DNA of 38,304 bases from positions 1 to 38,304 of the forward strand of contig DWZJ01000059.1 of assembly GCA_019118245.1 (NCBI GenBank), in the 5' to 3' direction. The position numbers and the translations under genes are program-made. The DNA is from Candidatus Oscillibacter excrementigallinarum. GTDB taxonomy: Bacteria; Bacillota; Clostridia; Oscillospirales; Oscillospiraceae. Shown here piece by piece: positions 1 to 38,304 of this stretch; position 1 is the stretch's first letter; each line of letters begins with the position of its first letter. A model generated the notes under the pieces. It had not been told where the DNA came from and did no database searches. It saw nothing but the letters and a program-made list of their open reading frames with translations.

Positions 1-57
1 CGGCGATGGGCGAATCAGCCCTGCATCGGCCAGATGCGCTGGCTCAGCGCCATCTGA
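1..57 (+). CDS. Possible 3' end of an unidentified gene
   Basis: Reading frame 1 runs from the window edge to a TGA at 55-57 and encodes 18 residues ending in RWLSAI. Nearly every codon ends in G or C, as in the real genes nearby, which is the only evidence that it is coding. If real, it is the C-terminus of a gene convergent with pnp, and both would end at the terminator hairpin just beyond. The stretch is too short to assign a function and may be chance. Confidence 0.3.
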   Translation, partial: RRWANQPCIGQMRWLSAI

Positions 58-65
58 GCGGAGCC

Positions 66-104
66 CTCGAAAAATAAAAAGTGGGCGGGCACATGCCCGC
101 CCAC
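66..104 (-). terminator. Rho-independent terminator of pnp
   Basis: GTGGGCGGGC (81-90) pairs perfectly with GCCCGCCCAC (95-104) around an ACAT loop. Read on the minus strand, the stem is followed by a run of T broken by one A (70-80). It starts about 10 bases after the pnp stop codon. The plus strand lacks a comparable T tract, so termination should favour the minus strand. Confidence 0.88.
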
Positions 105-113
105 AGAAACGAT

Positions 114-2264
114 TTACTTGATGGGCTCGCCAGCGGCCTTCTTGGCCTCGATCTCCTTCACGGCGTCCTTGTGGGAGAGGTTGACCCGTCCCTTCTCGTC
201 GATCTCGGTGACCTTGACCCACATCATGTCGCCGATCTTGCACACGTCCTCCACCTTCTCCACACGCTTGTTGGCCAGCTTGGAGATGTGGACCAGGCCG
301 TCCTTGCCGGGGGCCAGCTCCACGAAGGCGCCGAACTGCATCAGCCGGACAACCCGGCCGTAGTACAGCTGGCCCACCTCGGGGACAAAGACGATGGCGT
401 CGATGGCGGCCTTGGCGGCGTCGCAGGAGGCGGCGTCGGCGGAGGCGATGTGGATGGTGCCGTCGTCGTCGATGTCGATCTTGGCGCCGGTGTCGGCCAC
501 GATCTTCTGGATCACGGAGCCACCCTTGCCGATGACGTCCCGAATGTTGTCGGGGTCGATGTGCATGGTGATCATCTTGGGGGCCCACTTGCTGACCTCA
601 GGCCGGGGCTCGGCGATGCAGGGCAGCATGATCTGGTCCAGGATCTCGCACCGGGCGTCGTAGGTGATGTCCAGGGCGTTCTTGATGATCTCCATGGTCA
701 GACCGTCGTTCTTCAGGTCCATCTGGATGGCGGTGATGCCCTTCTTGGTGCCGCCCACCTTGAAGTCCATCTCGCCGTGGAAGTCCTCCACGCCCTGGAT
801 GTCGATGAAGGTGGTGAAGGAGCCGTCGTCGTCCTGGATGAGGCCGCAGGAGATGCCGGCCACAGGGGCCTTGATGGGCACGCCGGCGTCCATCAGGGCC
901 AGGGTGGAGCCGCAGATGGAGCCCTGGGAGGTGGAGCCGTTGGAGCTCAGCACCTCAGACACCACGCGGATGGCGTAGGGGAACTCCTCCACAGAGGGGA
1001 GCACGGGCACCAGGGCCCGCTCCGCCAGGGCACCGTGGCCGATCTCCCGGCGGCCGGGGGAACGGGCGGGCTTGGCCTCGCCCACGGAGTAGCCGGGGAA
1101 ATTGTAGTGGTGCATATACCGCTTCTCCGTCTCCTCCCAGATGGTATCCAGCTTCTGGTTGGCGGAGAGGGTGTCCAGGGTGCAGACGGAGAGCACCTGG
1201 GTCTGGCCGCGGGTGAAGAGGCCGGAGCCGTGGGCCCGGGGCAGCAGGCCCACCTCGGCGGAGAGGGGCCGGATCTCGTTCTTCTGGCGGCCGTCCACGC
1301 GATGGCCCTCCAGCAGCCACTGCTTGACGATCTTCTTCTGGAACTTGTAGGTGAACTCCTCCAGGTACTGGTCCATATCCGGATACTGCTCCAGATACTT
1401 CTCATGCCACTTCTCGATCATGGCGTTCCAGCGGGCCTCCCGGACGTTCTTGTCGTCGGTGTCCATGGCGGCCTTGGCCTCGTCCATGAAGTTGGCCACG
1501 ATGTCGTCGAACAGCTCCTGGTTGAAGTCGGCGTGGGGATACTCGAACTTGGGCTTGCCCACCTCGGCCACCATCTGGTCGATGAGGGCGATGATCTTCT
1601 GGTTCTCCTCGTGGGCCATCTGGATGGCCTCGAACATCTTGTCGTTGGGGACCTCGTTGGCGCCGGCCTCGATCATGACCACCTTCTTGCGGGTGGAGAC
1701 CACGGTGACGTCCAGGTCGCTGACCTTCCGCTGCTCGCTGTCCGGGTTGAATACCAGCTTGCCGTCCACAAGGCCCACCTTCAGGGCGCCCACGGGGCCG
1801 TTCCAGGGGATGTCGGAGATGGCCAGGGCGGCGGAGGTGCCGATCAGGGCGGCGATCTCCGGCGTGCAGTCGTGGTCCACGCTCATGACCGTGCACATGA
1901 CGGACACGTCGTTGCGGAAGTCAGAGGGGAACAGGGGCCGGATGGGCCGGTCGATGACGCGGCTGGTGAGGATGCCCTTCTCGCCGGGGCGGCCCTCCCG
2001 CCGGTTGAAGGAGCCGGGGATGCGGCCCACGGAGTAGAGCTTTTCCTCAAAGTCCACGCTCAGGGGGAAGAAGTCGATGCCGTCCCGGGGCCGGGGCGCC
2101 GCGGTGACACAGCAGAGGACCCGGGTGTCGCCGTAGCCCACCATGACGGCGGCGTTGGCCAGCTCGGCCAGCTTGCCCACCTCCATGGTGAGGGGACGGC
2201 CCGCCAGCTCCATCTCGTACTTGTGATAGTTGGGGAATTGTCTCTTGGTGATGATCGTTGACAT
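114..2264 (-). CDS. pnp: Polyribonucleotide nucleotidyltransferase (PNPase)
   Basis: A 716-residue phosphorolytic 3'-to-5' exoribonuclease that degrades mRNA in the cytoplasm as a trimer. The full family order is visible: first RNase PH-like domain (about 10-145, with the FNRREGRPGEKG stretch), helical linker, second RNase PH-like domain (about 325-545), KH domain (about 573-629, IGKGGSVIQ) and C-terminal S1 domain (about 630-700, FGAFVELAPGKDGLVHIS). The catalytic segment VEDFHGEMDFKVGG keeps the two aspartates that align with E. coli D486 and D492; the intermediate Asp is Glu. The length is normal for the family. The start is fixed by an AAAGGAGC ribosome-binding site 7-8 bases upstream. 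It lies downstream of rpsO, the classic conserved pair, and ends at its own terminator. Confidence 0.97.
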   Translation of the reverse strand: MSTIITKRQFPNYHKYEMELAGRPLTMEVGKLAELANAAVMVGYGDTRVLCCVTAAPRPRDGIDFFPLSVDFEEKLYSVGRIPGSFNRREGRPGEKGILTSRVIDRPIRPLFPSDFRNDVSVMCTVMSVDHDCTPEIAALIGTSAALAISDIPWNGPVGALKVGLVDGKLVFNPDSEQRKVSDLDVTVVSTRKKVVMIEAGANEVPNDKMFEAIQMAHEENQKIIALIDQMVAEVGKPKFEYPHADFNQELFDDIVANFMDEAKAAMDTDDKNVREARWNAMIEKWHEKYLEQYPDMDQYLEEFTYKFQKKIVKQWLLEGHRVDGRQKNEIRPLSAEVGLLPRAHGSGLFTRGQTQVLSVCTLDTLSANQKLDTIWEETEKRYMHHYNFPGYSVGEAKPARSPGRREIGHGALAERALVPVLPSVEEFPYAIRVVSEVLSSNGSTSQGSICGSTLALMDAGVPIKAPVAGISCGLIQDDDGSFTTFIDIQGVEDFHGEMDFKVGGTKKGITAIQMDLKNDGLTMEIIKNALDITYDARCEILDQIMLPCIAEPRPEVSKWAPKMITMHIDPDNIRDVIGKGGSVIQKIVADTGAKIDIDDDGTIHIASADAASCDAAKAAIDAIVFVPEVGQLYYGRVVRLMQFGAFVELAPGKDGLVHISKLANKRVEKVEDVCKIGDMMWVKVTEIDEKGRVNLSHKDAVKEIEAKKAAGEPIK

Positions 2265-2587
2265 TTCGTTGCTCCTTTACTTTGATGCTCGGGAGCGGCT
2301 CTTTTCGTATTTGAAACCAGGTCCGAACATGTCAGGCACAGTTTCAAACACAAAAAGATAGCCCTCCCGGCGAAAACTGATTTGCAGATCTGCTGTCAGC
2401 CCCTGCGGGGCGGGAATTTGCTTGGGGCGTGCATAAGCGAAGGAAAGAGCGGCGCGAAATCGCGCCGCTCTTCGTTTCTTCCGTCTTTTCTCCCGCCGCG
2501 CCCCGCGCGGTGGGAAGAGGAGGAGCAAGGGAGCGTGCGCAGTTTTCCGCAAAGCGGGAAACGGAGCTCAGCGGACTTTGCGACGAC
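2265..2587 (-). other. rpsO-pnp intercistronic region
   Basis: A 323-base gap with no convincing gene. On the minus strand it first holds a 12-bp perfect hairpin close to rpsO, listed separately. The pnp leader then contains GTTTCAAA (2341-2348) able to pair with TTTGAAAC (2310-2317), enclosing about 23 bases. A leader hairpin is where RNase III and PNPase control pnp in E. coli, so it may be a processing or autoregulation site here, but that is inference. I see no strong second promoter for pnp. Confidence 0.45.
2445..2472 (-). terminator. Strong hairpin between rpsO and pnp (attenuator or processing site)
   Basis: AAGAGCGGCGCG (2445-2456) pairs perfectly with CGCGCCGCTCTT (2461-2472) around a 4-base loop, giving 12 uninterrupted pairs. 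On the minus strand the stem is followed by TTCCTTCGC, only moderately T-rich, so termination may be partial with read-through into pnp. It could equally be an RNase III-type processing stem. On the plus strand the tail is more T-rich, but no plus-strand gene leads into it. Confidence 0.6.
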
Positions 2588-2854
2588 TCACTTCCGGATG
2601 CCCAGCTTGGCAATGAGGGCACGATACCGCTCGATGTCCTTCTTCTGGAGATAGTCCAGCAGACGGCGGCGCTTACCGACCATCTGCAGCAGGCCGCGGT
2701 TGGAGTGCTTGTCCTGGGGGTTGTTCCGCATATGCTCAGTCAGCACGTTGATCCGCTCCGTGAGGATGGCCACCTGGACCTCGGGGGACCCGGTGTCGTT
2801 CTCGTGGGTGCGGTTGGCGTCGATGATCGCGGTCTTCTGTTCTTTGCGCAGCAT
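2588..2854 (-). CDS. rpsO: 30S ribosomal protein S15
   Basis: An 88-residue protein of normal length that binds 16S rRNA in the central domain of the 30S subunit. The S15 signature is clear: [11 protein letters not shown], then [19 protein letters not shown] and LLDYLQKKD. The start at 2854 gives the canonical N-terminus [10 protein letters not shown] and sits behind AAAGGTGG; the open frame extends 22 codons further, but that stretch (RSRGAALRV) is not S15-like. It is transcribed ahead of pnp. The leader of about 100 bases contains short stems, in line with the known autoregulation of rpsO by S15, though the element class cannot be assigned by eye. Confidence 0.97.
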
Positions 2855-2958
2855 AATAAAGTTCCACCTTTCTATTATAGATACCCGCAGGGCTGCGCCC
2901 CGGGATCGGTGAAAGTCCACGGAGCGAAGGGCTGGGGCTGCACATCATGTGCTGTTGC

Positions 2959-2987
2959 ATGATACCACAGAAATTTCCGGTTGTAAA
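2959..2987 (-). promoter_or_regulatory. rpsO promoter
   Basis: On the minus strand TTTACA (complement of 2982-2987) lies exactly 17 bases from TATCAT (complement of 2959-2964), a good sigma-A type promoter. It predicts a start near 2952 and an rpsO leader of about 100 bases. A closer TATAAT-like sequence near 2870 lacks a -35 partner and overlaps the ribosome-binding site, so it was not chosen. Confidence 0.7.
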
Positions 2988-3052
2988 GATAAAAATGTGG
3001 TTTTTCCGGGACAGGGCGGAAAAATATTGCACATTTCTCCCCCCTGCGGGGC

Positions 3053-3082
3053 TTGACAAGGGGTCCCTCTCCATGATATTCT
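3053..3082 (+). promoter_or_regulatory. Promoter of the GntR/ABC operon
   Basis: A consensus TTGACA at 3053-3058 is followed by GATATT (3075-3080, 16-base spacer) or TATTCT (3077-3082, 18-base spacer). The palindromic operator-like sequence begins at the next base, so a bound repressor would cover the start point. Confidence 0.65.
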
Positions 3083-3100
3083 AACCGTACTAATACGGTT
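3083..3100 (+). promoter_or_regulatory. Operator-like palindrome for the GntR/YtrA-type regulator
   Basis: AACCGTA (3083-3089) and TACGGTT (3094-3100) are perfect inverted repeats around CTAA, and a partial repeat TTAATACAGT follows. The inner GTACTAATAC resembles the operators of YtrA-subfamily GntR regulators. Its position right after the -10 fits autorepression of the operon. Confidence 0.6.
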
Positions 3101-3152
3101 AATACAGTTGCGAGGACCGCGCCGCGGCCCCCGCGGAAGGGAAGGTGAGCGG

Positions 3153-3515
3153 ATGATCAGCCTGAATTACCGGGACTCCCGGCCCATCTATGAGCAGATC
3201 CGGGACGGACTGCGGAAGCTGATCGTCACCGGTGCTCTGGGCGCCGACGAAAAGCTGCCCTCAGTGCGGGCGCTGGCCGCCCAGTTGGCCATCAATCCCA
3301 ATACCATCCAGCGGGCCTATAACGAGCTGGAGGGCGAGGGATACATCTACTCTGTCCCCGGCAAGGGGAGCTTCGCCGCCGGGAACACGGCGGCGGACTC
3401 CGCCCGACGGGCGGAGCTGCTGGCCCAGGTGCGGGAGCTGCTCTCGGAGCTGCGGTATCTGGGGGCGAGCCAGCAGGAGCTGCTGGATCTTGTGAAGGAG
3501 GTGTGCCCGTCATGA
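3153..3515 (+). CDS. GntR-family transcriptional regulator (YtrA-type)
   Basis: A 120-residue regulator with an N-terminal winged helix-turn-helix (about 10-75: RPIYEQIRDGLRKLIVTGAL, then LPSVRALA, NPNTIQRAYNELE and PGKGSF) and only a short helical tail. That is the YtrA-subfamily layout, which lacks the larger effector domains of other GntR proteins. It probably represses its own operon through the palindrome at 3083-3100; in Bacillus the related ytr operon answers cell-wall-active antibiotics. The ATG at 3153 was chosen because it follows GGAAGGTGA and starts at the conserved N-terminus; 15 upstream codons are Arg/Gly-rich and untypical. Its stop overlaps the next start (ATGA). Confidence 0.9.
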   Translation: MISLNYRDSRPIYEQIRDGLRKLIVTGALGADEKLPSVRALAAQLAINPNTIQRAYNELEGEGYIYSVPGKGSFAAGNTAADSARRAELLAQVRELLSELRYLGASQQELLDLVKEVCPS

Positions 3516-4408
3516 TCGAAGTGAATGGCCTGGTCAAGTGCTTTGACGGCTTTGCCGCCCTGGACGGCGCCACCCTGTCGGTGCCGGCGGGCAGCGTCTA
3601 CGGCCTGGTGGGCCCCAACGGCGCCGGCAAGTCCACCCTGATCCGCCACCTGACGGGCATCTTCCGCCAGGACGCGGGCACAGTCCGAATCGGCGGCCAG
3701 GACGTGTGGGAAAACGCCGCCCTGAAGGCCCGGATGGCATCCATCCCCGACGACTGGTACTACTTTCTCCAGTCCTCCATCCGGGATATGATGCGCCTTT
3801 ACCGGGGATTTTATCCCGGTTTTTCCATGGAGCGGTATGAAAAGCTGAAGGAGGTCTTTCAGCTGGACGAGAAGCGGCCCATCCGCCGCCTCAGCAAGGG
3901 GATGCAGAAGCAGGCGGCCTTCTGGCTGGCCCTGTGCTGTATGCCGGACTATCTGATCCTGGACGAGCCTGTGGACGGCCTGGACCCGGTGATGCGGCGG
4001 CAGGTGTGGTCCCTGGTGCTGGCGGACGTGGCCCAGCGGGGCACCACGGTGCTGGTCAGCTCCCACAACCTGCGGGAGCTTGAGGATGTCTGTGACCACG
4101 TGGGCATCATGGACCACGGCAAAGTGCTGCTGGAACGGTCCCTGGCCCAGCTGCAGGACAACATGGTAAAACTCCAGGTGGTGTTCCCCGACGGCATGAC
4201 GGAGGTGCCGGCAGAGCTGCCGGTGCTCCACGCCAGCCGGATCGGCCGCATCCACACCCTCATCATGCGGATGAGTGCCCAGGAGGCCACGGACCTGCTG
4301 GCCGGTTACAATCCCCTGCTGGTGGACGCGGTGCCCCTGACCCTGGAGGAGATCTTTATTTACGAGTTGGGAGGTGCGGACTATGCAGTCAAAGACATCG
4401 TGCTTTAA
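3512..4408 (+). CDS. ABC transporter ATP-binding protein
   Basis: A 298-residue ABC ATPase that should power the permease encoded next. Walker A is GPNGAGKST (34-42), the signature is RLSKGMQKQ (near 130), Walker B with the catalytic Glu is YLILDEPVDGLDP (near 150), and the switch His is in SSHNLRELEDVCDH. Close relatives belong to the YtrB group, encoded beside YtrA regulators. The substrate is unknown. ATG 3512 overlaps the gntR stop codon, with an AAGGAGG site 10 bases upstream; a GTG three codons earlier is less likely. The C-terminus overlaps the permease gene by 26 bases, indicating translational coupling. Confidence 0.92.
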   Translation: MIEVNGLVKCFDGFAALDGATLSVPAGSVYGLVGPNGAGKSTLIRHLTGIFRQDAGTVRIGGQDVWENAALKARMASIPDDWYYFLQSSIRDMMRLYRGFYPGFSMERYEKLKEVFQLDEKRPIRRLSKGMQKQAAFWLALCCMPDYLILDEPVDGLDPVMRRQVWSLVLADVAQRGTTVLVSSHNLRELEDVCDHVGIMDHGKVLLERSLAQLQDNMVKLQVVFPDGMTEVPAELPVLHASRIGRIHTLIMRMSAQEATDLLAGYNPLLVDAVPLTLEEIFIYELGGADYAVKDIVL

Positions 4409-6353
4409 CGGGACGCTGTTCCGCAAGAACCTGACCCGATTCTGGCCCCTGTGGGGTCTGGCGTCCTTCATCGGCGCCCTGTTCCCCCTGGCGGTGCTGC
4501 TGGACATGGTCCACCGGGGCCGGACCGCCTTCACCGCGGCGCAGTTCACCCAGATGTACTACGAGGTGGTCAGCGCTGTGCCGGTGATCGACCTGGTGTA
4601 CGCCGCCCTCTGCGCCATGGCGGTGTGGAGCTATCTCTACAACGCCCGCAGTGTGGGGCTGATGCACACCCTGCCCATCCGGCGGGAGGGGCTGTTCCTC
4701 ACCAATTTCCTCTCGGGCTTTTCCATGACCTTGATCCCCTATGCGGTCACCGGGACTCTGTGCGTCATCGTCTCTCTGTGCGGCGGGGCCTTTGACGCCA
4801 AGGGGCTGGCCGTCACCGTGCTGGCGGTGCTGGGCGAGAGCTTCTTCTACTTCTCCAGCGCCACCTTCGTGGCGTTCATCACCGGCAACGCCTTTGCCAT
4901 GCCGCCGCTGTATGCCCTGCTCCACTTCCTGGCGGTGCTGCTGGACTGGCTGATCTCCTCTTTCGCCCAGGGGTTCATCTTCGGCTTTTCCACCAGCTAC
5001 ACCGGCGTGGTGGAGTGGCTGTCCCCCACCGTGTACCTGGTCAGCCGCGTGCATCCCGACGGACAGTATACGGAGGTCCAGCAGACCCTGGCGGACGGCA
5101 CGTCTTACACGGACCGCGTGCTGACCTCCGTGGACCTGGAGAACTTCTGGCTGGTGGGCGTCTACGCCCTGGTGGGCCTGGTACTGGCGGCCCTGGCCCT
5201 GCTCCTCTACCGCAGGCGCCGCAGTGAGACCGCCGGCGATGTGGTGGCGGTGGGCTGGCTGCGGCCGGTCTTCCGGTACGGCGTGGCGGGCCTCTGCGCC
5301 CTGCTGGGCGGCCAGCTCCTCTACTCCCTGTTCTGGTACGGCTTCCAGCAGGGGAACTACTACGACACCCTCCCCATGGTGGTCTGCCTGCTGGCGGCGG
5401 GGACCATCGGATACTACGGCGCCTCCATGCTGCTGGCCAAGTCCCTCAAGGTGTTCCGGGGCAGCTGGAAGGGCCTGGCCGTGGTGCTGGCAGGCTGCGC
5501 TCTGGTGTGCTGCGTGCTGCACTTCGACCTGCTGGGCGTGGCGGACCGGGTGCCGGAGGCCGGCCAGCTCCAGACCCTGGAGGTCCGGACCGCCGACAAC
5601 TCCTACACCCTGACGCCGGAGCAGGACGGGGACCTGGTGGAACAGGTCCGGACCCTTCACCAGGCGGTGGTGGCCGACGAGGCCTATATCCGGGAGATGG
5701 AGTCCCTCCAGTATTCCACGCTGTCGGAAGACGAGGACCCCGACACGACATTCACCGGCCTGTCCCTGACCTACGTCCTGAAAAGCGGCGCCCGGGTGGA
5801 CCGGTGGTACCATCTGCCCATTACCCGGGACCGTCTGGCCCAGCCGGGGACCTATGACCATCTGCTGGACCAGTTCGTCAACAGCGATACGGTCAAGGCC
5901 CGGCGGCTCCATCTGAACGACAGCCGCTGGACGCCGGATGGCGGGAGCCTGTATGTGGAGGCCCGAAACGAGGGCTATGACCTGGGCAGCCGGGAGGCCG
6001 CCTCCATCCTGGAGGCGGTGGGCCGGGACCTGGACGCCGGACACTGGGGCGAGTACGACTGGTTTGACGTGGACAACAACGGCGACTACGCCCTCTCCCT
6101 GGACCTCTCCTTCGCGGAGCTGGACGACTCAGGCCGGGACTGGATCTCCATCAACATCTCCCCGGAAATGGCGGAGACCGTGGACTGCCTTCAGGCCCTG
6201 GGCCTGGTGACAGACGCGGACCTTGTGACCTGGCATGAGCTGTACGCGGAGAGCTACACCCAGGACTATGAGGACGCGGTGTACGATACATCTGGCGGAG
6301 AGACCGTCGCGGTCTTCGGCGCCGCGGGTTCTGCGGCGGTGTCTCCCGCATGA
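4383..6353 (+). CDS. ABC transporter permease with large extracytoplasmic domain
   Basis: A 656-residue membrane protein. Hydrophobic segments occur near 16-40, 60-83, 105-130 and 140-195 (at least two), near 255-280, and three more between about 295 and 390. Residues from about 395 to the end are hydrophilic and begin LQTLEVRTADNSYTL; they are predicted to lie outside the membrane. This layout matches the permeases of YtrA-type operons that carry a C-terminal domain of unknown function (I believe the DUF6449 type, unverified). ATG 4383 follows GGGAGGTG; a GTG three codons earlier is possible. It probably pairs with the preceding ATPase, and its stop overlaps the amidase start (ATGA). Confidence 0.82.
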   Translation: MQSKTSCFNGTLFRKNLTRFWPLWGLASFIGALFPLAVLLDMVHRGRTAFTAAQFTQMYYEVVSAVPVIDLVYAALCAMAVWSYLYNARSVGLMHTLPIRREGLFLTNFLSGFSMTLIPYAVTGTLCVIVSLCGGAFDAKGLAVTVLAVLGESFFYFSSATFVAFITGNAFAMPPLYALLHFLAVLLDWLISSFAQGFIFGFSTSYTGVVEWLSPTVYLVSRVHPDGQYTEVQQTLADGTSYTDRVLTSVDLENFWLVGVYALVGLVLAALALLLYRRRRSETAGDVVAVGWLRPVFRYGVAGLCALLGGQLLYSLFWYGFQQGNYYDTLPMVVCLLAAGTIGYYGASMLLAKSLKVFRGSWKGLAVVLAGCALVCCVLHFDLLGVADRVPEAGQLQTLEVRTADNSYTLTPEQDGDLVEQVRTLHQAVVADEAYIREMESLQYSTLSEDEDPDTTFTGLSLTYVLKSGARVDRWYHLPITRDRLAQPGTYDHLLDQFVNSDTVKARRLHLNDSRWTPDGGSLYVEARNEGYDLGSREAASILEAVGRDLDAGHWGEYDWFDVDNNGDYALSLDLSFAELDDSGRDWISINISPEMAETVDCLQALGLVTDADLVTWHELYAESYTQDYEDAVYDTSGGETVAVFGAAGSAAVSPA

Positions 6354-7003
6354 GCCGCGTCAGGACCCGCCGGAGGCATCTGAACCTCCGCTTCGCGGCG
6401 CTGTGCCTGCTCCTGGTCTTTGCCCTGGCGGGCGCCGCCGTCTGGCTGTGGGCCAATCGGGGCCTGCCGGGAGAGGATGTGGAAGTGCCGGACTATGTCC
6501 AGGAGGACTTCCTCACGGTGAATCCCTGGTCCCGGCCCGGCACGCCCCTGGAGAAGATCGACGGGGTGGTGATCCACTACGTGGGCAATCCCGGCACCAC
6601 GGCCCAGGCCAACCGCAATTACTTCGAGTCCCTCTCCTCCGGGGAGACGGGGACCTATGCCTCCAGCCACTTCGTCGTGGGGCTTGAGGGCGAGGTCCTC
6701 CAGTGCATCCCCCTGACGGAGATTGCCTACGCCTCCAACATCCGCAATGAGGACACGGTGGCCATCGAAGTGTGCCACCCGGACGAGACCGGGGAATTCT
6801 CCCCGGTCACCTACCAGCGGGTGGTGGAGCTGACGGCCTGGCTGTGCCGGACCTTCCGCCTGGACCCGGAGACCGATGTGATCCGCCACTACGACGTGAC
6901 GGAGAAGCTGTGCCCCCTGTACTATGTGGAGCACCCGGAGGCCTGGGACGCCTTCCGGGCGGATGTGGCGGCGGAGATGGAGCATCAGGCGGGGGACGCC
7001 TGA
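6350..7003 (+). CDS. N-acetylmuramoyl-L-alanine amidase, membrane-anchored (Amidase_2 type)
   Basis: A 217-residue enzyme predicted to cleave the amide bond between muramic acid and the stem peptide of peptidoglycan. An N-terminal hydrophobic stretch (about 13-36, after RRRH) is a signal anchor. The zinc-amidase fold shows VVIHYVGNPGT (first His ligand near 67), SSHFVVG, then VAIEVCHPD, IRHYDVTEKLCP (second His and a Cys in the third-ligand position). The Cys form is common in this family. It overlaps the permease stop by ATGA, so it belongs to the same operon; wall cleavage beside a YtrA-like regulator fits an envelope-stress operon. No strong ribosome-binding site precedes it, consistent with coupling. 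Confidence 0.88.
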   Translation: MSRVRTRRRHLNLRFAALCLLLVFALAGAAVWLWANRGLPGEDVEVPDYVQEDFLTVNPWSRPGTPLEKIDGVVIHYVGNPGTTAQANRNYFESLSSGETGTYASSHFVVGLEGEVLQCIPLTEIAYASNIRNEDTVAIEVCHPDETGEFSPVTYQRVVELTAWLCRTFRLDPETDVIRHYDVTEKLCPLYYVEHPEAWDAFRADVAAEMEHQAGDA

Positions 7004-7012
7004 CAGGCATCC

Positions 7013-7053
7013 GGTGAAAAATTTTTTTCACCCGGGCGAAACAAAACGCCCTT
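7013..7053 (+). terminator. Possible tandem-hairpin terminator after the amidase operon
   Basis: GGTGAAAAA (7013-7021) can pair with TTTTTCACC (7024-7032), and GGGCG (7034-7038) with CGCCC (7047-7051), followed only by TTCTCC. The loop of the first hairpin is just two bases and the T tract is inside the stem, so this is a weak call. It lies 10 bases after the amidase stop, where an operon end is expected. Confidence 0.35.
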
Positions 7054-7115
7054 CTCCGTCGTCTTAATAATATAGAGATCCATGTTGATGCCATATCAGA
7101 GGGAGGTCTTTTTCC

Positions 7116-7286
7116 ATGGAACAAAATCCGGCTGCCGCAACGCTCTGGCGGATGTGGGTGGATACCAAGCGGCGTATCGTTTCCTTCCATGAGGAGAAGG
7201 ACTGCCAGATGCTGGAGTTCCGCAGCCACGAGATGTTTCTCAACTGCGTGGACCAATACGCCTGCAAGCAATACCGCTATCAATGA
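7116..7286 (+). CDS. Small protein of unknown function (56 residues)
   Basis: An ATG behind AGAGGGAGG opens a 56-codon frame ending at TGA 7284-7286. The protein is soluble and mixed-charge: MEQNPAAATLWRMWVD begins it, followed by a basic TKRRIVSF segment, two Cys and an aromatic C-terminus ending KQYRYQ. There is no signal peptide or membrane segment. I have the impression that small proteins with a LWRMWVD-like start recur in related Clostridia, but this was not checked. It sits alone between the amidase operon and a secreted protein gene. The strong ribosome-binding site and clean codon use argue it is real. Confidence 0.65.
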   Translation: MEQNPAAATLWRMWVDTKRRIVSFHEEKDCQMLEFRSHEMFLNCVDQYACKQYRYQ

Positions 7287-7347
7287 TCCCGCGGGGCCTT
7301 CCGGCCTCACTCCGGCGGCAGCTGCCGCCCAAGGAGGCGTTTGACCG

Positions 7348-8676
7348 ATGTCACACCGGCGCGGTCCGGCACTGCTCTGTCTGCTGCTGGCCACTGTCCT
7401 GACCGTTTTCGCCGCGCCCCATCTTGCCTCCGCCGGCCCTCCGGCGGAGCCCGCTCCCCCGCAGTCCCTGAACGATGAGAACATCTACTATGAGGAGACC
7501 CCGGCGGTCCAGATCATTCCCCTGACGGACCTGGAGCCGGTGGACACCCTGGCGGCCACCAATCCATTCTGGATCGAGGGCGGCACCCTGGACCCGGTGG
7601 ATCCGGCGGAGATGGAGACCATTCTGGCGGAGTGTACATTAGAGGACAACACCATCGTCAGGCTCTACGCCACGGCGGAGGGCCTGATTGATGGCGCTTT
7701 TTCGCGCCCGGACCAGGGCTGGATCCGGTTCGTCCGGTGCTACAACGGCGAGGGAAATCCCTCCGCCTTCGTGGCCAACCCCACCCTCACCCCCTTTGAC
7801 GGCGTGATGGGGAAGTCCGGCTTTCTGCTGCGGTCCTCCACCGCTCTGGACTACTACTCCCATGACTACTACTGGTTCGACGAGGACGGGACGCTGCGGA
7901 TGCTCCACGCCTGGTTTGACCCGGTGGCCCTGGACCTGGACGGGGACGGCACCACAGAGCTGGTCTGGGAGATCGCCGAGTGGACCACCTCCCTGTCCTT
8001 CTACTGCCAGGAGGCGGACGGCACCGTGTACGAGGTGCAAACGGGTGTTTACATCGGCGGGTTCCTGGAGGCGGTAGAGGCGGAGGGCCCCGGCCCCGTC
8101 CGGCTGATCTTCCGCCGCTACGACAGCGAGGCCGGCCTGTGGCAGTACCACGCCCTCACCCTGCGGGACGGGGCGTTGGAGGTGGAGCGGGACATCGCCT
8201 ACGTCCCCGCGACGCTGGAGGATGCCATCTCCCTGCCGGACCCCACGGCGGGGTGGACAGCCCTGCCCCACGTGTCCATCACCGCCCCCGACGGCTGGAC
8301 CATGGACGGCGCCGGGGCGGCCGCTTATTTTGACCTGCATTCCCAGCTGTGGGACAGCCCCTTCCCCTCCCCGAACGGGACGGTGATCGTCCCCACCGAC
8401 GCGCCGCTGGACGAAGAGACCGCCTACACCGTCACCTTCTCGGACCCGGAGACCGGCGATTCCTTCTCCTGGTCCCTGGACGCCGAGGGCGTCTGCCGGT
8501 TCGACGGCATCGAGGGCAACTGCCGCCTGGTCTCCACCAGCGCCGGCTCCCTGCCCGCCTACTGCTACGACGTGCTGGCCATCTACTGTGACGCCAGCCG
8601 CACCGCCCGGAACTACGATGAACAGGGCCGCTGGCTGGGCTGGGACCTGGTGGAGGACTGGACGCCCATCCAGTGA
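7348..8676 (+). CDS. Secreted protein of unknown function
   Basis: A 442-residue protein with a clear signal peptide (basic MSHRR, hydrophobic 8-25, small residues ASA-G near 27-30) and no later membrane segment, so it is probably exported. The middle contains LDLDGDGTTELVW (about 197-209), an acidic Asp-Gly motif of the kind found in FG-GAP/VCBS repeats that bind calcium, but only one such motif is evident. The rest is rich in aromatic and acidic residues with predicted beta character. No enzyme motif is recognised. AAGGAGG 10 bases upstream of ATG 7348 fixes the start. It appears monocistronic; the next unit has its own promoter. Confidence 0.72.
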   Translation: MSHRRGPALLCLLLATVLTVFAAPHLASAGPPAEPAPPQSLNDENIYYEETPAVQIIPLTDLEPVDTLAATNPFWIEGGTLDPVDPAEMETILAECTLEDNTIVRLYATAEGLIDGAFSRPDQGWIRFVRCYNGEGNPSAFVANPTLTPFDGVMGKSGFLLRSSTALDYYSHDYYWFDEDGTLRMLHAWFDPVALDLDGDGTTELVWEIAEWTTSLSFYCQEADGTVYEVQTGVYIGGFLEAVEAEGPGPVRLIFRRYDSEAGLWQYHALTLRDGALEVERDIAYVPATLEDAISLPDPTAGWTALPHVSITAPDGWTMDGAGAAAYFDLHSQLWDSPFPSPNGTVIVPTDAPLDEETAYTVTFSDPETGDSFSWSLDAEGVCRFDGIEGNCRLVSTSAGSLPAYCYDVLAIYCDASRTARNYDEQGRWLGWDLVEDWTPIQ

Positions 8677-8715
8677 GCCGCGGACATTTTTGTGGACTTT
8701 TTTCCCCGTTCCGCC

Positions 8716-8743
8716 TTGACAAACGGCAAAAATATGATACGAT
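8716..8743 (+). promoter_or_regulatory. Promoter of the ileS T-box transcript
   Basis: A consensus TTGACA (8716-8721) is followed after 16 bases by TACGAT (8738-8743). The predicted start near 8750 lies just ahead of the T-box stem I. Confidence 0.65.
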
Positions 8744-8749
8744 GGTCCG

Positions 8750-9034
8750 GTAAATCAAATATTCCGGCGTGGAAAAGGACGAGTACCCCTCCGGGCCCTG
8801 CAAAGAGAGCCGCCGTTTGGTGCGAGGCGGTGAGGGACGAACGGCGAAAATCACCTTGGAGCCTCCTGCTGAAAGACGACGCGAGTAAGCGTGGACGATT
8901 GATGCCCGTTACAGCATCAGCCCGTGACAGCGGGCGGCGAGGGGCCGTGTCCCGGAAGGGCGCGGCAAGAAGAGTGGTACCGCAGAGTGTTTGCAAGCGC
9001 TTTGTCTCTTGGGAAAGAGGCAAGGCGTTTTTTT
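8750..9034 (+). promoter_or_regulatory. T-box riboswitch, isoleucine-specific
   Basis: A classical T-box leader that senses uncharged tRNA-Ile and permits read-through when isoleucine charging is low. Stem I begins with GACGAGTA near 8789; the apical part has AGAGAG, GGTG and GCGAGGCGG elements. The specifier loop reads GAAA-ATC-A with ATC (Ile) at 8850-8852. The T-box sequence AGAGTGGTACCGCAG is at 8971-8985, and its variable T fits the A73 discriminator of tRNA-Ile. The terminator stem spans 8997-9027 (CGCTTTGTCTCTT with AAGAGGCAAGGCG, using G-U pairs) followed by seven T. It controls the zinc-ribbon gene and ileS. Confidence 0.93.
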
Positions 9035-9052
9035 CGAGAGGACGTGCTTTTT

Positions 9053-9313
9053 ATGAAATGCCCGAACTGCGGAAAAGAAATGGAGGAGGGGACTCTGCAC
9101 ACCCGAAATTACCCCTTCTGGACACAACAGGAACTCCGGTTGTTCCGCGGCCCAACAGATCGAGTGGAAATCGGCCCCATCGGCGATGATACCGCCAGCG
9201 TGTTTACCCGGGATCCGTTTCCTGAATTCCCTCATGCTATGCTCTGCCGGGGATGCGCTCTTGTCGCGTTTTCGGGCAATCTGATTGAAAATTCCAAAAA
9301 AGATATGAAATAG
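9053..9313 (+). CDS. Small zinc-ribbon protein between the T-box and ileS
   Basis: An 86-residue protein with two CxxC knuckles, CPNCGKEM near the N-terminus (residues 3-6) and CRGC about 55 residues later, which together should bind one zinc ion. The layout resembles a small uncharacterised zinc-ribbon family (I believe the DUF6487 type, unverified). The open frame extends upstream through the T-box, but only ATG 9053 follows AGAGGA and starts at the zinc knuckle. It ends 10 bases before ileS, so both genes sit behind the T-box terminator and should respond to isoleucine starvation. Function unknown. Confidence 0.82.
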   Translation: MKCPNCGKEMEEGTLHTRNYPFWTQQELRLFRGPTDRVEIGPIGDDTASVFTRDPFPEFPHAMLCRGCALVAFSGNLIENSKKDMK

Positions 9314-9323
9314 GAGGAGCGAT

Positions 9324-12131
9324 ATGGACTACAACAAGACCATCAATCTGCCGAAGACCGACTTCCCCATGCGGGCGGGCCTGCCCAAGCGGGAGCCGGA
9401 GATGCTCAAGCGCTGGCAGGAGCAGGACGTCTATCACGAGATGCTGAAGAAGAACGAGGGCAAGCCCCTGTTCAATCTCCACGACGGCCCGCCCTTCTCC
9501 AACGGTAGCATCCACATGGGCACCGCCATGAACAAGGCCCTCAAGGACATCATCACCCGGTCCTACGCCATGCGGGGCTACTACACCCCCTATATCCCCG
9601 GCTGGGACAACCACGGGATGCCCATCGAGAGTGCCATCATCAAGCAGAACAAGCTGAACCACAAGGCCATGAGCATTCCGGACTTCCGCTCCGCCTGCCA
9701 TGACTTTGCCCTGCACTATGTGGGCGTGCAGAAGGAGGCCTTCATGCGCATGGGCGTCCTGGGCGACTGGGACCACCCGTATCTCACCATGAACCCCGGC
9801 TTTGAGGCCGAGGAGGTGAAGGTCTTTGGGGAGATGTACAAGAAGGGCTATATCTACAAGGGCTTCAAGCCCGTGTACTGGTGCCCCCATGATGAGACCG
9901 CCCTGGCGGAGGCGGAGATCGAGTACCACGACGACCCCTGCACCACCGTGTACGTGAAGTTCCCCATGCACGACGATCTGGGCAAGCTCCCCGGCTACGA
10001 CAAGCTGTTCTTCGTCATCTGGACCACCACCATCTGGACCCTGCCCGGCAACCTGGCCATCGCCCTGCACCCGGAGGAGTCCTACGCCGTGGTGAAGGCC
10101 CCCAACGGCGAGTCCTATATCATGGCGGAGGCCCTGGTGGAGAAGGTCATGAAGCTGGGCGGCTTTGACACCTGGGAGGTGGCGGAGACCCATCCCGGCG
10201 CCTTCTTCGAGAATATGCTGGCGGACCACCCCTTCCTGCCCAAGACCTCCCGCCTGCTGCTGGCGGACTATGTCACCATGGACTCCGGCACCGGCTGCGT
10301 CCACACCGCCCCCGGCTTCGGCGCCGACGACTATGAGACCTGCAAGCGCTACGGCATCGAGATGGTGGTGCCCGTGGACGACCAGGGCCGCCACACCGAC
10401 TACGCCGGCAAGTACGCGGGGCTCAAGACCGACGAGTCCAACCCCGTGATCCTGAACGACATGAAGGAGAGCGGGATGCTGTTCGCCAGCGAGGACATCG
10501 TCCACTCCTATCCCCACTGCTGGCGCTGCAAGGGCCCCATCATCTTCCGGGCCACGCCCCAGTGGTTCTGCTCCGTGGAGTCCTTCAAGGACGAGGCCTG
10601 CGCCGCCTGCGAAGACGTGCGCTGGGTGCCCGCCTGGGGCAAGGACCGGATGAAGGCCATGATCCGGGAGCGCAACGACTGGTGCATCTCCCGCCAGCGG
10701 AAGTGGGGCCTGCCCATCCCCGTGTTCTACTGCAAGGACTGCGGCAAGCCCATCTGCACCGATGAGACCATTGCCGCCATCTCCAAGCTCTTTGCCGCCG
10801 AGGGCTCCAACGCCTGGTTCGCCAAGGAGGCGGAGGAGATCCTGCCGGAGGGCTTCGCCTGCCCCCACTGCGGCAGCAAGTCCGGCTTCACCAAGGAGAC
10901 CGACACCCTGGACGGCTGGTTCGACTCCGGCTCCACCCACTTCTCCGCCATGAAGAAGGACCAGGGCTTCTGGCCCGCCACCATGTACCTGGAGGGCCTG
11001 GACCAGTATCGCGGCTGGTTCCAGTCCGCCCTGCTGACCGCCGTGGGCGCCTTCGGCAAGGGCGCGCCCTTCAAGGAGTGCGTCACCCACGGCTGGACCG
11101 TGGACGGCGAGGGCAAGGCCATGCACAAGTCCTTGGGCAACGGCATGGACCCGGCGGAGATCATTGACCAGTACGGTGCGGACCTGCTGCGCCTGTGGGC
11201 CGCCAGCGCCGACTACCACGCCGACGTCCGCTGCTCCCACGAGATCTTCAAGCAGCTGTCCCAGAACTATCTGAAATTCCGCAACACCGCCCGGTACTGC
11301 CTGGGCAACCTAGACGGCTTTGACGCCGACCACCTGACGCCGCCGGCGGAGATGGAGGAGCTGGACCGCTGGGCCGTCACCCGGCTGAACGCCCTGATGG
11401 AAAAGTGCGCCAAGGCCTATGACGACTATGAGTTCCTGGTGGTCACCCATGCGGTGAACGACTTCTGCGTGGTGGATATGTCCAACTTCTATCTGGACAT
11501 CATCAAGGACCGGCTGTACTGCGAGGAGAAGGACGGTGCCAAGCGCCGCAGCGCCCAGACCGCCCTGTTCCTGATCCTGGACACCATGACCAAGATCATG
11601 GCCCCCATCCTGGCCTTCACCAGCGACGAGATCTGGCTCTCCATGCCCCACCGCTCCAGCGACGACGCCCGGAACGTGGTGTTCAACGATATGAACCAGC
11701 CCTTCACCGACTACGCCCTGGACGACAAGGCCATGGAGAAGTGGTCCACCGTGGAGAAGCTGCGGGACGACGTGAACGCCGTGCTGGAGGCCGCCCGTGC
11801 TGAGAAGAAGATCGGCAAGGCCCTGGAGGCTCATGTGGCCCTCCACGCCGGGGACGATGCGGCTTCCGCCGCGCTGGTCCAGGTCATGGGCCTGAACCTG
11901 GCGGAGCTCTTCATCGTCTCCGACTGCCAGGTGTCCAATGGGTCGCCGGACACCGCCTCCACCGTGGGCAAGGGCACCAGCTTCCCCGGCCTCACCGTGG
12001 AGGTCAGCGAGGCCAAGGGCGAAAAGTGCGCCCGGTGCTGGATGCACAGCCCCACCGTGGGCGCCGACGCGGACCATCCCACCCTCTGCGCCCGCTGCGC
12101 CGCCGTGGTGCGCACCCTGCCCCAGTTCTAA
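9324..12131 (+). CDS. ileS: Isoleucyl-tRNA synthetase
   Basis: A 935-residue class I synthetase that charges tRNA-Ile with isoleucine and edits misactivated valine. The HIGH box appears as HMGT (64-67, in NGSIHMGTAMNK). The KMSKS loop appears as GKAMHKSLGNG (near 597-607), a recognised variant with His in place of Ser. The editing domain lies between them, and a C-terminal zinc finger shows CARCW near 900 and CARC near 922. The length is normal for the bacterial enzyme. AGGAGGAG lies 6-7 bases before ATG 9324. Transcription is governed by the Ile T-box upstream, and a bidirectional terminator follows directly. Confidence 0.97.
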   Translation: MDYNKTINLPKTDFPMRAGLPKREPEMLKRWQEQDVYHEMLKKNEGKPLFNLHDGPPFSNGSIHMGTAMNKALKDIITRSYAMRGYYTPYIPGWDNHGMPIESAIIKQNKLNHKAMSIPDFRSACHDFALHYVGVQKEAFMRMGVLGDWDHPYLTMNPGFEAEEVKVFGEMYKKGYIYKGFKPVYWCPHDETALAEAEIEYHDDPCTTVYVKFPMHDDLGKLPGYDKLFFVIWTTTIWTLPGNLAIALHPEESYAVVKAPNGESYIMAEALVEKVMKLGGFDTWEVAETHPGAFFENMLADHPFLPKTSRLLLADYVTMDSGTGCVHTAPGFGADDYETCKRYGIEMVVPVDDQGRHTDYAGKYAGLKTDESNPVILNDMKESGMLFASEDIVHSYPHCWRCKGPIIFRATPQWFCSVESFKDEACAACEDVRWVPAWGKDRMKAMIRERNDWCISRQRKWGLPIPVFYCKDCGKPICTDETIAAISKLFAAEGSNAWFAKEAEEILPEGFACPHCGSKSGFTKETDTLDGWFDSGSTHFSAMKKDQGFWPATMYLEGLDQYRGWFQSALLTAVGAFGKGAPFKECVTHGWTVDGEGKAMHKSLGNGMDPAEIIDQYGADLLRLWAASADYHADVRCSHEIFKQLSQNYLKFRNTARYCLGNLDGFDADHLTPPAEMEELDRWAVTRLNALMEKCAKAYDDYEFLVVTHAVNDFCVVDMSNFYLDIIKDRLYCEEKDGAKRRSAQTALFLILDTMTKIMAPILAFTSDEIWLSMPHRSSDDARNVVFNDMNQPFTDYALDDKAMEKWSTVEKLRDDVNAVLEAARAEKKIGKALEAHVALHAGDDAASAALVQVMGLNLAELFIVSDCQVSNGSPDTASTVGKGTSFPGLTVEVSEAKGEKCARCWMHSPTVGADADHPTLCARCAAVVRTLPQF

Positions 12132-12148
12132 AGGATCCAAATATACGC

Positions 12149-12180
12149 AAAAGGTCCCGGCCATTGGCCGGGACCTTTTT
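12149..12180. terminator. Bidirectional terminator between ileS and the primosome genes
   Basis: AAAGGTCCCGGCC (12150-12162) pairs with GGCCGGGACCTTT (12166-12178) around an ATT loop. On the plus strand it ends in a T run; on the minus strand it ends in TTTTGCGTATAT. It lies between two convergent genes and probably serves both, more strongly ileS. Confidence 0.88.
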
Positions 12181-12193
12181 CACGATCAAATAT

Positions 12194-13192
12194 TCAGTTT
12201 CCTTGGCCCCGCTCCTTTTTCAGCTTGCGGATGTCCTCCCCCACAAAGGGCAGCAGGGTGTATTCCCCCTCGACCCGGGAGGCGATCTGGGGCGTGTACC
12301 GCCGGGCCAGCTCCCCCGGCAGCAGGTTCGTGCTGATGATGGTGGACCGCCGCTCCATCAGGCGGGTGTTGATGATCTGGTACAGGGCGCTCTGGACAAA
12401 GGCCGTGGTCATCTCGGACCCCAGGTCGTCCAAAATCAGCAGGTCGCAGTTCAGCACCCGGTCCACGTGGCCGTCCGCCTCCTCTTCCCGGCCGAACTTC
12501 TGCTGCTCGAACTGGGCGAAGATGTGGCCGGCGGTGTCATAGACCACGGAGAATCCCTTTTCGCTGACCTCCCGGGCGATGGCAGCGGACAGGTGGGTCT
12601 TGCCCAGCCCCGGCGCGCCGAAGAGCAGGAGGTTTGCCGGGCGCTTCCCGAACTGGTGGGCAAAGTCCCCGCAGATGTCGTAGACCGTCTCCATATGCTC
12701 CCGGACGGTGACGCCGACAGCTGGGTCATACCGGTCCGGATACCAGTCTGTGGAGAAGGTGTCAAAGCTCTGGCTGCCCAGGTCCAGCATCCGGGACAGC
12801 TCCTTCTGCTGCTCCCGGGCGTAGTAGGTCCGCAGGCACCGGCACACCTGGCCGTTGCGGTAGCCGGTGTCCCCGCAGAGGGGGCAGGCCGGCGTCTCCT
12901 CCAGGGCGTCCTCCGGCAGGCCCATTTTCCGCAGCAGCTCCCGCTTCTCCGCCTGGAGGCTCAGGTTCTCATCCCGCAGCACCGCCACCGCGGACCGGGG
13001 GTCCGTGCCGTGGCGGAGAGCGCTGGTGATGATGCGGCTCATGGTGGAGCGAAGCTGGGCGTCGATCTCCCGCAGCCGGGGCTGGCGGGCGAAGATCCGA
13101 TCCCGCCGCTCCTGGTACTGGTCCTGCCGCCGCTGGCGGTCCTCCTCGAACCGCTGGAGGGCCAGGCGCATCACCTTGCCGTCATATGCCAC
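12194..13192 (-). CDS. DnaC/DnaI-like helicase loader ATPase
   Basis: A 332-residue AAA+ protein of the helicase-loader type, which places the replicative helicase on DNA. The N-terminal third is charged and helical. A DnaJ-like metal knuckle follows (CPLCGDTGYRNGQVCRC, near 103-119), as in DnaI, and then the ATPase core with Walker A FGAPGLGKTHLS (near 190) and Walker B LLILDDLGSE (near 250). The start is GTG at 13192. Its ribosome-binding site AGGAGGTGA is formed by the last codons and stop of the upstream DnaD-like gene, so translation is coupled. The pairing with a DnaD-type gene fits a Gram-positive primosome. Confidence 0.88.
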   Translation of the reverse strand: MAYDGKVMRLALQRFEEDRQRRQDQYQERRDRIFARQPRLREIDAQLRSTMSRIITSALRHGTDPRSAVAVLRDENLSLQAEKRELLRKMGLPEDALEETPACPLCGDTGYRNGQVCRCLRTYYAREQQKELSRMLDLGSQSFDTFSTDWYPDRYDPAVGVTVREHMETVYDICGDFAHQFGKRPANLLLFGAPGLGKTHLSAAIAREVSEKGFSVVYDTAGHIFAQFEQQKFGREEEADGHVDRVLNCDLLILDDLGSEMTTAFVQSALYQIINTRLMERRSTIISTNLLPGELARRYTPQIASRVEGEYTLLPFVGEDIRKLKKERGQGN

Positions 13193-13198
13193 TGCCCA

Positions 13199-14122
13199 TC
13201 ACCTCCTGTTTCGATGCAGGTCCTGCATATATCTGCGCATCTCCTGGTCGGCATCCCTGGGGGGCTGCGCGTCCGCCCTGCGGGCGGCCGGGCGGTCCTT
13301 GGCCTCGATCTCTTCCACCGTGTGGAGGCCCGCCTCATGCCACTTCTTCAAGATGCCGTTGCAGTAGGCCCACTTCAGCTCGTGGCATTTCAGAATGGTC
13401 TTGTCGCAGGCCAGGGACACCGCCTCCGGCCCGAATCCCATCTCCTGCCAGGAGAGGATGTACTTCTCCTCTGACGGCGCCGGGGCCCGCTCCCCCAGCT
13501 GCAGGGCCCGCATATACTGGGGCACGGCCCCCTGGCGCTGGGCATAGGTCCGGAGGTAGGCGGCGGCCGCCTCCTGGGTTTCGATCCCCATGCGGGCCCA
13601 GGTGTAGCCCTCCTTCTCGATCTGCTTCATGCCGGGGCGGCGGCCCTCGCCGAACCGGTGCCGCACCCGCTCCACACAGTGGCAGACCAGCAGATACACC
13701 ACGTCCGCCGGCAGGCCCAGATAGTCCGTCAGGCCCAGCAGGACCCCCACGTCCGGGGTGGTGAGCCGTTTGCCCAGCTTGGCCTCCACCTGCCGGATGA
13801 GCTCCCGGAACTCCCGGCTGCCCTCCAGCCGCTCCGTCACGTCAGCCTGCTGATAGGTGGGATGCTCCTCCGCCGGGGCGGGCGGCGTCTCCGCCGGGGC
13901 CACCAGGCCCAGCTCCCGCAGGACGGCCTCTGCCGCCTCGATGCGGCCCCGGTCCCACCGGAGCTCCCCCGCCAGGGACCGGGGCGGCACCGTGCCCTGC
14001 CGCCGCAGCAGCGCCAGATATAACAGCGCCGCGTCCCCGTCGCCCCGGTCCAGCAGCCGCTTGACCGTGGCCGCGGACAGGGTGACGCTCTCGTCCCCGG
14101 TATGTACCAGACAGCTGGGCAT
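13199..14122 (-). CDS. DnaD/DnaB-type primosome protein
   Basis: A 307-residue protein. The N-terminal part (about 10-75) looks like a winged helix domain (SLAGELRWDRGRIEAAEAVL), and the C-terminal part (about 205-275) carries the DnaD/DnaB_2 domain with its YxxxIxxxW hallmark in AYCNGILKKWHEAGL. Family members bind DNA and recruit the helicase loader at origins or stalled forks. It is the first gene of a two-gene operon with the loader, 6 bases apart. The ATG at 14122 follows GGAGGGGCGGAGG. The family also contains phage replication proteins, but no phage genes are nearby and the codon use matches the chromosome. Confidence 0.87.
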   Translation of the reverse strand: MPSCLVHTGDESVTLSAATVKRLLDRGDGDAALLYLALLRRQGTVPPRSLAGELRWDRGRIEAAEAVLRELGLVAPAETPPAPAEEHPTYQQADVTERLEGSREFRELIRQVEAKLGKRLTTPDVGVLLGLTDYLGLPADVVYLLVCHCVERVRHRFGEGRRPGMKQIEKEGYTWARMGIETQEAAAAYLRTYAQRQGAVPQYMRALQLGERAPAPSEEKYILSWQEMGFGPEAVSLACDKTILKCHELKWAYCNGILKKWHEAGLHTVEEIEAKDRPAARRADAQPPRDADQEMRRYMQDLHRNRR

Positions 14123-14155
14123 CCTCCGCCCCTCCCCTCGTTTTGAACTCTCCCT

Positions 14156-14184
14156 ATTCTACACGATTTTCCACAGCAGGACAA
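14156..14184 (-). promoter_or_regulatory. Promoter of the DnaD-like/helicase-loader operon
   Basis: On the minus strand TTGTCC (complement of 14179-14184) is spaced 17 bases from TAGAAT (complement of 14156-14161). The start would be near 14150, giving a leader of about 28 bases. The spacer contains TGTGGAAAA, one mismatch from a DnaA box, which could be chance. Confidence 0.65.
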
Positions 14185-14277
14185 GCCCCGGCGGAAAAAC
14201 TCTGCGGCTGGCGTCAGGACGTTCCAGACACTTCCCGAAATGTGAATTTTTTCAAAACCTCCCGTTTTTCTGTGGCG

Positions 14278-14306
14278 TTGGCATTTTTCCTATGATATAC
14301 TACAAT
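14278..14306 (+). promoter_or_regulatory. zapA promoter
   Basis: TTGGCA (14278-14283) and TACAAT (14301-14306) are spaced by 17 bases. An alternative -10, TATACT, just upstream lacks a correctly spaced -35. The promoter is divergent from that of the primosome operon, about 95 bases apart. Confidence 0.65.
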
Positions 14307-14368
14307 TTACGATAATGGGTGGCATCTGCCCTGCCGCCGATCGATCTACCGACGAGGGGGAAGTGTTT

Positions 14369-14707
14369 ATGGCAAATCGCGTGGTCATCAACATCTGCGG
14401 GGAGGAGCTCACATTCATTGCGGAGGAGTCCTCTTCCTATATGCAGCGGGTGGGAGCCTACGTCAACGACAAGATGTCGGAGGTCCTGGACAGCTCCAAG
14501 GTGGGCCGGACGGACGCCGCCGTTCTCACTGCCGTCAATATCACGGACGAGCTGTTCAAGGCCCAGGCCGCAGCCGAGCAGCTCCGCAGCCAGATCAAGG
14601 AGTACCTGGACGCGGCCGGCAAGGCCCAGAGCGAGGTCAGCGAGCTGAAGCGGGAGGTCTTCCGCCTGCAGCAGAAGCTGGACGCCCAGAACAAGAACCG
14701 GGGATGA
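14369..14707 (+). CDS. zapA: Cell division protein ZapA
   Basis: A 112-residue protein that bundles FtsZ filaments at the division ring. The N-terminal ZapA domain is visible: VVINICGEELTFIAEESSSY followed by VGAYVNDKM, then NITDELFKAQAAAEQL. The C-terminal half is a coiled coil (IKEYLDAAGKAQSEVSELKR onward, rich in Glu/Lys/Gln), as expected for a dimer/tetramer. ATG 14369 follows a purine-rich GAGGGGGAAG and gives the normal N-terminus; the open frame begins 18 codons upstream. Its stop overlaps the next start (ATGA), a pairing of zapA with a U32 protease-like gene that is common in Bacillota. Confidence 0.92.
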   Translation: MANRVVINICGEELTFIAEESSSYMQRVGAYVNDKMSEVLDSSKVGRTDAAVLTAVNITDELFKAQAAAEQLRSQIKEYLDAAGKAQSEVSELKREVFRLQQKLDAQNKNRG

Positions 14708-16821
14708 GGCCGGAGCTACTTGCCCCCGCCGGGTCTCCGGAGGCGCTCCGGGCCGCGGTCCAGAACGGTGCGGACGCGGTCTATCTGGGCTGGGGGGATT
14801 TCAATGCCCGCCGGGGCGCCAAAAACTTTTCCGACGAGGAGTTCGCCGCCGCACTGACCTACTGCCATGAGCGGGGCGTCCGGGTCTTTCTGACCCTGAA
14901 CACCCTGGTGACGGACCGGGAGCTGCCGGCGGCCCTGGAGACTGCCGCGGCCGCCGCCCGTCTGGGAGTGGACGCGGTGCTGGTGCAGGACTGGGGCCTC
15001 TTCGACCTGCTGCGCCGTGCCCTGCCGGATCTGCCCCTCCACGCCAGCACCCAGATAAGCCTCTTCACCTCCGGCGGCGCCAAAGAGATCGCCGCCGACG
15101 GCTGTGAGCGGGTGGTCATCGCCCGGGAGTGCTCCGCCGAGGACACCCGGACCATCTGCGAGAACTGCCCCGTGGAGGTGGAGGTCTTTGCCCACGGGGC
15201 CCTGTGTATGTGCTACTCCGGCCAGTGCGAGATGAGCGCCCTCATCGGGGGACGCTCCGGCAACCGGGGCCGGTGCGCCCAGCCCTGCCGCCTGCCCTAC
15301 GGGGTCAACGCCCCCGCCAAGAACGCCTATCCCCTGAGCCTGAAGGACAGCTGCCTGGCGGACCGGCTGGGAGAGATGGCGGACATGGGCGTGGCCTGCG
15401 TGAAGCTGGAGGGCCGCATGAAGCGGCCGGAGTACGTGGCCGTCATCACCCGCATCTACGCCCGCCTGCTGGAGGAGGGCCGCTCCCCCACCAGCCAGGA
15501 ACTGGCGGAGCTGGAGCAGGCCTTTTCCCGGTCCGGCTTCACCGATTGGTACTGGCAGGGGCGCCACGGCGCCGCCATGTTCGGCACCCGGCCGGAGAAT
15601 GCCCCGGACCCCAAGGAGCTGTTCGATGAGGCCCGCCGGGCCTATGAAAAGGACAGCCTGCGGACGGTACCGGTGGACCTCTCCTGCTCCGTCACGGCAG
15701 GGGCGCCCTGCACCTTGACGGCGTCGGACCGGGACGGCCACACGGTGACGGTCACCGGCCCGGTGCCGGAGGCCGCCCGGACCCGGGCCCTGGACGGTCT
15801 GGAACTGGAGGCCCGCCTCCGCAAGACCGGCGGCACCGCCTATCGCTGCGACACTGTGGTCACGCTGGTGGATGAGGGGCTGTCCCTCCCTGCCAGCGCC
15901 ATCAACGCCCTGCGGCGGGATGCCCTGGCGGCCCTCACCGCCGCCCGCATCGCGCCGCCCAAGCGCCGGGAGCTGCCCGCGCCGCCTCTGCCGGATATCG
16001 ACTGTTCCGCGGAGGTGCCCCAGCTCACCCTGTCCGTGGCCCGGCTGGAGCAGCTCTCCCCCGCCCTGCTGGACTTGAGACGTCCCGCCCGGGTGGATAT
16101 CCCGCTGGAGGAGGTCTCCCGGATGGAGGCTCTTCCGGGAGAGGGCCCGGCATGGTGCGCTGTCCTGCCCCGGGTATGGCGGGACCGGGACGAGCCGGAG
16201 CTCCGTGCCTGGCTGGAGAAGGCCCGGGCCCTGGGCTTCACCGGCGTGCTGATCGGGAACCTGGGCCATCTGCCCCTGGTGCGGGGGATGGGCTTCCGCC
16301 TCTACGGCGACTACGGTCTGAACGTGTTCAACTCCCGGTCCCTGGCCTATCTGAAAGACAAGGGGCTGGAAAGTGCCTGCGTGTCCTTTGAGCTGCGGTT
16401 CGCCCAGATCCGGGACCTGAAAAAGGTCCTGCCGACGGAGGCCATCGTCTACGGCCGTCTGCCCCTGATGATCACGGAGAACTGCCTGGTGCAGAACGAG
16501 ACCGGCTGCCGCCTGGACCGGCAGGGCACCTGCGTTCCGAAGGACGGCCCCTGCCGCGGCCAGAGCAATGTTTTGAGAGACCGTACCGGCGCCGCCTTCC
16601 CCCTGCTGCCGGCCTACGGCCACCGGACGGAGGTCCAGAACAGCAAGCCGCTGTATCTGGCGGACCGGCCGGACTACCGGAGGCTGGGCCTGTCCTATGC
16701 CCGGCTTCGCTTTACCACGGAGACGCCGGAGGAATGCGTCCGCATCGTGCGGGATTATCTGGACGGCGCGCCCGCCGGTGGGGATTTTACCCGAGGCCTC
16801 TACGAGCGAGGGGTGGAGTGA
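14704..16821 (+). CDS. U32 family protein, RlhA-like (putative 23S rRNA hydroxylation)
   Basis: A 705-residue member of the peptidase U32 family. The N-terminal TIM-barrel begins with LLAPAGSPEALRAAVQNGAD. The U32 signature EVFAHGALCMCYSGQC is followed by GNRGRCAQPCR, a Cys-rich stretch that can hold an iron-sulfur cluster. A long C-terminal extension with another Cys set (NCLVQNETGC, GTCVPKDGPC) matches the layout of E. coli RlhA/YdcP, needed for hydroxylation of 23S rRNA C2501. Other U32 members act in tRNA hydroxylation or ubiquinone synthesis, or are annotated as collagenase-like proteases. The RlhA-like assignment is inference from length and layout. It is translationally coupled to zapA. 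Confidence 0.82.
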   Translation: MRPELLAPAGSPEALRAAVQNGADAVYLGWGDFNARRGAKNFSDEEFAAALTYCHERGVRVFLTLNTLVTDRELPAALETAAAAARLGVDAVLVQDWGLFDLLRRALPDLPLHASTQISLFTSGGAKEIAADGCERVVIARECSAEDTRTICENCPVEVEVFAHGALCMCYSGQCEMSALIGGRSGNRGRCAQPCRLPYGVNAPAKNAYPLSLKDSCLADRLGEMADMGVACVKLEGRMKRPEYVAVITRIYARLLEEGRSPTSQELAELEQAFSRSGFTDWYWQGRHGAAMFGTRPENAPDPKELFDEARRAYEKDSLRTVPVDLSCSVTAGAPCTLTASDRDGHTVTVTGPVPEAARTRALDGLELEARLRKTGGTAYRCDTVVTLVDEGLSLPASAINALRRDALAALTAARIAPPKRRELPAPPLPDIDCSAEVPQLTLSVARLEQLSPALLDLRRPARVDIPLEEVSRMEALPGEGPAWCAVLPRVWRDRDEPELRAWLEKARALGFTGVLIGNLGHLPLVRGMGFRLYGDYGLNVFNSRSLAYLKDKGLESACVSFELRFAQIRDLKKVLPTEAIVYGRLPLMITENCLVQNETGCRLDRQGTCVPKDGPCRGQSNVLRDRTGAAFPLLPAYGHRTEVQNSKPLYLADRPDYRRLGLSYARLRFTTETPEECVRIVRDYLDGAPAGGDFTRGLYERGVE

Positions 16822-17205
16822 GCAAGGCCGGCGAATGCCGGCGGGGTATTGAAGGCGGTTATCAACCGCCCGGGGGATTCTGCTCCCGCAGGGGGCCGTT
16901 TCCACGGGGGATGCGCCCCCCATTCTCTTTTTGTTCTTGACAAAAAGAGAATGCGCCGCGCCCGGTGGAAGAGAAAAAATCGCTTAGGCGCGCTCCGGTG
17001 CAGTAGCCCTCCGCGCGCGACGGGGGTCGGCGTATCAGTGCAAGCGCCGATTTGAGCTGGCCTACGGGCACGCTATCATCTTCTGCGATTCCTGTAACTG
17101 CCGTCCCGTGGCGGATAGTGCAGTGGGCATCGGGGTAATCGTCGCATTGCCTCTGCGTCTCCTTTCGCTGCCGCTACCCTGGCAGCGGATGGCGGTCTCT
17201 GCAAC

Positions 17206-17284
17206 GGGCGGATGAAAGCATCCGCCCCTACGGAATGGTTAAGGCTTTCGGCATCCCCGTAGGGGCCGATGCCCTCATCGGCCC
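17206..17284. repeat. Head-to-head pair of REP-like palindromes (copy 1)
   Basis: GGGCGGATG (17206-17214) pairs perfectly with CATCCGCCC (17219-17227), and GGGCCGATG (17263-17271) with CATCGGCCC (17276-17284). Each has a 4-base loop and is bordered on its inner side by the same CCCCTACGG / CCGTAGGGG sequence in opposite orientation. The equivalent pair in copy 2 keeps the pairing with different bases. Confidence 0.75.
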
Positions 17285-17494
17285 GTCGGTACAGGTCCCC
17301 ACGACAACCGGTGGAGCGCGTAGCGAAGCGGAACGCGCGGAAAGAGGAACTGGTCAAATGCGTTCTTGCACCCCGATGATTGCTGCACCCGCGCCGCGGG
17401 GATCCGCCGTCAAGTCTGTACCGCACTCCGCCGCGCCCGGTGGAAGGTCATCGCAAACCCGCAGGCACCATCTCACGCCGACCCTCGTATTTAA

Positions 17495-17522
17495 GCAAAC
17501 TTGCACGAACGTGCAAGTTTGC
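17495..17522. repeat. 13-bp hairpin unique to repeat copy 1
   Basis: GCAAACTTGCACG (17495-17507) and CGTGCAAGTTTGC (17510-17522) are perfect inverted repeats separated by AA. It lies between the inverted CGCCGCGCCCGGTGGAA motifs, in the part of copy 1 that does not match copy 2, and may be a separate small insertion. Confidence 0.65.
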
Positions 17523-17670
17523 GCTCAACATTTTTTCTTTTCCACCGGGCGCGGCGCATGTTCTTTTTGATGTCTCAAAAAGAACATGGGGGGCGCATCT
17601 GCCCAGCCATCATCATGGCTGTTTCCCCCGTCCCCTGGGACGGCCCCCTCCCATATCCCCCTCATTCCCT

Positions 17671-17701
17671 TTTACAATTCGTAAATTACATTTTATATTA
17701 T
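17671..17701 (+). promoter_or_regulatory. dut promoter
   Basis: TTTACA (17671-17676) is 17 bases from TATATT (17694-17699); TATTAT (17696-17701) is an alternative -10. The stretch is strikingly AT-rich for this genome. TATTATACAAATCGT (17696-17710) matches the sequence at the mscL promoter (28056-28070) in 14 of 15 positions. Confidence 0.6.
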
Positions 17702-17730
17702 ACAAATCGTATTGATCTCTGGAGTTTGAC

Positions 17731-18162
17731 ATGGAAGAAATCAAGGTAAAATATTTCACAGACGACATCGACGAGCTGTGCTATGTGGCGGGCAAATCCG
17801 ACTGGATCGACCTCCACGCGGCGGAGACGGTCACCATGAAGGCCGGGGAGTTTCGGCTGATCCCCCTGGGGGTCGCCATCGCCCTGCCGGAGGGCTACGA
17901 GGCCCACATCGTCCCCCGCAGCTCCACGTTCAAGAATTACGGCATTTTGCAGACCAACTCCATGGGCGTGGTGGACTACACCTACCGGGGCGACGGGGAC
18001 CAGTGGCGGATGCCCGCCTACGCCACCCGGGACGTGACCATCGAGAAGAACGCCCGCATCTGCCAGTTCCGCATCGTGAAAAACCAGCCCCAGCTGACCT
18101 TCACCAAGGTGGAGCATCTGGACGGCCCCGACCGGGGCGGCTTCGGCTCCACGGGAAAGTGA
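17731..18162 (+). CDS. dut: dUTP diphosphatase
   Basis: A 143-residue trimeric dUTPase that hydrolyses dUTP to dUMP and pyrophosphate, keeping uracil out of DNA and supplying dUMP for thymidylate. Family motifs: SDWIDLHAAE (motif 1 region), VPRSSTFKNYGI (motif 2), NSMGVVDYTYRGD (motif 3, with the catalytic Asp), ARICQFRIVKN (motif 4) and RGGFGSTGK (motif 5, the flexible C-terminal arm). The first motif is less typical than the rest. The ATG at 17731 follows a modest CTGGAG site. It is the first gene after the repeat element and is followed 8 bases later by maf. Confidence 0.93.
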   Translation: MEEIKVKYFTDDIDELCYVAGKSDWIDLHAAETVTMKAGEFRLIPLGVAIALPEGYEAHIVPRSSTFKNYGILQTNSMGVVDYTYRGDGDQWRMPAYATRDVTIEKNARICQFRIVKNQPQLTFTKVEHLDGPDRGGFGSTGK

Positions 18163-18170
18163 GGGCGGAG

Positions 18171-18749
18171 ATGGCAAAGATCGTTTTGGCCTCCGGCTCC
18201 CCCCGGCGGCAGGAGCTGCTGCAGCGCATCGGCATCACGGACTTCGATGTCCGGGTGCCCCAGACGGAGGAATCCTATCCCGCCGGACTCTCTCCCCGGG
18301 AGACGGTGGAGTACATCTCCCGGGAGAAGTCCGACGCGGCTGCCGCCCTCTGCACGCCGGAGGAGATCGTCATCACCGCCGACACCATGGTGTTTCTGGA
18401 CGATGCGCGCCTGGGCAAGCCCGTCGACGAGACGGACGCGCTGCGGATGCTGACGGCCCTTCAGGGCCGCCGCCACACGGTGTGCACCAGCGTCACCGTC
18501 CGCCGGGGCAACGAGATCCTGACGGAGAGCGAGGCCACCGACGTCTACTTCCGCCCCGCCACAGAGTCGGAGCTCCGGGGGTACATCCGCACCGGCGAGC
18601 CCATGGACAAGGCCGGCGCCTACGGCGTCCAGGGCCTGGGGGCGCTGCTGGTGGAGCGGCTGGACGGCGACTTTTTCAACGTGATGGGACTGCCGGTCCT
18701 GCGGCTGAGCCGGATGCTGGAGCGGTTCGGCGTCCGCTTCTTCTGCTGA
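18171..18749 (+). CDS. maf: Maf-family nucleoside triphosphate pyrophosphatase
   Basis: A 192-residue Maf/YhdE-type enzyme that hydrolyses non-canonical or specific nucleoside triphosphates to monophosphates; some members affect septation. The N-terminal ASGSPRRQELL motif is diagnostic, followed by ITADTMVFLDDARLGKP (catalytic acidic cluster), LQGRRHTVCTSV and YIRTGEPMDKAGAYGVQG. The length is normal. ATG 18171 lies behind GGGCGGAG, 8 bases after the dut stop; the same frame is open much further upstream through dut but lacks family sequence there. It leads the mre genes, a common order in Bacillota (maf-mreBCD). Confidence 0.94.
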   Translation: MAKIVLASGSPRRQELLQRIGITDFDVRVPQTEESYPAGLSPRETVEYISREKSDAAAALCTPEEIVITADTMVFLDDARLGKPVDETDALRMLTALQGRRHTVCTSVTVRRGNEILTESEATDVYFRPATESELRGYIRTGEPMDKAGAYGVQGLGALLVERLDGDFFNVMGLPVLRLSRMLERFGVRFFC

Positions 18750-18771
18750 CCAACGATCAGGAGGGGTTCCT

Positions 18772-19611
18772 TTGAAGAGATTTTTCCGGGAGCACGGGCT
18801 TTGGGTGCTGTTTGCCACGGCGGTGGTCTCCGTGGCGCTGGCCCTCATGTCCTTTTTCTCCAACACCTCCGCTCCCCTGTCCAATCTGGCGGGGGTCATC
18901 GCCTCTCCCTTCCGCTCCGCCTATACAGCGGTGGCCAACTGGTTTGTGGACAAGCAGAACTACTACCAGGATATCACCGCCCTGGAGGAGGAGAATGCCG
19001 CCCTGAAGCGGGAGAACGCCCAGCTCCAGGCCCAGCTCCGCCAGGCACAGACGGACAGTGAGGAGAACGCCCGCCTGCGGGAGCTGCTGAACCTGCGGCC
19101 CCAGAACTATGAGCTGGAGCTGGAGTCCGCCTCCGTCACGGAGCGCACGGTCACCAACTGGACCTCCTCCCTGACGCTGAACGTGGGCACGGATCACGGG
19201 GTGGAGGCCGGCGACTGCGTCATTGACGAGACCTATGCCCTGGTGGGCGTGGTCAGCGAGGTGGGCCTCAACTGGTGCACGGTCCTCACCCTGGTGGACA
19301 CGGACACCTCTATCGGCGCCCAGGTGTTCCGCACCAAGGACCTGGGGCTGGCGGTGGGCGACTTCACACTGATGCGGGAGGACCGCCTGCGGCTGGACTA
19401 TCTCCCGGCGGACTGCCAGCTGCTGGGGGGCGACCTGGTGGTCACCTCCGGCCTGGGGGGCTACTATCCCTCCGGCCTCTCCATCGGCACGGTGGAAGAG
19501 GTGCAGCTGAGCGACTCCGGTGCCGCCTCCTATGCGGTCCTGGCGCCGTCGGTGGACTTTGGCAGCCTGGTGGAGGTCTTTGTCATCAAGTCCTTTGACA
19601 TCCAGACCTGA
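18772..19611 (+). CDS. mreC: Rod shape-determining protein MreC
   Basis: A 279-residue single-pass protein that links the elongasome to the wall. One membrane segment lies near 9-29 (WVLFATAVVSVALALM), a coiled coil near 65-110 (LEEENAALKRENAQLQAQL), and the beta-rich extracytoplasmic domain follows (TVTNWTSSLTLNVGTDHGV, then LVDTDTSIGAQVF and VTSGLGGYYPSGLSIG), as in other MreC proteins. The start is TTG at 18772, 6 bases after AGGAGGGG; no ATG is better placed. mreB is not next to it here. It is followed by mreD and a class B PBP, the usual order. Confidence 0.93.
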   Translation: MKRFFREHGLWVLFATAVVSVALALMSFFSNTSAPLSNLAGVIASPFRSAYTAVANWFVDKQNYYQDITALEEENAALKRENAQLQAQLRQAQTDSEENARLRELLNLRPQNYELELESASVTERTVTNWTSSLTLNVGTDHGVEAGDCVIDETYALVGVVSEVGLNWCTVLTLVDTDTSIGAQVFRTKDLGLAVGDFTLMREDRLRLDYLPADCQLLGGDLVVTSGLGGYYPSGLSIGTVEEVQLSDSGAASYAVLAPSVDFGSLVEVFVIKSFDIQT

Positions 19612-19655
19612 GCGGATGCGCTGCTCGGAATTTCTCCAAAGAGGAGGTGCCGGTC

Positions 19656-20168
19656 TTGCTGGCCCGCAATGAGACCATTTTCAAATGGGCCCTGTACGCC
19701 GGGGCCACCGCAGTGTTTTTCCTGCTCCAGGGGGCCGTGTTCCAGCGGATCACCCTCTGGGGCGTCATCCCCTTTGTGTTTCCCATCCTGGCGGCTGTCC
19801 TGGGAATGTACGAAGGCCCGCTGCCGGGCTCCATTTACGGCCTGGTGCTGGGGGTGCTGTGTGATCTGCTGCTGCCGGCCTCCATCCCCTGCTTTTACAC
19901 CCTGGTCTTTCCGGCGGTGGGGCTGTGCGCGGGCCTGATCTCCCAGAGCCTGCTGCCGGCGGGCTTTCTCTGCGCCGCCGTCACCTCCGTGCTGGCCTTT
20001 TTCTTTACGGGCCTCTTTCACTGTGTGCTCCTCTGGGCCCGGGGCAAAACGGCCTGGGCCGCGGGGGCGCAGCTGTTTTTGCAGGAGGTCTGCGTTTCCA
20101 TTCTGCTGATCATCCCGGTGGTGCTGCTGTTTTCCGCCGTGTTCCGCCGGACCCATCTGGACGACTGA
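19656..20168 (+). CDS. mreD: Rod shape-determining protein MreD
   Basis: A 170-residue, very hydrophobic protein with about five membrane segments, for example WALYAGATAVFFLLQGAVF, TLWGVIPFVFPILAAVLGMY, PGSIYGLVLGVLCDLLLP, CFYTLVFPAVGLCAGLI and a C-terminal ILLIIPVVLLFSAVF. The GxxxGxxxGxxxDLL-type motif is typical of MreD. TTG 19656 is preferred because AAAGAGGAGG ends 8 bases upstream; a GTG at 19647 overlaps that site. MreD is a core elongasome component beside MreC and PBP2. Assignment rests on topology, length and its position between mreC and the PBP2 gene. Confidence 0.86.
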   Translation: MLARNETIFKWALYAGATAVFFLLQGAVFQRITLWGVIPFVFPILAAVLGMYEGPLPGSIYGLVLGVLCDLLLPASIPCFYTLVFPAVGLCAGLISQSLLPAGFLCAAVTSVLAFFFTGLFHCVLLWARGKTAWAAGAQLFLQEVCVSILLIIPVVLLFSAVFRRTHLDD

Positions 20169-20180
20169 GGGGAGGAATTT

Positions 20181-22394
20181 ATGGACCACAAGGATGCCCG
20201 CCATCTCCGCCTGTATGTTTTGGCGGCGCTGTTCTTCGCGGTGATGGCGGTCTATCTGGGCGTACTGTTCAACACCCAGGTGAACCACTATGACGAATAC
20301 TACGCCAGCTCCATCCGCACCATCGCCCGGTCAGAGGCGGTGGAGGCCGCCCGTGGCAACATCACCGACCGCAACGGGAAGCTGATGGTGTCCAGCCGCT
20401 CTTCCTATAATCTGACCTTTGACGCCTCTCTTCTGGACGAGGGCGAGGACGCCAACGAGGCCATCCTGCGGCTGCTGGAGCTGTGTCAGGAGCGGGGCAT
20501 CAACTGGGTGGACGCCCTGCCCATCACCCGCTCCACCCCCTTTGCCTATACCCTGGACTCCCTGGACAGCACATCCAGCCGCCGCTTCCTCACCTACCTG
20601 AAGGATCTGGACGGCGCGGCGGAGGCCCTGGGGGCCTATCTGCTGGAGCACCCCGCTCTGCTGGAGACCACGGACGAGGACGGCGATGTGGAAAATCCCG
20701 CCGATGACATTCTGGCGGACGAGGAGCTGACGGATGCCCAAAAGGCCAGCCGGCTTTTGGACGAGCTGACCGCCTCCCAACTGACGGCCGCCCTGCTGGA
20801 GGGGGCCGGCCTCTCCCCCACCCGGCTGATCGCCCTGATGCGGGAGGACTTGAACGTGCCCGCCTCCTTCTCCGTGGCGGAAGCCCGGCTGGTGCTGGGC
20901 ATCCAGTATGAGATCCGCAGCCGCAACCTTGTGAGCACGGACGCCTATGTGCTGGCGGAGGACATCGACACGGAGCTGATCTCCCTGCTGAACGACGGGG
21001 ACTACGCCGGGGCCAAGATCACACCGTCCTCCGTCCGGGAGTACGAGACGACCTATGCGGCGCATATCCTGGGGTATCTGGGCGACATCACCGCCGAGGA
21101 CGACTACTGGAATACCCTGTATTACGAAGGCTATGCCATGAATGACAAAATCGGCCGCAGCGGCGTGGAAGCCGCCTTCGAGGAGTACCTCCGGGGCACC
21201 GACGGCGTCCGGGTGGTGTCCACCAACGAGGAGGGTAAGATCACCGGTGAATATTACTCCACCGAGCCGGTCCCCGGAAACACGGTGGAGCTGACCATCG
21301 ACCTGGATCTGCAGCAGGCCACTGAGGATGCCCTGGCCGCCACCATCACCCAGATGAACGCGGAGGATGGGGATGAGAGCCGGGGCGGCGCCGCGGTGGT
21401 GCTGGATGTGGACACTCGGGAGGTCCTGGCCATCGCCTCCTACCCCACCTACGATCTGGCCACGTTCCGGCAGTCCGCCAGCGTTTACGCCGCGCTGGAG
21501 TCGGATCCCAGCCGCCCCTTTAACAACCGGGCCACGCAGGGCCTTTACGTCCCCGGCTCCACCATCAAGCCCCTGACCGCCGTGGCGGCGCTGGAGGAGG
21601 AGATCATCACCGCCACAGAGCGTCTCCGCTCCCCCTCCCACTGGTCTTATCCCAACGATCCCACTGGCAGCGGCATCAATTGTGCCGGGGGCAACCACGG
21701 CCTGATCAATGTGACCCAGGCCATTACCCGCTCCTGCAACTACTTCTTCGCGGAGATGGGCTACCGCCTGGGGATGGACACCTACCTGGAGTATCTCCAT
21801 GCCTTCGGGCTGGGTGATTCCACCGGCATCGAGATCGGCGATGCCGCCGGCATCCTGCCGGAGAACCCGGAGGGCCAGGACCGTGCCCCCTGGGCGGCCT
21901 TCGGCCAGGGCAACCAGGCCTATACCCCCCTGCAGATCGCCAACTATATCGCCACCCTGGTCTCCGGCGGGGAGCTGCTGCAGCCCCATCTGCTCAAGGC
22001 CATCAAGTCCTATGACAACGCGGAGGTCCTGACGGTGGGCGAGGCCGACACCCTTGGTACCGTCTCCATCTCCGACTCCACCCTGGAGGCGGTGAAGGAA
22101 GGAATGCTGGGCTACACCCAGCCCGGCGGCTCTGTCTACAACGCCTTCCGCAGCTGCGTGGTCACCGCCGGCGCCAAGACCGGTACCTCTCAGCTGGGCG
22201 GCGATCAGACGGATAACGGCGTCTTTGTGTGCTTCGCCCCCTATGATGACCCGGAGATCGCCGTGGCCATCGTCATCGAGCACGCCACCTGGGGTTCCAA
22301 TCTGGCCTCCACCGGCGTGGAGATCCTCAATTCCTATTTCGCCGCCGACGACAGCGGCAATGCCGTCACCGGCGAAAACCAACTGCTTCCCTAA
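20181..22394 (+). CDS. mrdA: Penicillin-binding protein 2 (class B transpeptidase)
   Basis: A 737-residue PBP that cross-links peptidoglycan during elongation. One N-terminal membrane anchor (about 11-32) precedes the PBP dimerisation domain (beginning near ARGNITDRNGKLM, residues 58-70). The domain has a large helical, acidic insertion (about 150-240), so the protein is somewhat longer than many homologues. Transpeptidase motifs: STIK (S460 nucleophile), SCN (518-520) and KTGT (666-669). ATG 20181 follows GGGGAGGAATTT, 12 bases after mreD. The mreC-mreD-mrdA order places it in the rod complex rather than in sporulation or septation. Confidence 0.93.
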   Translation: MDHKDARHLRLYVLAALFFAVMAVYLGVLFNTQVNHYDEYYASSIRTIARSEAVEAARGNITDRNGKLMVSSRSSYNLTFDASLLDEGEDANEAILRLLELCQERGINWVDALPITRSTPFAYTLDSLDSTSSRRFLTYLKDLDGAAEALGAYLLEHPALLETTDEDGDVENPADDILADEELTDAQKASRLLDELTASQLTAALLEGAGLSPTRLIALMREDLNVPASFSVAEARLVLGIQYEIRSRNLVSTDAYVLAEDIDTELISLLNDGDYAGAKITPSSVREYETTYAAHILGYLGDITAEDDYWNTLYYEGYAMNDKIGRSGVEAAFEEYLRGTDGVRVVSTNEEGKITGEYYSTEPVPGNTVELTIDLDLQQATEDALAATITQMNAEDGDESRGGAAVVLDVDTREVLAIASYPTYDLATFRQSASVYAALESDPSRPFNNRATQGLYVPGSTIKPLTAVAALEEEIITATERLRSPSHWSYPNDPTGSGINCAGGNHGLINVTQAITRSCNYFFAEMGYRLGMDTYLEYLHAFGLGDSTGIEIGDAAGILPENPEGQDRAPWAAFGQGNQAYTPLQIANYIATLVSGGELLQPHLLKAIKSYDNAEVLTVGEADTLGTVSISDSTLEAVKEGMLGYTQPGGSVYNAFRSCVVTAGAKTGTSQLGGDQTDNGVFVCFAPYDDPEIAVAIVIEHATWGSNLASTGVEILNSYFAADDSGNAVTGENQLLP

Positions 22395-22408
22395 GGAGAT
22401 CCGCCCCC

Positions 22409-24277
22409 ATGAGTGAACCCTTTGTTTTTGACCCCCGCTGTGACCTCTGCAAGGAGCCCTTCGGCGCCGTACCCTGCGGCACGGCGGTCACCCTTCGCTG
22501 CCGCCCTCTGGCCTCCGAGGGATTTACCCACTGTGCTCTGGTGGTGTTCCGCGAGTTTGCGGACGTCCGGCAGGAGCAGGAGCTGACGCTGGAGGGCCCT
22601 GCCGGCGAGCGGGTCTGCTTTTCCGGCACGCTGACCGCGCCGGAGGAGGCGGATCTGCTGTGGTACCACTTCCGCTTCTGGCGGGAGGACGGCTCTGGCT
22701 GTGTGCTGGACCGGACCGGCTACCGCAGCGACGGACAGGCGGACGCCTGGCAGCTGACAGTCTATTGGGAAAACCACACGCCCGGTTGGTTCGGTACCGG
22801 CGTGACTTACCAAATTTTCCCAGATCGATTCTGCCGCCTGGCCCTTCCGGATCCCTCCGGTCTGGTGGGGCAGCGCTGGGTCCACCGGGACTGGGACGAC
22901 ACACCGGTGTGGCAGCCGGACCCGGACGGTGAGATCCGCAACCGGGACTTCTTCGGCGGCTCCCTGGCGGGGATCACGTCGAAGCTGGACGATTTGAAGG
23001 CCCTGGGCGTCGCCACCCTCTATCTCTGCCCCATTTTCGAGTCCGCCTCCAACCACCGCTACAACACAGCGGATTACACCCGCATTGACCCCATGCTGGG
23101 CATGGAGGAGGATTTCCGCACCCTCTGCCAGGAGGCCCACCGGCGGGGGATGCGGGTGATCCTGGACGGGGTGTTCAACCACACCGGCTCCCAGAGCGTC
23201 TACTTCAACGCCGACGGCTGGTATCCCGCTCTGGGCGCCGCCCAGAGTCAGGATTCCCCCTGGTACAGCTGGTACCGGTTCCATCACTGGCCGGATTCCT
23301 ATGACTCCTGGTGGGGCATCCACACCCTGCCGGCGGTGGAGGAGTCCGATCCCTCCTATGTGGATTTCATCATCGACGGGCAGGACGCCATCATCCGCCG
23401 GTGGCTGCGGGCCGGAGCGGACGGCTGGCGGCTGGACGTGGCGGACGAGCTGCCGGACTGGTTTTTGGAGAAGATCCGCTCCGCCATGGAGGAGACGAAG
23501 CCCGACAGCATCCTCATCGGCGAGGTGTGGGAGGACGGCTCCAACAAAATCGCCTACTCCCAGCGGCGGCGGTATCTGCTGGGCAGCGAGACCCACGGCC
23601 TGATGAACTACCCCTTCCGCACGGCGCTGCTGGCCTATCTTCAGGGCGGGGACGCAAACGATTTCCGGGAGTCCATGGAGACCCTGCGGGAGAACTACCC
23701 CCCGGCCGCCTTCTATTCGGCCATGAACTTCCTGGGCACCCACGACACGCCCCGCATCCTGACGCTTCTCGGTGCCCGCGAGATACCCGCGGATAAGGCC
23801 GAGCGGGCAGCCTACCGCCTCCTTCCCTATGAGCGGGCGGAAGCGCTGGCCAGGCTGCGGCTGGCGTCCCTGGTGCTCTTTACCTTTCCCGGCTCCCCCA
23901 TGATCTATTACGGGGACGAGGCCGGGATGGAGGGCTTCGAGGACCCCCTGAATCGGGGCACTTATCCCTGGGGCCGGGAAAATACCGGCCTGGTGACGTG
24001 GTTTTCCCGACTGGGCGCTCTGCGAAACGCCTACCCGGCTCTCCAGTCCGGGACGCTCTCCTGGCTCTATACCGCCGGTCCCCTGCTGATCTTTGCCCGG
24101 GAGGTGGATGGTGAGCGGCTGGTAACAGCGGTGAACGCCTCCGGCGATCCTCAGACGGTAACGCTGTCATGGGAGCTTCCCTCTCCAACGGATCTGCTCT
24201 CCGGCGAGGCGCTTTCCGTCTCCGACGGTGTGCTGCGGCTGGAACTGCCGCCCTGGGGCTGCCGTCTTTTGCGATAA
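22409..24277 (+). CDS. Glycoside hydrolase family 13 enzyme (alpha-amylase/neopullulanase type)
   Basis: A 622-residue intracellular enzyme (no signal peptide) predicted to hydrolyse alpha-1,4 and possibly alpha-1,6 glucans or cyclodextrins. An N-terminal beta domain (about 1-120) precedes the catalytic barrel. The GH13 signatures are DGVFNH (region I), WRLDVADE with nucleophile D343 (region II), IGEVWED with acid/base E372 (region III) and LGTHDTPR with H445/D446 (region IV). A C-terminal beta domain closes the protein. YQIFPDRF and SWWGIHTLP are typical of neopullulanase and cyclomaltodextrinase relatives. The AAGGAG site overlaps the mrdA stop codon, so the two genes are co-transcribed although unrelated in function. 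Confidence 0.9.
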   Translation: MSEPFVFDPRCDLCKEPFGAVPCGTAVTLRCRPLASEGFTHCALVVFREFADVRQEQELTLEGPAGERVCFSGTLTAPEEADLLWYHFRFWREDGSGCVLDRTGYRSDGQADAWQLTVYWENHTPGWFGTGVTYQIFPDRFCRLALPDPSGLVGQRWVHRDWDDTPVWQPDPDGEIRNRDFFGGSLAGITSKLDDLKALGVATLYLCPIFESASNHRYNTADYTRIDPMLGMEEDFRTLCQEAHRRGMRVILDGVFNHTGSQSVYFNADGWYPALGAAQSQDSPWYSWYRFHHWPDSYDSWWGIHTLPAVEESDPSYVDFIIDGQDAIIRRWLRAGADGWRLDVADELPDWFLEKIRSAMEETKPDSILIGEVWEDGSNKIAYSQRRRYLLGSETHGLMNYPFRTALLAYLQGGDANDFRESMETLRENYPPAAFYSAMNFLGTHDTPRILTLLGAREIPADKAERAAYRLLPYERAEALARLRLASLVLFTFPGSPMIYYGDEAGMEGFEDPLNRGTYPWGRENTGLVTWFSRLGALRNAYPALQSGTLSWLYTAGPLLIFAREVDGERLVTAVNASGDPQTVTLSWELPSPTDLLSGEALSVSDGVLRLELPPWGCRLLR

Positions 24278-24278
24278 C

Positions 24279-24321
24279 AGTCCTGGATGTTTCACGTGAA
24301 ACATCCAGGACTTCTCTTTTT
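24279..24321 (+). terminator. Terminator formed by a 34-base perfect palindrome with a parS core
   Basis: Starting two bases after the GH13 stop, 24279-24312 is a perfect palindrome without spacer (AGTCCTGGATGTTTCAC followed by its complement), followed by TCTCTTTTT. This has the form of a Rho-independent terminator for the mrdA-GH13 unit. Its central 16 bases are an exact parS site, so one sequence appears to serve both as terminator and centromere. Confidence 0.8.
24288..24303. promoter_or_regulatory. parS site 1
   Basis: TGTTTCACGTGAAACA, an exact match to the conserved bacterial parS palindrome bound by ParB. It lies about 170 bases upstream of parA, at the centre of the terminator palindrome. 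Confidence 0.93.
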
Positions 24322-24323
24322 GC

Positions 24324-24339
24324 TGTTTCACGTGAAACA
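24324..24339. promoter_or_regulatory. parS site 2
   Basis: A second exact TGTTTCACGTGAAACA, 20 bases after site 1 and upstream of the parA promoter. Two sites this close would allow dense ParB loading beside the partition genes and could influence parA transcription. Confidence 0.93.
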
Positions 24340-24376
24340 AAATTTACTTCCTCTGGATTCTTTTCCGCTTTTCTCC

Positions 24377-24405
24377 TTGCAACTGCCGCGGGCCCTTGTT
24401 ATAAT
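24377..24405 (+). promoter_or_regulatory. parA promoter
   Basis: TTGCAA (24377-24382) and a perfect TATAAT (24400-24405) are separated by 17 bases. The start would be near 24412, giving a leader of about 47 bases to the GTG of parA. Confidence 0.75.
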
Positions 24406-24458
24406 AGGTGTCTGTAAGCATTCTTGTTTCAATGGTACATTCAGAAAGTAGGTGCCCC

Positions 24459-25217
24459 GTGGCAAAAACCATTGCGATCGTAAATCAAAAAGGCGGTGTG
24501 GGAAAGACCACCACCTGTGTGAATTTGGCCGCGGCCCTGACAGAGGCTGGCCAGCGGATCCTTCTGTGCGACTTTGATCCCCAGGCAAACTCCACCTCCG
24601 GCATGGGGGTGGATAAGACCGTCTCCAAAGGGATCTATGATGCTCTGATCGGCGAGGTTCCGGTGGAGGATGCCCTGGTCCACACCAGGTACGGCGATGT
24701 GCTGCCCTCCAACAAGGCGCTGGCCGGCGCGGGCATTGAGCTGATTGGCATGGAACGCCGGGAATTCCTGCTGAAGGACGCCCTGGACCGGATTAAGGAC
24801 CGGTATGACTTTCTTTTTATCGACTGCCCGCCCTCCCTGGAGCTGCTGACTCTCAATGCTCTCTGCGCGGCAGACGCCATTCTGGTGCCGGTCCAGGGGG
24901 AATACTACGCCCTGGAGGGACTCAGCGACCTGATGAACACAGTGCGGATCGTCCGTCGGTCCCTGAATCCCCGGCTGGAACTAGACGGCGTCCTGCTGAC
25001 CATGTTTGATGGCCGCACCAATCTGGCCCTTCAGGTGGCGGAGGAGGTCAAGCACTACTTCCCCGGCAAGGTCTACGCCACCGTGATCCCCCGGAATGTG
25101 CGTCTCAGCGAGGCACCCAGCCACGGCAAGCCCATCACCGCCTATGACCGCACCTCCCGGGGCGCGGAGGCCTATACCGCTTTCGCGGCGGAATTTCTGA
25201 AAAAGCAAAGTGCCTGA
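24459..25217 (+). CDS. parA: Chromosome partitioning ATPase ParA (Soj)
   Basis: A 252-residue P-loop ATPase that drives origin segregation with ParB and, in Bacillus, also modulates DnaA. The deviant Walker A is KGGVGKTT (11-18), with the signature Lys at 11. Walker B is FLFIDCPPSLELL, and the N-terminal IAIVNQKGGVGKTTT and FDPQANSTSG are classic for chromosomal Soj. The GTG at 24459 is preferred because AGGTG precedes it and it yields the canonical MAKTIAIVN start; 17 upstream codons in frame are not conserved-looking. parB begins 22 bases after its stop. Flanking parS sites confirm a complete partition locus. Confidence 0.95.
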   Translation: MAKTIAIVNQKGGVGKTTTCVNLAAALTEAGQRILLCDFDPQANSTSGMGVDKTVSKGIYDALIGEVPVEDALVHTRYGDVLPSNKALAGAGIELIGMERREFLLKDALDRIKDRYDFLFIDCPPSLELLTLNALCAADAILVPVQGEYYALEGLSDLMNTVRIVRRSLNPRLELDGVLLTMFDGRTNLALQVAEEVKHYFPGKVYATVIPRNVRLSEAPSHGKPITAYDRTSRGAEAYTAFAAEFLKKQSA

Positions 25218-25239
25218 ATCTCTGGAAAGGAGCGTTCCC

Positions 25240-26121
25240 ATGGCATCCAAGAAACCCTCCGGCCTCGGCCGGGGTCTCGGCGCCCTGCTGGGCGACGATG
25301 TATTGAAGGCGGAGACCGCCGGCAGCCTGTACCTCCCCATCTCCCAGGTGGAGAGCTGTTCTTCCCAGCCCCGCAAGCACTTCGATGAGGCGGCGCTTGC
25401 GGAGCTGTCAGACTCCATCCGGCAGCATGGCATCATCCAACCCCTGACAGTCCGAAAGCTGGCCTCCGGCTACTATCAGATCATTGCCGGTGAGCGCCGT
25501 TGGCGGGCCGCCCGGATGGCAGGATTGCAGGAGGTGCCTGTCATCGTCATGGAGGCGGACGACCGCAAGGCCGCGGAGTTGGCCATGATCGAGAACCTCC
25601 AGCGGGAGGATTTGAACCCCATGGAGGAAGCCGCAGGCTTTCAGGCCCTGATGGAACAGCACCACATGACCCAGGAGGAGGCCGCCCAGCGTGTGGGCAA
25701 GTCCCGAAGCGCTGTGGCCAATGCCCTGCGGCTGCTGAACCTGACGCCCCCGGTGGCGAAGCTGGTGGAGGAAAACAAGCTCTCCGCTGGCCACGCTCGG
25801 GCGCTGCTGCCCCTCTCCCCCGCCTTTCAGGAGAAGGCGGCCGAGGCCGTGATCTCCGGCGGACTCTCCGTCCGCCAGACCGAGGCCCTGGCCAAGCGCC
25901 TGTCCGCCGAAAAAAAGGACAAGCCCGCCGCCCCCGCCGGTGTGGACTATGCGGCAGAGGCCCAAAAGGAGCTGAGCTCCAAGCTGGGCCGGGGCGTGCG
26001 CATCGTCACCGGCCGTAAAAAGGGCCGCATTGAGCTGGAATACTACGATCTGGACGATCTCAACGATCTGCTGGAGGCCCTGGCCACGCTCCAGGCCGCC
26101 AAGCGGGAAACCGAAACCTGA
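25240..26121 (+). CDS. parB: Chromosome partitioning protein ParB (Spo0J)
   Basis: A 293-residue parS-binding CTP switch that spreads from parS and recruits condensin. The N-terminal nucleotide-binding domain has GERRWRAA (84-91) and ENLQREDLNP (118-127). The helix-turn-helix follows (MTQEEAAQRVGKSRSAVANAL), and the C-terminal dimerisation domain ends near the stop (IELEYYDLDDLNDLLEAL). The opening KKPSGLGRGLGALLG is the usual ParB start. ATG 25240 follows GGAAAGGAGC; the frame is open 10 codons further. Three exact parS targets lie within 2.5 kb, two upstream and one downstream. Confidence 0.95.
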   Translation: MASKKPSGLGRGLGALLGDDVLKAETAGSLYLPISQVESCSSQPRKHFDEAALAELSDSIRQHGIIQPLTVRKLASGYYQIIAGERRWRAARMAGLQEVPVIVMEADDRKAAELAMIENLQREDLNPMEEAAGFQALMEQHHMTQEEAAQRVGKSRSAVANALRLLNLTPPVAKLVEENKLSAGHARALLPLSPAFQEKAAEAVISGGLSVRQTEALAKRLSAEKKDKPAAPAGVDYAAEAQKELSSKLGRGVRIVTGRKKGRIELEYYDLDDLNDLLEALATLQAAKRETET

Positions 26122-26134
26122 AAGGACACATCCC

Positions 26135-26677
26135 ATGAAATTTGAAAAGCGCAGCGGCGACGCGGAAACGCCCGCACCCGCTCCGGAGGACACGCCCTCC
26201 ACCGGGAAAAAGCCCGTTGTCATCTATATCATGATCCTGTTCATCGTGGCCTTTCTGCTGATGGCCCTGTCGTTCCTGATGCACCAGCGGAGCAATTCCG
26301 AGGTGCTGGGAGAACTCCAGAACTCCGTCTCCGCCATGCAGGAGGTCCAGGCCACCCAGGACGCCCTGGTGGAGCTGCAAAGCCAGCTGAAGGACGCGGA
26401 GGACACCATTGCGGAGTTGGAATCCGCCGCTGAGGAGGATCAGCAGGCCTTGGAAGCGGCTCAGCGGGAAAATGAAGCTCTGCTGGCACTGTATACCCTT
26501 CAGCAGCAGTATGCCACAGGCGACCTGGAGGCCTGCCAAAATACCATCCAGTCCTTTGAGGCGGCCGGCTATCAGGAGGACCTCCCCCAGACTGCGGAGA
26601 ATGACGTCACGCCGCCGTCCCAGCGGTATGAACAGCTGAAAACGGCGGTGGAGGCCCGCACGGCGGAGCAGCCCTGA
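26135..26677 (+). CDS. Membrane-anchored coiled-coil protein downstream of parB
   Basis: A 180-residue protein with a short cytoplasmic N-terminus rich in Pro/Glu, one membrane segment (about 28-48, VVIYIMILFIVAFLLMALSF), and a long extracytoplasmic region dominated by a coiled coil (about 55-125, LGELQNSVSAMQEVQATQ onward, with heptads of Leu/Ala). The C-terminus looks like a short helical repeat domain (LYTLQQQYATGDLEACQNTI). It is 13 bases from parB behind AAAGGA, so it is probably the third gene of the par operon. No family is recognised. A structural or anchoring role is possible but unsupported. A parS site follows its stop. Confidence 0.75.
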   Translation: MKFEKRSGDAETPAPAPEDTPSTGKKPVVIYIMILFIVAFLLMALSFLMHQRSNSEVLGELQNSVSAMQEVQATQDALVELQSQLKDAEDTIAELESAAEEDQQALEAAQRENEALLALYTLQQQYATGDLEACQNTIQSFEAAGYQEDLPQTAENDVTPPSQRYEQLKTAVEARTAEQP

Positions 26678-26681
26678 GAAC

Positions 26682-26697
26682 TGTTTCACGTGAAACA
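26682..26697. promoter_or_regulatory. parS site 3
   Basis: A third exact TGTTTCACGTGAAACA, in the short gap between the coiled-coil gene and serS. With sites 1 and 2 it brackets the whole parA-parB operon. Confidence 0.93.
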
Positions 26698-26726
26698 ACC
26701 AATTTTGTTTTGAGGAGAGAGCAATC

Positions 26727-28031
26727 ATGCTGGATATCAAATTTATCCGGGAAAATCCCGAAGCAGTACGAGAGAATATCAAAAAGAAATTCCAAGACGC
26801 CAAACTGCCCCTGGTGGACGAGGTCCTGGAGCTGGATGCCAAGCGCCGGGCAGCCATTGCCGAGGCGGACCAGCTCCGCTCCAACCGGAATCAGCTGAGC
26901 AAGCAGATCGGGATGCTGATGGGCCTGGCCAAGAAGGACCCCAGCAAGCTGCAGGAGGCCGAGGCCGTCAAGCAGCAGGTAAAGGAACAGGCGGACCGCC
27001 TGGCGGAGCTGGAACAGCAGGAGACGGAGCTGGAGGAAAAACTCCACCACGATATGCTGCTGATCCCTCAGATGATCGACCCCTCCGTGCCCATCGGCAA
27101 GGATGACAGCGAAAATGTGGAGGTCCAGCGGTTCGGCGAGTGCAAGGTTCCCGACTTCCCCATCCCCTACCATGTGGATATCATGGAGTCCTTTGGCGGC
27201 ATTGACCTGGACGCCGCCGGCCGGGTCTCCGGCAGCGGATTCTACTATCTGCTGGGGGACATCGCCCGGCTCCATGAGGCGGTGCTGGCCTATGGCCGGG
27301 ACTTCATGATCGACAAGGGCTTCACCTACTGCATCCCCCCCTTCATGATCCACGGCAACGTGGTGGAGGGCGTCATGTCTCAGACCGACATGGACGGCAT
27401 GATGTACAAGATCGAGGGCGAGGACCTGTACCTCATCGGCACCAGCGAGCACTCCATGATCGGCCGGTTCATCGACCAGATCCTGCCTGCCGAGAGCCTG
27501 CCCCAGACCCTCACCTCCTACTCCCCCTGCTTCCGCAAGGAGAAGGGCGCCCACGGCATCGAGGAGCGGGGCATCTACCGCATCCACCAGTTTGAGAAGC
27601 AGGAGATGATCGTAGTCTGCAAGCCCGAGGAGTCCAAGGACTGGTATGAGAAGCTGTGGCAGATGTCCGTGGAGCTGTTCCGGTCCATGGACATCCCCGT
27701 GCGGCAGCTGGAGTGCTGCTCCGGCGACCTGGCGGACCTGAAGGTGAAGTCCTGCGACATCGAGGCATGGTCTCCCCGCCAGCAGAAGTTCTTTGAGGTC
27801 TGCTCCTGCTCCAACCTGGGCGACGCCCAGGCCCGGCGGCTGCGGATCCGCTACAAGGACGAAAACGGCAAGATGCAGCTGTGCCACACTCTGAACAACA
27901 CCTGCGTGGCCCCGCCCCGGATGCTGATCGCCTTCCTGGAGAACAACCTCCAGGCCGACGGCACGGTGAAGATCCCGGAGGTGCTGCGGCCCTATATGGG
28001 CGGCAAAGAGCTGCTGGTCCCGAAGAAATAA
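26727..28031 (+). CDS. serS: Seryl-tRNA synthetase (atypical sequence)
   Basis: A 434-residue class II synthetase that charges tRNA-Ser. The N-terminal helical arm that grips the tRNA long arm is clear (about 30-105, LSKQIGMLMGL to LEEKLHHDMLL). The catalytic domain has TSEHSMIGRF, motif 2 FRKEKGAHGIEERGIYRIHQ and motif 3 PPRMLIAFLENN. Motif 2 differs from the usual bacterial form (FRxEAGSAGRDTRG) and is closer to archaeal-type SerRS with its GIFRVHQF segment. SDIEVW-like residues appear as CDIEAWSPRQQKFFEVCSCS. GAGGAGAG lies 7 bases before ATG 26727. No T-box leader is present, unlike the other synthetase units in this window. It may have a second, more typical paralogue elsewhere. Confidence 0.92.
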   Translation: MLDIKFIRENPEAVRENIKKKFQDAKLPLVDEVLELDAKRRAAIAEADQLRSNRNQLSKQIGMLMGLAKKDPSKLQEAEAVKQQVKEQADRLAELEQQETELEEKLHHDMLLIPQMIDPSVPIGKDDSENVEVQRFGECKVPDFPIPYHVDIMESFGGIDLDAAGRVSGSGFYYLLGDIARLHEAVLAYGRDFMIDKGFTYCIPPFMIHGNVVEGVMSQTDMDGMMYKIEGEDLYLIGTSEHSMIGRFIDQILPAESLPQTLTSYSPCFRKEKGAHGIEERGIYRIHQFEKQEMIVVCKPEESKDWYEKLWQMSVELFRSMDIPVRQLECCSGDLADLKVKSCDIEAWSPRQQKFFEVCSCSNLGDAQARRLRIRYKDENGKMQLCHTLNNTCVAPPRMLIAFLENNLQADGTVKIPEVLRPYMGGKELLVPKK

Positions 28032-28032
28032 G

Positions 28033-28061
28033 TACGTTTTGTAATTTATTTCCATTATAAT
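28033..28061 (+). promoter_or_regulatory. Probable mscL promoter
   Basis: A perfect TATAAT (28056-28061) lies in an AT-rich stretch directly after serS. The -35 position (TACGTT, 28033-28038) is poor, so this promoter may need an activator. The predicted start near 28068 coincides with the edge of the structured leader. Confidence 0.5.
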
Positions 28062-28069
28062 ACAAATCG

Positions 28070-28194
28070 TTGAACCCGTTTCCAGCCGCTGGAGTACCGC
28101 GCGGCCCAGCCGGAGGTCATTTTATGCCGCTCCAGCGGCTCCATTCGGGTCAACCCACTGTAGTCCTTGCGCGCCAATGGTTTCAGCCGCAAGG
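28070..28194 (+). ncRNA. Structured 5' leader upstream of mscL (unassigned class)
   Basis: A long hairpin starts where transcription is predicted to begin. TTGAACCCG (28070-28078) pairs with CGGGTCAA (28146-28153) with one bulged A; a symmetric 5/5 internal loop follows; AGCCGCTGGAG (28084-28094) pairs perfectly with CTCCAGCGGCT (28130-28140); and the apical part contains CGGC-CCA-GCCG. A second stem, CCTTGCG (28165-28171) with CGCAAGG (28188-28194), lies closer to mscL. There is no T tract, so control would be translational or by RNA stability. It does not match a riboswitch class I can name. Confidence 0.5.
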
Positions 28195-28238
28195 GAACAG
28201 GTGTCCATCGATTTCACAGATTTCACATAGGAGAACAC

Positions 28239-28685
28239 ATGACTGAACTTACCAAAAAGACCACCGGCTTCCTGGCTGAATTCCGCCAGTTCATCGCCAG
28301 AGGCAATGTGCTGGATATGGCGGTTGGCGTCATCATCGGCGGCGCCTTCGGCAAGATCTCCACATCCCTGGTCAACGACATCCTGATGCCTCTGCTCTCC
28401 CTGCTCACCGGCGGGACGGATTTCTCCCAGTGGCAGTGGGTCCTGAGGGAGGCGGTCTATGACAGCACCGGCGCGGAGCTGGCCGCCGCTGTCACCATCC
28501 ACTACGGCACCTTCCTGTCCACGATCCTGGACTTTCTCATCATCGCCTTTGCGGTGTTCTGCCTCATCAAGGCCATCAACCGCTTCCACCGGAAGAAGGA
28601 GGCAGCCCCTCCCCCGCCGCCCCAGCCCTCCAGGGAGGAGCAGCTGCTGACGGAGATCCGGGACCTGCTGAAGGAGAGGACGTAA
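28239..28685 (+). CDS. mscL: Large-conductance mechanosensitive channel MscL
   Basis: A 148-residue membrane channel that opens under membrane tension and releases solutes during osmotic downshock. The N-terminal amphipathic helix and first membrane segment are canonical ([20 protein letters not shown], then [18 protein letters not shown]). The second segment lies near 85-110 ([25 protein letters not shown]), and the C-terminal helical bundle after a Pro-rich linker ends [18 protein letters not shown] 28239 follows TAGGAGAA; the frame is open 24 codons upstream, inside the structured leader. rsmG begins at the very next base after its stop. Confidence 0.95.
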
Positions 28686-29381
28686 ATGGAACAGCGCCTG
28701 CAAGCGGGCCTCACCGCCCTGGGTCTTCCCGCAGAGGGGGGCCCCTCCCTGCTCCGGTATGGGGAGCTGCTGGTGGAGACCAACAAGGTGATGAATCTCA
28801 CCGCCATCACAGACCCGGAGGAAATTGCCTCCCTCCACTTTCTGGACAGCGCCGCTCTGCTGACCCTGGAGGATTTTCGGAACAAATCCGTGGTGGACGT
28901 GGGCACCGGCGCCGGGTTTCCCGGCCTGCCCCTGCGGATCCTGGAGCCCACCATCCGCCTGACGCTGCTGGACTCCCTGGGAAAACGCATCCAGTTTCTG
29001 AACCGGGTTTGCCAGGAGCTGGAGCTGACGGACGTGGCCTGCGTCCATGGCCGGGCGGAGGAATTCGCAGCGGAGCACCGGGAGTCCTTTGATCTGGCGG
29101 TCTCCCGGGCGGTGGCGGCCCTGCCGGTGCTGTGCGAGCTGTGCCTGCCGCTGGTGCGGCCCGGCGGGAAGTTCCTGGCCATGAAATCCGTGGATTCCGA
29201 TCAGGAGCTGGAAGCCGCCAAGCACGCCATCGAGACGTTGGGCGGCGCCGTATCCGGGGTGCGGGACTACGAAATTCCCGGCACGGAGGTGCGTCACCGG
29301 CTGATCCTGGTGGAAAAAGTGAAAAAAACCCCGGAAAAATATCCGAGAATGTTTGCAAAAATCAAGAAGAATCCCTTATAA
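28686..29381 (+). CDS. rsmG: 16S rRNA (guanine527-N7)-methyltransferase RsmG
   Basis: A 231-residue SAM-dependent methyltransferase (GidB) that modifies G527 of 16S rRNA; its loss gives low-level streptomycin resistance in other bacteria. The SAM-binding motif is VVDVGTGAGFPGLPLRI (near 69-85), followed by LLDSLGKRIQFL and VSRAVAALPVLCEL, with the upstream signature ETNKVMNLTAITDPEE. The start codon follows the mscL stop directly, and GGAGAGGA lies inside the end of mscL, so the two are coupled. In many bacteria rsmG lies beside parAB near the origin; here it is about 2.5 kb away, consistent with a rearranged origin-proximal neighbourhood. Confidence 0.95.
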   Translation: MEQRLQAGLTALGLPAEGGPSLLRYGELLVETNKVMNLTAITDPEEIASLHFLDSAALLTLEDFRNKSVVDVGTGAGFPGLPLRILEPTIRLTLLDSLGKRIQFLNRVCQELELTDVACVHGRAEEFAAEHRESFDLAVSRAVAALPVLCELCLPLVRPGGKFLAMKSVDSDQELEAAKHAIETLGGAVSGVRDYEIPGTEVRHRLILVEKVKKTPEKYPRMFAKIKKNPL

Positions 29382-29382
29382 T
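29353..29382 (+). promoter_or_regulatory. Promoter of the MinD-like/MGS-like pair
   Basis: TTGCAA (29353-29358) and a perfect TATAAT (29377-29382) with an 18-base spacer, overlapping the last codons of rsmG. The next gene begins 36 bases further on behind GAGAGGAGG. Confidence 0.7.
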
Positions 29383-29417
29383 ACTCTTATGAACACATCG
29401 GAGAGGAGGATGCCGCC

Positions 29418-30170
29418 ATGGAACAGTCTGGCCAATGTATTGCCGTCGTATCCGGAAAAGGCGGCACGGGAAAGACCTCCTTCACAGCGGGGGTAGGTGC
29501 GGCGCTGGCGCTGTCCGGACGCCGGGTCCTGTGTTTGGACTGTGACATCGGTCTGCGAAATCTGGACCTGGCCCTTGGCCTCTCCGACCGGACGCTGATG
29601 GATTTTTCCGATGTGGCCCAGGGCCGCTGTTCCCTGGACCTGGCCGCTGTGGAGCATCCGAAGATCCCGGGCCTCTTCCTTCTCACCGCCCCGGCCAGGC
29701 TTCGGGGCCGTCCCGTGACAGAGACCCAGATGACCGCCCTGCTGCAGGAGGTCCGCAGACGATTTGACTTCTGCCTGCTGGATGCACCGGCAGGGCTGGG
29801 CGCCGGCTTCCAGCTGGCCACCTGCCGCGCGGACCGCTGTGTGGTGGTCACCACAGCGGACGCCTCCTCCCTGCGGGACGCCCAGCACACCGTTATGGAG
29901 CTGGACCGTTTCCCGGCCGGCACCCTCCATCTTGTGGTGAACCGGGTCCGGAAAAAGCTGCTGCGGCAGCTCCACGCCACCATTGACGACGCCATCGACA
30001 AGGCGGGCCTGCCCCTGCTGGGGGTGGTCCCCGAGGATGACGCCCTGCCCCTGTGCATGAACAGGGGGGTCCCCATCCTGCTGGCGGACGGCCAGGGCGC
30101 CGCGGCTGCCTACAGTAACATTGCGAAACGCCTCCAGGGGGAACGGGTCCCCCTGCTGCGGATCAGATAG
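29418..30170 (+). CDS. MinD/ParA-like P-loop ATPase
   Basis: A 250-residue ATPase of the MinD superfamily. The deviant Walker A is SGKGGTGKTS (signature Lys near 14), followed by LCLDCDIGLRNLDLALGL and Walker B FCLLDAPAGLGAG, closely matching MinD. VVVTTADASSLRDAQHTVME is also typical. The C-terminus (YSNIAKRLQGERVPLLRIR) is short and could form an amphipathic membrane-targeting helix as in MinD, but it is not a clear match. No minC or minE is adjacent, so a role in septum placement is only a possibility; a FlhG-like or novel role is the alternative. It is co-transcribed with the MGS-like gene 15 bases downstream. Confidence 0.82.
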   Translation: MEQSGQCIAVVSGKGGTGKTSFTAGVGAALALSGRRVLCLDCDIGLRNLDLALGLSDRTLMDFSDVAQGRCSLDLAAVEHPKIPGLFLLTAPARLRGRPVTETQMTALLQEVRRRFDFCLLDAPAGLGAGFQLATCRADRCVVVTTADASSLRDAQHTVMELDRFPAGTLHLVVNRVRKKLLRQLHATIDDAIDKAGLPLLGVVPEDDALPLCMNRGVPILLADGQGAAAAYSNIAKRLQGERVPLLRIR

Positions 30171-30185
30171 AGAAAGGAGCTTTCC

Positions 30186-30599
30186 ATGAACATCGCTCTC
30201 ATGTCCCATGACAACAAGAAAGAGCTGATGGTGCAGTTCTGCACCGCCTACGCCGGGATCCTCTCCCACCACAACATCTACGCCACCAACACTACCGGCC
30301 ACATGGTGGCGGACGCCACCGGCCTGAACGTCCACTGCTTCCTGTCCTACGCTCACGGCGGCAGCCAGCAGATCGGTGCCCGGATCGCCTACAACGAATT
30401 TGACCTGGTCCTCTTTTTCAACGACCCCAACAACGAGGCCATGGAGAATGACGTCTCCTACATCTCCCGTCTGTGCGATAAGAACAACATCCCCTTTGCC
30501 AGCAACCTGGCCACGGCGGAGGCGTTGGTCCTGGGCCTGGCCCGGGGCGATCTGGACTGGCGGTGCATCGTCAATCCCTCCAACCGCCCCATCGCTTGA
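30186..30599 (+). CDS. Methylglyoxal synthase-like protein with altered active site
   Basis: A 137-residue protein with the fold signature of methylglyoxal synthase, which converts dihydroxyacetone phosphate to methylglyoxal. Conserved parts include IALMSHDNKKELM, YATNTTGHM, QQIGARIAYNEFDLVLFFNDP and PFASNLATAEALVLGL. The catalytic GGDQQ motif reads GGSQQ here (Ser60 where E. coli has Asp71), and the PHDPD segment with His98 is replaced by MENDV. The Asp in FFNDP (Asp80, E. coli Asp91) is kept. These losses suggest it is not an active MGS. It may bind a phosphate ligand or act as a regulator. AAAGGAG precedes ATG 30186. Confidence 0.85.
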   Translation: MNIALMSHDNKKELMVQFCTAYAGILSHHNIYATNTTGHMVADATGLNVHCFLSYAHGGSQQIGARIAYNEFDLVLFFNDPNNEAMENDVSYISRLCDKNNIPFASNLATAEALVLGLARGDLDWRCIVNPSNRPIA

Positions 30600-30624
30600 C
30601 AAATCCCCGCAAAACGCATACAAT
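30596..30624 (+). promoter_or_regulatory. Promoter of the hisS T-box transcript
   Basis: A consensus TTGACA (30596-30601) and TACAAT (30619-30624) with a 17-base spacer. The -35 overlaps the stop codon of the MGS-like gene, so the two transcription units abut. Confidence 0.8.
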
Positions 30625-30630
30625 CACACC

Positions 30631-30870
30631 GGTACCGCGCGGATGCCGCAGCAGTACCCCAATCGCCGGCCCCACAGAGAGGGGCGCACCGCTGAGAGCG
30701 GCCCGGCCGGCCTGGGAGAAGGACAGCGGCGGAGCGGGGGCGGAGACGCCCACGGCACCCTCCCCGTGCCAGAGGAGGCAAAAGGAGGCCCCTTGGGCCT
30801 TGAATTTGGGTGGCACCACGAAGCGTGATCGCTCTCGTCCCAAAGCCAGGGGACGGGAGCGTTTATTTTT
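30631..30870 (+). promoter_or_regulatory. T-box riboswitch, probably aspartate-specific
   Basis: A T-box leader ahead of hisS. Stem I begins with GCAGTACCCC (AGTA at 30653-30656) and has an AGAGAG apical element. The specifier region reads GAGAAG-GAC-AGCGGC with GAC (Asp) at 30722-30724. The T-box sequence is GGGTGGCACCACG (30808-30820); its variable C fits the G73 discriminator of tRNA-Asp and not C73 of tRNA-His. The terminator pairs CGCTCTCGTCCC (30830-30841) with GGGACGGGAGCG (30850-30861), followed by TTTATTTTT. Both readings point to tRNA-Asp, which suits control of a hisS-aspS unit. The specifier call is by eye. Confidence 0.85.
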
Positions 30871-30907
30871 CCACCCCCACACGAAAATCCCAAGAGAAGG
30901 AGCAATT

Positions 30908-32266
30908 ATGATGCCAAAAATGACCCCCCGGACGTTGTCCGGCTTTATGGAGCTGCTGCCGGGGCCCCAGCAGCAGATGGAGCGGATCATGGAGATCCTG
31001 CGCCGCACCTATGCCCTCTACGGCTTCACCCCCCTGGACACCCCGGTCATCGAGTCCAGCGAGGTGCTGCTGGCCAAGGGCGGCGGCGAGACGGAGAAGC
31101 AGATCTACCGCTTCCAGAAGGGCGACGCGGACCTGGCCCTCCGGTTCGACCTGACGGTCCCCCTGGCCAAGTATGTGGCCCTCCACTACAACAATCTCAC
31201 CTTCCCCTTCCGCCGGTACCAGATCGGCAAGGTGTACCGGGGCGAGCGGGCCCAGCGGGGCCGGTTCCGGGAGTTCTACCAGGCGGACATCGACATCATC
31301 GGGGACGGCAAGCTCTCCATCATCAACGAGGCGGAGATCCCCGCCATCATCTACAAGACCTTCTCCGCCCTGGGGCTGAAACGGTTCCAGATCCGGGTGA
31401 ACAACCGGAAGATCCTCAACGGCTTTTACGCCATGCTGGGCCTGACGGAGAAGTCCGGCGACATCATGCGCACCGTGGACAAGCTGGACAAGATCGGCCC
31501 GGAGAAGGTGAAGGGCATCCTCACCGGCGACTTTGCCGTGGCAGCGTCCGACGCCGACGAGATCCTGAAATTCATCGCCATCTCCGGCGGGAACGACGCC
31601 GTCCTCTCCGCCCTGGAGGGCTACCGGGGCCGGAACGAGGTGTTCGACCAGGGTCTGGAGGAACTGAACACCGTGGTCCGGTATCTGGCGGACTTCGGCG
31701 TCCCGGCGGAGAACTTCGCCGTGGACCTGACCATCGCCCGGGGCCTGGACTACTACACCGGCACCGTCTACGAGACCACCCTGCTGGACCACCCGGAGAT
31801 CGGCTCCGTCTGCTCCGGCGGCCGGTACGACAACCTGGCGGAGTACTACACGGACCGTCAGCTCCCCGGAGCCGGCATCTCCATCGGCCTGACCCGGCTC
31901 TTCTATGTGCTGGGAGAACAGGGGATGCTGAATCCGGATCTGCCCACCGCCCCGGCGGACGTGCTGATCCTGCCCATGACCGAGGACCTGTCCGCCGCCA
32001 TCTCCCTGGCCACCCTGCTGCGGGAGAACGGTGTCCGCACCCAGCTCCACTGTGAGGAGAAGAAGTTCAAGCAGAAGATCGCCTACGCCGACAAGCTGGG
32101 CATCCCCTATGTGATCTTCCTGGGGGAGGATGAGATCAGCGCCGGCGTGGTGGCCTGCAAGGACATGGCCACCGGCGAGCAGACGAAGCTGGAGCCCGCC
32201 GCCACGGTCTACCGCATCAAGGCCGGCCTGGCGGAGCGGGAGAAAGGCACCGTCATCCGGGAGTAG
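30908..32266 (+). CDS. hisS: Histidyl-tRNA synthetase
   Basis: A 452-residue class II synthetase that charges tRNA-His. Motif 1 region: PVIESSEVLLAKGGGE; motif 2: RRYQIGKVYRGERAQRGRFR; the histidine-specific signatures are RFDLTVPLAKYVA and ARGLDYYTGTVYE; motif 3: GAGISIGLTRLF. The C-terminal anticodon-binding domain starts near 360 (PADVLILPMTEDL). The start at ATG 30908 follows GAAGGAGCAATT; the open frame reaches back through the T-box leader, but that part is not family sequence. It is the first gene behind the Asp-type T-box, followed by a secreted SLH protein and aspS. Confidence 0.96.
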   Translation: MMPKMTPRTLSGFMELLPGPQQQMERIMEILRRTYALYGFTPLDTPVIESSEVLLAKGGGETEKQIYRFQKGDADLALRFDLTVPLAKYVALHYNNLTFPFRRYQIGKVYRGERAQRGRFREFYQADIDIIGDGKLSIINEAEIPAIIYKTFSALGLKRFQIRVNNRKILNGFYAMLGLTEKSGDIMRTVDKLDKIGPEKVKGILTGDFAVAASDADEILKFIAISGGNDAVLSALEGYRGRNEVFDQGLEELNTVVRYLADFGVPAENFAVDLTIARGLDYYTGTVYETTLLDHPEIGSVCSGGRYDNLAEYYTDRQLPGAGISIGLTRLFYVLGEQGMLNPDLPTAPADVLILPMTEDLSAAISLATLLRENGVRTQLHCEEKKFKQKIAYADKLGIPYVIFLGEDEISAGVVACKDMATGEQTKLEPAATVYRIKAGLAEREKGTVIRE

Positions 32267-32320
32267 TGAAAACAAATAGAAATCAAACCTTCAAAATATA
32301 CAGTTAGGAGTTGATTTCTT

Positions 32321-33598
32321 ATGACTAAGCGCCGTTTCTCCGCCCTGTTTCTGACGCTGGCCCTGCTCTTCTGCTCCCTGCCCGCTGCGGCGGCGGAGGG
32401 GGACGGCTGGCTGGTGCCCAAGGTCCGGGAGGCCCCCGCCTTCACGGACATGGCCGGTGTCTGGTGTGAGGACGCCGTCCAAACCGTCTGCCAGACCGGA
32501 CTGATGCAGGGCCGGTCCGACGGCAGCTTCGGCCCCTCCGGCGAGCTGACAGGGGCCCACATCGTCACCATCTGCGCCCGGCTGTACGTCCTGCTCACCG
32601 GCGGCGACGGCGTGCTGCCGGAGCCGGCAGAGGGTCAGGAATGGTATGACCCGGCCTACGCCTCCCTGTCCCAGGCCCTGGACCGCATGGGCGCTACAGG
32701 CAGCACCCCCACCGCCCTTCACGCCCAAACCCTGGACCTGCTGGAGGATATTCCCCCCGCCGACCCTGTCCATCGGCAGACCTTTGTCTCCCTGCTGGTT
32801 GAGACGCTCCAGACGGCAGACGTCACCCTGCCCTCCATCAACCAGATCACAGTGGTGCCGGACTTCAGGAGCCCCGGCGTGCTGTCCCTTTACAACGCCG
32901 GTATCCTCACCGGCTCTGACCAATACGGTTCCTTTGGAGGCGGAGAACTGCTGAATCGCGGCCAGGCAGCAGCTATTTTAGCCCGCCTTGTGGATCCCGC
33001 CCAGCGGGTGACCTTCACCCCCGCCCCCTTTGACCTGTGCGCCGACGTGCTGGGGCTGGAGGCAGACTCCCAGGCCATCTCCATCGAATATGACGGCATC
33101 GCTGCAGAGCTGTCGGCGGATATTGTGGCCCCGGCTCTCTGTGAACATCTGGAGAGGCAGTACAACCGCATGCTGGTGGATGGCCCCAATGCCAATGACC
33201 TGGACCTGGTGCTCCGGGACACCATCGCCTCCCTGGAAGAGGACGTGGCCATCTCCCGCCTGGCGGCCCAGCTGGGCATCACCGTGACGGATGCGGAGCT
33301 GAAGGGAACTTTCGGTGCCGTCATCCCCGGCTACCTGGGCATGACTGCTGTGGCCCAGCAGTGGGAGAACACCTGCTTCCTGCTGTACAACAAGCTGCAG
33401 GATGCTTACGAGGAAGAATACGGCATAGAAGTGGTGGCCCCCTCCCCCGGTGCCCCCTCCATAGGTGAGGAAACTCTATACGGCGACCTGATGGACATGA
33501 TGGAGCAGATGACAGCCCTGACCGCCCCGGAAATTCAGGACCTAGACCTGGACGCCGCCCAGACCCGGCTGGTAAATTCTTCGGCCTATGGCCTGTGA
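32321..33598 (+). CDS. Secreted SLH-domain protein between hisS and aspS
   Basis: A 425-residue exported protein. A signal peptide (MTKRR, hydrophobic 8-20, cleavage near AAAA-E at 25) is followed by S-layer homology-like repeats: FTDMAGVWCEDAVQTVCQTG with GRSDGSFGP, and VPDFRSPGVLSLYNAGILTG with NRGQAAAILARLV. These modules usually tether proteins to wall polymers. The C-terminal half (about 235-425) is acidic and helical with no recognised motif; a segment resembling the N-terminal helices of SurA/PpiC-type foldases was considered but is not convincing. AGGAG precedes ATG 32321. Short, unusually AT-rich gaps border the gene on both sides, so it may carry its own promoter. Confidence 0.78.
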   Translation: MTKRRFSALFLTLALLFCSLPAAAAEGDGWLVPKVREAPAFTDMAGVWCEDAVQTVCQTGLMQGRSDGSFGPSGELTGAHIVTICARLYVLLTGGDGVLPEPAEGQEWYDPAYASLSQALDRMGATGSTPTALHAQTLDLLEDIPPADPVHRQTFVSLLVETLQTADVTLPSINQITVVPDFRSPGVLSLYNAGILTGSDQYGSFGGGELLNRGQAAAILARLVDPAQRVTFTPAPFDLCADVLGLEADSQAISIEYDGIAAELSADIVAPALCEHLERQYNRMLVDGPNANDLDLVLRDTIASLEEDVAISRLAAQLGITVTDAELKGTFGAVIPGYLGMTAVAQQWENTCFLLYNKLQDAYEEEYGIEVVAPSPGAPSIGEETLYGDLMDMMEQMTALTAPEIQDLDLDAAQTRLVNSSAYGL

Positions 33599-33661
33599 GC
33601 ATTTACAAAAACTACAATTAGCAATTTTTGAATAAATTTATACGAAAAGGAATGTAACAGT

Positions 33662-35437
33662 ATGACACAGAACCGTACCCATACCTGCGGAGAGCTGCGG
33701 CTCTCCGACGCCGGCAAGGCCGTGAAGATCTGCGGCTGGCTGGAAAATCTCCGGGAGGTGGGCAGTGAGCTGGCCTTCGCCGTGGTCCGGGACTTCTACG
33801 GCACCACCCAGGTGGTGGCGGAGACCGCCGACATGGTGGCCCTGCTGAAGTCCATCAACAAGGAGTCCACCATCTCCGTGGAGGGCACTGTCCGGGAGCG
33901 GGACAGCAAGAACCCCAAACTGCCCACCGGCGACATCGAGGTGGTGCCCAGCAGGATCGAGGTGCTGGGCCGCTGCCAGCACAACGAGCTGCCCTTTCAG
34001 ATCAACCGCAGCCGGGAGGCCGATGAGGCCACCCGCCTGAAATACCGCTATCTGGACCTGCGGAACCCGGCGGTGAAGAACAACATCATCCTCCGGTGCA
34101 ACGTGGTGGCCGCCCTGCGGCAGGCCATGACGGAGCACGGCTTCCTGGAGATCACCACCCCCATCCTGACCGCCTCCTCCCCGGAGGGCGCCCGGGACTA
34201 CCTGGTGCCCGCCCGGAACCACCCCGGCAAGTTCTACGCCCTGCCCCAGGCCCCCCAGCAGTTCAAGCAGCTGCTGATGACCTCCGGCTTTGACCGGTAC
34301 TTCCAGATCGCCCCCTGCTTCCGGGACGAGGACGCCCGGGCGGACCGCTCCCCCGGCGAGTTCTATCAGCTGGACATGGAGATGGCCTTTGCCTCCCAGG
34401 ACGACGTGTTCGCCGTGCTGGAGGACGTGCTGCCTCCCATCTTCGCCAAGTACGGCAAGTATGACCGGGCCAGCGCCGCGCCCTTTGTGCGCATCCCCTA
34501 CACCGAGGCCATGGAGAAGTACGGCTCCGACAAGCCGGACCTGCGCATCGACCTGACGGTGCAGGACGTGACCTCTGTGCTGGCGGGCTGCGGCTTCGGC
34601 CCGTTCGAGGGCAACACCGTCAAGGCCGTGGTGGTGTCCGACTTCCACGAGACGAGAAAGTTCATCGACAAGACCCTGGCGGACGTGGAGGTGGTCTCCG
34701 GCTCCAAGCCCTACTGGTTCCGCCTGGACGAGAGCGGCGAGGTGGTGGGCGGCATCGCCAAGTTCGTCGCCCCCATCAAGGAGCAGGTGGTCTCCGCCCT
34801 GAATCTGAAGGCCAATGACTTCGTGGCCCTGTCCGCCGGGAAGCTGGGCCAGGCCCAGAAGACCGCCGGCGTGCTGGTGAAGACCCTGGGCGCCGCCGTC
34901 CCCGGCCATATGGACAAGGAGCAGTACGCCTTCTGCTGGATCGTGGACTTCCCCATGTACGAGATCGGCGAGGAGTCCGGCGAGCTGGAGTTCTGCCACA
35001 ATCCCTTCTCCATGCCCTCCGGCGGCCTGGAGGTGCTGCTGAAGGCGGAGCGGGGCGAGATCGATCCCCTTAGCATCACCGCCGACCAGTACGACCTGGT
35101 GTGCAACGGCGTGGAGCTCTCCTCCGGCGCGGTGCGGAACCACGACCCGGAGATCATGATCAAGGCCTTTGAGATGGTCCGCCTGGGCGAAGAGGACGTG
35201 AAGGCCAAGTTCCCGGCCATGTACAACGCCTTCACCTACGGTGCGCCGCCTCACGCGGGCATCGCCCCCGGCGTGGACCGCATGGTGATGCTGCTGGCCG
35301 GCGAGGACTCCATCCGGGAGATCATCCCCTTCCCCATGAACAAGAACGCCCAGGACGTGATGATGGACGCCCCCGGCGCCGTCACGCAGAAGCAGCTGGA
35401 CGAGCTGCACATCGCCATCGTCAAGTCCCAGGACTGA
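33662..35437 (+). CDS. aspS: Aspartyl-tRNA synthetase
   Basis: A 591-residue class II synthetase of the bacterial type. The N-terminal OB-fold that reads the anticodon lies near 10-105 (VKICGWLENLREVGSELAFA). The catalytic domain has FLEITTPILTASSPEGARDY, motif 2 FRDEDARADRSPGEFYQLD, and motif 3 GAPPHAGIAPGVDRMVMLL; the bacterial insertion (GAD domain, about 300-420) is present. It charges tRNA-Asp; some enzymes also charge tRNA-Asn when AsnRS is missing, which cannot be decided here. AAAAGGAATG precedes ATG 33662. It probably lies under the Asp-type T-box two genes upstream, and a strong terminator follows 20 bases after its stop. Confidence 0.96.
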   Translation: MTQNRTHTCGELRLSDAGKAVKICGWLENLREVGSELAFAVVRDFYGTTQVVAETADMVALLKSINKESTISVEGTVRERDSKNPKLPTGDIEVVPSRIEVLGRCQHNELPFQINRSREADEATRLKYRYLDLRNPAVKNNIILRCNVVAALRQAMTEHGFLEITTPILTASSPEGARDYLVPARNHPGKFYALPQAPQQFKQLLMTSGFDRYFQIAPCFRDEDARADRSPGEFYQLDMEMAFASQDDVFAVLEDVLPPIFAKYGKYDRASAAPFVRIPYTEAMEKYGSDKPDLRIDLTVQDVTSVLAGCGFGPFEGNTVKAVVVSDFHETRKFIDKTLADVEVVSGSKPYWFRLDESGEVVGGIAKFVAPIKEQVVSALNLKANDFVALSAGKLGQAQKTAGVLVKTLGAAVPGHMDKEQYAFCWIVDFPMYEIGEESGELEFCHNPFSMPSGGLEVLLKAERGEIDPLSITADQYDLVCNGVELSSGAVRNHDPEIMIKAFEMVRLGEEDVKAKFPAMYNAFTYGAPPHAGIAPGVDRMVMLLAGEDSIREIIPFPMNKNAQDVMMDAPGAVTQKQLDELHIAIVKSQD

Positions 35438-35456
35438 GCCATTCTCGGCAACAAGA

Positions 35457-35493
35457 AAAACAGGCGGACCGCATAATGCGGTCCGCCTGTTTT
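35457..35493. terminator. Bidirectional terminator after aspS
   Basis: CAGGCGGACCGCA (35461-35473) pairs perfectly with TGCGGTCCGCCTG (35477-35489), flanked by AAAA on the left and TTTT on the right, so it works as a terminator on both strands. It serves aspS and the convergent secreted-protein gene. Confidence 0.9.
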
Positions 35494-35503
35494 GTACTTT
35501 ATG

Positions 35504-36214
35504 TCAGGATATTCCTCCCACAGGCCAGAGCTTGTCAAACCGCTGGGCCTGAGTATTGCACCAGAAATGGTCCTCTGCGGTCCCGGAGACATAGTAGGCC
35601 AGCGGGCCGGCAAAATGGCCGCTCTCGTGGATATCCACCTCTAGAGACGGACAATAGCCAACGGCACTGCGGTCCCGGAGACGGACGCTGAGCGCCGTCT
35701 CCCCATAATACCCCAGCCAGGGGATCACCACCCGGCAGGTGCCGTTTTGGAAGATCAGCAGCTCCTGCATCGTGCTGTCACACCAGATGCCGTCAAACGC
35801 CTCCACTTCCATGGGCCAGTCCGAGGGCTCTTCTTTCCAGGGCGTGGTCTCTGTCTCAAAAAGCCGGGTGAAGAAGGGGTGCAGGGACCGAACCGCCTCC
35901 CGGTAGGTTTCCTCCCCCAATTCCGGCGCTTCTCCCGCCGCCCGCAGGCGGTCCGCTGTGTCCAGCACGGCGGCAAAGGCAGCGGCAGCCTCCGCCGCAG
36001 TCTCCGTCCGCGCCTCCAGTAGGTCCTCCACCGCCTGGGACGGTGCGCTTGCGCCGGAGGCTGCCCAGTCCAGCAGCGTCCGTGCCGCCGTTTCCGGCGA
36101 TTCCTCCAGGACCTGCACTGCCGCCGTCTCCCAGGTGATCTCCGGGTCCGTTCTCTGGTCCTGGGGCACCCCCAGCAGGGAAATCACAGCCAGAAGCATC
36201 GCCGCCATCCGCAT
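35504..36214 (-). CDS. Putative secreted protein of unknown function
   Basis: A 236-residue protein with a short hydrophobic N-terminus (MAAMLLAVISLLGV) that could be a signal peptide. An Ala/Glu-rich helical region (about 28-100) is followed by a beta-rich C-terminal half with many aromatic residues (for example DWPMEVEAFDGIWCDST, then CRVVIPWLGYYGETALSVRL and VDIHESGHFAGPLAYYV). HESGH looks like part of a zinc site, but HExxH is absent, so a protease call is not supported. GTGAGGA lies upstream of ATG 36214; an internal ATG three codons later is possible. It is monocistronic, convergent with aspS and divergent from the GH3 gene. Confidence 0.65.
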   Translation of the reverse strand: MRMAAMLLAVISLLGVPQDQRTDPEITWETAAVQVLEESPETAARTLLDWAASGASAPSQAVEDLLEARTETAAEAAAAFAAVLDTADRLRAAGEAPELGEETYREAVRSLHPFFTRLFETETTPWKEEPSDWPMEVEAFDGIWCDSTMQELLIFQNGTCRVVIPWLGYYGETALSVRLRDRSAVGYCPSLEVDIHESGHFAGPLAYYVSGTAEDHFWCNTQAQRFDKLWPVGGIS

Positions 36215-36288
36215 GTTTCCTCACGTCCCTTCTGTTTTTCAACATATCATGCAGATGATTCGGATTCCACCACAAACCGGTAACAGTC

Positions 36289-36317
36289 TTTTCTTTCCCG
36301 CAAAAATATGATACACT
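36289..36317 (+). promoter_or_regulatory. Possible promoter of the GH3 lipoprotein gene
   Basis: TTTTCT (36289-36294) and TACACT (36312-36317) with a 17-base spacer. The -35 is weak. It sits in the divergent gap between the secreted-protein gene and the GH3 gene. Confidence 0.4.
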
Positions 36318-36354
36318 GCTGGTATCTATCCCTCCCTTTTGGAAAGGAGTCCTT

Positions 36355-37539
36355 ATGAAACGCTTGCTCGCGGCGGCGATGACCGCCCTTACCCTGCTGA
36401 TGCTGGCCGCTTGCGGCAGTTCCCCGGCAGAAGAAGCCCCCCAGGAACCCGCCGCTTCTCAGGTCCAGGAGGAGCCGGAGACGCCCCCGGAGCCCACACC
36501 GGAAGAGCTGGCCGCCCAGCAGATTGAGGATCTGCTTTCCTCCCTGACCCTGGAGGAGAAAGTGGGACAGCTGTTTTTCGTCCAGGTTCCGGATGCGGAT
36601 GCCGCTGCCGATGTGAGCACCCACCACCTGGGCGGCTACATTCTCTTTGGCCGGGACACAGCAGACAAAACCGCCGATGCCCTGATCCAGACCATCCAAA
36701 GCTACCAGGACGCCGCGGCGGCAGACACCGGCATCCCTCTGCTGATCGGTGTGGACGAGGAGGGCGGCACGGTGGTGCGGGTCAGCTCAAATCCCCATCT
36801 CCGGGCCTCCAAGTTCCGCTCCCCTCAGCGGGCCCACGCCGACGGCGGCATGGAAGCCGTCTTGGCGGACACCCGGGAGAAGGACATTCTCCTCTCTGCC
36901 CTGGGCTTCAATGTAAATCTGGCCCCAGTGGCGGATGTGTCCACGGACCCAGGTGATTTTATCTATGACCGCACCCTCGGCCAGGACGCTGCAGCCACGG
37001 CGGACTATGTGTCCCAGGTGGTCACCCAGATGTCCGGAGACGGCATGGGCAGTGTCCTGAAGCATTTTCCGGGCTATGGCAATAATATAGACACCCACAC
37101 CGGCATTGCCGTGGATGAACGGCCTCTGGAGGACTTCACAAACGCGGACTTTCTCCCCTTCCAGGCGGGCACAGAGGCCGGCGGCGGCAGGACCGCTGTG
37201 CTGGTCTCTCACAACATCATGGCCGCAGTGGACGACACCCTTCCCGCCTCCCTGTCCCCGGCAGTCCATGACCTGCTGCGGGAGCAGCTGGGCTTTGACG
37301 GCGTGGTGATGACTGATGACCTGGCCATGGAGGCGGTGGCCGCCTATTCCGCCGACGGCGCCGTGGCAGTCATGGCTCTGGAGGCCGGAAATGACCTCAT
37401 CATCACCACCGACTACCGCACCCAGATCCCCAAGGTGATCGAGGCGGTGGAGGGCGGTACCCTGTCGGAGGACACCATCGACACCGCCTGCCGACGGGTG
37501 CTGACCTGGAAGCAGGCGCTGGGGCTGATAGGAAGATGA
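36355..37539 (+). CDS. Glycoside hydrolase family 3 lipoprotein (beta-N-acetylglucosaminidase type)
   Basis: A 394-residue lipoprotein. The lipobox LAAC puts the lipidated Cys at residue 20, followed by a Glu/Pro-rich spacer (about 21-50), so it is anchored outside the cytoplasmic membrane. The catalytic barrel shows IGVDEEGGTVVRV, KHFPGYGNNIDTH with the NagZ-type Asp-His dyad, and VVMTDDLAMEAV with the nucleophile Asp (D321 or D322). The KHFPG(H/Y)G and DxH motifs identify N-acetylglucosaminidases that trim peptidoglycan fragments. The length fits a single-domain GH3 enzyme. GGAAAGGAG precedes ATG 36355. The second composite repeat begins 23 bases after its stop. Confidence 0.9.
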   Translation: MKRLLAAAMTALTLLMLAACGSSPAEEAPQEPAASQVQEEPETPPEPTPEELAAQQIEDLLSSLTLEEKVGQLFFVQVPDADAAADVSTHHLGGYILFGRDTADKTADALIQTIQSYQDAAAADTGIPLLIGVDEEGGTVVRVSSNPHLRASKFRSPQRAHADGGMEAVLADTREKDILLSALGFNVNLAPVADVSTDPGDFIYDRTLGQDAAATADYVSQVVTQMSGDGMGSVLKHFPGYGNNIDTHTGIAVDERPLEDFTNADFLPFQAGTEAGGGRTAVLVSHNIMAAVDDTLPASLSPAVHDLLREQLGFDGVVMTDDLAMEAVAAYSADGAVAVMALEAGNDLIITTDYRTQIPKVIEAVEGGTLSEDTIDTACRRVLTWKQALGLIGR

Positions 37540-37622
37540 CCCTCTCTCCGGAGATGGATTTAGGCCGCCGAACGGCGGCCACGGGGGTGCTGGCTCCCGC
37601 CAGGGGGGCTTGTCCAGCGGGG

Positions 37623-37830
37623 ATGCACCCCCCATTTTCTTTTCGGTCTTGCCCGAAAAGAAAACGGGCCGTGCACGGTCCAAAAGAAAAGGGCGCTAAG
37701 CGCGCTCCGGTGCAGTGGCCCTCCGCGCGCGACGAGGGTCGGCGTATCGGTGCAAGCGCCGATTTTGCCAGGCCTTCGGGCACGCTATCATCTTCTGCGA
37801 GGTCGATACTGCCGTCCCGTGGCGGATGGT
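37623..37830 (+). repeat. Left 208-base arm of the long inverted repeat
   Basis: Nearly identical, in reverse complement, to 38097-38304. It includes the ATGCACCCCCCATT start, the 12-bp hairpin, the GGGCCGTGCACGGTCC palindrome (37666-37681) and a long conserved stretch ending TCCCGTGGCGGATGGT. Most differences fall in or just after the hairpin. Confidence 0.88.
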
Positions 37831-37913
37831 GCGGAGGGTGTCGGGGTGGTCGTCGCATTGATCTGCTTCTCTTTTCGCTGCCGCTGGCTGTCCCGCGCGG
37901 GATCTGGTGCAAC

Positions 37914-37993
37914 GGGCCGATGAGGGCATCGGCCCCTACGGGGATACCGAAAGCCATCGCCTCCTTTGTAGGGGCGGACGCCCTCGTCCGCCC
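37914..37993. repeat. Head-to-head pair of REP-like palindromes (copy 2)
   Basis: GGGCCGATG (37914-37922) pairs with CATCGGCCC (37927-37935), and GGGCGGACG (37972-37980) with CGTCCGCCC (37985-37993), each with a 4-base loop. Compared with copy 1, the first hairpin swaps a G-C pair for C-G, and the second changes two pairs, all with pairing kept. Confidence 0.78.
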
Positions 37994-38096
37994 GCTGGTA
38001 CAAGGTCCCCACGTCCGCCCGGGCAGCGCGTAGCGAAGCGGAACGCGCGGAAAGAGAAACTAGTCAAATGCGTCCTTGCACCCCGACGAGGTCGGT

Positions 38097-38304
38097 ACCA
38101 TCCGCCACGGGACGGCAGTATCGACCTCGCAGAAGATGATAGCGTGCCCGAAGGCCTGGCAAAATCGGCGCTTGCACCGATACGCCGACCCCCGTCGCGC
38201 GGAGGGCCACTGCACCGGAGCGCGTTAAAGCGTTTTTTCTCTTTGGACCGTGCACGGCCCGTTTCTCTTTTGGCAAGACCAAAAGAGAAATGGGGGGTGC
38301 ATTG
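38097..38304 (-). repeat. Right 208-base arm of the long inverted repeat
   Basis: The inverted partner of 37623-37830. Its hairpin TTTCTCTTTTGG/CCAAAAGAGAAA (38262-38290) differs in sequence from the left-arm hairpin but is fully paired, with the same TCTTG loop on the opposite strand. The arm ends at the window edge and may continue. Confidence 0.88.

What the first reader, a model, noticed from the sequence alone, without database searches (positions are those of the whole stretch)
16850..38304. Undescribed-looking composite repeat present twice in 38 kb
Two non-coding blocks (16850-17643 and 37563-38304) share a long ordered set of parts: a GC hairpin, a T/A-rich hairpin, a conserved body containing GGGCACGCTATCATCTTCTG, two TAGGGGC-flanked palindromes and a GCGTAGCGAAGCGGAACGCG block. 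Both lie downstream of plus-strand genes, with no transposase. Two copies this close suggest a high-copy family that is mobile or functionally retained. I know of REP/MITE families with simpler palindromes, but not of one with this architecture; novelty is inference.
Basis: partly seen in the sequence, partly recalled or inferred. Interest (0 to 1): 0.72.

Follow-up and report, generated by a model that had tools for sequence, protein, structure and literature searches.

The report
Repeats with mirror-image hairpin ends
Two odd non-coding stretches in a gut-type bacterium belong to a high-copy repeat family found patchily among its relatives, and each end of such a repeat carries a hairpin followed by a mirror copy of one of its arms, which predicts an unusual three-stranded fold.

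Summary
Both blocks are copies of one non-coding family: about 48 places in this 2.4-Mb genome, many cut by contig ends. Where both ends were parsed, copies are 0.5-1.9 kb with two inward-facing ends. The end (72 positions) defines the family: 63 of 86 congeneric genomes and 19 of 300 genomes drawn from the family (12 of 106 genera). The interior varies, is swapped or inverted between species at the same site, and can hold small genes. The 'TAGGGGC palindromes' are GTAG-type REPs nested inside.

New here: each end holds a covarying hairpin; four boundary bases that pair with four bases of a CCG-NNNN-CGG motif; and a purine tract that mirrors the hairpin's purine arm (mirror fits better than direct repeat in 101 of 107 distinct parsed ends, with other letters in other genera). 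This predicts an intramolecular triple helix at both ends, in DNA or RNA. Empty orthologous sites exist. Small HTH genes lie beside copies more often than chance.

No transposase was seen in the copies whose ORFs I read, no target duplication was established, and RAYT does not track the family. Best reading: non-autonomous mobile elements recognised through folded, possibly triplex-forming, ends. Mobility in trans and triplex formation are inferred.

The parts
16854..16870 (+). Block 1, outer hairpin of the left (A-type) end: GGCGG-ttatcaa-CCGCC
   Evidence: sequence; same place in other copies
16880..16891 (+). Block 1, second outer hairpin of the A-type end (CTGCTCCCGCAG)
   Evidence: sequence
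16910..16981 (+). Block 1, left end core: boundary 4-mer TGCG, C-run, pyrimidine arm 16922-16934, loop TCTTG 16935-16939, purine arm 16940-16952, CCG-CGCC-CGG, mirror tract AAGAGAAAAAA about 16969-16979
   Evidence: alignment A1 and pair counts; model hit 91.7 bits; mirror and 4-mer tests
16985..17175 (+). Block 1, left arm (A type) with GGGTCGGCGTATC..., GGGCACGCTATCATCTTCTGCGA, CTGCCGTCCCGTGGCGGAT, ending in CTCCTTTCGCTGCCGCT
   Evidence: module map; alignment with block 2
17204..17233 (-). Block 1, GTAG-type REP palindrome (one of the TAGGGGC palindromes) nested in the centre
   Evidence: inverted repeat I2; GCCCCTAC at 17224
17257..17286 (+). Block 1, second GTAG-type REP, opposite orientation
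   Evidence: GTAGGGGC at 17259
17318..17379 (+). Block 1, inner end of the right half: GCGTAGCGAAGCGGAACGCG hairpin then CTGGTCAAATGCGTTCTTGCACCCCGA
   Evidence: module map
17380..17527 (+). Block 1, right arm (X type), with hairpin GCAAACTTGCACG-aa-CGTGCAAGTTTGC at 17495-17522
   Evidence: inverted repeat I9; similar arm seen by eye in L039 and L059
17528..17599 (-). Block 1, right end core, inverted to the left one (arm TCAAAAAGAA, boundary 4-mer TGCG)
   Evidence: (81.0 bits)
17604..17642 (+). Block 1, outer hairpins of the B-type end (CAGCCATCATCATGGCTG 17604-17621; CGTCCCCTGGGACG 17629-17642)
   Evidence: sequence
37563..37603 (+). Block 2, outer hairpins of the A-type end (GGCCGCCGAACGGCGGCC 37563-37580; CTGGCTCCCGCCAG 37590-37603)
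   Evidence: sequence
37622..37693 (+). Block 2, left end core (boundary 4-mer TGCA, stem TTTTCTTTTCGG, mirror tract AAAAGAAAAG)
   Evidence: (92.9 bits)
37695..37885 (+). Block 2, left A arm and inner tract TTCTCTTTTCGCTGCCGCT
37912..37994 (+). Block 2, two GTAG-type REPs in opposite orientation (GCCCCTAC at 37932; GTAGGGGC at 37968)
38028..38089 (+). Block 2, GCGTAGCGAAGCGGAACGCG hairpin and the tract that follows it
38079..38224 (-). Block 2, right A arm, inverted copy of the left one (123 nt at 94% complementarity for 38079-38201 against 37726-37848)
   Evidence: possibly an assembly chimera
38232..38303 (-). Block 2, right end core (stem TTTCTCTTTTGG, mirror tract AAAGAGAAAA); the contig stops here
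   Evidence: 89.9 bits; 38180-38304 identical to the starts of contigs C60 and C94

Best explanation
The blocks are copies of a family of non-autonomous mobile DNA elements. A copy is two inward-facing ends joined by a replaceable middle. Each end is written so that it can fold on itself: a pyrimidine-purine hairpin, four bases at the outer edge that pair with four bases in a CCG-NNNN-CGG motif, and a further purine tract that is the mirror image of the hairpin's purine arm and can lie in its groove as a third strand. I think this folded end, as single-stranded or supercoiled DNA, is what an enzyme supplied in trans recognises; nested REPs, small genes and outer hairpins are passengers. After insertion, copies persist between genes and trade or invert their middles by recombination between copies. 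Shown here: paired ends, covariation, mirror rule, copy number, patchy distribution, empty sites, exchange of middles. Inferred: that the third strand forms, that an enzyme reads it, and that movement is by transposition.
For: Inward-facing end pairs: 34 of the 62 entries in my map had both ends, 534-1876 bp apart, 13 of them in the own genome; in 14 loci from eight further genomes, six of them of other genera, 12 such pairs in 10 loci, 364-571 bp. Hairpin: 20 pairs on 37 distinct ends, 91.8% of 734 cells paired against 84.3% in shuffles (0 of 500), 10 pairs with changes on both sides and 1 one-sided cell. Boundary 4-mer against internal 4-mer: 3.46 of 4 paired over 135 parsed ends from 22 genomes, shuffled mean 2.60, maximum 2.81 of 5000; over 16 distinct classes 3.13 against 1.85, maximum 2.63. 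Mirror tract: longest match 10.16 nt where the mean arm is 10.43; shuffled tails 7.52, maximum 8.03 of 300; mirror better than direct in 101, equal in 5, worse in 1 of 107 distinct arm-tail combinations. With misses counted: of the 84 ends, 77 parsed, 75 fit the mirror better, 2 tie; of the 32 ends, 28 parsed, 25 better, 2 tie, 1 worse; of the 22 of these in other genera, 20 parsed, 19 better, 1 tie, 15 over the full arm. 18 of 23 distinct asymmetric arms are mirrored over their full length; in the 39 of 41 elements whose two parsed arms differ at all, the tract fits its own arm (0.98) rather than the partner's (0.70), own better in 67, worse in 2, tied in 9. Empty sites: block 1 site in G003; site K in G001, G006, G007, G040, G082, and HTH gene without element in G042. 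From 0 to 57 ends per genome inside one genus, 57 being the scoring cap.
Against: No transposase or recombinase gene among the ORFs I read (three cargo copies and the G084 interval), and no family search for transposases other than Y1_Tnp was run on whole genomes. No target-site duplication was established; the empty sites were too diverged or the outer hairpins too variable to fix the junction. Sites are shared between species, so movement is not frequent now. Some ends are solo (G240, 4 loci). In the hairpin three pairs (columns 3-55, 12-47, 14-45) fail in 16, 16 and 23 of 37 ends. Three parsed ends pair at 0 or 1 of 4 boundary bases (the two at 0 may be mis-parsed). Arms of G012, G040 and two of G154 are mirrored only in part, and one G240 end (L153 6327) has no mirror tract. 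Purine tracts are of low complexity, so part of any match is composition (shuffled 7.5 nt). The ends share ancestry and contig overlaps repeat a few of them, so they are not independent trials. My parser requires the CCG-type motif, so the motif itself is not tested.
Confidence: 0.5

Rival explanations
1. The elements are kept because they are transcribed: the folded ends act at the RNA level as 3'-end protectors or bidirectional terminators of the flanking genes, with a pyrimidine-motif RNA triple helix at whichever end a transcript leaves. Spread is incidental or old.
For: On the strand that leaves the element the order is pyrimidine tract, CCG-NNNN-CGG, pyrimidine arm, loop, purine arm, which suits U-A-U triples (derived). 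In 14 loci an end core sits 58-66 nt after the stop codon of an HTH-like ORF and at site K of G000 the far end sits just before the next gene's ribosome-binding site. Many sites are occupied in more than one species. At site L the element is 99% identical over 736 nt while its flanks are 92% and 94%.
Against: Almost no G-U intermediates in the stem (1 one-sided cell of 734), which fits DNA better than RNA. Both ends carry the motif, in opposite orientations. Interior and outer hairpins are swapped freely. No expression data were available.
Confidence: 0.25
2. The family is mobilised by the RAYT (Y1/HUH) transposase as an outsized REP-type element.
For: The genome has one RAYT-like gene (L084 1279-1773; found; Y1_Tnp 22.7 bits against a cut-off of 23), and GTAG-type REPs lie inside both blocks and many other copies. 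Paired hairpins in opposite orientation recall REP dimers and TIR families of tyrosine transposases (PMC3733652, section 16).
Against: Presence does not track: G002, G034, G083, G040 and G004 (all at least 92% complete) have 10-57 scored ends and no Y1_Tnp match, while G042 has five Y1_Tnp matches and no end. The end model finds nothing convincing beside seven RAYT loci (best 11.3 bits, E 0.086).
Confidence: 0.1
3. The repeats are only substrates of homologous recombination: an old element family, now dead, whose copies convert and invert each other, with no present function.
For: At 4 of 13 orthologous sites compared the interior fits the ortholog better inverted. At several sites the interior is closer to a copy elsewhere than to its ortholog although flanks are about 85-98% identical. 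Many contigs of this draft end in or beside a copy.
Against: Preservation of stem, boundary pairing and mirror tract through many sequence changes and across genera argues for selection on the end, at least until recently.
Confidence: 0.15

Closest known systems
Bacterial MITEs and other small non-autonomous repeats (Correia, ERIC, pneumococcal repeat unit; PMC2229807, outline and abstract seen)
   Same: Non-coding, inverted-repeat ends, intergenic, high copy, considered non-autonomous mobile elements.
   Different: Ends here are long multi-hairpin structures with a mirror tract; no target-site duplication and no parental insertion sequence found; interior is modular.
REPs, REP dimers and TIR families of RAYT/TIRYT transposases (PMC3733652; abstract, passages and section 16 seen)
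   Same: Palindromes in inverted pairs, intergenic, complementary changes in stems; GTAG-type REPs are nested inside these elements.
   Different: Those REPs are 20-40 bp; these ends are about 72 positions in elements of 0.36-1.9 kb; no GTAG or CGTC tag defines the end; RAYT distribution does not match. A word search of that paper's main text gave 0 hits for Firmicutes, Clostridi and Oscillibacter.
ENE/MALAT1-type RNA triple helices, including the ENE of the plant retrotransposon Evade (PMC11411715 and PMC12501189, passages seen)
   Same: Pyrimidine Hoogsteen tract plus pyrimidine-purine helix predicted to give mostly U-A-U and some C-G-C triples; ENEs are linked to LTR retrotransposons, mostly in plants and fungi.
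   Different: Bacterial, at both ends of an element, all three tracts encoded in one end, letters vary while the mirror rule holds, no poly(A) tail; triplex formation not tested here.
Intramolecular H-DNA at homopurine mirror repeats (recalled)
   Same: A purine arm and its mirror separated by a short spacer is the classical H-DNA requirement.
   Different: Here the mirror repeat is combined with an inverted repeat (hairpin) and a separate boundary pairing, and is conserved through sequence change.

Membership tests
Bacterial MITE | Inverted terminal repeats at both ends of a short non-coding unit | tested here: met
   34 of 62 mapped entries two-ended; 12 further pairs in 10 of 14 loci
Bacterial MITE | Ends match those of an insertion sequence that supplies the transposase | tested here: inconclusive
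   No transposase among the ORFs read; whole genomes were searched only for Y1_Tnp
Bacterial MITE | Target-site duplication | tested here: inconclusive
   Empty sites found but junctions too diverged; none seen by eye
Bacterial MITE | Occupied and empty orthologous sites | tested here: met
   Block 1 site empty in G003; site K empty in 5 genomes and element-free but with HTH gene in G042
REP/REPIN mobilised by RAYT | RAYT gene present where the repeat is abundant | tested here: not met
   G002, G034, G083, G040, G004 have 10-57 scored ends and no Y1_Tnp match
REP/REPIN mobilised by RAYT | Repeat flanks the RAYT gene | tested here: not met
   No convincing end-model match in 7 RAYT loci
GTAG-type REP (for the TAGGGGC palindromes only) | Short palindrome with a GTAG tag, repeated, and a RAYT gene in the genome | tested here: met
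   GTAGGGGC palindromes in both blocks, two in the RAYT-like gene itself; the gene scores 22.7 bits against a Pfam cut-off of 23
Known RNA family (Rfam 15) | Match at gathering score | tested here: not met
   0 matches in the window; nothing credible at E up to 1 in four loci
ENE/MALAT1-type triple helix | Third pyrimidine tract parallel to a purine arm that is in a Watson-Crick helix (read on the complementary strand of a mirror purine tract) | tested here: met
   Sequence rule only: mirror better than direct in 101, equal in 5, worse in 1 of 107 distinct combinations
ENE/MALAT1-type triple helix | Triplex formation and RNA stabilisation shown by experiment | not testable with these tools
   No wet experiment or expression data

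The most novel reading that the evidence does not exclude
A family of bacterial mobile elements whose both ends are encoded as intramolecular triple helices: hairpin, mirror third strand and a boundary-defining 4-base pairing, conserved as a structure code while the letters change across genera. Either the transposition machinery reads a three-stranded DNA end, with the 4-base pairing choosing the cleavage point, or every transcript leaving the element is capped by a bacterial counterpart of the ENE triple helix.
Probability: 0.4. Interest if true: 0.88.

Novelty: new variant of a known kind. Interest (0 to 1): 0.72.

Why it matters
If the mirror rule reflects a real triple helix, this is a natural, abundant and evolutionarily varied set of intramolecular triplexes in bacteria, with covariation to define the rules, and it is directly testable with short oligonucleotides. 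It would also mean that the ends of a mobile element can be recognised by a three-stranded fold. Practically, the family breaks draft assemblies, sits beside small HTH regulators more often than chance, and seems to exchange and invert segments between sites, so it bears on genome plasticity in this group of bacteria.

Tried and rejected
Known RNA family: rejected, no Rfam hit. Phage or plasmid element: no match. RAYT-driven: disfavoured. Autonomous copy with a transposase: ORFs read in the three wide own-genome pairs and between two same-strand ends of G084 (only ordinary genes); ends of low-copy genomes were read as sequence only; none found, but this is not an exhaustive search, and ORFs of the G240 and G083 loci were not inspected. 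Simple flip-flop inversion of one segment: not favoured, because at site G the inverted interiors are 78% identical between species whose left flank is 92-100% identical. Selection against identical ends: only marginal. Target-site duplications: looked for by eye at empty sites and at minimal copies of other genera; none convincing. Structure prediction of proteins was not used, as no protein is central.


Full report
OBSERVATION. The two blocks align over 513 columns at 80% identity. The window is a whole contig (C51) of a 2.41-Mb, 108-contig draft (95.8% complete); its last 125 nt recur at the starts of contigs C60 and C94, so block 2 is cut by an assembly break. No Rfam family or tRNA was found in the window and no phage or plasmid match to block 1; a 21-mer of the body is absent from the viral contigs; a 23-mer occurs in one contig of the named genome set, Candidatus Oscillibacter pullicola (Oscillospiraceae). 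That contig is 100,328 bp long, the same as contig C119 of G005, so G005 is probably that species (inference).

ANATOMY. Block 2 finds 137 pieces in the own genome. I fetched 33 stretches of this genome and 12 of G085, a single-contig genome of the same genus. Mapping short module sequences and the ends gives one plan: outer hairpins; the end core; an arm (A or X type); an inner tract; a centre; then the second half inverted. The centre holds GTAG-type REPs or, in three own-genome copies, small genes (C26 13316-14718, C69 3114-4491, C82 19366-21241; Pfam on six of their proteins: one HTH_3, one RHH_3, four without a match over the cut-off). Across 62 map entries (own genome and five others) 34 had both ends, 534-1876 bp apart, 13 of them in the own genome; the rest lacked one end, being cut by a contig end, interrupted by another repeat, too diverged for my pattern, or truly solo.

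THE END. An alignment of 40 ends, 37 distinct, supports a 20-pair hairpin: 91.8% of 734 cells paired, 10 pairs with changes on both sides, only one one-sided cell. Four of the five measures exceed every one of 500 shuffles; the fifth, 'further pair types', is lower than shuffled (11 against 14.9), as expected when few linked types exist. Three pairs (columns 3-55, 12-47, 14-45) fail in 16, 16 and 23 of 37 ends. Two further rules came out when ends from other species and genera were added. First, the four bases before the C-run (TGCA, TGCG, TCCA, TCAG, TCAA, TGAA and others) pair with the four bases N in CCG-NNNN-CGG: 3.46 of 4 in 135 parsed ends from 22 genomes, 2.60 in shuffles; over 16 distinct classes 3.13 against 1.85; three ends pair at only 0 or 1 of 4. 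Second, the purine tract after that motif is the mirror image, not the reverse complement, of the hairpin's purine arm. In 107 distinct arm-tail combinations (25 distinct arms) the mirror match averages 10.16 nt of 10.43 possible; the direct match 8.42; tails shuffled among ends 7.52 (maximum of 300: 8.03). Mirror beats direct in 101, ties in 5, loses in 1. With unparsed ends counted: of 84 ends, 77 parsed (75 better, 2 tie; 70 over the full arm), 7 did not, most being interrupted by another repeat; of 32 ends, 28 parsed (25 better, 2 tie, 1 worse), 4 did not; of the 22 of these in other genera 20 parsed, 19 better, 1 tie, 15 over the full arm. Examples from other genera: L163 arm AGAAAGAGAAAA, tract AAAAGAGAAAGA; L159 arm GGAGAAGAAGAGGA, tract AGGAGAAGAAGAGG; L158 arm AAGAAAAGAAAGAA, tract AAGAAAGAAAAGAA. 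In 39 of 41 elements the two parsed arms differ at all (some only in trimmed outer bases), and the tract fits its own arm (0.98) and not the partner's (0.70); own better in 67, worse in 2, tied in 9. So it is not a by-product of long-range pairing between the two ends. Sorted into arm classes, 4 of 33 elements carry the same class at both ends against 8.7 expected (P 0.04), which is marginal.

WHAT THE MIRROR MEANS. A purine arm in a helix plus its mirror is the requirement for an intramolecular triplex (recalled). Read on the strand that leaves the element, the order is pyrimidine tract, CCG-NNNN-CGG, pyrimidine arm, loop, purine arm; the first tract can lie parallel to the purine arm as a Hoogsteen strand, giving mostly U-A-U with some C-G-C triples, as in MALAT1, whose triplex has nine U-A-U and one C-G-C (PMC11411715, passages; the strand order there is partly from recall). 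On the other strand it would be a purine-motif triplex. Folding block 1 as DNA gives -243.8 kcal/mol against -159.0 for 20 shuffles (z -18), but this only shows that the inverted halves can pair; the program does not model triplexes. Formation of the third strand is therefore a prediction.

DISTRIBUTION. The end model hits 63 of 86 congeneric genomes at E up to 1e-6 (at most 57 candidates scored per genome) and 19 of 300 genomes drawn from the family at E up to 1e-8, in 12 of 106 genera, five of the 19 being of the window's genus (at most 16 scored per genome, so counts per genome are low). A DNA query from the body (391 bases) reaches 27 of 86, with long matches in seven only: G000, G002, G003, G005, G049, G065, G085 (8 candidates scored per genome). 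I infer that the ends are older than the middles. In 14 loci of eight further genomes (G240, G090, G239, G154, G257, G146 of other genera; G083 and G040 of the same genus) 12 inward pairs were found in 10 loci, 364-571 bp long; the four loci of G240 had solo ends.

MOVEMENT AND EXCHANGE. The block 1 site is empty in G003 (77 bp between the flanking matches) and occupied, in different states, in G002, G049 and G065; G005 has an extra gene plus element-like remains and G085 the extra gene without recognisable element, both judged by eye. Site K (flanked by a beta-CASP-like gene and an RlmD-like methyltransferase gene, names recalled from sequence) is empty in G001, G006, G007, G040 and G082; G042 has the divergent gene pair (DUF6809 and HTH_3 by Pfam in G000) and no element; G000, G004, G005 and G085 have the pair and an element. 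In G002 and G003 the two flanks of site K do not lie together on one contig in the matches. In a tree of the flanking genes G000, G005 and G085 group; G004 lies elsewhere on branches with 63-80% support, and its element faces the HTH gene with the other end type, so two arrivals are possible. Flank comparison shows sites shared between species; I grouped 16 of them by hand. In 17 comparisons at 13 sites the interior fits the ortholog better inverted at 4 sites (B, C, F, G) (in several entries one element end was set by hand because it was not parsed). What the ends do at these four is mixed: at C and G one end keeps its direction (100 against 63; 92 against 74) but the other fits the swapped partner better (65 against 75; 62 against 73); at F the resolved end goes with the inverted interior (78 direct, 100 swapped); B is poorly resolved. 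At site G the left flank is 92-100% identical in all 50-nt windows but the first, yet the interior is inverted and 78% identical where it aligns; at site H both flanks are mostly 92-100% and the interior is unlike in either direction. Against this, site L (99% over 736 nt, flanks 92% and 94%), site B between G085 and G005 (99%) and site N (96%) are nearly identical. So interiors are either kept or replaced, in either orientation, as expected for exchange between copies. G003 L107 joins flanks that lie apart in G000 and G085, which is either a rearrangement between copies or a draft artefact.

HTH GENES. In G085, 6 of 14 element places have an HTH_3 gene within 200 nt; random placement gives 0.33, and none of 20,000 draws reached 6 (88 of the 93 HTH_3 matches were used, the list being cut; 3 of the 14 places are single ends). 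In G000 8 of 48 against 1.37 expected, P 9e-5 (61 of 66 matches used; one of the 8 is inside a cargo copy and one is a 350-residue frame that points away). In 14 loci the stop codon of an HTH-like ORF lies 58-66 nt before the end core, and in six more at 12-158 nt (picked by eye from 88 printed ORFs). At sites B, D and K the first part of the HTH gene and the stretch before it are only about 56-82% identical between species while genes beyond are mostly 84-100%. G042 shows that the HTH pair can stand alone, so the element is more likely attracted to, or kept beside, these genes than made with them. I have no mechanism for this association.

WHICH ENZYME. RAYT was the obvious candidate. It fails on distribution and on linkage. 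The TAGGGGC palindromes are its probable substrates (inference from the GTAG tag): two interrupt the RAYT-like gene itself.

LITERATURE. Ten full-text searches listed no paper that, by title or start of abstract, describes this family; the holdings are open-licence papers only, so this is weak evidence of novelty. Seen in part: PMC3733652 (abstract, passages, section 16), PMC2229807 (outline and abstract), PMC12501189 and PMC11411715 (passages).

VERDICT. A real repeat family without an Rfam match, of a known broad kind, with an end architecture that I cannot match to a known family. The mirror rule is the surprising and testable part.

Noticed in passing
window 2492-2590: Copy of another dispersed repeat of about 100 nt (covered by matches to up to 15 other places of the fetched set); sequence that looks related interrupts the hairpin of an element end in G085 (L086) and G049 (L102), by eye.
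   Followed up: partly
L040, L053, L111, L126, L127 (ends); L039, L099 (inner hairpin): A further hairpin-rich insert (CCCGCAAGGGG...CGGATGCGG type) sits repeatedly inside palindromes of the element, by eye, as if such inserts target hairpins.
   Followed up: no
L084 1279-1773 (G000 contig C100): RAYT-like gene with two GTAG-type REPs inside its reading frame, still open.
   Followed up: partly
L043 3422-3969 and site K of other genomes: Divergent gene pair DUF6809 / small HTH_3 gene, present without the element in G042, absent in five genomes; the first part of the HTH gene diverges faster than its neighbours.
   Followed up: partly
window 38180-38304, contigs C60 and C94: Identical 125-nt contig ends: the repeat family breaks the assembly.
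   Followed up: no
L048 3945-4680 against L116 2954-3689: Element 99% identical between two species over 736 nt whose flanks are 92% and 94% identical: recent exchange or strong constraint.
   Followed up: partly
G240 (L151-L154): Solo ends without an inward-facing partner; in three loci two lie on the same strand 3.5-4.3 kb apart; one of them (L153 6327) lacks the mirror tract.
   Followed up: no
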